Positions 1 to 42,810 of a stretch of DNA of 42,810 nucleotides are shown one piece after another. The stretch covers positions 3,438-46,247 of the forward strand of contig QHWT01000065.1 of NCBI GenBank assembly GCA_003222675.1. Direction: 5' to 3'. A model generated the notes under the pieces. That model had not been told where the DNA came from, searched no databases, and saw only the letters and a program-made list of their open reading frames with translations. The stretch's first letter is position 1, and every line of letters begins with the position of its first letter. The translations under genes were made by a program, and so were the position numbers. This DNA comes from Acidobacteriota bacterium (GTDB lineage Bacteria; Acidobacteriota; Vicinamibacteria; Vicinamibacterales; 2-12-FULL-66-21).

Positions 1-13
1 CAGACCCGGCACC

Positions 14-1363
14 TCAATAGCCACCGAACAGGTGGCTTTCATTTTTTCTGGCGATCTTTTTCTCCAAGCGCGCCAATCGATGTCTGGTGGCTTCTGCCTT
101 CACGCGGAACTTAGCGGCCTTCGGCCGGGACTCCTCGGCGTCGTGCTCGTCCAGAAGCTGGAGCGTAAACTCCTTCGCGCCTTCGTAGTCTCGCGCACGA
201 TGTTCGTGATGAATGGCGAGCGCCTCGACAGCGAACTGCCGGAGCGGCGCGAGCAGCGGGCTGCGGCGGCCGAACCGTCCCTGTTTCAATTCCAGCAAAC
301 GCCGCCATGCAGCCGCGGCCTCATCGAACCGGCGTTCGCGGCGCAACCGCAAGCCGACTCGGTAAATCGCCTCAGCGCGGACGTCGATGTGTGACTCCTC
401 ATCCGCCGCGGCGCGCTCGAAACAGGCGAGCGCGCGATCGCAAGAGCCGGCGCGTTCGAATACCTTGCCGAGCCCCAGCGCTTCCGCCGCGTCGCGGCAT
501 CGATCGGTTCCATCTTCTACCAGCCGCAGCGCGTGCGCGGTGACCGCCGCCAGCGACACGAGATCGATCCGATTGTGCTCGAGCACCGGTTCGAGCGGAC
601 GCGCATCGCCCGTTCGCAGGAACCGGAAGTAGCGCGTGGGGATCTCCATCCCGGGCACGTCTCCAACGCGGCTGACATCGCACAGGACGCGCTCCAGCGT
701 CGACAGCCTGCAGCCACTCTCATCGTCCTCGGATCCATTGGCGCGCGTCCGCCACAGGCGGCGGGCCGAGTGCAGCATGTCGAAATGGCGTACGGACTCG
801 AGCGGCATCGGCATGCGATGGAACATCCATCGCGTTTCCATCACTGGCACGTCGAACGTCTTGCCGTTATAAGAAACGAGCAGGGACGTGGCATCGACGC
901 AGTCGGCGACCGCGCTCAACAATGCGCGCTCGGCCGAATAACTCGTCAGCAGGAACTGGCGCACCTGGAACGCGCCCATGTCGAACCAGCCGCAGCCGAC
1001 GAGAAACGCTACCGTCCCTGCTCCACCGCTGAGGCCCGTCGTCTCCAGATCGATGAACAAGGTATGCTCGCGCGTACCGTCCGGCGAGGGCAGCGCCGGA
1101 TCCAGCAGCCTCAGGCCGTCGCCGTCGCGCACCTCGCAATCGCCGATGCGCAGCTGACCGTGGAAACGATCCGATTCGTACCGGCGCTCGATGACAAGGG
1201 CGCGTCCGTACGCGTTGTTGACGATGCGTCCGCCCAGCACGTCCGCGACACGGTCCATATCGATCGACGCCTCGTAGCGCCCCGTGTCTGGCTCGTAGGT
1301 CAGTTCACGCACGGCCTGACCCGCCGGGCGCACAATAGAACGGAGACGCGAGGTCAGATCCAT
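14..1363 (-). CDS. mrfB: MrfB-like DEDD-family 3'-5' exonuclease with C-terminal TPR-like helices
   Basis: A 449-residue protein of the YprB/MrfB ribonuclease-H-like family. In Bacillus subtilis the MrfA helicase and MrfB exonuclease act together on mitomycin-C DNA damage. The exonuclease motifs are visible: DLETTG at residues 105-110 (Exo I), NGKTFD at 166-171 (Exo II) and HNRIDLVSL at 263-271 (Exo III). The last ~150 residues are amphipathic helices rich in Ala, Arg and Glu, resembling TPR units. The start is placed at the ATG whose A is shared with the TGA stop of the upstream helicase (TGATG). An in-frame extension upstream lies inside the helicase gene and looks non-coding. The overlap implies translational coupling. 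Family assignment is firm; the repair role is inherited from B. subtilis work and not shown for this phylum. Confidence 0.9.
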   Translation of the reverse strand: MDLTSRLRSIVRPAGQAVRELTYEPDTGRYEASIDMDRVADVLGGRIVNNAYGRALVIERRYESDRFHGQLRIGDCEVRDGDGLRLLDPALPSPDGTREHTLFIDLETTGLSGGAGTVAFLVGCGWFDMGAFQVRQFLLTSYSAERALLSAVADCVDATSLLVSYNGKTFDVPVMETRWMFHRMPMPLESVRHFDMLHSARRLWRTRANGSEDDESGCRLSTLERVLCDVSRVGDVPGMEIPTRYFRFLRTGDARPLEPVLEHNRIDLVSLAAVTAHALRLVEDGTDRCRDAAEALGLGKVFERAGSCDRALACFERAAADEESHIDVRAEAIYRVGLRLRRERRFDEAAAAWRRLLELKQGRFGRRSPLLAPLRQFAVEALAIHHEHRARDYEGAKEFTLQLLDEHDAEESRPKAAKFRVKAEATRHRLARLEKKIARKNESHLFGGY

Positions 1364-3954
1364 CAGGCGACTTTCACGGCGAGGAGGCGCTCGAGAATCA
1401 GAGACGCAGCATCCTTCGCGTGCGGACCCGTATTCCCCTCGGGACCAACGCAGGACGGACACCCCGAATCACACGGGCACCCGGTGATCAGATCGCGCGT
1501 GCGCTCGAGCAGCAGGCCGTGCATCTCGAACAGCGGGCGGCTGAATCCGATCCCGCCGGGATAGTTGTCGTAGATGAACACGTTCGGTTCCGTGGCGAGC
1601 GCATCGGGCACGCCTCCCGTGCCTCCCGTCCGCGCGGATCGTTCGAGGAATCCGCCATCCACCGACAAGCCAATATCGTGGCGATCGCACATCAGCAGCA
1701 ACTGCGCGATATTTCGCATCGCAAACGCCAGCCCGATCACCCCGTCGCGACGATCGTCAGCACCGTACGGCAGCGATGCCATCACCCAAGACGGGATCGT
1801 CAGCCAGTACGACGACGTGTGCATCTGCTGCTCGGGAAGATCCAGTTCGCCCGACCCGACGTTCTCGTTGGTATAGAACTTGATCTTCTTGAACCCGACG
1901 ACACGGGAGACGACGTGGACTTCTCCGTGGGACCGCTTCACGGTCGCTACCGGGATGCGGGGTGCGGGGTGCGGGACGGGACGCGGGATGCGGAGTTTGG
2001 CGCTCTCTTCGTCATCATCGTTACGCACCCCGGATCCCGCGTCCCGCGCCCCGGCGTCCGTGTCGAATGTATCCAGTATCGTGACCTTCGTATACGTAAT
2101 CGCGTCCGTGTAGTAGTCGCAATCGACGCTGCGCACATAAGCCTTCCGGCCGTCGAAATCGAGCCGCTCCACCTGGAACAGCGCTCCCTCGATGATGTAG
2201 ATCGCCTTCTCGTGCAGCGTGGCGGGACCGCTCGTAAAGTCGGTCTCGCCGATGACGCGCTCGCCGTTGGTGATGTCGACGATGACGAAGTTGTCGGAGG
2301 ACACGGACCGCAGGCTGACCGCGTCGGCGGGATACGATTCGTTGGTCCAGTTCCACTGGCCGTCCGCCTGGTGCACGAACCCTTCTTCCGCCAGCACCGA
2401 GAGAATCTCCTGCAGATTCTCCGCGCCGAATGAGTCGTCCGCTTTGAAGGGCAGCTCGAAGGCGGCGCACTTCACGTGATCGAGCAGGATGTGCAGGTTG
2501 TCGGGATTGATCAGGGCGTGCTCCGGCGAACTCTCAAAGAAATACGACGGATTCCGGATGATGAACTGATCGATGGGCGCGCTGCTCGCGACGAGCACGG
2601 CGGCCGACCGTGTGGATCGGCGTCCCGCGCGGCCCGCACGCTGCCACGTGGCGGCGATGGTGCCGGGATAGCCCGCCATGACAGATACGTCGAGCGCGCC
2701 GATGTCGATCCCCAGCTCCAACGCGTTGGTGGACACGACCGCCCGGACCTGGCCGTCGCGTAGCCCGCGCTCGATCTCGCGGCGGCGATTCGGCAGGTAG
2801 CCGCCACGATAGCCGCGAATCACGTCCGCCGATCCGGGCGCGCCCTGATAGGCATCTTTCAAATAGGTGGTCAGGATCTCGGTCGCGAGGCGGCTCTGCG
2901 CGAAGAGAATCAGCTGCAGGTTGTGCTTCAGGAACTCCAGCGCGACGCGACGCGCTTCGGACAGGTACGACCGCCGGATGCCGAGCTGCGCATTCACGAC
3001 CGGTGGGTTCACGAACAGGAAGAACTTCTCGCCGCGCGGCGCACCGCTGCGATCGATCAACTCGAACGGGCGGCCGGTCAGCCCTTCGGCCAGTTCGCGG
3101 GGGTTCGCGATTGTTGCGGACGAACAGATGAAGATCGGATCGGACCCGTAGTGGCGACACACGCGCTGCAAGCGGCGCAGGATGTTCGACAGGTGGCTGC
3201 CGAACACGCCGCGATACGCGTGCAGCTCGTCGATCACGACGAACTTCAGGTTCTCGAACAGCTTCGCCCAGCGCGGATGATGCGGGAGAATTCCCGAGTG
3301 GAGCATGTCGGGATTGCTCAGCACGATATGCGCCTTGCCCCGAATCGCACGACGCGCATCGGACGGCGTGTCGCCGTCGTAGGTAAAGACGCCTATTTCC
3401 GGTGCGACCTCGCCGTGGCCCCGCCCGCTGTCATCTCCAGCCGAAGGCTGTCCCGCCGAAGCGCTCCGCGCGAAGGCGGACGGCACCTCGCGCTGGCCGC
3501 AGGCGCTCTGCTGCGCGATGAGCTCGACCAGCCCGTGGAGCTCCGCGAGCTGATCCTGCGCCAGCGCTTTGGTCGGAAATAGATACAGGGCGCGTGTCGA
3601 ATGGTCCTTCAGGATCGCGTCGAGGACCGGCGCGTTGTAGCAGAGCGTCTTGCCCGATGCCGTCGGCGTGATCGTGACAACGTTGCGCCCGCTGAGCGCG
3701 TGATCGAAGGCTTCCGCCTGGTGCGTGTAGAGCTGCTCGATGCCACGTGCAGCGAGCGCGCGGCGGAGCCGTTCATCAATCCGTTCGGGAAACGGCGCAT
3801 AGGACGCAGCCACGGCGGGGAGACGCCGCGTTGCCGTAACGATCGGGTCCGCGTCGCGCCCGCCGGGCGCTTTTGACGCCGAGAGCCGACCGAGCGCCTC
3901 CTGGAGCGAACGGTCCTTGTCTCCGCTGACCACGGGAAGGGTTTGGGGCGTCAT
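1363..3954 (-). CDS. mrfA: MrfA-like DEAD-box helicase with zinc-binding DUF1998 C-terminus
   Basis: An 863-residue superfamily-2 helicase matching B. subtilis YprA/MrfA along its length. Visible motifs: TPTASGKT (Walker A, 96-103), DELH (Walker B, 242-245), SSATIANP (motif III region), and RGYRGGYLP followed by STNALELGIDIG and QRAGRAGRR (motifs IV-VI). A CxCx3Cx2C cluster at 826-835 is the expected zinc site of the C-terminal domain. The protein is about 115 residues longer than the Bacillus protein as I recall it. Much of the excess is two low-complexity insertions (residues about 147-182 and 634-668) that coincide with repeat-like DNA. No Shine-Dalgarno precedes the ATG; a TACCTT box ends 5 nt before it, suggesting a leaderless transcript. 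It overlaps the exonuclease gene downstream by one base. Confidence 0.93.
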   Translation of the reverse strand: MTPQTLPVVSGDKDRSLQEALGRLSASKAPGGRDADPIVTATRRLPAVAASYAPFPERIDERLRRALAARGIEQLYTHQAEAFDHALSGRNVVTITPTASGKTLCYNAPVLDAILKDHSTRALYLFPTKALAQDQLAELHGLVELIAQQSACGQREVPSAFARSASAGQPSAGDDSGRGHGEVAPEIGVFTYDGDTPSDARRAIRGKAHIVLSNPDMLHSGILPHHPRWAKLFENLKFVVIDELHAYRGVFGSHLSNILRRLQRVCRHYGSDPIFICSSATIANPRELAEGLTGRPFELIDRSGAPRGEKFFLFVNPPVVNAQLGIRRSYLSEARRVALEFLKHNLQLILFAQSRLATEILTTYLKDAYQGAPGSADVIRGYRGGYLPNRRREIERGLRDGQVRAVVSTNALELGIDIGALDVSVMAGYPGTIAATWQRAGRAGRRSTRSAAVLVASSAPIDQFIIRNPSYFFESSPEHALINPDNLHILLDHVKCAAFELPFKADDSFGAENLQEILSVLAEEGFVHQADGQWNWTNESYPADAVSLRSVSSDNFVIVDITNGERVIGETDFTSGPATLHEKAIYIIEGALFQVERLDFDGRKAYVRSVDCDYYTDAITYTKVTILDTFDTDAGARDAGSGVRNDDDEESAKLRIPRPVPHPAPRIPVATVKRSHGEVHVVSRVVGFKKIKFYTNENVGSGELDLPEQQMHTSSYWLTIPSWVMASLPYGADDRRDGVIGLAFAMRNIAQLLLMCDRHDIGLSVDGGFLERSARTGGTGGVPDALATEPNVFIYDNYPGGIGFSRPLFEMHGLLLERTRDLITGCPCDSGCPSCVGPEGNTGPHAKDAASLILERLLAVKVA
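1951..2056. repeat. Self-complementary GC-rich repeat inside mrfA
   Basis: Tandem variations of GGGATGCGGGGTGCGGGA on the left (1951-1993) are mirrored by their complement on the right (2024-2056). GGGACGCGGGAT at 1978-1989 is perfectly complementary to 2034-2045. Such simple word-like inverted repeats usually sit between genes; here the element is translated in frame as a Pro/Arg/Asp-rich linker between two conserved parts of the helicase. Confidence 0.7.
3421..3491. repeat. Possible repeat-derived insertion inside mrfA
   Basis: This stretch encodes a Ser/Ala/Gly-rich linker (about residues 155-178) just before the conserved TYDGDTPSD motif, where the Bacillus homolog has only a few residues. 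The DNA has GCCGAAGGCTGTCCCGCCGAAG-like words repeated imperfectly (CCGAAGG, CCGAAGC, GCGAAGG). This resembles a dispersed intergenic repeat, but only one copy lies in this window, so the assignment is tentative. Confidence 0.4.
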
Positions 3955-4083
3955 CGTGGAAGGTAACCTGCTGGAACCGCAGGAATTGCGGACCGATCCT
4001 AGCAGGACAGGGAGTGGCGATCAAGAGGCGAAAGGGAAACAATTGGACGAAGCGCACAAAAGCACGGTAGTCCTTCACTCAGA

Positions 4084-4128
4084 ACTCAGTCATTCATGTC
4101 GCCGATGCGGCGACATGAATGACTGAGT
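4084..4128. terminator. Perfect 21-bp stem with 3-nt loop after the TPR gene
   Basis: Bases 4084-4104 are exactly complementary to 4108-4128, leaving the loop ATG. The hairpin starts one base after the TAA stop of the minus-strand TPR gene and lies upstream of mrfA. No T-run follows on either strand, so it is not a classical intrinsic terminator; it could block exonucleases or be a mobile palindromic repeat. Confidence 0.6.
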
Positions 4129-4129
4129 A

Positions 4130-5344
4130 TTACTGGATTGTTTTTGAATCAAGCTTCTGGCGGGTCACCTCGCGGCGCGACAGTACTGACGCCGGGGACC
4201 CGCTGGATGCCTCGCGGTGAAGGCGCTCGAATTCGGCGAGCGCCTTCCCTTGTTCCTGGACGTGCCCGAGCGCCCGGTGAGCCTGGGCGAGCTGGTAGTA
4301 GGTGACCTCGTTGGATGCGTTCACCGAAAGCGCTCGCTGCAACACAGGCAGCGCGAGCTCGGGCTTCCCTAGCCCAATGAGCGTCCGCCCGAGACCGACG
4401 AGCGCGTCCTCGAATTGCGCGTCGTGCTCGAGCGCGCGCTCGAAGAACGCGCGCGCCTGGTCGAGTTCGCCTGCCTCCCGGTGCAGTTCTGCGATTTCGT
4501 ACGCCGCATTGGCGTTGCCGGGATCGATCTCCAGCTCCGCCTCGAACTCCTTCAGCGCCTCCGCGCTCGACGTGGGATCGCCCGTGGTCTCGTGCGCACG
4601 CGTCAGGTAGACGCGGCCCAGACGAAAGTGCACGCCGGGCCGGCGCGGCTCGAGCCCGAGGACCGCGCGGTACTCTTTCACCGCGCCGTCGAGTCCGCCC
4701 TGGCTCTCGTTCACCTCACCCGCCGTCAGGTGCATCCACACCGACTCGGGCGCAATCTCCGACAGCTTCTGCATCGTCACATACGCAAAGTTCGCGTAGA
4801 GCCGACTCGCGTGATACAGGACCTCCGGATCGTCGGGATACAGGCGTTCGAGTTCCAACGCGACTTCGACCGCCTTCTGATCTCGTCCGAGACCCATGTA
4901 AGCGCGCTGCAGCTGCAGACCCGCCATGCGCTTCAGCCGAGCATCAGACGATCGGCGGAAACCGCGCTCGAGGCCGTCCAATGCTTCCTTGTACTCACCT
5001 AATTCCGACAGCGACATCGCGAGAAGGATGTCCGTGTTGGGCAGCGATGGTTTGAGTTTCAGCGCCTGCCGCAACGCTGGCACTGCCTGCTCGAACTTTC
5101 CCTCCTGGAAGTAGACGAGCCCAAGACGGCCGTGCACTTCGGCGACCGACTGATCGGCCGCGCGGAGTTGCTCGTAAATTTTGACGGCGTCCTCGTAACG
5201 CCCATCGGCCAACGCGTGCTCCGCTTCCTGGAAGCGGCGTTGAAATGCGGCCGCGTCTCCGGACTGCGCTGAGGCCGACAATGGCACGAGGCACACGAAC
5301 ACCAGCAGCGCCGTGGCGATTGCCTCGACACGCGCGATCAGCAT
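4130..5344 (-). CDS. Secreted tetratricopeptide-repeat protein
   Basis: A 404-residue protein. The start is the ATG giving MLIARVEAIATALLVFVCLV and ending in SASAQ, a standard Sec signal peptide. A longer in-frame extension runs into the TonB gene and is rejected. A GGAGG-like stretch lies upstream. After the signal there are about nine TPR-type helical pairs with typical spacing, for example DGRYEDAVKIYEQLRAADQS and EGKFEQAVPALRQALKLKPS, then GDPTSSAEALKEFEAELEID and ELDQARAFFERALEHD. TPRs bind other proteins; the partner is unknown. It begins 23 bp after the TonB receptor stop, so the two are likely co-transcribed and may act together at the envelope. Confidence 0.87.
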   Translation of the reverse strand: MLIARVEAIATALLVFVCLVPLSASAQSGDAAAFQRRFQEAEHALADGRYEDAVKIYEQLRAADQSVAEVHGRLGLVYFQEGKFEQAVPALRQALKLKPSLPNTDILLAMSLSELGEYKEALDGLERGFRRSSDARLKRMAGLQLQRAYMGLGRDQKAVEVALELERLYPDDPEVLYHASRLYANFAYVTMQKLSEIAPESVWMHLTAGEVNESQGGLDGAVKEYRAVLGLEPRRPGVHFRLGRVYLTRAHETTGDPTSSAEALKEFEAELEIDPGNANAAYEIAELHREAGELDQARAFFERALEHDAQFEDALVGLGRTLIGLGKPELALPVLQRALSVNASNEVTYYQLAQAHRALGHVQEQGKALAEFERLHREASSGSPASVLSRREVTRQKLDSKTIQ

Positions 5345-5367
5345 CCATGTACCTCGGGCGGGCCTCC

Positions 5368-8300
5368 TCAGAAGATGAATTTCAGTCCTATCTGGTTGAT
5401 GCGTCCGGGGTGAGCGCCGAGAATCTGGCCGAAACGCCGGTCCGCCACGTTGACCACCGGTGCGTTGAACTGCGTGTGATTGAAGGCATTGAACGACTCG
5501 AACCGGAACTGCACGCGCATCGCGCCCGGTAACTCGATGTTCTTGAACAGCGCCAGGTCCCAGTTGTTGATGCCGGGCCCGCGCAGTGTGTTGCGGCCTA
5601 CGGTGCCAAACCGGCCCGGCGCCGGCTGCGCAAACGCAGACGTGTTGAACCATTGACTGATGGTCGGATTGAACCCGCTGGGATTCGGATCCCCAACGAG
5701 ATCCGCACGGTTGGTACCGAAGCTGTCGTTGAGGCCGCCCGCGTCAGCCGCGGTGATCGTGATCGGAAATCCGCGCTGGAACGTGGCGATGCCGTTGACC
5801 TGCCATCCGCCGACGACCGCGTTCTTCACGCCCGTCGCGCCGCTGACGAATTTCTCGCCGCGGCCGAATGGCAGATTGTAGACAAAGCTCGAGACGAGGC
5901 GGTGATCGACGTCGAAGTCGGACCGTCCACGATCGAGCTCGGGGTTATTGTTGTTCAAGAGGCCCTGCCAGCCGTTGTAGGCCGAGGCGCCGATGCCTGC
6001 GGCCGCCGACTTGCTGTCGACGCTCCGCGCCCAGGTGTAGACCACCGTCGCGACGAGCGAGCTGGTGTGTCGTTCCAGCTTCGTGTTCAACGAGTGATAG
6101 TGCGAGTCGCCGGAGAAGTCGCTGTCGATATACACCACGAAATTCGGGAACGGTTTCCTTGCATCGACCGGAAGAGGGTTGGCCGGGTCGTAGGGCAGCG
6201 CCTGCGCGATGTTCCTGCGCATAAGGAGGTTCGTTCCCCTGCTGCCGATGTAATTGACCTCGGCGATCGTGTTCGTCCACACCTGCCGCTGCATACCCAC
6301 TGACCACTGCTGAACGTATGGATTCCTCGGGTCCGGCGACATGCTCACGGCGAGGAACGTATTGGCCGCCGGCGTGGCCGGGCCGAGGTTGGCAAAGCTC
6401 GGAAACAGATCGTTGGTCGTCTGCAGCGCCGCAGTCTGCCCGACGCTCTGGATGTAGTTACCGCGACTGACGTAGGGATAGATGTCCGCTGCGCCGTCGA
6501 TCTCGCGCCCCTCGAAGGAGTCCCAGAAAAACCCGTAGCCGCCGCGTACGACCATCTTGTCATCACCGGCTGGACGGAACGCGAAGCCGACACGTGGTGC
6601 AAAGACGTTCTTCGACGCGTCCTTGGGATTCCGCCTCCCGGCGAACCGGTAGTAGCTCGAGTCGCCGACGATGCCCTTGTCGACGAGCGTCTTGTCGGCC
6701 ACCAGCAGTCCACCGCGAGGATTGGACAGATCGCGCCATCCCATGCGATCGTTCGACTCATAGGGAATGGTTCGGTAGTCGTAGCGCAGCCCCAGGTTGA
6801 CGGTTAACCGCGAGCTGACCTTCCAGTCGTCCTGAACGTACGGCGCAAAGTACTTGAAGTTGAACTGGCGCGGGTTCCCGGGCTTCCCCTCGACGCTGAA
6901 GCCTGCCGGCTGGAAGACGCTCGCGCCCGAGTAGTATCCGAGCAGCATGTCGGCAACCGCATTCCCGGTGAAGAACCCGCTGAACGTGAACTGACCGAGA
7001 AAATCGTTTGCGAGGTCTCGCTGCAGCGACCAACTGCGGTAGTTCGCGCCGAAATTCAACGTGTGCCGGCCGTTGATCCAGGTGGTGGTGTTGCTCAGGT
7101 CCCACATCGGCTGGTAGCTCGCCTGGAAGTCGTTCACCGCGCTTCCAGCGCCCGCCAGACCCGTACCGGTGCCGCCGAATCCGAGCGCGGGGTACGACCG
7201 CTGCTCGTCAGTGAGGTTGTCGAACACACCGGTGAGTCCTGCGGCCTGGACGTCGGCCAGCGGCGCGGTGAATCCATTCTGGTTCGCGGTCGCGCCGATG
7301 TACCCCACGCGGAACTGGTTCACGAGCGTCGCACTGATCGGCATCGAATGCGAGACCTGCCAGTTGTGCGTCTTCTGAACGAAAAAGATGTCACCGAGCT
7401 CGTTGACGGTGCCCAAGTTCGTGTTGGTCCAGTTGGTTTGTGTATAGCGGCCGAACACTGTTCCCGCGCGCGCACCGAGCTGCTGGTCGACGCGAATCGT
7501 GAGCTGGTCCGTGTTCGTCGGGAGATCCCGTGTCCGGATGTAATTGCCCTGCGACACGTTTGCGTTTGGCGCGGGCCAGTACCCCTTCGCGAGGGCCAGG
7601 TTCGCAAGGCGCGAATAGCGGCTCCGCGGAATGGTGTTGTTCGGGAAGGGCTGCCCAGTCACCGGATCGATGATTGTGGTGCTGAACTGACCCCCGAGCT
7701 CCGAGGGTAACGGCACGTTCAGGAAGTCCTGCTGTCCGACGGTCCGCCGCAGCCCTTCGTAGTTCACGAGGAAGAACGTCTTGTTGCGCCCGTTATACAT
7801 TCCAGGGAGCAGCACCGGGCCACCGACGACGAACCCGAACTGCTTCTGATCCAGCTTTCCTTTCGTCACCTCGAAGAAGTTCTTCGCATCGAGCTTGTCG
7901 TTGCGCAGGAACCCGAAACCGGTTCCGTGCAACTGGTTCGTACCGGTCTTGCTGACGATGTTGATCTGATTGGCGCTGAATCCATATTCGGCGGAGTAGG
8001 TCGCCGTCTGCTCCTTGAACTCCTGAATAGCATCGACGGAGAGGATGGCCGCGGGCGTCCCCAGCGCAGTGTCAGTGTTCGAGGTTCCGTCGAGCAGGTA
8101 GTTGTTCGACGTTGGCCGCGATCCGTTGATGCTGATCGCATTCCCCGCGCCTTTCCGCATATCCCCCTGCTCGCCGTTGGTCTCGACGGCGCCGTTGCCG
8201 AGGAACAGCAACTGCAGGAAGTTGCGGCCGTTGAGCGGGAGCTCCGTCACCTGCCGTTCGGTGACGACCTGGCCGATGCTTGCGGTCTCGGTGTCGAGTG

Positions 8301-8676
8301 CGATGGCACGCCCAGTCACCTGGACGGTCTCCGACATCGCACCAACCTCCAGAATCAGGTCGACGCGCAGCACCTGATCCACCTTCAGTTCGTTGGTGGC
8401 CGACGCGGCGAGCTTGAACCCTTCCTTCTCCGCCGTGACGAGGTACACGCCGACGGGAAGTAGCGGAACGGAGTACGACCCCTTGTCGCTGGTGGTCGTC
8501 TCACGCGCGAGTCCAGTGAGCTCGCTCGTGACTTTGATTCTGGCGCCCGCGAGCGCCGCGCCCGTCGCGTCGCTGATGGTGCCGGTGATCTGGCCGGTGG
8601 CTGTCTGGGCCCAGGATGTACCCGCTGTACCGAGTGCCGCCGCCAGCACCAGTGCGGACATTGACCGTGTTCTCAT
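5368..8676 (-). CDS. TonB-dependent receptor with N-terminal carboxypeptidase-regulatory domain (Oar-like)
   Basis: An 1102-residue outer-membrane protein. Residues 1-24 form a signal peptide ending SWAQ. An Ig-like regulatory domain follows (GQITGTISDATGAALAGARI...). Then comes a plug-like region (VTGRAIALDTETASIGQVV, ELPLNGRNFLQLL, SINGSRPTSNNYLLDG) and a long beta-barrel ending in LKFIF; a C-terminal Phe is the usual barrel signature. Acidobacteria carry many receptors of this type, thought to import plant or microbial polymers or siderophores; the substrate here cannot be read. GGAGAG lies 7 nt before the ATG, and a good promoter lies about 50 nt upstream. It heads a two-gene operon with the TPR protein. 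Confidence 0.93.
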   Translation of the reverse strand: MRTRSMSALVLAAALGTAGTSWAQTATGQITGTISDATGAALAGARIKVTSELTGLARETTTSDKGSYSVPLLPVGVYLVTAEKEGFKLAASATNELKVDQVLRVDLILEVGAMSETVQVTGRAIALDTETASIGQVVTERQVTELPLNGRNFLQLLFLGNGAVETNGEQGDMRKGAGNAISINGSRPTSNNYLLDGTSNTDTALGTPAAILSVDAIQEFKEQTATYSAEYGFSANQINIVSKTGTNQLHGTGFGFLRNDKLDAKNFFEVTKGKLDQKQFGFVVGGPVLLPGMYNGRNKTFFLVNYEGLRRTVGQQDFLNVPLPSELGGQFSTTIIDPVTGQPFPNNTIPRSRYSRLANLALAKGYWPAPNANVSQGNYIRTRDLPTNTDQLTIRVDQQLGARAGTVFGRYTQTNWTNTNLGTVNELGDIFFVQKTHNWQVSHSMPISATLVNQFRVGYIGATANQNGFTAPLADVQAAGLTGVFDNLTDEQRSYPALGFGGTGTGLAGAGSAVNDFQASYQPMWDLSNTTTWINGRHTLNFGANYRSWSLQRDLANDFLGQFTFSGFFTGNAVADMLLGYYSGASVFQPAGFSVEGKPGNPRQFNFKYFAPYVQDDWKVSSRLTVNLGLRYDYRTIPYESNDRMGWRDLSNPRGGLLVADKTLVDKGIVGDSSYYRFAGRRNPKDASKNVFAPRVGFAFRPAGDDKMVVRGGYGFFWDSFEGREIDGAADIYPYVSRGNYIQSVGQTAALQTTNDLFPSFANLGPATPAANTFLAVSMSPDPRNPYVQQWSVGMQRQVWTNTIAEVNYIGSRGTNLLMRRNIAQALPYDPANPLPVDARKPFPNFVVYIDSDFSGDSHYHSLNTKLERHTSSLVATVVYTWARSVDSKSAAAGIGASAYNGWQGLLNNNNPELDRGRSDFDVDHRLVSSFVYNLPFGRGEKFVSGATGVKNAVVGGWQVNGIATFQRGFPITITAADAGGLNDSFGTNRADLVGDPNPSGFNPTISQWFNTSAFAQPAPGRFGTVGRNTLRGPGINNWDLALFKNIELPGAMRVQFRFESFNAFNHTQFNAPVVNVADRRFGQILGAHPGRINQIGLKFIF

Positions 8677-8722
8677 CGTGACTCTCCAGTTCGAAGGTCG
8701 CTCCGAGACTTAGCTCGGCCGG

Positions 8723-8751
8723 ATTCTGGACTCAGTCTGCGCGGTGGTCAA
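8723..8751 (-). promoter_or_regulatory. Predicted sigma-70-type promoter of the TonB-TPR operon
   Basis: On the minus strand TTGACC (8751-8746) and CAGAAT (8728-8723) are separated by exactly 17 bases. They match the consensus at 5/6 and 4/6 positions. Transcription would start near 8716, leaving a ~40-nt leader that contains the GGAGAG ribosome site. Confidence 0.5.
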
Positions 8752-8911
8752 TGTAGAAATGGAAGGGGTGTTACTTCTCGCAGTGCGAAACTCAACCGCA
8801 CGGAAGCAGGCCGCTCGGATCGCGCGTATTCACGCGTGTTCAGGGGTGCTTGTCGGGAATCCTGACCGTGGGACCGTTTCAGGCATCAATCGAACAAACA
8901 TCGACGCGATA

Positions 8912-10231
8912 TCAAAGCGTGATATCGGCGGACTTGCCGAGTTTTTCGTGCGCGAAGCGCGCGACGAGGCCGCTCAAGCCGATCAGTCCGACCAGATTCG
9001 GAAAGACCTGCAGCGCGTTCATCAGGTCGCCCCAGGCCCAGACGACCTCCACCTTCGTGACCGCGCCGAACGGAATCAGCAGGCAGTAGATCCACCGGTA
9101 CGGAAGCGTCACCGTCCGGCCCAGAATGTATTCGAAGAACTGTTCTCCGTAATACGCCCATCCGATCAGCGTCGTATAGCCGAAGAGGAATACACAGAAC
9201 GCGACAATCCAGCCGCCCACGGTCGGCATCACGGTATTGAAGCCTGCCGCGACTGCGGCGCTGCTCGTGAGGCCCGACTGCCAGACGCCTGTGAGCAAGA
9301 TTGTCATCGCGCTGATCGTGGAGGTCACGAACGACACGGTGAACACTTCGATCACCGCGTTCAACCCCTGTTGCACGGGCTGCGAGCTCTGCGCCGTGCC
9401 GTAGGCGACCGCGGCGGTGCCGTAGCCCGCCTCGTTCGCGTAGATGCCCCGCGCGATTCCATACCGCATCGCGATCAACATTCCGAGCGTTCCGCCCGCC
9501 GCGGCCTGCATCGAAAATGCCTGTGCGACGATGGAAGCGAACACGCCGGGAATGCGCGCGGCATTGAACAGAATGACGATGAGGCCGCCAACGAGATACA
9601 GCCCGACCTTGAGCGGCGACAACTTTTCAGCCGCGCGGCCGATGGACTCGATGCCGCCGATGATTACCAGCCACGTGAGCACGGCGACGAGGACGCCGAC
9701 CGCGATCTTCGGAATGCCGAAGACAGAATTGATGACCAGAGCGATCGAATTCGGCTGCGTAAACGGCGTGGTCGTCAGAGCGGCCACCGCAGCGACGAGC
9801 GCAAAGAGCCAGGCGAGAAACGGCGACTTCATTCCGTCGCGCAGGTAATACATCGGCCCCGACAGCACCGACGTTCCACGCACCTCGCGGAAGCTGAGAC
9901 CGAGCGTCGCTTCCGCGAATTTGATCGCCATCGCGACGAACCCGTAGATCCAGATCCAGAAGAGCGCGCCCGGCCCGCCGGACACGATTGCCGTCGCCAC
10001 GCCGGCGATGTTGCCCGTGCCGATCGAGGCGGCCAGCGCCGTCATGAACGCCTGGAACGGCGTCAGCGCGCCGGTCGTCCCCGTTCCCCCCCGCACGAAT
10101 GCGGTCCGCCACGCCTCGACGAATCGCCGGATCTGCACGACCCCGGTGCGCACGGTCAGCCACAAACCGGCGCCGAGCAGCACGCCAATGACCCAGGGCA
10201 TGAAGAGTCGATCGGCGAGGGCCTGAATCAT
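8912..10231 (-). CDS. Alanine/glycine:sodium symporter (AGCS family)
   Basis: A 439-residue inner-membrane carrier with about ten hydrophobic segments. The family hallmark is clear: GTGNIAGVATAIVSGGPGAL near residues 70-90, followed by LFWIWIYGFVAMAIKFAEATL. Further family-typical pieces are RYGIARGIYANEAGYGTAA and the late TTLIGWAYYGEQFFEYILG. AGCS proteins import alanine or glycine with sodium or protons; the substrate here is not resolved. No Shine-Dalgarno is present. TACAAT (10244-10239) ends 7 nt before the ATG, and a repeat element fills the region immediately upstream, so transcription may begin at the start codon. Confidence 0.93.
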   Translation of the reverse strand: MIQALADRLFMPWVIGVLLGAGLWLTVRTGVVQIRRFVEAWRTAFVRGGTGTTGALTPFQAFMTALAASIGTGNIAGVATAIVSGGPGALFWIWIYGFVAMAIKFAEATLGLSFREVRGTSVLSGPMYYLRDGMKSPFLAWLFALVAAVAALTTTPFTQPNSIALVINSVFGIPKIAVGVLVAVLTWLVIIGGIESIGRAAEKLSPLKVGLYLVGGLIVILFNAARIPGVFASIVAQAFSMQAAAGGTLGMLIAMRYGIARGIYANEAGYGTAAVAYGTAQSSQPVQQGLNAVIEVFTVSFVTSTISAMTILLTGVWQSGLTSSAAVAAGFNTVMPTVGGWIVAFCVFLFGYTTLIGWAYYGEQFFEYILGRTVTLPYRWIYCLLIPFGAVTKVEVVWAWGDLMNALQVFPNLVGLIGLSGLVARFAHEKLGKSADITL

Positions 10232-10248
10232 GGGGAAAATTGTATGTG

Positions 10249-10332
10249 GATTGGGTAATTGGGTGATTGGGTGATTGCGTGATTTGGTGATTCAGTCACC
10301 AATTCCCTGAATCGCCAATTCACCCGAATCAC
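10249..10332. repeat. GTGATTGG-word repeat between the SDR and symporter genes
   Basis: Five imperfect copies of GGGTGATT/TTGGTGATT are followed by their complement (CACCAATT...GCCAATTCACCC). The element abuts the stop codon of the upstream SDR gene and ends near the symporter's -10-like box. The same words recur at 24352-24482, defining a small dispersed family. Confidence 0.65.
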
Positions 10333-11108
10333 ATGTTCGATCGTCCCTGGACGCCGTCGACGGCAATGGATGCGCCGCTGATCCAGCTGGCGCGCGAGGA
10401 CGCGAGGAACGCGACGATGTTCGCGACCTCGTCGGCGCGGCCGAAACGTCCGAACGGGAGCTCGCGTTTGATGAAGTCGGCGATGCCTGCCGGGTCGGCC
10501 TGCTGGCGCTTGTGCCAGGAGCCGCCCGCAACGAAGATCGATCCCGGCGCGACGCTGTTCACGCGGATGTTCGCCGGTGCGAGCTGCTGCGCCATCGCCT
10601 TCGCGAGGCTGATCTCCGCCGCCTTGACGGCGTTGTAGGTCATGCGGCCGCCGGACTCGCGTCCCCAGATGGACGCGATCATGATGATCGAACCGCCGCC
10701 GCGGCTTTTCATGTGCGGCACGGCGAGACGCGACGCGCGGATCGCCGGAAACAGCGTCTCGTCGAACGCCGCCTGCCATTCCGCATCCGTCGTGCCCAGC
10801 AGGTCGGATCCGCCGGCGCGTCCCACGTTGTTGACGAGGACGTCGAGGCCGCCGAACGCGTCGACGGTGCGCGTGATCACCATGTCGATGCCAGCCTCGG
10901 TCGACACGTCTGCCTGCACCGCGATGATCATGTTCGGCCGCTTCGCGAGGGCCTCGACTTCGATCGCCGCTTCCGCAAGCGTCTCCGCGCCGCGCGCGCA
11001 GATGCAGACGCGGCATCCTTCCGCCACCAGCGCACGGGCGCTCGCGAGGCCAAGTCCACGGCTCGAGCCGGTGACGACCGCGACTTTGTCAGACAGTAGA
11101 AAGTCCAT
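10329..11108 (-). CDS. SDR-family NAD(P)-dependent oxidoreductase
   Basis: A 259-residue classical short-chain dehydrogenase/reductase. TGSSRGLG near residue 13 is the nucleotide-binding TGxxxGxG, followed by VNNVG. The catalytic pair is YNAVK, with the Ser of MIASIWG twelve residues before the Tyr. The C-terminal SGASIAVDG is typical of FabG-like members. The substrate cannot be inferred. The start is the ATG giving MDFLLSDK, which fits family length; an in-frame upstream start adds eight non-conserved residues. No Shine-Dalgarno is obvious. Confidence 0.9.
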   Translation of the reverse strand: MDFLLSDKVAVVTGSSRGLGLASARALVAEGCRVCICARGAETLAEAAIEVEALAKRPNMIIAVQADVSTEAGIDMVITRTVDAFGGLDVLVNNVGRAGGSDLLGTTDAEWQAAFDETLFPAIRASRLAVPHMKSRGGGSIIMIASIWGRESGGRMTYNAVKAAEISLAKAMAQQLAPANIRVNSVAPGSIFVAGGSWHKRQQADPAGIADFIKRELPFGRFGRADEVANIVAFLASSRASWISGASIAVDGVQGRSNM

Positions 11109-11295
11109 TTTTCGTTGGGACGCTGATCTCAACGAGGAGAGTACGCTTGTTTACGGACGGCTTCACGCCAAGTCCGCCGAGGTGGCGGAGACAACACTTT
11201 GTTTATTGTTCTCTGCAATCTCGGCGCGCTCCGCGTGAGATCGTCCGTGACACGTGAGCGTTGTCCGACGCTCGGCGGGTCGGCGGTGCGCCATT
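11109..11295. other. Intergenic region upstream of the SDR gene
   Basis: 187 bp separating the SDR start from the DUF547 stop on the same strand. It should hold the SDR promoter. No convincing -35/-10 pair, hairpin or small gene was seen. Confidence 0.5.
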
Positions 11296-12138
11296 TCACT
11301 CGATCCGTCCGCCGGTCAAGTCGTTCAGGCGCCAGTCGAACTCGTGGAACACAACCTTGAATGCGTTCTGCTGCACGAACTCCTTCTCGAGCGGCAGCAG
11401 GCCAGGCTTTAGGAACGTGAGGATCGCGCGCTCGATCGGGGAGCGCTCGGCAAAGGCAGGATCCGCCTTGTCGTAAGCGGCAACGAATTCCCGCTCGCGC
11501 CAGCTCAGGATGGGCGTTATTGACATCTGGTTCGTCATTCGATCGATGCGCACCATCTGCCGGTCGGTCACGAATTCCTGTTGGAGATTCGCCAGCTGCT
11601 TCTCCAGGCGATCACCTGTATACGCCTCGCTGCGAAGCCGGCCGCTGCCGACGGCGCCGCGGCCGAGCGCAAGGTACAGGCGCGGCTCCTTGAACTCCGG
11701 CAGGATCGTCTTCTCGATCTGCTCGAGGGTGACGGCGCGGCCGGCGGCGCGGAAGGCGGCCTGCTCGTACCCGGGAATCTGACGGATGCTGTTCGCCGGA
11801 TAGCTCGTGCTGCGGCTTCGAATGGGATAGTGATTGATCACCGTCTGGAGAATGACCGCGTTATACGTGTCGACCCAGAAAGCCATCTGCCGCACCTTCG
11901 ACCAGCTCTGGTACGTCGCAGCAGGCACATTGAGCGACACGATGTACCGATCGAGCCGCCCGCGCTCGCTCTTCAGCGCGCGGTAGTACACCAGCCCATC
12001 GCGCACGTTGATGTCGAGAATCTGATCGAGCGGCCGGTGAAGCAGTTCCGTCCCGGGATCCGGCGTGTATTGCAGCGCGCGTGCGCCGAGCATGGGACCG
12101 GACACGCAGAGCGCCAGAATGAGAGCGAGAGTTCTCAT
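11296..12138 (-). CDS. Secreted DUF547-domain protein
   Basis: A 280-residue protein with a signal peptide (MRTLALILALCVSGPMLGAR). The rest matches DUF547: GLVYYRALKSERGRLDRYI, then FWVDTYNAVILQTVINHYPI, RQIPGY, and RLYLALGRGAVGSGRLRSEAY. Family members often show ALNCGAxSCPxLR at the last position; here ALGRGAVGSGRLR lacks both cysteines. The function of DUF547 is unknown; a peptidase-like fold has been suggested for relatives. It begins 10 bp after the alpha/beta hydrolase stop, so the two are probably one operon. Confidence 0.85.
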   Translation of the reverse strand: MRTLALILALCVSGPMLGARALQYTPDPGTELLHRPLDQILDINVRDGLVYYRALKSERGRLDRYIVSLNVPAATYQSWSKVRQMAFWVDTYNAVILQTVINHYPIRSRSTSYPANSIRQIPGYEQAAFRAAGRAVTLEQIEKTILPEFKEPRLYLALGRGAVGSGRLRSEAYTGDRLEKQLANLQQEFVTDRQMVRIDRMTNQMSITPILSWREREFVAAYDKADPAFAERSPIERAILTFLKPGLLPLEKEFVQQNAFKVVFHEFDWRLNDLTGGRIE

Positions 12139-12148
12139 GGCTTACAGA

Positions 12149-12976
12149 TTACATAGGCGCGACGAGAAAGTCATGGAGCGCTTGCGCGAACTCGTTCGGG
12201 CGCTCGACGTTCGCGAGGTGCGCCGCCCCCGGGATGATCGTCAACCGCGATCGCGGCATCTTCGCCTGCATGCGTTCGGCTTCAGCGACAGGCGTCACCT
12301 GGTCGTGCTCGCCGACGATGACGATCGTGGGACACGACATGCGCGGGAGATCCGGGGTCGAGTCCGGACGCTCCATCATTGCTGCAAGGGCGCTATCCAT
12401 CGCATCGGGTGGAACGTCTTCGATCATCCGCCGGACGCCGGCCACGAGATCCGTGTCGGCATCCGGTGAAAGCAGTTTCGGCAACATCTGATCGGCAATC
12501 GCGGCAGGACCGTGCGCCGCCAGCAGCTCGCGCATCTGCGCGCGCGCCGCACGGCCGTCAGGTGAATCGGCGCCCGGACGCGTATCGGCCAGGATGATGC
12601 CCGTAAAGCGTTCGGGTGCGAGCCGGTAGAGCGCGAACGTCACGTAGCCGCCCATCGACAATCCGCCGATGATGGCCTGATCAATCTCGAGTCGATCGAG
12701 CAGACGCACGATGCCGCGCGCGTAGTCGACCATCGTGACTCTTTGCCCTGAAGGCGGCGACGGGGAGTTGTGGGAGATCCTGTGGCCGCCATCTTCAGGT
12801 GGAAGTGACGGCGCGAGTCCGCTCAACTCGGGTGCAATGAAACGCCAGCCGTCAGGCACGCGCGCGAGCTGCGGCCGCCACATCTCCGCGCTGAGCGGAA
12901 ATGCATGGATCAGCACCACGGGCCAGCCCGCGCCCGCCGCGAGATATCGCATTCCATCAATGACGTGTTCGCGCAT
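12149..12976 (-). CDS. Alpha/beta-fold hydrolase
   Basis: A 275-residue cytoplasmic hydrolase. The triad is visible: nucleophile Ser in GGLSMGGY, Asp in VGEHDQVTP, His in GAAHLANVERP. HAFPLSAEMW supplies the oxyanion-hole region. Closest in look to 3-oxoadipate enol-lactonase/haloperoxidase-like members, but no substrate can be assigned. A proline/serine-rich insertion (GHRISHNSPSPPSGQRV) sits after LAPSLPPED and is unusual for the fold. The start is the ATG giving MREHVIDGMRY. TACGAT ends 5 nt upstream of it and there is no Shine-Dalgarno. It lies divergent from the heme membrane gene. Confidence 0.88.
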   Translation of the reverse strand: MREHVIDGMRYLAAGAGWPVVLIHAFPLSAEMWRPQLARVPDGWRFIAPELSGLAPSLPPEDGGHRISHNSPSPPSGQRVTMVDYARGIVRLLDRLEIDQAIIGGLSMGGYVTFALYRLAPERFTGIILADTRPGADSPDGRAARAQMRELLAAHGPAAIADQMLPKLLSPDADTDLVAGVRRMIEDVPPDAMDSALAAMMERPDSTPDLPRMSCPTIVIVGEHDQVTPVAEAERMQAKMPRSRLTIIPGAAHLANVERPNEFAQALHDFLVAPM

Positions 12977-13149
12977 CTGCCATCGTAACCGGGATGCGCC
13001 CGCCTTCGCCCGGCGCGCAACTCGAGCGGAGCGCTTCGGCGAGGTCTCGCCGGAGCCCGCGCACAGATCGCGCAAACGGCGCGGACAAGGCCCGCCTTTT
13101 GCGGCGAGGCGGTGAGGCGCGAATCCGCGATGCGGTACACTCCGCGTCA

Positions 13150-13722
13150 GTGACCGCCGTCGACATCTCCGGCACCATCGCGCTCGGCGCCGTCGGACTT
13201 CTCACCACGAACCTGCTGCTCGGTCTGCTCCTGTCGGTTGGATACAACCCGACGCGGCAGTGGCCGAAGCGTCGAGTGAAGCTGTTCACGTTTCACAACT
13301 GGACCGGCTACATCGCATTCGCGGCGGTCGTCCTTCACGGCGGCGCGCTGCTCTTCTCCAGCGACCCGCGTTTCACCCTCGTCGATCTCCTGGTACCGCT
13401 ACGGTCGCCGAGACAGCCGCTCTCGAATACGCTCGGCGCGATCGGCTTCTACCTCCTCCTCTTCGTGGTGGCGACGTCGCTGAAGCACGTGCGCAGCGCT
13501 ACGGGACGTCACTGGTGGAAACGGTTTCATTACACGACCTACGCGGCGGCCGCCGTGTTCTTCCTTCACGGTGTCATCGCGGATCCACTGCTGCAGGGCC
13601 GTCCCGCCGACCTCATCGACGCGGAAAAGGTGTACGTGGAAGGCTGCGCGGTTGCGGTCGTGGCGGTAATTGCGTGGCGGATCCGGCACCGCAGGGCCAT
13701 CAGGCGCGCCGCACGCACGTGA
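13150..13722 (+). CDS. Ferric-reductase-like transmembrane heme protein
   Basis: About 190 residues from a GTG start, with five to six membrane segments. It resembles the ferric reductase-like transmembrane domain shared by MsrQ and NOX-type proteins. Paired histidines typical of b-heme ligation appear in FHNWTGYIAF, VVLHGGA, SLKHVRS, RFHYTTYAAAAVFFLHG. No flavin or NAD domain follows, so electrons must come from a partner, as in MsrPQ; no msrP gene is adjacent. TACACT ends 8 nt before the GTG. Earlier in-frame starts overlap the divergent hydrolase gene and encode an Arg-rich unlikely leader. Family confident, role inferred. Confidence 0.8.
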   Translation: MTAVDISGTIALGAVGLLTTNLLLGLLLSVGYNPTRQWPKRRVKLFTFHNWTGYIAFAAVVLHGGALLFSSDPRFTLVDLLVPLRSPRQPLSNTLGAIGFYLLLFVVATSLKHVRSATGRHWWKRFHYTTYAAAAVFFLHGVIADPLLQGRPADLIDAEKVYVEGCAVAVVAVIAWRIRHRRAIRRAART

Positions 13723-13786
13723 CGGCAATGTTCAATGTCGAACGTGCAATGTTCAGGGAACTTTCTCGACCATTCAGCGTTGAGCG
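13723..13786. repeat. AATGTTCAATGTCGAACGT-type repeat between convergent genes
   Basis: The words GCAATGTTCAATGTCGAACG, TGCAATGTTCAGGGAA and ATTCAGCGTTGAGCGTT repeat and partly complement one another. The element exactly fills the gap between the heme protein and glutaminyl cyclase stops, where a bidirectional terminator would be expected. Confidence 0.5.
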
Positions 13787-14554
13787 TTACCTTCGGACGA
13801 GCCGTATCTCGAACAGGCGCGGCCACCATTTGCCGGTGACGAACAGCCGATTGCCAGCCTCGTCGTACGCGATGCCGTTCAGGACGTCGGCGCCGCCGCG
13901 CTCCATCGGTGACAGCAGCCCCGAGAGATCGATCCAGGCGGTGACGCGGCCGTCTTTCAGCGAGATGCGCGCAACGCGATCCGTCTGCCAGACGTTCGCG
14001 AGGATCTCGCCGCGAACGTACTCCAGCTCGTTCAAGCTCTCGACCGGGCCGTTTTGATCGTGGACGGGGAGGCGACCGGTCTCCTGCAGGGTCGTGGGAT
14101 CGAGAAAACGCAGCGACGAGGATCCGTCGCTCATGATGAGGCGCGTACCGTCGTGCGTCAGCCCCCAGCCTTCGCCGCGGTACGCGAACGTCTTGGTCTG
14201 CTGGAACGTCATCATGTCATAGACGAACCCGATCTCGCTTTGCCACGTGAGCTCGACGATCGATCCTTTCCACTCGGTGATCCCTTCACCGAAGTACTGG
14301 CGGGGGATCGCGTGCACCTGCAGGACCTCGCCCGTCTTGAGATCAACCTTCCGGACGCCCGACTGGCCATTCATTCCGGTGCCTTCATACAGGAATCCGT
14401 TGCGATAGATGAGTCCCTGGGTGAACGCGCGGCGATCGTGCGGATACGACTGGATGACGCGGTAGCTGTAAGTGGGCGGGGTGCCGCCCGAACGTTGCGC
14501 CGGAATGAAGCCGATGGTGCTCATCAGGACGATCGTGCCGAGCCCGAATCGCAT
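13787..14554 (-). CDS. Glutaminyl-peptide cyclotransferase (plant/bacterial beta-propeller type)
   Basis: A 255-residue secreted enzyme that would convert N-terminal glutamine of peptides to pyroglutamate. Family-specific motifs: YPHDRRAFTQGLIY, LYEGTGMNGQSGVR, YFGEGITEW, ELTWQSEIGFVYD, GEGWGLTHDG, MSDGSSSLRFLDP, LNELEYVRGEILANVWQTD and DVLNGIAYD followed by RLFVTGKWWPRLFE. An N-terminal hydrophobic stretch (MRFGLGTIVLMSTIGFIPAQ) is a likely signal peptide. TATGCT ends 6 nt before the ATG with no Shine-Dalgarno, consistent with a leaderless transcript. Length and motifs fit an intact gene. Confidence 0.92.
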   Translation of the reverse strand: MRFGLGTIVLMSTIGFIPAQRSGGTPPTYSYRVIQSYPHDRRAFTQGLIYRNGFLYEGTGMNGQSGVRKVDLKTGEVLQVHAIPRQYFGEGITEWKGSIVELTWQSEIGFVYDMMTFQQTKTFAYRGEGWGLTHDGTRLIMSDGSSSLRFLDPTTLQETGRLPVHDQNGPVESLNELEYVRGEILANVWQTDRVARISLKDGRVTAWIDLSGLLSPMERGGADVLNGIAYDEAGNRLFVTGKWWPRLFEIRLVRR

Positions 14555-14872
14555 ACAGCTAGCATACCGGACTATGATACCGCTCCCTCCGCGCCTACGT
14601 CGGCGACATGGATTCGCATTACCTGAGTGATGGGCGTTGAGAATCTCAACGATGTGTCGGAGGCAGACAATCCGAAGAGGACCGGGGAGATCGTCTTGCC
14701 GCGCCCCTCACTGCTGGACCACACGCCGGCGCTGCTGCAGAAGATAACGGCGCGGATCGAAAGTAGGCGTCGAGGTTCGACCTGCTGGAGGTCTTCAAGA
14801 GGAACCGGCCGACGCTCTTTCGCCGAGAGTCTGAAGCCGCAAGCCAGCCGTCCGAATCTCGAGGCGCGAAAC
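14555..14872. other. 318-bp region without a confident gene
   Basis: No reading frame here looks like a recognisable protein. A plus-strand frame near 14627-14790 and another giving RFDLLEVFKRNRPTLFRRES near 14775-14835 could be remnants of a decayed gene, but neither is recognised. The region contains the upstream sequence of the cyclase gene and the 3' flank of the next gene. Confidence 0.4.
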
Positions 14873-15589
14873 CTATTTCTTCCGCGCGGCCGTGAAGGTG
14901 CCGTCGGCGAGGCCGCCGTAGCTCATCTCGCCCTTCATCGTGTCCTTGTCCACCACGGTCCCGCTGTACGACACGCTCAGGGCGTTGCCATCAATCGCCA
15001 TCTCGAATCCAAAGTCGATCGTATTGCCCTTCATCGTCCCTTTGAGTGGAAACCCGCCGTACTGCTGGCTCTGATACTCGCCGGTCAGTGATTCGCCGTC
15101 CTGTTTGAAGACAACCGTCGGCGTCGCGCTGATGTTCGGCAGCTCAATCGAGAACGCCCACGTGCCGGTGACGTCCACCTTTTCGGGAGGCGCGTCGCGC
15201 TTCGGCTGTTCCTTCGCCTGCGCGTCGCCGCGGCTGGCGCTCCACGTGCCGCTGCCCCCGCCGTGATCGAACGTCCCTTTCATCGCGTCGCCGTCCACGT
15301 CCCCTTTCATTGCGATCGCAATCGGGCCGTTCTCTCCCTGCATCGTGAACGAGAACGTGACGGTCTGCCCGCTCACGGCCCCGCTGATTGGAAACTCGCC
15401 GCGATCAGACGAGATGGTCCCGCTCGTGTTCTCGCCATCCTTTTTCAAGATCATCTTCGCGGGATAGCTCTGCCCGTTGGTCACGAACGTCGCGGTCCAC
15501 GTGCCCGTGACGTCGGCGCTCTGCGCCGACGCAGCCGAGGCAAATGTGAGAAGCGCCGCGATGTTGAGGATGATGGCTTTGTAAATCAT
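14873..15589 (-). CDS. Secreted protein with two repeated lipocalin-like domains
   Basis: A 238-residue protein with a signal peptide (MIYKAIILNIAALLTFASAASA). Two ~95-residue halves each begin DVTGTW and share KDGE..xG, FPxxGxxxGxTxxF and a D-x-MKG motif. The first half ends GGGSGTWSASR and the second GLADGTFTAARKK. A charged linker (AQAKEQPKRDAPPEK) joins them. The pattern suggests small beta-barrels of a kind common in acidobacterial secreted proteins; function unknown. The start is the ATG before the hydrophobic signal, not the longer in-frame extension. It is divergent from the small secreted gene that follows. Confidence 0.8.
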   Translation of the reverse strand: MIYKAIILNIAALLTFASAASAQSADVTGTWTATFVTNGQSYPAKMILKKDGENTSGTISSDRGEFPISGAVSGQTVTFSFTMQGENGPIAIAMKGDVDGDAMKGTFDHGGGSGTWSASRGDAQAKEQPKRDAPPEKVDVTGTWAFSIELPNISATPTVVFKQDGESLTGEYQSQQYGGFPLKGTMKGNTIDFGFEMAIDGNALSVSYSGTVVDKDTMKGEMSYGGLADGTFTAARKK

Positions 15590-15725
15590 GTCTGGTCTCG
15601 CTTGCCGCCGACAGTCGAGCTCGACGTCCGCGCGGCAATCACACACTGCCTCTCAATTAGGAACCGACGAGGGTCGGTGGCTAGAATCATAGACCGAGAC
15701 CGGCTTCTTTTGACTGGAGGATCCC

Positions 15726-16016
15726 GTGTTGAGAAAAAGCTTGTTCTTCGGGCTGCTGATGATGCTGGCGGTCGCCGTCGCCGCAAGCGCCGCGACAAAG
15801 ACTTACCAGGTAACCGGCCCGGTGCTGGAAGTTCGCCCTGACGCGATTGTCGTCCAGAAGGGCACCGAGAAGTGGGAAATCGCGCGCGACGTGAACACGA
15901 AAGCACCCGCGGACGTGAAAGTCGGATCGAAGGTGACGATCACATATCGAATGACCGCGGCAGATATCGAGGTCAAGCCCGGCGCCCCGGCGAAAGCGCC
16001 CGCCAAGAAAAAGTAG
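15726..16016 (+). CDS. Small secreted OB-fold-like protein
   Basis: A 96-residue protein starting at GTG with GGAGG 5 nt upstream. It has a signal peptide (MLRKSLFFGLLMMLAVAVAASA) and a ~50-residue beta-rich core (YQVTGPVLEVRPDAIVVQKG, KVGSKVTITYRMTAADIEV). The tail is Ala/Pro/Lys (APAKAPAKKK). The core resembles the DUF5666/OB-like domains of periplasmic proteins that hold metal or carbonate-like ligands, but this is a loose resemblance. Function unknown. Confidence 0.78.
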   Translation: MLRKSLFFGLLMMLAVAVAASAATKTYQVTGPVLEVRPDAIVVQKGTEKWEIARDVNTKAPADVKVGSKVTITYRMTAADIEVKPGAPAKAPAKKK

Positions 16017-16109
16017 GCCGCGTCTTCACCAGTTGCTGAACGCAGCCTTGGTCATTGATCTCGTCTCTTTCAATAACTTCTCAGCCGGCATTCGTCTGGG
16101 GAGCGGTAC
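16017..16109. other. Short gap between convergent genes
   Basis: 93 bp between the small secreted gene and the Asp-box protein gene stop. Nothing recognisable, and no strong terminator hairpin. Confidence 0.4.
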
Positions 16110-19100
16110 TTACCGCTCTCCCAGCCACCGATCTTGCAGCACCTGCAGTGGCTTGGTCAGCTTCTTGCCCCCGACCTCCAGCGTGACGATGTAGGTGCCG
16201 GGCTCGACGGTGACGAAACCGCCGCGGCCTCCGCCGCCGAATCCGCCGCCGCCGAATCCGCCGCCGCCCTGGCCCTGCGGCGACGTCGGCGCGAGATTCC
16301 ACATGACCCGGTTGATGCCGGCTGACTTGGTGCCATCGATCGTGCGGATCACACGGCCGGTGACGTCGGCAATCGAGACCTTCACGTCACCGCCCGCCGC
16401 GGACTTCAGGTAGTAGTTGATCGACGCGCCGCGCGGGGCGTTTTCGCCGATGAACACCTTCTGCCCGCCAACCTGCTGGTTGTGCTGCTGATCGTTGAGC
16501 CAGGCGATCGCCGGACGGATGTCGAAGAGCGTCGCGTCCGCGTCCCGCACCGCTTGCGTCATCTGCTGCAGCGGCGTGATGTCGTCGGCGATCCAGACGC
16601 TGCGTCCGTGCGTCGCCACGATCAGATCGTTGTCGCGCGGGTGGACGAGGATGTCGTCGGTGCGCACCGTCGGATAGTTGTTCATGAACTTCTGCCAGTT
16701 CCTGCCGCCATCGAGCGAGATGAACAGCCCGAACTCGGTGCCCACGTAGAGCAGATCCTTGTTCTTCGGATCCTCTCGGATGACCTGCACGTTTCCGTAC
16801 TGCGGCAGGTTGTTCGTCAGCGTCTCGAATGTCTTGCCGTAATCGCGCGTGACGAACACGTAGGGCTTCAAGTCGTCGCTGCGATGGCCGTCCACCGACA
16901 CGTAGGCCGTGGCCGGATCGAAGTGCGATGCGTCAATCCGCGAGATCCAATACTGATGATTCGATGGCAGATCTGGCAGGTTCTTTCCAATTTCCGTGAA
17001 CGTCTGCCCGCCGTCGCGGCTCACCTGCAGGTTGCCGTCGTCGGTTCCAGCCCAGACGACCCCGGGCATCACGGGGGATTCGGAGATCGAGACGATCGTG
17101 CTGTACGACACGACTCCGTCGTTCTTTGAGAGCTGCGTCTGGTTGCCGGGCACGCCCATCAGCGTCACGGTGTTGCGATCGACGTTCTTCGTCAGGTCGT
17201 CGCTCGCGACCCACGTGTCGCCGCGGTTGTACGACTTGAACAGGCGGTTGCCGCCAAGCCACACGATGCTCGGATTGTGCGGCGACAGGACGACGGGGGT
17301 GTTCCAGTTGAAGCGATACTGATCGCCGAACGTTGCGTTGATCACGTTCGGTGGCCCGCCGCGCCCGAAGCCTCCGCCGCCGCCGACCTGCACAGGTGGC
17401 GGAGGCGTCTGCGCACCCTGCGCGCCCGCCGCACCGCCCGCGCCCGGCGCACCCGCCGCCGCCTGCTGCTGACCGCCGCGGCCGCGCCCGCCGCCCGCGT
17501 TGGGCCGGATAGTCTGTCCGCGCCCGAGGCGCAGGTCGTACCGGTTCGTCGCGCCGTCTTGCGATTCGGTGTAGACGATGTTGTAGTCGCTTGGGTCGAC
17601 GGCTGTATAGAAGCCGTCGCCGCCTCCGATCCCGAACCAGTCGGAGTTCATGATCCCGCCGCGTCCGCGCACCGCGCTCGGACCGCCCCAGCTCCCGTTG
17701 TCCTGCAGCCCGACGTAGACGTAGTACGGACGCCGCATGTCGGCGCTGACGACGTACGCGAGTGCCGTGGCCATCGTGTTGATGAAGTCCCACGACTTCC
17801 CCTGGTCCCAACTGACGTTCAAGCCGCCGTCATTTCCTTCCATGATGTGCTTCGGATTTTTCGGATCGATCCAGATCGCGTGCTGATCGACGTGACCCGG
17901 ATCGCCGTTGCCCCCTGCATCGTCGAGCGTGGCGAATGTCTTGCCGCCATCGAGCGACTTCGCGACTGGAAGGCCGGCTACGTAGATAGTCTTGTCGTTC
18001 GTGGGATCGATGCGAAGCTGGGAGAAGTACATCGGACGCGAGTTGCAGTTGCTGATCAGCGTCCACGTCCGTCCCTTGTCGTCCGACCGGAGGACGCCGC
18101 TGCGTTTCGGATCCAGCGCAGGAGGTGTGCGAGGCGGACCAGGCTCCAGCGGTTGCCCGCCACGCCCTATGGCGAATCCATGCCCCGGCCCCCCGTTGTT
18201 GCACCAGTTGTATACGTTGCCGCGGCCGAATCCTCCGCCTCCGCCGGCGGGGGCGGTGACCGCAGGCGCGTTCGTTCCGGCTGGCGCCGCACCGCGCGCA
18301 GCTGGCGCACCCGCAGCACCCGGCGCAGCACCCGGCGGCGTGACGGCCGCGGCGCCCGCCGGCGTGGCTTCGGTCGCAGCGCCTGTATCGACGCCGCCGA
18401 CGCGCTCGGGCGTCGCCTGCTCTCCGGCCTCGACCTGCGCGTAGACGACGTTCGGATTCGAGCGCGAGACGTCGAGCGCAATGCGTCCGTATGTGCCCGT
18501 TGGAAGACCATTCCCGGTCAGACGATTCCACGTCTTTCCGGCATCGGTGCTCTTCCAGATGCCGCTGCCGGGGCCACCGCCGTTGAAACAGCAGCCGCTG
18601 CGCCGGCGCTGGTAGCTCGCCGCATAAATGATGCTGGTATTGAGAGGGTCGATCGCGACGTCGGTGAAGCCCGTGTCCTCGTCGATGAACTTCACTTTGT
18701 TCCACGTCTTCCCGCCGTCGGTTGTCTTGTAAACGCCGCGGTCGGGACTGGGTCCGAACAGGTGCCCGGGCGACGCAACGTACACCGTCTCGGGATCCTT
18801 TGGATCGATCACGATGCGCGCGATCGTCCGCGTGTCCTTCAGGCCGACGTTCGTGAATGTCTTGCCACCATCGGTGGTCTTGTAGATGCCGTCACCAAAG
18901 GATGATGTCTGTCGGTTGTTCGCCTCTCCTGTGCCGACGTAAACGACGTTCGGATCGCGCGGGTGGATGGCAATGTCGCCGATTGATGCCGTGTTGAGTG
19001 TCTCGAACACCGGTGTGAAGGAGACACCGTTGTTCTCCGACTTGAAGACGCCGCCGACGGCGTAGCCGACATAAATAATATTGGGATCGGTTTCCGATAC

Positions 19101-19316
19101 GGCGATGTCGTCGATGCGCCCGCCCATGCTGGCGGGACCGATGGAACGAAAGCGGAACGTCGAGAGCAATGGATCCTGTGGCGCATTGATGACCCGCTCC
19201 GGCTGCGCGGCGCCCCCCTGCACCTCGGGACGCACGGCAAGCACGGTCGCGCCGAGCGCGAGAAACGGGAACGCTACGAGCACGTTGCGCCGAACGCTGC
19301 TGGACAAATCTGACAT
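16110..19316 (-). CDS. Large secreted Asp-box (BNR/VPS10-like) beta-propeller protein
   Basis: A 1068-residue protein with an N-terminal hydrophobic leader (VLVAFPFLALGATVLAV). At least ten Asp-box turns occur: TTDGGKTF, TTDGGKTW, STDAGKTW, SDDKGRTW, SLDGGKTF, SWDQGKSW, SYNRGDTW, SRDGGQTF, TRDYGKTF and SLDGGRNW. This indicates one or two propellers, as in sortilin/VPS10-like and sialidase-like proteins of Acidobacteria. Sialidase activity cannot be claimed; the Arg triad was not identified. Three low-complexity inserts interrupt the propeller: an Ala/Pro stretch (GAAPGAAGAPAARGAAPAG), an Ala/Gly/Pro stretch (GAPGAGGAAGAQGAQTPPPP) and Gly/Phe runs near the C-terminus. A C-terminal Ig-like domain (NYYLKSAAGGDVKVSIADVT) follows. 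A TTGACA box lies at 19353-19348 but has no good -10. Confidence 0.88.
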   Translation of the reverse strand: MSDLSSSVRRNVLVAFPFLALGATVLAVRPEVQGGAAQPERVINAPQDPLLSTFRFRSIGPASMGGRIDDIAVSETDPNIIYVGYAVGGVFKSENNGVSFTPVFETLNTASIGDIAIHPRDPNVVYVGTGEANNRQTSSFGDGIYKTTDGGKTFTNVGLKDTRTIARIVIDPKDPETVYVASPGHLFGPSPDRGVYKTTDGGKTWNKVKFIDEDTGFTDVAIDPLNTSIIYAASYQRRRSGCCFNGGGPGSGIWKSTDAGKTWNRLTGNGLPTGTYGRIALDVSRSNPNVVYAQVEAGEQATPERVGGVDTGAATEATPAGAAAVTPPGAAPGAAGAPAARGAAPAGTNAPAVTAPAGGGGGFGRGNVYNWCNNGGPGHGFAIGRGGQPLEPGPPRTPPALDPKRSGVLRSDDKGRTWTLISNCNSRPMYFSQLRIDPTNDKTIYVAGLPVAKSLDGGKTFATLDDAGGNGDPGHVDQHAIWIDPKNPKHIMEGNDGGLNVSWDQGKSWDFINTMATALAYVVSADMRRPYYVYVGLQDNGSWGGPSAVRGRGGIMNSDWFGIGGGDGFYTAVDPSDYNIVYTESQDGATNRYDLRLGRGQTIRPNAGGGRGRGGQQQAAAGAPGAGGAAGAQGAQTPPPPVQVGGGGGFGRGGPPNVINATFGDQYRFNWNTPVVLSPHNPSIVWLGGNRLFKSYNRGDTWVASDDLTKNVDRNTVTLMGVPGNQTQLSKNDGVVSYSTIVSISESPVMPGVVWAGTDDGNLQVSRDGGQTFTEIGKNLPDLPSNHQYWISRIDASHFDPATAYVSVDGHRSDDLKPYVFVTRDYGKTFETLTNNLPQYGNVQVIREDPKNKDLLYVGTEFGLFISLDGGRNWQKFMNNYPTVRTDDILVHPRDNDLIVATHGRSVWIADDITPLQQMTQAVRDADATLFDIRPAIAWLNDQQHNQQVGGQKVFIGENAPRGASINYYLKSAAGGDVKVSIADVTGRVIRTIDGTKSAGINRVMWNLAPTSPQGQGGGGFGGGGFGGGGRGGFVTVEPGTYIVTLEVGGKKLTKPLQVLQDRWLGER

Positions 19317-19435
19317 GGTCCGGAGTTTTTCACCCGGGACTGAAACGTGTCAATCCCGCTCGATGCATGATGCCTGAAGCCCGGAGCTCGAAGCCATACG
19401 CCGCTTCGATCTGGTAGCATGCGAGCGAGTCAGTG

Positions 19436-20572
19436 ATGCTCCGACGCCGCCTTCTCTTTCTCTCGTTTCTCTGGTGGTTGATCGTTGCGCTGCCGCTGTC
19501 CTGCGTGAAGCAGGCGCCGGCTACGGTCACGCCGCCGGCCGCGATACCCGCATCGACGCCGGCGCCAGCCCCGCGAGAAGCCAGGCGTCCTGCGATCCCC
19601 GATCGCCTGAGCGATGCAGAATTCTGGAATCTCATCACCGAGTTTTCTGAACCCAACGGCTTCTTCCGCTCCGATAACCTGCTGTCGAACGAAGTGTGGA
19701 TGCAGTACGTGATTCCGGAGCTCCTCGAGATCGCGACGCCCGGCCGCGTTTACATCGGCGTTGGACCCGAGCAGAACTTCACCTACATCACTGCCGTGAA
19801 GCCATCGATGGCGTTCATCATCGACGTGCGGCGCGGCAATCTGAACCTGCAGCTGATGTACAAGGCGATCTTCGAACTGTCGACCGATCGCGCCGACTTC
19901 GTGTCGCGCCTCTTCTCGCGGCCGCGCCCCGACAGACTCACCCCGCGGTCGACCGCCGCCGACCTCTTCTCGGCGTACTGGCCGACGCAACCGAGCGACG
20001 AGCTCTTTGCGGCGAACTTCGATGCCATCGTCAACCACCTGTCGAAGACTCACGGCTTCACGCTGTCGCCCGACGACATCGAAAACATCAGGAGTGTGTA
20101 CGCGCAGTTCGAGACGGCAGGACCCGCGCTGACCTATTCGATGGGCGGACGTGGCGGGCGCAATTTCCCAACCTATGCGGATCTGATGGTCGCCACCGAC
20201 GAAGGGGGCACGACGCGCAGCTATCTCGCGACCGAGGAGAACTTCGAGTTCATCAGGTCGCTCGAATCGCGGAATCTGCTCGTCCCCATCGTCGGCAATT
20301 TCGCCGGACCGAAGGCCGTCCGCTCCGTCGGCGCCTACGTGCGCGCGCGGAACAGCGTCGTCCAGACGTTCTACCTGTCGAACGTCGAGCAGTATCTGAC
20401 GATGGATGGGATCTGGCTGGACTTCTGCCGCAACGTGGCAACGCTCCCGATGGACGGGACGAGCCGGTTCATCCGCTCGGTGCGCAACACACAGTTCGGT
20501 TTTCCTGGCGGCCTCACGAACCAGCTTGGCGCGATGGCCGAGGAAGTGAAGACGAACAGCTGCGGAATGTGA
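19436..20572 (+). CDS. Lipoprotein of an uncharacterised family (resembles Leptospira LIC_10091)
   Basis: About 378 residues, starting at ATG (a GTG three bases earlier is also possible). The signal peptide ends LPLSC, a lipobox, so the mature protein should be lipid-anchored at the Cys. A Pro/Ala linker follows, then a conserved globular domain: RLSDAEFWNLITEFSEPNG, RVYIGVGPEQNFTYITAVKP, FIIDVRRGNLNLQLMYKAIF, ELSTDRADFVSRLFSRPRP. From memory this matches a family typified by Leptospira LIC_10091, described as methyltransferase-like in fold; catalysis is unproven. The IGVGPEQNFTY / FIIDVRRGN arrangement would fit a nucleotide-binding beta-alpha-beta. The family name is a recollection and should be checked. 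Confidence 0.75.
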   Translation: MLRRRLLFLSFLWWLIVALPLSCVKQAPATVTPPAAIPASTPAPAPREARRPAIPDRLSDAEFWNLITEFSEPNGFFRSDNLLSNEVWMQYVIPELLEIATPGRVYIGVGPEQNFTYITAVKPSMAFIIDVRRGNLNLQLMYKAIFELSTDRADFVSRLFSRPRPDRLTPRSTAADLFSAYWPTQPSDELFAANFDAIVNHLSKTHGFTLSPDDIENIRSVYAQFETAGPALTYSMGGRGGRNFPTYADLMVATDEGGTTRSYLATEENFEFIRSLESRNLLVPIVGNFAGPKAVRSVGAYVRARNSVVQTFYLSNVEQYLTMDGIWLDFCRNVATLPMDGTSRFIRSVRNTQFGFPGGLTNQLGAMAEEVKTNSCGM

Positions 20573-20582
20573 AATGGCCCGG

Positions 20583-20681
20583 AGCGTACGGCCCAGGGCT
20601 CAGGGGTAGCTCACGGATCAAAACGACTCAAGGCTCGTCGCCTCAAGCCAGCATGAGCCCTGAGTCATGAGCCCCGAGCGG
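20583..20681. repeat. CTCAGGGCTCA / ATGAGCCCTGAG repeat between convergent genes
   Basis: GGCCCAGGGCTCAGGGG near the left end is mirrored by CATGAGCCCTGAGTCATGAGCCCC near the right end. A middle segment has GACTCAAGGCTCGTCGCCTCAAGCC. It fills the gap between the lipoprotein and outer-membrane barrel stops and could form a long hairpin serving both genes. Confidence 0.55.
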
Positions 20682-20683
20682 TT

Positions 20684-21298
20684 TCAGAATCTCACGCCCA
20701 CTCCCAAGCGAACCTGATTGACGTTGTACGCGCTGCCGGCGTTCAGCGCGGAGGCGACGGTCCCGCCTGCGAGAATCTTCTTATATCGATATCCGACGTC
20801 GAGCGTCACCGGCCCGCTCTGGACGAGCATACCGCCGCCGGCGCCGAGCATCGGCTCCGTCCGATTGAGAAACGCGAGACCGGCATCGACGATCGCATCC
20901 GCGCGCCCGCTGATGCCGCTGATACTCGGCGTCAGTCGCGCGATTCCCGCCGTGGTCTCGAAGTAGGGCCGTACGACGGAATGCGACGTCATGAGGCGCA
21001 CGCCCGCTTCGCCGTACCACGCGGACACGCGAACGCCGACCGGCGTGTAATCGAGCAGATCGAAGAGGGGCGACTTGATATCGGTCATCCGTCCGCCCTC
21101 GGCGATCATCTGCATGTTCGGTATCAGGCCGACCGCGACGCGGCCGCCAAACGTCGATGCGCTCGTGCTCCCGAAGGTCGAGGATCCAAACGTGAGGCCG
21201 CCGAATCCCTGCACCTCCGTGTTCGCGGTCTGCGCCGAGACGAGCGACGGTAACGCACACGCCGCGATCACCGCGGCGACGATCAACGGTCTTCGCAT
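20684..21298 (-). CDS. Outer-membrane beta-barrel protein
   Basis: A 204-residue protein with a signal peptide ending SLVSAQ. Alternating hydrophobic and polar beta-strand patterns run throughout: FGGRVAVGLIPNMQMIAEGG, VGVRVSAWYGEAGVRLMT, VVRPYFETTAGIARLTP, LGAGGGMLVQSGPVTLDVGY and VNQVRLGVGVRF. The chain ends in Phe, as expected for barrels of this type (OmpA/outer-membrane-protein beta-barrel class, 8 strands). The start is the ATG giving MRRPL, preceded by GGAG; five extra in-frame residues upstream are rejected. Function unknown. Confidence 0.82.
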   Translation of the reverse strand: MRRPLIVAAVIAACALPSLVSAQTANTEVQGFGGLTFGSSTFGSTSASTFGGRVAVGLIPNMQMIAEGGRMTDIKSPLFDLLDYTPVGVRVSAWYGEAGVRLMTSHSVVRPYFETTAGIARLTPSISGISGRADAIVDAGLAFLNRTEPMLGAGGGMLVQSGPVTLDVGYRYKKILAGGTVASALNAGSAYNVNQVRLGVGVRF

Positions 21299-21419
21299 AT
21301 GAGGACACTCCAAGGGTCGATGTCACGGACATGAGCAACCCGAGTACCAGCCATATCCGGCGCAAAACTGGCGCAGATGCCGCGCATTCGAACAAGCGTG
21401 CGATCGTACGCCCTGCAGC

Positions 21420-21482
21420 GAGGACAGCTCATGACTTATGGCTGAGGGTGTATGGCTTATGCCGGCTCAGGGCCTTAAGGCA
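21420..21482. repeat. CTTATGGCTGAGG / TATGGCTTATGCC word repeat
   Basis: A short run of related words (CATGACTTATGGCTGAGG, GTGTATGGCTTATGCC, GGCTCAGGGCC) downstream of the small membrane protein gene. It resembles the element at 20583-20681 in composition. Its role is unknown. Confidence 0.35.
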
Positions 21483-21507
21483 GCTTCAGTCGTGAGCCGC
21501 GCCTCTT

Positions 21508-21882
21508 TCAAGGAAGCGGTCTCATTTCCTGCACTGACACCGCGAGACCGACATGCAGCCAGCGCAGCGGGAATTCTCCGGGGATGTACAGATCGGGCCG
21601 CGTGATTTCGTCGGCGACCTCCACGAGAATCCATCCATCGGAGCGGATGTCTTTCACGGAATAGGTCTGAGGGGGACCGCCGCCGGCCCAGGTGAACGCG
21701 TATCGCCTGCCTTTGACGAGAAACGACGGCGTTGCGAGGTTCACCGCCGTGCCGTCTACGAGACGGACGACGTCCTGCGCATCCGCGCGGACGGAGATCT
21801 CGCGCGATGCGCTGAGGCCGAGCACGAACGCAAGCGCGATCAGGAAAAACCCGAGAGGACCGGAGAGGCGGACGGGCGCCAT
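21508..21882 (-). CDS. Small membrane-anchored protein of unknown function
   Basis: A 124-residue protein. The ATG giving MAPVRLSGPLG is preceded by GGAGGAG, a strong ribosome site, so it is preferred over an upstream in-frame start that runs through a low-complexity repeat. One hydrophobic segment (FFLIALAFVLGLSA) is followed by a compact beta-rich domain: VVRLVDGTAVNLATPSFLVK, YAFTWAGGGPPQTYSVKDI, GWILVEVADEITRPDLYIPG. No known family was recognised. It may be periplasmic and membrane-tethered. Confidence 0.72.
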   Translation of the reverse strand: MAPVRLSGPLGFFLIALAFVLGLSASREISVRADAQDVVRLVDGTAVNLATPSFLVKGRRYAFTWAGGGPPQTYSVKDIRSDGWILVEVADEITRPDLYIPGEFPLRWLHVGLAVSVQEMRPLP

Positions 21883-21944
21883 GGGAGCCACTCCTCCAGG
21901 CGCTGGCGACCACAGGATACGAAAAACGGCCACCGAAAGACAGT

Positions 21945-22032
21945 CGCCGCCACAGAAAACACAGAAAACACAGAAAACCACGGAAATACCGGTTCTGTGG
22001 CTGTGGCTGTGTTGTGCTGTGTTGTTCCGGGC
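21945..22032. repeat. ACAGAAAAC tandem with complementary GCTGTG arm
   Basis: Three tandem copies of ACAGAAAAC are followed by a spacer and then CTGTGGCTGTGGCTGTGTTG and GCTGTGTTGTT, which are complementary. The element ends exactly at the stop codon of the MetX-like gene, in the position of a terminator for that minus-strand gene. Confidence 0.55.
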
Positions 22033-23094
22033 CTACCTCTCGGTGGCCGCCAGCAGCGCTCCTAGGTATTCCTTCCACACGGCCGCGAGCGTGTGGGTGC
22101 CGTGGCCGGCGGTGCGATCGCTCAGCGGGATCATGATCGCGCGGCCGTTCGGGACGCGCGTGATCTCTCGCTCGAGGACGCCGATCTCCGGCGGATTGAC
22201 GAGGTCGTCGGCGGAATTGATGGCGACCAGGGGCGCCTTGATCCGCTCGAGGGCGGGCGCCGGATCGTAGTCGCGCGACGACTCGAGCGCATACAGCGTG
22301 TCGTTCGCGTCGTTCGCCCGGATGTAGTTCGCGACGTAGTCGTCGATCTCCTTGTCGCTCTCGGTGAGCGTCGGAGCGCGGCGATAGCGAATCACCGGAT
22401 TACTGCCCACGAGCCACAACATCTGTGCGGCGGTGCGCAGGCTCTGCGGCTCGGTCGTATAGTCTCCGCCCTTCCACTCCGGATCGTGCCTGATCGCATC
22501 GATCGCGATCCGGCGCCACACGCGGTTGCGTCCGGCGATTTGCGATGGCACGCTCGCGAGCGGCATCAGGGCATCCATGAAATCAGGATACTGTTCTCCC
22601 CACATCCAGGTGTGCATGCCGCCCATCGACGTGCCCATCACGAGGCGAAGATGGTTCACACCGAGGCCCTCCGTCACGAGCCGGTGCTCCGCCTCGATCA
22701 TGTCGTGATAGGCGTAGCGCGGAAACTTAGCCCGAAGGCCGTCGCTCGGCTTGCTCGATTGTCCGTGACCGATGTCATCCGGCAGGATGATGAAGTAGCG
22801 CGACGCGTCGAGCAATTGACCCGCCCCAAACAGCTCGCCCGCGAATCCTCGGCCGACGAACTGCGCCCCGCTCCCGCCGGTGCCGTGCATGATCAATACG
22901 GCGTTCCGCACCACACCCTGCGAATCCTTCCGTGGCTGGCCGTACGTGCGGTAGTGGATACGCAGATCCGGGAGCGCTTCGCCCGACGCGAACGGGAAGT
23001 TGCGAATGACATAGTCGCCCTGCGCAGGCTGTGGCGCGTCGGCGGCCGGCGCCTGACACAGCAGGACGGGAAGCAGCAGGGCGGCGGCAGTCAT
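22033..23094 (-). CDS. Secreted MetX-like alpha/beta hydrolase (homoserine acetyltransferase superfamily)
   Basis: A 353-residue protein. A short hydrophobic leader (MTAAALLLPVLLCQAPAADA) suggests export, unusual for a true homoserine O-acetyltransferase, which is cytoplasmic. The superfamily pattern is clear: LIMHGTGGSGAQF, ILPDDIGHGQSSKP, nucleophile in GTSMGGMHTWMWG, Asp in NSADDLVNPPE, His in GHGTHT. The family's usual GPSMGG is replaced by GTSMGG. Substrate unknown; a serine hydrolase or esterase role is more likely than methionine synthesis. The start overlaps the stop of the DUF1801 gene upstream (ATGA), so the two are translationally coupled. Confidence 0.85.
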   Translation of the reverse strand: MTAAALLLPVLLCQAPAADAPQPAQGDYVIRNFPFASGEALPDLRIHYRTYGQPRKDSQGVVRNAVLIMHGTGGSGAQFVGRGFAGELFGAGQLLDASRYFIILPDDIGHGQSSKPSDGLRAKFPRYAYHDMIEAEHRLVTEGLGVNHLRLVMGTSMGGMHTWMWGEQYPDFMDALMPLASVPSQIAGRNRVWRRIAIDAIRHDPEWKGGDYTTEPQSLRTAAQMLWLVGSNPVIRYRRAPTLTESDKEIDDYVANYIRANDANDTLYALESSRDYDPAPALERIKAPLVAINSADDLVNPPEIGVLEREITRVPNGRAIMIPLSDRTAGHGTHTLAAVWKEYLGALLAATER

Positions 23095-23537
23095 TTCCTG
23101 CGGCTCGCCTCGTACACCTCGATGTATTTCTGCATGGGCGTGCTGGCGATCACGTTGGCCACGACGTCGAGCGGCAGATCGTCGAGCTGTTTGAACCGCA
23201 GGCACGACTGGCCCATGTCGAGCTTCTTCCCGCGCTTCTTGAACTCGTCCTCGAGGTACTGCGCCTGCTTCGAATCACCATAAGCTGCCATCAGGTACAG
23301 CGAATAGTGATTCCTTTGCGCGGCGATGCCCGCATAGCACAGCGGCTGGCCGTTGTACGTGTCGGGATATCGCTTCAGCGGGATCTCGTACGTGATGATG
23401 CCCCAGTTGACGGACTCCTCGTATCCCTTCGGCAGGTGCTTCTTGATGACGCTGCGCACCTTCGAGACGACCTCGCGGCGCTCAGGCGGAAGTCCGTCGA
23501 GGTACTCGTTTACCGTTTTGGCTTTGCCTCCGAACAT
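23091..23537 (-). CDS. DUF1801 (YdhG-like) domain protein
   Basis: A 148-residue cytoplasmic protein of the DUF1801 family: VNEYLDGLPPERREVVSKVR, then EESVNWGIITYEIPL, a hydrophobic middle (PLCYAGIAAQRNHYSLYLMA) and FKQLDDLPLDVVANVIAS. Some DUF1801 proteins were proposed to act as frataxin-like iron chaperones, but this is weakly supported. GGGAGG lies upstream of the ATG. It overlaps the MetX-like gene by four bases and is likely the first gene of that operon. Confidence 0.85.
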   Translation of the reverse strand: MFGGKAKTVNEYLDGLPPERREVVSKVRSVIKKHLPKGYEESVNWGIITYEIPLKRYPDTYNGQPLCYAGIAAQRNHYSLYLMAAYGDSKQAQYLEDEFKKRGKKLDMGQSCLRFKQLDDLPLDVVANVIASTPMQKYIEVYEASRRK

Positions 23538-23714
23538 CTCAGCCTCCCGTCACCACAACCGCGACTTGCCACTCGCCGACGCGATGAACCGAGGATCGAA
23601 CCCGCCACTATGAAGACGGTTTCGATCTCTTGTACGTCGGCGGATTCTATATCGGTCGTCCGCCCGCCTCCGCCTGCGAGCAATTCACGCGGGACAACCT
23701 GCTAGAGTATTGGG
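23538..23714. other. Divergent intergenic region
   Basis: 177 bp between the divergent DUF1801 and DUF2277 genes, so it must hold both promoters. An open plus-strand frame (LLYVGGFYIGRPP) runs through it but has no start codon. GGATCGAACCC near 23594 looks like a T-loop on the minus strand but no tRNA folds around it. Confidence 0.4.
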
Positions 23715-23987
23715 ATGTGTCGCAATATCAGGCCTCTCTTCAACTTTGATCCACCCGCCACGGACGAGGAGGTTCGGGCGGCGGCCGTGCAGTTCGTGCG
23801 CAAGATCAGCGGGTTCACCAGGCCCTCGCACGCCAATGCTGATGTATTCGAGCAGGCGGTGAATGAAATCTCTGAGAGTGCCCGCCGGCTCGTGGATGCG
23901 CTGAAGACGTCAGCGCCGCCCCGCGATCGCGAAGAGGTCGCCGAACGCGCACGCGCCCGGGCCGCCGAACGCTTTGGGCCTGCGTGA
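23715..23987 (+). CDS. DUF2277 domain protein
   Basis: A 90-residue protein matching DUF2277 end to end: MCRNIRPLFNFDPPATDEEV, AAAVQFVRKISGF, and the C-terminal APPRDREEVAERARARAAER. Function unknown. The conserved N-terminal MCRNIR fixes the start. TAGAGT ends 6 nt before the ATG and there is no Shine-Dalgarno, so it is probably leaderless. A membrane protein gene on the opposite strand overlaps the last two thirds of this gene. Confidence 0.88.
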   Translation: MCRNIRPLFNFDPPATDEEVRAAAVQFVRKISGFTRPSHANADVFEQAVNEISESARRLVDALKTSAPPRDREEVAERARARAAERFGPA

Positions 23988-24351
23988 TTCTCCATCGCGC
24001 ATCGAGGTCGATGCGCCCGATCTCTCCCCATCCGGCCCTGAACAGCCGGAACGGCCGTCGCCCCAATCTCAATCCTTCAGGACTGACGCGAAGCGCGCTG
24101 CGCTGTTCGGCGGCGGCGATGATCCGGCCGTCAAACACGCCCGTTGCGAGCATGACGAGCGCCGTGAGGATCGTCGGTCGCGCGATCTGGTGCTTGACGT
24201 GCCATCGCTCGAGCGCTTCCGTCGCGAGGACACCCGCAGCGGAGATATCGACCCAGTCGACGCCGTGCGCATGCGGCGCATGGGCAGCTGGCGCGGCCGC
24301 TGCCGGCGCGCGGCGCATGCGACGAACCGTCAGCACCATGCTGCCGATCAT
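23815..24351 (-). CDS. Membrane protein with PH-like region, overlapping DUF2277 antisense
   Basis: A 178-residue frame. Residues ~30-90 look like real protein: VDWVDISAAGVLATEALERW, then TILTALVMLATGVFDGRII (a membrane segment), then EGLRLGRRPFRLFRAGWGEI and RIDLDARWRI, which resembles a bacterial PH domain. From about residue 122 the frame runs antisense to DUF2277 and becomes Arg/Pro/His-rich, unlike a natural C-terminus. Either the gene has lost its true end through truncation or the overlap is genuine. A second start 12 bases in (MVLTVRRM) is possible. Confidence 0.5.
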   Translation of the reverse strand: MIGSMVLTVRRMRRAPAAAAPAAHAPHAHGVDWVDISAAGVLATEALERWHVKHQIARPTILTALVMLATGVFDGRIIAAAEQRSALRVSPEGLRLGRRPFRLFRAGWGEIGRIDLDARWRITQAQSVRRPGRVRVRRPLRDRGAALTSSAHPRAGGHSQRFHSPPARIHQHWRARAW

Positions 24352-24482
24352 CGGGTGATTGGGTAATCGGGTGATTTGGTGATCGGGCATGCGCGATCTA
24401 CCGGCGGCGCTTCAAAAGCACGCGCGGTAGCGCGTGGGAAGCAAAATTACCCAATTACCCAATTACTAAATCACCAAATCAA
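24352..24482. repeat. 131-bp inverted-repeat element, GGGTGATTGGGTAAT words
   Basis: The left arm (24352-24387) has GGGTGATT/GGGTAATC words and GTGATTTGGTGAT. The right arm (24445-24480) has the complement (AATTACCC twice, then AAATCACCAAATC). Between them is a second, inner inverted repeat around GATCTACCG / CGGTAGCGCG. It has the shape of a small non-autonomous palindromic element and shares words with 10249-10332. Confidence 0.65.
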
Positions 24483-24505
24483 GCCTGAGATCGATCAGCG
24501 CGCTG

Positions 24506-24619
24506 GACGCGCAGCCGCGGGTCGGCCGCTTTGGATGGAAAAACCAGCACGCCAGCCTGCTGTCGTTTGCTGCGGACGCATACTTGAACGAAGTCGGCAT
24601 CACGAGCCGTCTAGATGGT
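24506..24619 (+). pseudogene. Relic of a di-heme oxidoreductase
   Basis: The plus-strand frame reads DAQPRVGRFGWKNQHASLLS followed by FAADAYLNEVGITSRL. This is characteristic of an internal segment of di-heme cytochrome c oxidoreductases (DHOR/MauG-like). Nothing upstream or downstream continues the family, and no CxxCH motif is present, so only about 38 codons survive. It stays in frame with the methyltransferase relic that follows. Confidence 0.5.
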
Positions 24620-24780
24620 GTGGCCGATCCTCCCGTCAGGGACATCAGCGACACGGCCCGGTGGGCAGCTGTCTATCGGGCCCGTGAAACGGCGCGGCCG
24701 GATGCGGTGTTCCGCGATCCGTTGGCGCTGCTGGCCGAACGGAAGAAGGTGAACCCGTCGCGTCCCTGGGCGGTGGTCGT
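24620..24780 (+). pseudogene. Truncated N-terminus of a SAM-dependent methyltransferase (PF04072-like)
   Basis: The frame reads VRDISDTARWAAVYRARETA then RPDAVFRDPLALLAERKKVN, matching the opening of the leucine carboxyl methyltransferase-like family (usual pattern SDTARWVAxYRARExxRPDALFRDPFA). It degrades after NPSRPWAVVV and reaches a stop within ~25 bases of the convergent VWFA gene end. About 250 residues including the SAM-binding GxGxG are missing. Confidence 0.6.
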
Positions 24781-25740
24781 TCAGTTGGACCGCGCGGCCA
24801 CGTAGGTTTTTCGCGCGCGCGCGGTGAGGCCGCGGGTCTTCAGGCGCACTTCAAGCCTGTGGCTCTTGCCATCGAGCTTCTCGGGCTCGAAGCCGATCAA
24901 ATACTGGTGGTGCAGTTCGTCCGCGATACGGGCGAACGTGCCGACCAGGTCGTTCGTCCTCGTCAGCTCGAAATACCCGCCACCCGTCGCGCCGGCGATT
25001 TTCGGCAGCCCCGAATCCGGTTTCTGGATCTCGGGTCCGGCGCCGAACCCGCCGAACCCTCCGCCGCGTCCGCCGAAACCGCCGGGACGCCCGGGCCCTC
25101 GTCCGCCGAACTGCTCGCTCGCCAGGCCGATGGCATACACCATCACATCTTCCTGCTCGGCGCGCCGCATCACGTCGTGCAGCGAGACGTTGTTGCCGCT
25201 GCCATTCATCGGGCGGTCGATCCCGTCGGTGAACACGAGCACGACGCGCCGCCCTTCCTGGTGCAGCAGCGCCGTGACGCCGACGTTCAGCGCGTTCCAG
25301 AGCGGCGTCGGACCGGCTTCCTGCAGCTCCGTCCGGAGGATCTGCAGCAGCTCTCCCTTGTCCCCCGTGAACTGCCGCGGGTCCACCTGGATGCGCGCGG
25401 CGAAGCTGCCGACACGGGCCTTGTCTCCCACGATCATGCGTTCCACGAAGGCTTCCGCCGCGCGCTGCACGAGCGCGAAGTTGCGAAACATGCTGCCGCT
25501 GCGATCGAGCAACATCACGACGGTGATCGGCTGCACGTCATTGGCGAACGTGGTGATCGTCTGGCCCTTGCCGTTGTCGAAGACTTCGAATTGATCACGC
25601 CCGAGATCCAGGACGGGCTTTCCTGTTGCATCCGACACCGTCGTGTACACCGCCACGGTATAGGCAGCGCTGCGAAACTGCGGCTGTTCCGGCGACAGCG
25701 CGACCGACAATGCGAGCGCGATGGGCGCGAACGCGCGCAT
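24781..25740 (-). CDS. Secreted acidobacterial-type VWFA domain protein
   Basis: A 319-residue protein with a short signal peptide. Residues ~25-65 (YTVAVYTTVSDATGKPVLDL, DQFEVFDNGKGQTI) form the domain preceding VWFA in the acidobacterial VWFA-related family (TIGR03436 type). The VWFA MIDAS motif is DRSGSM, with TPLWNAL and FTDGIDRP completing the metal site. A Gly/Arg/Phe-rich loop (GRGPGRPGGFGGRGGGFGGF) interrupts the domain. The C-terminus (YLIGFEPEKLDGKSHRLEVR) is also typical. Function unknown; such proteins are found in large numbers in Acidobacteria. A promoter lies so close that the transcript is likely leaderless. Confidence 0.9.
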   Translation of the reverse strand: MRAFAPIALALSVALSPEQPQFRSAAYTVAVYTTVSDATGKPVLDLGRDQFEVFDNGKGQTITTFANDVQPITVVMLLDRSGSMFRNFALVQRAAEAFVERMIVGDKARVGSFAARIQVDPRQFTGDKGELLQILRTELQEAGPTPLWNALNVGVTALLHQEGRRVVLVFTDGIDRPMNGSGNNVSLHDVMRRAEQEDVMVYAIGLASEQFGGRGPGRPGGFGGRGGGFGGFGAGPEIQKPDSGLPKIAGATGGGYFELTRTNDLVGTFARIADELHHQYLIGFEPEKLDGKSHRLEVRLKTRGLTARARKTYVAARSN

Positions 25741-25746
25741 GAAGAA

Positions 25747-25774
25747 ATAATAGCGGGCTTTTGGCTGTTCTCAA
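25747..25774 (-). promoter_or_regulatory. Predicted promoter of the VWFA gene
   Basis: TTGAGA (25774-25769) and TATTAT (25752-25747) are spaced by 16 bases on the minus strand, each 5/6 to consensus. The -10 ends 6 nt before the ATG, so transcription should start at or next to it, giving a leaderless mRNA. Confidence 0.55.
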
Positions 25775-25781
25775 CGGGTTC

Positions 25782-26138
25782 TCACGAGTCGCCGGCGAAT
25801 TCGCGGCGCAGTGGATTGGTCGCAGCCGACGAGCGGGATTCGCGCGACGGTGTAGTGCAGGCGGACCCCCCGATGACGGCGTCGCGATCCTCTTCGTGGA
25901 TCAGGTGATAGTTGTTGCGTCCGATCACCTCGTCGCCGTCGAACCCGAGGATGCCGGTGCGCGATGCGGTGTCAAACACAGACACGCCGTTTTCGTCGAG
26001 GATGTGAATTGCGTCGTGGGCGTGGTCGAGCGGGAGCCGGACGAAGTCTTCGCTTTCGGATGATTCCCGGGGAAAGCGGAGCACCAGTTCCGGGGATACC
26101 AGACGAGCCCTGGCGGTCAGTTGGAGCGACGGCCGCAA
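25782..26138 (-). pseudogene. PAS-domain fragment
   Basis: The frame contains DHAHDAIHILDENGVSVFDT then GILGFDGDEVIGRNNYHLIH and EEDRDAV (coding 26032-25876), which matches the PAS core of sensor kinases (DAIxxxDxDG, ILGYxxxELIGRNxxxLIHPDDR). After EEDRDAV the similarity stops and the frame becomes Ser/Arg-rich, with no kinase or output domain. The start is unclear (TTG). It is probably the remnant of a sensor protein that lost its 3' end, although a tiny expressed PAS protein cannot be excluded. Confidence 0.5.
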
Positions 26139-26140
26139 TC

Positions 26141-26657
26141 GGTGGCAATGGCCACCTGCCGATGATGGAGGCCTCGAAGAGGCGCATCGTAACTCGGCTG
26201 CGCGACGTCGGTCAGCCGACCGCCAGGAAACCGGAATTACGCGCCGCAGTACTGGCCCTGCGCCGCGTCGATGGCCTTCTGCAGCAGAGCCTTCAGAAAG
26301 GGATTAGTCACGTAAGCGAGCGCAGCTTCGGCCTTGTTCAGACTGTCGCAGATCTGGCCGTCCGACGGCGCGGTGAACGTGCCGTCAAACGCGCTGACCT
26401 TGGTGCTGAACACCGACGTCATGCCGAACGCCATCACGACTGCGAGAGCGAGAGCCGAGACACGATTACGCAGGTTACGCATAGATCCTCCAGGGGCCCG
26501 AAGTTTTTGTGGACGGCCGCGGCGTTGCTCGCGACCGTTGACCCTTAGTGCAGGATGATTGCCACCTCTGCGGTTGAATAAACCCTTCAAAATGGCCGTA
26601 TTTTGTCTGGCGCGGCGGGGAAGTCTTACTGGAAGTCTTCGAGTTGGCGAACTTTTC
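26141..26657. repeat. Segmental duplication, copy 2 (contains the 81-residue MRNLRNR gene)
   Basis: Homologous to 38936-39487. Shared are the 3' flank hairpin GTGGCAATGGCCAC (GTGGCATTCGCCAC in the other copy), the following CGATGATG and CGGTC...CCAGGAAA segment, the small gene itself, and the 5' flank (TGCTCGCGACCG, then CTTTTCTGCATCA at the far end). Confidence 0.65.
26237..26482 (-). CDS. Small secreted two-cysteine protein, MRNLRNR family (copy B)
   Basis: An 81-residue protein with GGAGG 5 nt before the ATG. The N-terminus MRNLRNRVSALALAVVMAFG is a signal peptide; the mature part is about 50 residues and likely helical (QICDSLNKAEAALAYVTNPF, LKALLQKAIDAAQ) with Cys near the start (QIC) and near the end (YCGA). 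It is clearly paralogous to the gene at 39063-39296 and shares only its leader with the gene at 26830-27054. No known family was recognised. It lies downstream of the giant protein gene, with the third family member between. A longer in-frame extension upstream is rejected. Confidence 0.8.
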   Translation of the reverse strand: MRNLRNRVSALALAVVMAFGMTSVFSTKVSAFDGTFTAPSDGQICDSLNKAEAALAYVTNPFLKALLQKAIDAAQGQYCGA

Positions 26658-26720
26658 TGCATCACGTGGGTGTAGATCACGTCGAGCAGACCGCGAATCG
26701 TGCCGGTGCTCTACCAGCAG
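26649..26720 (-). pseudogene. Possible relic of a tyrosine recombinase C-terminus
   Basis: The minus-strand frame reads TIRGLLDVIYTHVMQKSS. Tyrosine recombinases close with ...STTMIYTHVLxxG, and the MIYTHV box contains the catalytic tyrosine. The preceding LGHxDVST part is missing and nothing upstream matches. The similarity is short (about ten residues), so chance is possible. Confidence 0.3.
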
Positions 26721-26788
26721 TCAGACGAAGAACTTCGGTTTCAGAATTGTGAGAGAGATGGTCAGGGAATCGAGAGGGAGCCTGGATC

Positions 26789-26810
26789 CGGCGCTCGCCA
26801 CGGAGCGCCG
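26789..26810. terminator. Hairpin downstream of the 74-residue small gene
   Basis: CGGCGCTC (26789-26796) pairs with GAGCGCCG (26803-26810) across a 6-nt loop. It lies about 20 nt past the stop of the minus-strand small gene. There is no T-run, so termination is a guess. Confidence 0.4.
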
Positions 26811-26829
26811 AATCCTGTGCTGGGGGTCC

Positions 26830-27054
26830 TTACTGGGGAAGAGCGTCCGCCGGGCAGTCCCACGAGAAATAAAACGCGCGGAACACCGTCGCCTGGACGG
26901 AGTCGGCGGGCGCCTTGTAAATCTTGCCCAGGATGAACGCGCAGGTGTTGCGCTGCGAACCGCCCATATCGGCAAAGATTGTTGCGCTTCCGAGAACACC
27001 CGCCATGATCCCTGCCAGCACGAACGCGCCGAAACGGTTACGAAGGTTACGCAT
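26830..27054 (-). CDS. Small secreted two-cysteine protein, MRNLRNR family (divergent copy C)
   Basis: A 74-residue protein whose leader MRNLRNRFGAFVLAGIMAGV matches the two sister genes, while the mature part differs (NTCAFILGKIYKAPADSVQA, FRAFYFSWDCPADALPQ). It also carries two cysteines, here about 32 residues apart. GGGAG lies 7-8 nt before the ATG chosen; an ATG two codons earlier is too close to that site. It lies 207 bp downstream of the giant gene stop, on the same strand. Function unknown. Confidence 0.75.
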   Translation of the reverse strand: MRNLRNRFGAFVLAGIMAGVLGSATIFADMGGSQRNTCAFILGKIYKAPADSVQATVFRAFYFSWDCPADALPQ

Positions 27055-27261
27055 CTTCATTCTCCCTTTGAGTGTGGGGCGCTACGGTCATTCGCGGCAT
27101 CCCCGAGGCCCGCCCATCGGCGCGACCGAGTTGTTGGTTATTACTCATCCATTTAGCGAATCACTTGCCATCCTGGAATCAATTAACTTCAAACGACTTA
27201 CATCGTTGTGCCCACCCGAAGTCTGCCTCGCGGAGGACAGAAGTCCCTCTGCCGCCGCCAT
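27055..27261. other. Gap between the giant gene and small gene C
   Basis: 207 bp with lower GC than the surroundings near 27130-27210 (GGTTATTACTCATCCATTTA). It probably contains the promoter of small gene C. No clear terminator follows the giant gene. Confidence 0.35.
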
Positions 27262-30200
27262 TTACTTCACGTAGACCAGCGCGACCTCCTTGACGACCGG
27301 CGTGCTGGAGACAACGCTCGTCGTCAGCGTGACGCGGTACTGTGCGTAACGGCTGGAGGTGCCGATCTGACCGGCGTTCGGAACGGCGTTGAACGGAGTC
27401 CAGGTCGCATCTGGTGCCGCGGTGTCACCGGTGCGGACCTCAATCGTCACGCCGGATGAGAGCAGGCTTGCCAGGTCAGACACATAGAACAGGCGCTGCC
27501 ATGCGACGGTCGAGCCCGCGTCGTAGACCGGCGAGGTGTAGGTGCCGGTCAGCGCATACGGCGTCATGCGGATCCAATCGACTTTGACCGCGCCGTCACC
27601 CACGGCGAGATCCAGGATCGCGGGACGAAGCGTGACTGTGCTGGCAAATGTCAGCAGCTGCGTCGCGACCTTCGTGCCGTCGATCCAGTAGATCACCGAT
27701 ACCGCAGTCCAATCGATGCGGAAGCGGTGCGGCGCACCGAACCAGTTGCCGGCGATCGGAGTCTCGAGCGTCTTGGCGGAGGTCACAGACCGCGCGTAGA
27801 GCTTGCCGTCTGCCTTCACGCCGAACATCGCGAACGGCGCAACCATCGCACTCGATCCGAAGCCGACGTTCTGGCTCGCCGTCGAGGCGAACGTCGCGGA
27901 GAACTCGAGCGTCCGTCCCGGCGCAAACGCCGCCGCTGAGACGAGCGCTGCGCCTTCCACCGTCGCCACTCCATTCCCGACGGCCGACGAACCGCCCGTC
28001 ACGAGCGCCGTGCTCGTCCACCCGGCCGGCAGCGCAGCGCCGAAGAACTCGGCGCCGGCCGTCGGCTTCAATGTGATTTCGCCGTTCGCGGTCTGGACCA
28101 CCGCCGCGCCCGCGTCCACCGTGCCCGACAGGAAGTCGGTGGACGTGCTCGTCACCCAGGCCTGCGGCGGCGTCACCGTCACCGTGGCCTGCGATTTCGT
28201 CAGGTTCGCGTTCAGGGCCGCGCTCAGATTCAGCAAGAAGCTCTTGATGAGGGCGGCGTAGTTCTCCGGATTGATCACGAGCGTGATTACATGGCTCGTC
28301 TCACCCGGCTGGAACGTCAGCACGCCCGACGCAGGCGTGTAATCGCTCCCAGCGACGGCCGTGTTGTCCCCAGTGCTGTAGCTGACCGTCACGATGTCAC
28401 TCGTGTCGTTCGACAGCGTGACGGTGAGGACGGCGTTGATCGTCCCGCTGGTCGCCGCTCCAATCGTCACGTCGGAGACGGTGATCGACGGAACCGGATC
28501 GTCGTCTTCGATGTCGCCGATACCGTCGGCGCCAACCACCGATTCAACCGGATTCAGCAGCTTCAGGAACACTCGCTGCGTCCGCTCGTGCCGTGTGTCG
28601 CCGACGACCGGCACGTTGATGAGCACCGGATCTGTCGATTCGGATGGGAACGTAATCGTTCCGGTCACCGGCACGAAGTCGACGCCTTCACGCGTTGTGG
28701 TTGTCGGGTCCGCGACCGTCACGTAATCGACCGTCATCGGTTCCTGGTTCGCGTTGGTCGGTGCGACGGCGAACGTCATGTTCTTCTGACCGCCCGTGCC
28801 TTCAGTCATCGACGTCGAGGTCGCCTGCATCCGCGGCGTGGTGTCGTCGTCGAGGATGGTGCCCAGGCCCTGCGAGTTGCCGATTGTGGCGTTCACCGGC
28901 GCCGAGAGCACCACCGCGAGGGTCTCATCCCTTTCCTTCGTCGTCTCGCCGACGATCATCACGGTGACGGGCTTCGAGACGTCACCCGGCGCGAACGTCA
29001 GATTCCCCGACGTCGTGATGTAGTCCTTCGGCGTAGCAGCCGTGCCCGGCTGTGACGCGTAGTGCACCGTGACCGTCACGGGGCTCGCGGCGGACATCGT
29101 CACGTTGAACACCATGGGCGTCTGGCCGCTGTTACCTTCGTAGACGCTCGGGTGGTCGATCGACAGACTCGGCTTCGGATTAATCGTGATCGTGAACGTC
29201 TGCGCCGCGCTCGTGTCGGCGCCGCCGTTCGCGGTGCCGCCGTTGTCGTGCAGCTGCACGGTCACGACCGCCGATCCGGTGACGCTGGTGGTCGTCGTGT
29301 ACGTCAGGGTGCCGTTCGGCGCGATTGCCGGCTGCACCGCGAACAGCGCGTTGTTGTTGTTGCTGACGATGAAGTTCAGCGCCTGACCGCTCTCATCCGA
29401 CGGCCCCGCGCTCAACCCGGTCGCCCAGCCCGCAATCGTCTGCGCACCGGTATCGACCTGCCACGTCTGATCCGAGCCTTTGACGAAGCTCGGCGCGTCG
29501 TTGAGAGAGGTGACGGTGATCGTGAAGGTCTGCGCCGCGCTCGTGTCGACGCCGCCGTTCGCGACGCCGCCGTTGTCGTGCACCTGCACCGTGACGGTGG
29601 CCGATCCATTGGCGTTCGCCGCCGGCGTGAACGTCAGCGTGCCGTCCGCGGCAATCGCGGGCTGCACGGAGAACAGCGCGTTGGCGCTGTTCGTCACGAT
29701 GAAGTTCAGCGCCTGTGCGCTCTCGTTCGCCGGTCCCGCGCTGACGGCCGTCGCCCAGCCCGCGATGCTCTGCGCGCCGGCGTCCTCGCTCACCGTCTGG
29801 TTCGCGCCCTTCACGAACGAGGGCACGTCGTTGATCGCAGTGATGGCGATCGTGAACGTCTGGGGCGCGCTCGTGTCGACGCCTCCGTTGGCCACTCCGC
29901 CGTCATCGTGCAGGCGCACGGTCACGGTTGCGGACCCGTTCGCGTTCGGCGCCGGCGTGTAGGTCAGGGTGCCGTTCGCGGCGATTGCCGGCTGCACGGT
30001 GAACAGCGCCGCGTTGTCGCTGCTCACCTGGAAGTTCAGCGCCTGCGCGGATTCATTGGCAGGTCCGGCGCTGATGCCGCTCGCCCAGCCGACGATCGTC
30101 TGGGCCGCTGCGTCTTCGAGGACCGCCTGGTCCGCACCCTTCACGAACGACGGCGCGTCGTTCACGGCGTTGATCGTGACGGTGAAGGTCTGCGGCGCGC

Positions 30201-33200
30201 TGGTATCGAAGCCGCCGTTTGCGACGCCACCGTCATCGTGGATGCGCACCGTCACCGTCGCCGAGCCGTTGACGTTCGCGGCTGGCGTATAGGTCAGCGT
30301 GCCATTCGCGGCAATCGCCGGCTGCACGGCGAACAACGCGTTCGCGTCGTTGCTGACGATGAAGTTCAGCGCCTGCGCGCTCTCGTTCGACGCGCCCGCG
30401 CTGATGCTGCTCGCCCAGCCCGCCACGCTCTGTGCGCCGGCATCTTCGTTCGCGGACTGATTGGCGCCCTTCACGAACGACGGCACATCGTTGACGGCCG
30501 TCACCGTGATGGTGAATGTCTGCGCGGCGCTCGTGTCCACGCCTCCGCCGGCGATCCCGCCGTCGTCGTGCAGCCGCACGGTGACGGTTGCGGATCCGTT
30601 CGCGTTGGCCGCCGGCGTGAACGCCAGCGTGCCGTTCGCGGCAATCGTCGGCTGCACGGCGAACAACGCCGCGTTGTCGCTGCTTACCAGGAAGTTCAGC
30701 GCCTGCGCGGACTCATCGGCGGGTCCAGTGCTGATGCCGGTCGCCCAGGCGGCGATCGTCTGCGCCGACGCGTCCTCCAGCACAGTCTGATTGGCGCCCT
30801 TCGTGAACGACGGCGCGTCGTTCACCGGGTTGATCGTGATCGTGAAGGTCTGCGCAGCGCTCGTGTCGACGCCGCCGGCAGCGATGCCGCCGTTGTCGTG
30901 CGCCCGCACCGTCACCGTCGCCGAGCCGTTCACATTGGCCGCCGGCGTGTAGGTCAGCGTGCCGTCCACCGCAATCGCGGGCTGCACCGCGAAAAGCGCG
31001 TTCGCATCGTTGCTGACGATGAAGTTCAGCGCCTGCGCGCTCTCGTTCCCCGGCCCGGTGCTAATCGCCGTGGCCCAGCCGGCAACGCCCTGCGCGCCCG
31101 CGTCTTCGTTGGCGGACTGGTTAGCGCCCTCCACGAACGACGGCGCGTCGTTGACCGCCGTCACCGTGATGGTGAACGTCTGCGGCGCGCTCGTGTCCAC
31201 TCCACCGCTCGCGATCCCGCCGTCGTCGTGCAGCCGCACGATCACCGTCGCGGATCCGTTTGCGTTGGCTGCCGGCGTGAACCTCAGCGTCCCATCCGTG
31301 GCAATCGCGGGCTGCACGGCGAACAGGGCGTTCGCGTCGTTGCTGACGACGAAGTTCAGCACCTGGCTGCTCTCGTCTGCCGCTCCGGCACTGATGTTCG
31401 TCGCCCAGTTCGCGACCGTCTGGGCGGCCGCGTCCTCGAGGACAACCTGGTCAGCGCCCTTCGTGAACGACGGCGCGTCGTTCACCGGATTGACCGTAAT
31501 CGTGAACGTCTGCGGCGCGCTCGTGTCGACGCCGCCGTTCGCGACACCGCCGTCGTCGTGCACGCGCACCGTCACGGTCGCCGCGCCGCTCGCGTTCGCC
31601 GCTGGCGTGTAGGTCAGCGTGCCGTCAACGGCAACTGCGGGCTGCACCGCGAACAACGCGGCCGCATCGTTGCTGACGATGAAGTTCAGCGCCTGGGTAC
31701 TCTCATTCGCCGGGCCCGCACTGATCCCGGTGGCCCAGCCCGCGACGCTCTGCGCCCCAGCGTCTTCGCTCGCGGACTGGTTCGCACCCTTCAGGAACGA
31801 CGGCACGTCGTTGACGGGCGTGATCGAAATCGTGAACGTCTGCGCCGCGCTCGTGTCGACGCCACCGTCGGCGATGCCGCCGTCATCGTGCAGCTGCACG
31901 GTCACGGTCGCGGCGCCGTTGGCGTTGACCGCCGGTGTAAACGTCAGCGTGCCGTCCGCAGCAATCGCGGGCTGCACTGCAAACAGCGCGTTCGCGTTGT
32001 TGGTGACGATGAAGTTCAGAGCCTGGCCGCTCTCGTCGGCCGGCCCTCGGCTGATGTCCGTCGCCCAGCTCAGGATCGTCTGTGCGGCCGCATCTTCCAG
32101 CGCGATCCGGTCCGCGCCCTTCGTGAACGACGGCGCGTCGTTCACGTGGCCGATACCGATCGCGAAGGTCTCCGCCGCGCCCGTGTCGATTCCGCCGCTC
32201 GCCGTGCCGCCGTTGTCGTGCAGCCGGACGGTGATGAGGGCGGACCCGTTCGCATCGGCCGCAGGCGTGTAGGTCAGCGTGCCGTCAGCAGCAATTGCCG
32301 GCTGCGCCGCGAACAGTGACGGGTTGTTCGAGGTGACGATGAAGTTCACCGCCTGGCCGGTCTCGTTCGCCGGGCCAGCGTTGATGTTCGTTGCCCAGTT
32401 CGAAATGCTCTGGGCGCCCGCATCCTCGTTCACCGACTGGTCCGCCCCCTTCGTGAACGACGGCGCGTCGTTGATCGGGTTGATGGTGATCGTGAAGGTC
32501 TGCGGCGCGCTCGTATCGACGCCGCCGTTGGCGACGCCGCCATCGTCATGGATTCGCACGGTGACCGCGGCGCTCCCGTTCGCGTCGGCGGCGGGCGTAT
32601 ACGTCAGCGTGCCGTCGGATCCAATCGCCGGCTGCGCCGCAAACAGCGTGTTGTTGTCGTTCGTGACGATGTAGTCGAGGAGCTGCGACTCGTTCGCGGG
32701 GCCGGCACTCGCGTTGATAGCCCATCCCGCCACCGACTGCGAACCCGCGTCCTCGTTGACGCTCTGGTTCGCGCCCTTCGTGAAGCTCGGCACGTCGTTG
32801 ATGCCCAGCACGTTGACAAAGACCGTTCCCGTTGCCGCGCCGCCGCGACCGTCACTGACGGTGTAGGTGAAGCTGTCGGCGCCAAAGTAATTCGGCACCG
32901 GCGCGTAGCTCACGGCCATGCCGCTGCCGACGATTGCAACGGCACCGTGCGCGGCGGTCGAGACGCTGGTGATCGTCAGGGTCTGGCCGGGATCCGGATC
33001 CATGTCATTCGACAGGACGGTGATGGTGCTCGTCCCGCTATCCTCGAGGACGGTGACGGTGTCGTCGCCCGTCCGCGGCAGACAGTCGATCAGAATCGAG
33101 ACCGTGGCCTCGTTGCTGCTGGTCGTGCCGTCGGTCGCGGTGTACTTGAACGAAGCGCTGCCGCAGGCGCCGGCGTTCGGCGTGAATGTGAACGCGCCGC

Positions 33201-36200
33201 TCGGTGCCAGGTCGACGGTGCCGCCGATTTGCGATCCGGGCGACAACACTGCCCTCAGGCCGTCGCGCGCGTAGTCGTTGCCCAGTATCCCGGATGCCGG
33301 GATCACGAGCGGCGTCTGGAAGTCCACCTGATATACGCCGTCGTTCTGCGCGAACGGCGCGTCGCCGAGTGTCTCGCTCGACAGGCCGAGGTTCCAGCGG
33401 CTCGCGTGCGAGCTGATGATGGTCAGCCTCGCGCCGCCATTGAGCGCCGCTCCTCCTTCACGCGCGGTGACGCACGGATCGAAGTTCGCCGCCGGAATCG
33501 ACGTCTGACCCGGGCATTCCGGAATGAGGATGCCGTTCCGGAAGATCTGGAAGGACGTGTAATCCTCGCCCGGCAGCAACAGCGTGCTATTAATCGTGAA
33601 CGCCAGCCGGAGCGGCGAGGCAAGCGAGGTGTTCAGCTCCGTGCCGTCGGGATTGAGCACGGTGATGTTCACCTGCTGGTTGAGGAACGTATAGCCGCTC
33701 GGCGGCTGCGATCCGGCGATGACGCCCTGCGCGATCCGAATCGTCGCGGCCGTCGGCGACGTCACGGAGCTCGCCAGCGGGTCCCTGGACGTGACGTCGC
33801 CGCCGGTGCTCACCGTGCCGCCGCCGTTCACCGCCTGCGCAACCGCCTTGATCGCGACGGTGATCGTCACGGTGGCGGGGTTGCCGACCGCGTTGAAGTG
33901 ATCGACCGCAGCGTATGTGAACTGATCGATCCCGAGGAAGTCCGCGTTCGGCGCGTAGTCGAGCGATCCGTCGCTATTGAGGGTCAGCGTGCCGCTTGCC
34001 GGTCCACTCACGAGCTGCGCGTGGAGCGGCGCGGTGTCTTCGACCTCGACATCGTGGTCGTTGGCGAGCACGCCACGCGCGTCGACGTGCAGCGGATGGT
34101 CGAGAACAGCGGTGTACGCATCGGCCTCGGTGATTGGCGCGTCGTTCACCTGGGTCACCTGCAACGTGACGGTGGCCGGATCGCTGGACGCCTGCCCGTC
34201 TGACGCGCGATACGTGAACTGGTCTGGACCGGCGTAATTCGGGTTCGGCGCATACGTGAACGCGCCGCTGGAGCTGAGCGCGAGCACACCGTGCGCGGGC
34301 AGCGTCACGAGCGCCGCCGAGAGCGGATCGTTCTCGAAGTCGGAGTCGTTCCGCAGAATGCCCGTCGCGGACGGCACGATCAACGTCGTGTCCTCAGCGA
34401 TGGAATAGAAGTCGTTGTTCGCGACCGGCGGAATGTTGCCGAACCGCACGTCGATGGATACGGCGGCCGAGGACGTCAACAGGCCGTCGCTGACGGTGTA
34501 CACGAACGAGTCAGGCCCGCTGTAGTTCGCGGCGGGCGTGTAGCGGACCGATCCGTCGAAGTTGACCAGCACAGCGCCGTGCGCCGCAGGTTCGGCCGCG
34601 ACGACTTCGAGTGCGTCGTTATCCGCGTCGGTGTCGTTGGCGACCAGGCTGCCCGGCCCTGTCGCCGGCAACGTGACCGTCCCGTTCTCCGGAACGATGA
34701 TGCTGTCATTCACCGCGACGGGCGCCTGACCCGTGCTGATGATGACGTCATCGAGATCCGGCGTGACGTTCGGATCCGTCGTGGCGAGCACCGCGCGGTA
34801 TTGAACATAGCGCGAGCTCAGCGCGAGCGGTCCGGGCGCCGCCATTAACTGCCACGCCGACCAGGTGCCGTCGTCGGCCTCCGGCGTGCTGCCGGTACGG
34901 ATGCTGATCGCGATGCTCGTTCCCGGCGGCGTATTCGCCTTCCACTGCATGCTGCGCCAATCGACGATGGCATTCGCATCGAAGACACGCGAGTGGAACT
35001 CGCCGGACGCGGCGTAAGGTGCGAGGCGCATCCAGTCGATCACGACGTTGCCGCCGAAGACGCTGAAGTCGCTCGCGGCGAGGGGCCGCATCGGGCCGGG
35101 GACCACGAGGTTGTGCGTCGCGACGACCGCGCCGTCGACCGAGTACACAACGCTCGAGCCGTTCCAGTCGATCGTGTACCTGTGCGGGACGCCCAGGAAC
35201 CCATTGCCGAGCGGCGTGTCAATGCTGCCGTTGTTGAGGCCCGTATTGGTGCGCGCGGTCAGCATCCCGCCGGACAACGTGCTGAAAATCGCCCACTGCG
35301 GCGCCGGTCCCGAGAAGTCCTGCGCGAACCCGGAGTGCTGGAACGCGTCTCCGGTGAACGTCGCGATGAACTCGAGCCGGTGCCCGGGCGTCAGGTGCCA
35401 CGCTTCCTGGCAGGTGCCGTTCACGTCCTCGCACGTTCCAAGCCGCGATCCGTCGACGAGGACCACGCCGTTGCCGACGAATGCCGCGCCCCCATCGGCA
35501 TACGGCACGTCCAGCCATCCGGAGGCCAGCGCGGATCCGGAGAACTCGGTCCCGGCGGCGGGCGCGAGGATCACTTCGCCGTCTGCGGTTTCTGACGTAT
35601 AGGTGCTGCTGCCGGCGCCCGCGTTGAAATCGGGCGCTGATGTGTCGCGCAGCGTCGGGCCGGGCACGGTGACGCTCGGCGCCGCGATGTTGGCCTCGTT
35701 GCCCGAACGATCGACCGAGATGACGCGGTAGTAGTAGGTCGTGTTCGGCGTCAGGCCGGAGACCGCGATGCTGTGCTGCGCGACGAATGTGCCGACATTG
35801 ATCGTCTGGGTTCCTGGAGGCAGCGTCGATGTGCTCGAGAGGATCGCCGGATCCGTGGCGTACTGGATCTTTGACGTAGCCTCCTCGTCGGTTGTCCAGG
35901 TGATCGTGACGCGCGAGCTGTCGACGACGGTCGCCTTGACGCGCGAGATGACCGGCGCCGTGGAATCATCGAGCGTTGGCGCGAAGACGACGTCAACCCA
36001 GTAGTTGGTCGCGTTGAAGGTGTTGATCGGGAACGCCGATACGCCGTACACGAACAACCCATTGCCGCCTCCCGCCGCGCTCGTCGGCGCGTGCAGCGGC
36101 GGTGAATCGACCGGAGCGTTCCCGAAGTACCCGCCATCAGCCGCGTACGACCCCACGTTCGTGTGATACGAGACGACGTAGGTGGTGTTGGCCGTGATCT

Positions 36201-38454
36201 GCACGGGATTCGAGAAGCTCGCCTGCTGCCATCCGGAGCCCGTCTCGCTGCCGAAGGTGACGCTCGCCAGTCGTGTGCCGTCCATCGACCAGAGATTGCC
36301 GATATGCGTGCCGGTGTTCGCCGTGCTCTTGTAGAACCGGACACCGGTGATGAATCCAGCGATGTCGCTGAAGAACTTCGTCCCGAGCTCGACGGCATTG
36401 CTGTCGGCGGCCGATGGAACGGCCGGGACGCTCGCAGAACGCCAGAGGCTCGTGCACGGGCACGCGCCAGCGACAATCGACACAGTGATTCCGGCGCCCG
36501 CACCCTCGACGTTTCCGCTATCGTCGAACGCCCGCGAGCGGATGTTTGCCGTGCCGGGCGAGCCCGCTGACCATTCGTACGTCCACACGCCCGAGGTCTG
36601 GAGATTGGCTGTGTGCCACGTCGCGCCGTTGTCGACCGACACTTCAACGCCGGCGACCGTGCCGCCGCCGTTCTCGACCGCCGTGCCGCTGATCGATATG
36701 CGCGTGCCGCTCTCCACGGACGAACCAGCCGCCGGTGACACGATCGTGGACGTCGGCGCGAAAATGTCGGCGGACATCGAGGCCGTGACGAGCGGGCGGT
36801 TGGGATTGGCGCCTGTCTGCAACGTGCGCGGCTGCGCGCCCATGTCCGCCAGCAGGTTCACCGTGGCCTGCTGCATCGCCTGATCCGCCGGTATATCCGG
36901 CGTTCGATCGTGAATGGAGTCGAGACCCCATGACCACTGCACGGTGCCGGCGCCGAAGACGAGCGCGCCGCTGTTGTGCCGATAGATGGTCAGGCTGTGA
37001 GTTGCCGTGCCCTGGGCGACATTGATGCCAAAGTCGACGACCCGCTCGGGGACCACCAGCGTGGTCGTTGACATGCGCACGAGACCCGAGGGAAGCGCCC
37101 CGTTGTCGATCACCTCGTCCCACTCGTAACCAAGGCTCTCCACGGACGTGCGGTAGCCCGTCGTATCCGTGGGCGCCAGGTCTGCCACTCCCGTGTTGCG
37201 CCAGAAACGCAGACCGGCCATCGAGGCCGGAACATGGATCCGATCGCTGCAGCAGTTGACGGTCCAGAGCTGCCCGGTCAGCGCGTTCTCCGGATTCCCG
37301 CCGCCGACCGCGGGGAACCGGGGATCGCGCCACGTGCCGGTCCAAGGGTTGGATGGATTGGGATCGACACGGTTGCCTTGCCCGAACGTTTCCTTGTAGC
37401 TGACGAGCGTGCGGAAGCTGGTGTTGAATCCGTCAATCGATGACTCGTAGCGCGTCTTCCAGAACATCTCGTTGCCGCTGAAGAACGCGAGGTTGATGCC
37501 CGAGTTGCGCGCGCTCTCGACGTGCGCGCGCTGCGCCGCCGACCAATACTCGTCGTGGCCGACCGAGAAGAACGCCTTCGGACGGTGCGAGCTCGTCAAC
37601 CCGATAGCCGGGTTCACGCCGAAACGATCGGTGTCCACGCCGGTCCAGTACTTGACGTCGTAGCCGTTGGCTTCGAGCCACCGCACCATCGGATACTCAG
37701 CGTTGAACAGAAAGCTCTGGGGATCGTGCGCGCGCGTGTCGAACGGGCGGTTGTAGCTCACCTTGCCCGCGCGTGCCGGACAGTTGTACCGGCCTGCGCT
37801 GCTGTCCAGCGGCGCGCCGCAGTAAAGGCTGTTGCCGCCGTACTGGTTGTAGGCCTGCCACGTCGTATCCGACGTCTGGAACAGAATCTCCGATGTGCGC
37901 GAGTCGTCGCGCACGATGAAATAGATATGGCTCGAGGCGTTCAGGTCGTCGCTGCGCGACAGCTTCGCGACGAAGATGCCGGAGGTGACGCCCGTGGTAT
38001 CCCACGACCCGGTGACCGCCCACGTACCGCAGTCGACCAGTCCTGAGGCGGCGTCGGTCGCACACGCGGGCTGGGCCTGTGCTGCAGCGACTTCAGCGGC
38101 CGTCGGCGCGACCGTCGCGACCTTGCGCGCGCCGAAGCCCTGGTAATAGCCAAGCCGATAGACGTCGATGATGAACCCGGGTGCGCTTGTCTTGACCTTG
38201 AACGAGACGACACTCCCCGCGTTGACGCTGATGTCCGTCGCGAATCCCTGCAACGTGGGATCGCCGGCGCCCTGGATGTCCCATTCGCTCTGAGGACTGC
38301 CCGCAAGGCTGTTCTCCGTCACGATTGGATTGCTGTTCGCCTGCGCCTCCACTGTCGGGCGTATCGAACCGCCGCCTGCGAGGAGGGCGGCGACACTGAA
38401 TGCGGCGAATACGCGAATCGCGGCCCGTCGGGTCAAGCGGTTCATCATCTCCAT
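27262..38454 (-). CDS. Giant multidomain secreted protein (DMFase-beta-like, DUF4082, Ig/cadherin-like, 11 x 110-aa repeat, Calx-beta)
   Basis: About 3,730 residues. The N-terminus has a signal peptide with a twin-arginine-like TRRAAIRVF. Domains in order (coding positions): N,N-dimethylformamidase beta-subunit-like domain (38330-36830) with GHDEYWS and SGNEMFWKTRYE; an Ig-like domain (36765-36490); DUF4082 (36456-35980); fibronectin-III-like (35975-35655); a laminin-G-like module (35635-34740); three Ig/cadherin-like domains (34725-33855); a ~165-residue unique segment; two more Ig-like domains (33365-32800); eleven 110-residue repeats (32799-29173); three Calx-beta domains (29175-28165); a second laminin-G-like module to the end. 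The architecture suggests a cell-surface or released adhesin or enzyme scaffold. No LPxTG, RTX or autotransporter end is visible. The start is uncertain: ATGs at 38454, 38448 and 38445 and a GTG at 38496 are all plausible. Confidence 0.9.
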   Translation of the reverse strand: MEMMNRLTRRAAIRVFAAFSVAALLAGGGSIRPTVEAQANSNPIVTENSLAGSPQSEWDIQGAGDPTLQGFATDISVNAGSVVSFKVKTSAPGFIIDVYRLGYYQGFGARKVATVAPTAAEVAAAQAQPACATDAASGLVDCGTWAVTGSWDTTGVTSGIFVAKLSRSDDLNASSHIYFIVRDDSRTSEILFQTSDTTWQAYNQYGGNSLYCGAPLDSSAGRYNCPARAGKVSYNRPFDTRAHDPQSFLFNAEYPMVRWLEANGYDVKYWTGVDTDRFGVNPAIGLTSSHRPKAFFSVGHDEYWSAAQRAHVESARNSGINLAFFSGNEMFWKTRYESSIDGFNTSFRTLVSYKETFGQGNRVDPNPSNPWTGTWRDPRFPAVGGGNPENALTGQLWTVNCCSDRIHVPASMAGLRFWRNTGVADLAPTDTTGYRTSVESLGYEWDEVIDNGALPSGLVRMSTTTLVVPERVVDFGINVAQGTATHSLTIYRHNSGALVFGAGTVQWSWGLDSIHDRTPDIPADQAMQQATVNLLADMGAQPRTLQTGANPNRPLVTASMSADIFAPTSTIVSPAAGSSVESGTRISISGTAVENGGGTVAGVEVSVDNGATWHTANLQTSGVWTYEWSAGSPGTANIRSRAFDDSGNVEGAGAGITVSIVAGACPCTSLWRSASVPAVPSAADSNAVELGTKFFSDIAGFITGVRFYKSTANTGTHIGNLWSMDGTRLASVTFGSETGSGWQQASFSNPVQITANTTYVVSYHTNVGSYAADGGYFGNAPVDSPPLHAPTSAAGGGNGLFVYGVSAFPINTFNATNYWVDVVFAPTLDDSTAPVISRVKATVVDSSRVTITWTTDEEATSKIQYATDPAILSSTSTLPPGTQTINVGTFVAQHSIAVSGLTPNTTYYYRVISVDRSGNEANIAAPSVTVPGPTLRDTSAPDFNAGAGSSTYTSETADGEVILAPAAGTEFSGSALASGWLDVPYADGGAAFVGNGVVLVDGSRLGTCEDVNGTCQEAWHLTPGHRLEFIATFTGDAFQHSGFAQDFSGPAPQWAIFSTLSGGMLTARTNTGLNNGSIDTPLGNGFLGVPHRYTIDWNGSSVVYSVDGAVVATHNLVVPGPMRPLAASDFSVFGGNVVIDWMRLAPYAASGEFHSRVFDANAIVDWRSMQWKANTPPGTSIAISIRTGSTPEADDGTWSAWQLMAAPGPLALSSRYVQYRAVLATTDPNVTPDLDDVIISTGQAPVAVNDSIIVPENGTVTLPATGPGSLVANDTDADNDALEVVAAEPAAHGAVLVNFDGSVRYTPAANYSGPDSFVYTVSDGLLTSSAAVSIDVRFGNIPPVANNDFYSIAEDTTLIVPSATGILRNDSDFENDPLSAALVTLPAHGVLALSSSGAFTYAPNPNYAGPDQFTYRASDGQASSDPATVTLQVTQVNDAPITEADAYTAVLDHPLHVDARGVLANDHDVEVEDTAPLHAQLVSGPASGTLTLNSDGSLDYAPNADFLGIDQFTYAAVDHFNAVGNPATVTITVAIKAVAQAVNGGGTVSTGGDVTSRDPLASSVTSPTAATIRIAQGVIAGSQPPSGYTFLNQQVNITVLNPDGTELNTSLASPLRLAFTINSTLLLPGEDYTSFQIFRNGILIPECPGQTSIPAANFDPCVTAREGGAALNGGARLTIISSHASRWNLGLSSETLGDAPFAQNDGVYQVDFQTPLVIPASGILGNDYARDGLRAVLSPGSQIGGTVDLAPSGAFTFTPNAGACGSASFKYTATDGTTSSNEATVSILIDCLPRTGDDTVTVLEDSGTSTITVLSNDMDPDPGQTLTITSVSTAAHGAVAIVGSGMAVSYAPVPNYFGADSFTYTVSDGRGGAATGTVFVNVLGINDVPSFTKGANQSVNEDAGSQSVAGWAINASAGPANESQLLDYIVTNDNNTLFAAQPAIGSDGTLTYTPAADANGSAAVTVRIHDDGGVANGGVDTSAPQTFTITINPINDAPSFTKGADQSVNEDAGAQSISNWATNINAGPANETGQAVNFIVTSNNPSLFAAQPAIAADGTLTYTPAADANGSALITVRLHDNGGTASGGIDTGAAETFAIGIGHVNDAPSFTKGADRIALEDAAAQTILSWATDISRGPADESGQALNFIVTNNANALFAVQPAIAADGTLTFTPAVNANGAATVTVQLHDDGGIADGGVDTSAAQTFTISITPVNDVPSFLKGANQSASEDAGAQSVAGWATGISAGPANESTQALNFIVSNDAAALFAVQPAVAVDGTLTYTPAANASGAATVTVRVHDDGGVANGGVDTSAPQTFTITVNPVNDAPSFTKGADQVVLEDAAAQTVANWATNISAGAADESSQVLNFVVSNDANALFAVQPAIATDGTLRFTPAANANGSATVIVRLHDDGGIASGGVDTSAPQTFTITVTAVNDAPSFVEGANQSANEDAGAQGVAGWATAISTGPGNESAQALNFIVSNDANALFAVQPAIAVDGTLTYTPAANVNGSATVTVRAHDNGGIAAGGVDTSAAQTFTITINPVNDAPSFTKGANQTVLEDASAQTIAAWATGISTGPADESAQALNFLVSSDNAALFAVQPTIAANGTLAFTPAANANGSATVTVRLHDDGGIAGGGVDTSAAQTFTITVTAVNDVPSFVKGANQSANEDAGAQSVAGWASSISAGASNESAQALNFIVSNDANALFAVQPAIAANGTLTYTPAANVNGSATVTVRIHDDGGVANGGFDTSAPQTFTVTINAVNDAPSFVKGADQAVLEDAAAQTIVGWASGISAGPANESAQALNFQVSSDNAALFTVQPAIAANGTLTYTPAPNANGSATVTVRLHDDGGVANGGVDTSAPQTFTIAITAINDVPSFVKGANQTVSEDAGAQSIAGWATAVSAGPANESAQALNFIVTNSANALFSVQPAIAADGTLTFTPAANANGSATVTVQVHDNGGVANGGVDTSAAQTFTITVTSLNDAPSFVKGSDQTWQVDTGAQTIAGWATGLSAGPSDESGQALNFIVSNNNNALFAVQPAIAPNGTLTYTTTTSVTGSAVVTVQLHDNGGTANGGADTSAAQTFTITINPKPSLSIDHPSVYEGNSGQTPMVFNVTMSAASPVTVTVHYASQPGTAATPKDYITTSGNLTFAPGDVSKPVTVMIVGETTKERDETLAVVLSAPVNATIGNSQGLGTILDDDTTPRMQATSTSMTEGTGGQKNMTFAVAPTNANQEPMTVDYVTVADPTTTTREGVDFVPVTGTITFPSESTDPVLINVPVVGDTRHERTQRVFLKLLNPVESVVGADGIGDIEDDDPVPSITVSDVTIGAATSGTINAVLTVTLSNDTSDIVTVSYSTGDNTAVAGSDYTPASGVLTFQPGETSHVITLVINPENYAALIKSFLLNLSAALNANLTKSQATVTVTPPQAWVTSTSTDFLSGTVDAGAAVVQTANGEITLKPTAGAEFFGAALPAGWTSTALVTGGSSAVGNGVATVEGAALVSAAAFAPGRTLEFSATFASTASQNVGFGSSAMVAPFAMFGVKADGKLYARSVTSAKTLETPIAGNWFGAPHRFRIDWTAVSVIYWIDGTKVATQLLTFASTVTLRPAILDLAVGDGAVKVDWIRMTPYALTGTYTSPVYDAGSTVAWQRLFYVSDLASLLSSGVTIEVRTGDTAAPDATWTPFNAVPNAGQIGTSSRYAQYRVTLTTSVVSSTPVVKEVALVYVK
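29173..32799 (-). repeat. Tandem array of eleven 330-bp coding repeats
   Basis: Units begin at 32799, 32472, 32142, 31812, 31482, 31152, 30822, 30492, 30162, 29832 and 29502 (minus strand). Spacing is exactly 330 bp except the first (327). Each starts NDAPSF or NDVPSF and contains LFAVQPAI, DGTLTYTPAAN and GGVDTSAxQTFTI. Units 3-10 alternate between LEDAAAQT (odd) and EDAGAQS-type (even) versions, giving a 660-bp higher-order period. Confidence 0.92.
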
Positions 38455-38758
38455 CGGTTTATGACTCAGCGACTTACGGACGCTGCGCGCGTACACACGT
38501 GTCGCGTCTCCGTGTGCGCAGCTGTCTCGTGGGTTGTGGCGACGGGTTACGGATGGCTGAACAGCAACGAACGGTCCAGCTGTGGGGAGACTGTCTGGGG
38601 TTGTCCGCTACCAAGCAGATAACGGCTGCTGCACAGTAGAGATAGGGCGGATCGGGCGGGTCTGGAGTTCACACGATCGGGCGGGCGCGAAGCGTCGCGG
38701 CGCAGAGAAAAGTACCCGCAGTTGTCAGACCTAAGTTCGCGTTCCCGGCGACTTCAAG

Positions 38759-38864
38759 CGCGCTGGGGCGTTGGGGGCAGTGGGGTCGGGGCATTGCGGT
38801 CAGATCTCGATTTCCATTTCAAATCGAAAATCGAGATCTGTCCCCCAAGGGAGGCCCCAGCGCG
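38759..38864. repeat. 106-bp nested palindromic element
   Basis: Outer arms CGCGCTGGGGC (38759-38769) and GCCCCAGCGCG (38854-38864) are exact complements. Inner arms CAGATCTCGATTT (38801-38813) and AAATCGAGATCTG (38828-38840) are also exact. Between them are GGGG and CCCCC runs that also pair. The nested symmetry fits a small mobile palindrome or a folded RNA. Confidence 0.7.
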
Positions 38865-39032
38865 AGCGAGCGCGCCGCCGGCGAACGATTTAATGCGTTG
38901 ATCAGAGGCGCGGAAAAAGGAAGGGCGTTACAAGCCGTGGCATTCGCCACGCGCCGATGATGACGCCGCGAACGGCGCCATCGTGAGTCGGCTCGGCGAC
39001 CTCGGTCGGCGAGACCACCAGGAAAGCGCGAT

Positions 39033-39052
39033 GCCGGGTCTAAAGACCCGGC
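39033..39052. terminator. GCCGGGTC-TAAA-GACCCGGC palindrome after small gene A
   Basis: A perfect 8-bp stem with a TAAA loop, 10 nt past the stop of the minus-strand small gene. It is absent from the otherwise matching flank of the paralog at 26237. It may act as a terminator or be an inserted palindromic repeat. No T-run follows. Confidence 0.5.
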
Positions 39053-39062
39053 CTATTTACAA

Positions 39063-39296
39063 TCATACGCAGCCGTACCTGGTCTGCGCCGCGTCGATCG
39101 CTTTCTGCAACAGCGCTCTCAGATACGCATTGGTGACGTAAGCGAGCGCGTCTTCTGCCTTGTCGAGGGCGGCGCAGATCTGATCGTTCGTCGGCGGCGT
39201 GAAGACGCCGTCAGACGCGCTGACCGCCGTCACCATACCGGATGCCATGACCACCGCGAGAGCCAGAGCCGAGACACGGTTGCGCAGGTTTCGCAT
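39063..39296 (-). CDS. Small secreted two-cysteine protein, MRNLRNR family (copy A)
   Basis: A 77-residue protein with GGAGG 6 nt before the ATG. Signal peptide MRNLRNRVSALALAVVMASG; mature part SDGVFTPPTNDQICAALDKA then EDALAYVTNAYLRALLQKAI and DAAQTRYGCV. It is close to the 81-residue copy B (shared QIC, KAE.ALAYVTN, ALLQKAIDAAQ). The two cysteines could form one disulfide holding a helical pair. It lies between the two giant genes, 271 bp downstream of one and upstream of the other, on the same strand. Unrecognised family. Confidence 0.82.
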   Translation of the reverse strand: MRNLRNRVSALALAVVMASGMVTAVSASDGVFTPPTNDQICAALDKAEDALAYVTNAYLRALLQKAIDAAQTRYGCV

Positions 39297-39497
39297 ATTT
39301 CCTCCAAGTGACCGTTTGAATGGGTTAGTAATGACGGCCGGCGTGTGTTGCTCGCGACCGGTGCCCGTCAGTGCACGATGTTCGCCAGGGGTGCGATCGG
39401 AAAACGGTTCGAAATGGGCGAATTTCTCTGCCGCGCCGGCGACGTTTTTTCAGAAGTTCTCGGTGCGGCGGACTTTTTTGCATCAACCGGGTTACTC

Positions 39498-39530
39498 GCT
39501 ACGCGCCGGGCCTGCCTCCCGGCGCGTAGC
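39498..39530. terminator. 13-bp perfect hairpin downstream of the second giant gene
   Basis: GCTACGCGCCGGG (39498-39510) pairs exactly with CCCGGCGCGTAGC (39518-39530) over a 7-nt loop. It starts about 38 nt after the stop of the minus-strand giant gene, so it is well placed to end that transcript. No T-run follows it. Confidence 0.55.
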
Positions 39531-39567
39531 CCTCCTGCCCGCCGACTTCCCACCGTCCGCCGAAGTC

Positions 39568-42500
39568 CTATCGATTGAACGCGATGACCACGTCCTTGAC
39601 CGCCGGAGTCTGCGCAGTATTCGTCGTCGACTCCTGCAGTACGTACTGGATGTAACGCGAAGATTCTGCCAACGCTCCGCCCGACACGGGGACGGTGGCA
39701 AAGGCCGTCCATGTCGCGTCAGGCGTCGGTGTATTACCTGTCCGATAACTGCCGACGATGTTGGTTCCGGCCGGCTTCTCGGCGTTCCACGACATCGTCA
39801 GCCAGCTGACCGGCGCGCCCGCGTCGAACACTTTCGACGTGTACTTTCCGGCCGCGGCGTACGGCGTCGAGCGCATCCAGTCGATCGTCAGCACGCCGGT
39901 TGATTTGAACAGGTCGCTGCCGACCATGGTCATCCTGAGAGATGCCGGGAACGTGGCCGCGTGGGCCGCGACCTTCGCGCCGTCGATCCAGTACACGACG
40001 CTCGTCGCGTTCCAGTCGATGCGGAATCGGTGCGGCGCACCGAACCAGTTGCCTGGAATGAGGGTCTCCAGGATGTCGAGGCCATTGATGGTGCGCGCGT
40101 AGAGGCCGACCGTCGTTCCGTTCGGCTTTGTGTTGAACTGCGCGAGCAGGAGTCCGGCAAGCTGTTGCGGTGCACCACTGAACGTCGCCGCGAACTCCAT
40201 CGATCGGCCGCCGCTGATGAGGGGCAGCGTTGACGTGATCTGCGTCCCCTGCAGCTTGACCGAACCATTGCTCACGGTCAGCGTGCCTTTGGTGATGAGC
40301 ACGTTCGTCAGCCAGCCGCTTGGCAACGCCGTGCCGGAGAACTCGGTGGCGAGGGTCGGCGTCAGCATTACTTCGCCGTTGCCCGTCTCCGAGTAGTAGG
40401 CGCCGGCGTCCGCGGTGCCGCCGACGAAGTCCGCCGTCGTCGAGTAGGCGACGAGCGACGTGTCGTCGTCGACGATCGTCCCGATCCCTTGTGCTCCCGC
40501 GATGTTGGCATTGACGGCACCCGAGAGGTTCACGGTGAACGTCTTGTTGTGCGTCACGACGCCAGGTGCGTACGTCAGCGTGCCGGACTGCGCGGTGTAA
40601 TCGGGAGGCGCCAGCGCTGAACCATCGGCCGTGGCGAAGTTCACCGTGACGCTCTTGCCGCTCTGCGGAGACAGCGTCACCGTGAACGTCATGTTCGTGG
40701 AGCCGCTGTTGCCCTCCACCACCGTCGCGTTGCCGACCGTCAGTGTCGGAAGCGGATCGTCGTTCTGGATGATGCCGGCGCCCTGCGCCTTCTTGATCGT
40801 GCCGTTGACGGCATTGAGCAGGTTGACGCTGAACGTTTCGTCGTCTTCGTTCCTGGTGTCGCCGGCTACCGCGATGGTGACCGGCAGCGACACAACTCCC
40901 GGAGCGAACGTCAGCGTGCCGGCCGCCGCCGTATATTCGGCCGGCGCCGTCGCGGTCGAGTCCGCCGCCGCGAAGGACGCGGAAACCGGCATGTCGCTCG
41001 CGCCCGCGAGGCTCACTGTGAATGTAAACGGCGTATCACCGCTGTTGCCTTCCGCCAGCATGACATCGCTGATGTAGATGCCGGGGATCACGCTGATCAC
41101 CAGCGTCTGCGGGTCGCTGGTGTCGACGCCGCCGTTTGCCGTCCCGCCGTTGTCGCGCAGCCGCACCGAGACGCGCGCCACGTGGCTGATGCCATTCAGG
41201 TTCGCCGCAAGCGCGTATGTCAGCGTTCCGGTGGACGAGATCGACGGCTGGACCGAGAACACCGCGTTGTTGTCGTTCGTGACGACGAAGGACAGAGCCT
41301 GGCCCGCTTCGTTCACCGGGCCTGCGCTCATATTCGTCGCCCAGTTCAGCACGGTCTGGGGGCCAGCGCTCTCGGCCAGCCGCTGGTCGGCGCCCTTTGC
41401 GAAACTGGGCGCGTCGTTGACGGGGGCCACCGTGATCGAGACGGTCCCGATCGCCGTGCCGCCATGACCGTCACTCACGGTATAGGTGAAGCTGTCGGCA
41501 CCGAAGTAGTTCGGCGCCGGTGTGTAGGTCACACCGATGCCGCCGGGCGCGACAGCGGCGACGCCATGTGACGGCGCCGTCACGCTCGCGACCATTAATG
41601 TCTGGCCGGGATCGGGATCGACGTCGTTCGCGAGCACCGTGATCGTGCTGGTGCCGCTGTCCTCGAGTACCGTCACCGCGTCGTCACCCGGCCTCGGCCT
41701 GCAGTCGATCAGGATCGACGCGGTCGCTTCGTTGCTGCTGTTCGTACCGTCCGTTGCTCTGTATTTGAACGACGCCGGACCGCACGCCCCGGCAGCCGGT
41801 GTGAACGTGAAGGCGCCATTGTCGGCGAGACCGACGCTGCCGTTCAACGCGGAGCCCGGCGACAACGCTGCCTTCAGTCCATTACGCGCGTAATCGTTGG
41901 CGAGCACGCCCGCCGCTGGTATCGCGAGCGGCAACTGGTAGTCCACCTGGTAGACGCCATCGTTCTGCGCGACCGGCGCGTCACCAAGGAGGCTGGTCGA
42001 GGCGCCGATGTTCCACTGGCTTGCGTGCGAGGTGAGGATCGTCAGCCTCACGTCGCCGTTGAGCGCGTTGCCCCCTTCCCGCGCGGTGACGCACGGATCC
42101 AGGTTGGCTGCGGGAATGCCTGACTGCCCGAGGCAGTCAGGAATCCGGACGGCGTTCCGGAAAACCTGCAAGGAGGTCTGGTCGTCGCCGGGCAGCAACA
42201 GCGAGTGATCGACGGTGAACATCAGGCGGATTGGCGAGGCGGGTGATGCCGACAGCTCCGATCCGTCCGGATTCAGCACGGCGATGTTGATCTGCTGGTT
42301 CAGGAATGTGTAACCGACCGGCGATTGCAACCCGGCGATCACTCCCTGCGCAATCCGGATCGTGGCGCCTGATGGTGAGGTCACGGCGCTCACCAGAGGA
42401 TCCTGGGAGGTCACGTGTGTCCCCGTGCTCACGGTGTCGCCGCCGTTCACCGCCTGCGAAACCGCCTTGAGCGCGACGGTGATCGAGACAGTGGCGGTAC

Positions 42501-42810
42501 TCCCAACCGCGCCGAAATGGTCCACGGCCGCATACGTGAACTGGTCGAGTCCGAGGAAGTCGGCGTTCGGCGTGTAGTCGAACGAACCGTCGGTGTTCAG
42601 TGCGACGGTGCCGTTTGCAGGGCCTGCCACGAGCTGCGCGTGCAGCGGCGCGATGTCTTCCACTTCGACGTCGTGATCGTTGACGAGCACCCCGGGTGCG
42701 CCGACGTGCAGCGCCTGGTTCATCACCGCCGTATATGCGTCAGCCTCGGTGATCGGTGGGTCGTTGACCTGCCGCACATCGATTCGGACGTTCGCTGGCT
42801 CACTGTTCTG
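39568..42810 (-). CDS. Second giant multidomain secreted protein (paralog; N-terminus beyond window)
   Basis: At least 1,080 residues; the frame stays open to the window edge, so the true start is outside and an internal GTG at 42777 is not it. It aligns with the first giant protein from the third Ig/cadherin-like domain (ITEADAYTAV) through the unique segment (SGYTFLNQQ-like YTFLNQQINIAVLNPDG), the AQNDGVYQVD domain and the next Ig-like domain. Then come one 110-residue repeat (NDAPSFAKGADQRLAESAG), two Calx-beta domains, and the C-terminal laminin-G-like module (PHRFRIDWNATSVVYWIDG). It ends KDVVIAFNR with no sorting signal. The second Calx-beta lacks the usual xVxGDTxxExxE segment (THNKTFTVNLSGAVN), an apparent in-frame deletion. 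Confidence 0.88.
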   Translation of the reverse strand, partial: QNSEPANVRIDVRQVNDPPITEADAYTAVMNQALHVGAPGVLVNDHDVEVEDIAPLHAQLVAGPANGTVALNTDGSFDYTPNADFLGLDQFTYAAVDHFGAVGSTATVSITVALKAVSQAVNGGDTVSTGTHVTSQDPLVSAVTSPSGATIRIAQGVIAGLQSPVGYTFLNQQINIAVLNPDGSELSASPASPIRLMFTVDHSLLLPGDDQTSLQVFRNAVRIPDCLGQSGIPAANLDPCVTAREGGNALNGDVRLTILTSHASQWNIGASTSLLGDAPVAQNDGVYQVDYQLPLAIPAAGVLANDYARNGLKAALSPGSALNGSVGLADNGAFTFTPAAGACGPASFKYRATDGTNSSNEATASILIDCRPRPGDDAVTVLEDSGTSTITVLANDVDPDPGQTLMVASVTAPSHGVAAVAPGGIGVTYTPAPNYFGADSFTYTVSDGHGGTAIGTVSITVAPVNDAPSFAKGADQRLAESAGPQTVLNWATNMSAGPVNEAGQALSFVVTNDNNAVFSVQPSISSTGTLTYALAANLNGISHVARVSVRLRDNGGTANGGVDTSDPQTLVISVIPGIYISDVMLAEGNSGDTPFTFTVSLAGASDMPVSASFAAADSTATAPAEYTAAAGTLTFAPGVVSLPVTIAVAGDTRNEDDETFSVNLLNAVNGTIKKAQGAGIIQNDDPLPTLTVGNATVVEGNSGSTNMTFTVTLSPQSGKSVTVNFATADGSALAPPDYTAQSGTLTYAPGVVTHNKTFTVNLSGAVNANIAGAQGIGTIVDDDTSLVAYSTTADFVGGTADAGAYYSETGNGEVMLTPTLATEFSGTALPSGWLTNVLITKGTLTVSNGSVKLQGTQITSTLPLISGGRSMEFAATFSGAPQQLAGLLLAQFNTKPNGTTVGLYARTINGLDILETLIPGNWFGAPHRFRIDWNATSVVYWIDGAKVAAHAATFPASLRMTMVGSDLFKSTGVLTIDWMRSTPYAAAGKYTSKVFDAGAPVSWLTMSWNAEKPAGTNIVGSYRTGNTPTPDATWTAFATVPVSGGALAESSRYIQYVLQESTTNTAQTPAVKDVVIAFNR

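Follow-up and report, generated by a model that had tools for sequence, protein, structure and literature searches.

Between roughly 8 and 10% of genes in an Acidobacteriota genome, and about 12% of its first genes, carry by a crude count a TANNNT hexamer directly ahead of the start codon. These boxes are very probably -10 elements of housekeeping (sigma-70-type) promoters that give rise to leaderless mRNAs. This assignment is built on the position of the boxes, their sequence character, their bias toward first genes, their avoidance of Shine-Dalgarno (SD) signals and their conservation in two genes; from these we infer that the box works as the promoter in vivo, where the transcript begins and how the ribosome engages it. 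A -10 element so placed would start transcription at the start codon or within about 3 nt of it. RNA polymerase would grip mainly the -10 hexamer, often in its extended form (TGN before it) and seldom together with a -35 element, and the resulting mRNA would have neither leader nor SD, so that the ribosome would take the 5'-terminal start codon directly.

The window, a stretch of 42,810 nucleotides from contig QHWT01000065.1 (assembly GCA_003222675.1, order Vicinamibacterales), had been read from its sequence alone as holding seven genes with such a box and no SD, from which widespread leaderless mRNAs were proposed. All seven boxes are present, each at the claimed gap before its start codon, and GGAG, GAGG and AGGA are absent from the SD window of all seven genes. 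Pfam matches agree with the names given to the products: MrfA-type helicase, Na:Ala symporter, alpha/beta hydrolase, ferric-reductase-like transmembrane protein (the heme protein), glutamine cyclotransferase (the glutaminyl cyclase), DUF2277 and VWA. The elements discussed here are as follows.

3960..3965, minus strand: TACCTT, gap 5 to the mrfA ATG; unlikely to be a promoter
3996..4001, minus strand: TAGGAT, likely the true -10 of mrfA, lying 41 nt upstream of its ATG
4019..4024, minus strand: TTGATC, likely the -35 of mrfA, from ortholog alignment
10239..10244, minus strand: TACAAT box, gap 7 to the ATG (10229-10231) of the Na:Ala symporter gene
12146..12151, minus strand: TAATCT, gap 7 to the ATG (12138) of a DUF547 gene (Pfam), overlapping the hydrolase stop; status uncertain
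12982..12987, minus strand: TACGAT box, gap 5 to the ATG (12974-12976) of the alpha/beta hydrolase gene
13136..13141, plus strand: TACACT box, gap 8 to the GTG (13150) of the ferric-reductase-like heme protein gene
14561..14566, minus strand: TATGCT box, gap 6 to the ATG (14552-14554) of the glutaminyl cyclase gene
23703..23708, plus strand: TAGAGT box, gap 6 to the ATG (23715) of the DUF2277 gene; the best-supported putative leaderless promoter
25747..25752, minus strand: TATTAT box, gap 6 to the ATG (25738-25740) of the VWFA gene
25769..25774, minus strand: TTGAGA, possibly a -35, located 16 bp upstream of the VWFA box, read in the window sequence

Starts were called for 23 window genes, and 6 of these have a box at gap 5-8 (P ~6e-6, which rests on a background of 3.37 per position per 647 genes, or ~2.1% per start over four gap positions, and takes no account of a reader having selected the window). 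Among the six is the DUF547 gene, which lies outside the original seven; the hydrolase and DUF2277 genes are not among the 23 called with the start used in the sequence-only reading. Between genes, at 10252-10330 and 24355-24485, short repeats of the ATTGGGTGATT type are visible by eye in both orientations, and a similar run lies upstream of mrfA in the ortholog locus L098. An open frame of 3,744 codons, with GGAG ahead of its called start, spans 27262-38496 on the minus strand.

The source genome comprises 7.16 Mb in 152 contigs. Genes were called in the window and in 40 stretches of 20 kb, together 842,810 bases or ~12% of the genome (GC 0.647 in the stretches sampled), by a caller that used coding potential only and was blind to upstream motifs, yielding 647 genes with 60 nt upstream. 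Ahead of these starts TANNNT peaked at gaps 6-9, with counts of 3, 6, 16, 18, 15, 11 and 5 at gaps 4 through 10 against the background of 3.37 per position. With a box defined as TANNNT at gap 5-9 before the start codon, 64 of the 647 genes were boxed, as compared with 24.0 +/- 4.9 (maximum 39) over 1000 rounds of mononucleotide shuffling of each gene's 40-nt upstream stretch. A genome-wide count against shuffles had been named as a check on the proposal, and in this sample it gave the enrichment. No peak appeared at 3,762 internal in-frame ATGs, where the profile was flat at 0 to 2.4 per 1000 per position. Among 64 patterns of the form abNNNc, TANNNT exceeded expectation most (66 observed, 17.1 expected, z 11.8), followed by GGNNNA (z 4.5). 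Shuffles alone would account for ~24 of the 64 boxed genes, so any one box may well be a chance match. An SD core preceded 163/647 genes versus 68/647 at a control position; the 16S gene of this genome runs past the end of contig C50.

Boxes and SD signals were distributed in opposite ways with respect to operon position. A gene was classed as first if its upstream neighbour was divergent, or was co-directional and lay over 100 nt away, and as operon-internal if it lay within 20 nt of that neighbour. In the source genome, boxes preceded 50 of 374 first genes versus 5 of 164 operon-internal genes (P 1.5e-4), and SD signals 77 of 374 versus 63 of 164 (P 2.7e-5). Among first genes, an SD accompanied 3 of the 50 boxed starts versus 74 of the 324 unboxed. 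A second count, in which every start within 5 score units was allowed and boxes were scored over control gap windows, gave an excess of 12.4% for first genes and 0.2% for operon-internal genes. Genes for exported proteins with an SD, as noted from the sequence, do occur in the window (4130-5344, 21508-21882 and 39063-39296 are examples). The contrast drawn between them and boxed genes failed: a crude predictor found signal peptides in 31/126 box-only and 82/329 SD-only genes (P = 1.0).

In sequence character the boxes resembled extended -10 elements. Over 116 boxes from four genomes, the three free positions favour T-A-A, and TG is favoured at the second and third bases upstream. A TG stood before the box in 28 of 133 boxed versus 66 of 1115 unboxed genes (five genomes). 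A good -35, counted as 5 or 6 matches to TTGACA, was found in 9/133 boxed and 13/1115 unboxed genes (P 2e-4); at 4 or more matches the difference was not significant (25/133 versus 150/1115, P 0.11). Thus most boxes lack a good -35, as first suggested from the window, and a minority have one. At E <= 0.001 the sigma-70 region 2 family is matched 42 times in the whole source genome, which makes numerous alternative sigma factors likely; the boxes were pooled over sigma factors.

Start-abutting boxes are not peculiar to the source genome. In fractions that are uncalibrated, start calls being crude and even the positive control, D. deserti plasmid 1, giving only 15/116, the same pipeline found boxed genes in two genomes of the same family (G001, 16/146; G009, 23/176), one of the same order (G136, 13/154), one of the same class (G232, 17/125, called with the coding model of the source genome) and four of other Acidobacteriota classes (G070, 11/145; G105, 11/125; G195, 14/140; G130, 19/156). 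Peaks were weak in G070 and G105 (ratios 2.5 and 1.7; overall excess 3.3% and 5.4%). The D. deserti plasmid displayed a peak; the negative control, E. coli K-12, had none (7/163 boxed, peak-to-background ratio 0.4). In G232 and G009 the size of the excess suggests that roughly one first gene in four would depend on a -10 element beside the start codon. In G130 (stretches L330-L339), first and operon-internal genes were boxed about equally (7/57 versus 8/78), with first genes ahead when all plausible starts were allowed (15/57 versus 8/78).

DUF2277 is the cleanest single case, since a conserved MCR(N/S)I fixes the position of its start. All 9 loci of the family were examined, and a box is present in 8/8 beyond the window, with a gap of 6 in seven of them and of 9 in the other. 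The nine hexamers read TAGAGT, TACACT, TACACT, TATCGT, TACAAT, TAATCT, TAACGT and TAGAAT at gap 6 and TAGATT at gap 9; the T, A and last T are invariant and the NNN is free, a pattern expected of a -10 element. Locus L056 has GGAG alongside the box, and at locus L204 an AGGA falls within the box TAGGAT. A phylum sample (matches in 62/247 genomes, 30 loci fetched, 28 counted, leaving out the window's own locus and L240, whose start was not found) placed these boxes in context. Within the same order, 3 of 5 loci with a found start were boxed, with 1 SD and 1 having neither signal. Within the same class none of 2 was boxed (1 SD, 1 neither), and GAGAAT at gap 6 and CACAAT at gap 5 were present. 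In other classes of the phylum all 21 sampled loci had an SD and no box. Over the boxed loci of the family (9/9) and the rest of the order (3/5), the gap is exactly 6 in 11 of 12, and of the hexamer nothing but the T, the A and the final T is conserved.

Named DUF2277 loci, of which 80 were kept from 587 relatives and grouped by record title, broadened this comparison. Firmicutes loci had an SD in 20/21 and no box, and 48 other loci had an SD in 33 and a gap 5-9 box in 2. Two of 11 titled Acidobacteriota loci were boxed, one of them a Luteitalea MAG; of the 9 unboxed, 5 had an SD and 4 neither signal, which makes SD-led translation elsewhere a strong tendency of the sample and no rule. The upstream 45 nt are identical between L247, from another genome of the phylum (G114), and L168, from Granulicella sp. 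S190. From these comparisons we lean, with some reserve, toward a history in which single genes within the class would have been rewired from SD-led to leaderless and then kept so, with DUF2277 as the example. The GAGAAT and CACAAT of the two same-class genomes are possible intermediates of this switch.

For the other boxed genes, several in-frame starts were considered per locus and a gap 5-9 box at any plausible start counted as a hit, so hits are favoured. The hydrolase box was found under this scoring at 8/8 further loci, with variable NNN (9 of 20 fetched loci examined, the closest ones; L136 carries another piece of the L140 gene); at L134 and L135 the hit implies a shorter N-terminus. 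The VWFA box recurred at 3/15 further loci, including 2 of the 5 closest (16 of 20 fetched examined), and the symporter box at 3/9 further loci having the N-terminus (12/12 examined, L120 and L123 without it). The cyclase box recurred at 1/9 (11/11 examined, L069 without the N-terminus), in L064 with the same hexamer and the same gap. The heme protein box, the weakest case retained, was found at 0/2 further loci (3/3 examined). The leaderless-promoter model is almost certain for DUF2277 and the alpha/beta hydrolase, probable for VWFA, the cyclase and the symporter, and possible for the heme protein. At the heme protein ortholog L126, which has no box at its start, a TACGAT 28 nt upstream lies 6 nt before the GTG of a 7-codon frame, the TGA of which overlaps the heme ATG (ATGA). 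This frame is possibly a leaderless mini-ORF coupled to the heme gene, or chance.

One of the seven genes did not survive comparison with its orthologs. TTGATC-17-TANNAT lies 26-41 nt upstream of the mrfA start in 7/8 orthologs, the window's own included and L110 being the exception (8 of 20 fetched loci examined), and a TACCTT-like box at the start was seen in 0/7 further loci. Because this canonical promoter is common to all but one of these orthologs and the box recurs at none of the seven others, the leaderless reading of mrfA was dropped, and mrfA is most likely a leadered gene. Overall, the claim of widespread leaderless mRNAs retains its many start-abutting -10 boxes and its genome-wide enrichment, and loses mrfA and the contrast with exported proteins.

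Functionless matches arising by chance in A+T-richer intergenic DNA are one alternative, and they do contribute: shuffled upstream stretches still yield 24/647, and among the seven boxes several show poor conservation. As a general account chance is ruled out by the 64 boxed genes against 24.0 +/- 4.9, and with the sharp peak, the z of 11.8 against 4.5, and the conservation of the DUF2277 and hydrolase boxes we accord it very little probability. The box could instead be a translation signal, an A/T-rich ribosome site on transcripts that begin further upstream. It occupies the place of the SD and avoids SD genes, and some operon-internal excess exists, unlike in the source genome, in G001 (5.9%), G232 (7.4%) and G130 (7.7%). 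A translation signal ought, however, to serve operon-internal genes too, where the source genome has an excess of 0.2%, and the fixed T, A and final T, the NNN leaning toward T-A-A and the TG two bases up resemble a -10 element. A ribosome site in place of a promoter was rejected on operon position and on this -10-like pattern, and is very unlikely.

A further account puts the promoters upstream, followed by a short SD-less leader, with the start-proximal box coincidental in several of the seven. It draws on the TTGATC-17-TANNAT of mrfA and on L126, where the TACGAT lies upstream of a boxless heme start, but it leaves the gap 6-9 peak and the conservation in DUF2277 and the hydrolase unexplained; we take it to hold for mrfA, but as a general account it is very unlikely. 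Promoters with a -10 element abutting the start codon thus stay the preferred reading for the boxes at large.

The leaderless mode has already been predicted in this phylum, and the box is a known kind of signal. Among the best-ranked literature matches we found no mapped transcript ends for Acidobacteriota, which is not proof of absence. Mycobacterium tuberculosis is a GC-rich bacterium. Many leaderless transcripts, with mapped starts, are described in the portion consulted of a study of its leaderless transcriptome (PMC3898074), in another phylum. Zheng et al. 2011 (PMC3160421), in the text consulted, define TA-led (leaderless) genes by TANNNT ~12 bp before the start codon and predict leaderless genes in 3/3 Acidobacteria genomes, at a mean of 13.3% (9.7-19.4). 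Motif, position and phylum are the same as here, and there too the genes are predictions; this genome, the class of the window and an ortholog-by-ortholog case such as DUF2277 were not met in that text. For Deinococcus-Thermus, the consulted parts of PMC12340547 describe a -10 motif adjoining open reading frames, tested in D. radiodurans by mutation and reporters; there the mutations proved it to be a promoter. As here, it is a TANNNT ~6-7 bp before the frame, TACACT is common and the -35 is optional. In D. radiodurans, of another phylum, nearly one-third of genes have the motif versus about a tenth here by a cruder count. According to passages seen in two further sources, leaderless transcription is predicted in 21.6% of bacterial species (a prediction cited in PMC9581028), and the class Vicinamibacteria stands at 41% SD, with CACCUCCU (PMC10783764).

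One of the seven boxes was most likely wrong, and single boxes need ortholog checks before a gene is taken as leaderless. Collectively, our data extend a mode of gene expression predicted in a common soil phylum to a further lineage, in which SD-tuned gene callers may misplace starts. The part that merits specialist attention is the putative change in DUF2277 from an SD to a leaderless start, where the spacing stays almost constant at 6 nt. With its start anchored, DUF2277 is a gene on which a change from SD-led to leaderless expression can be placed on the tree.
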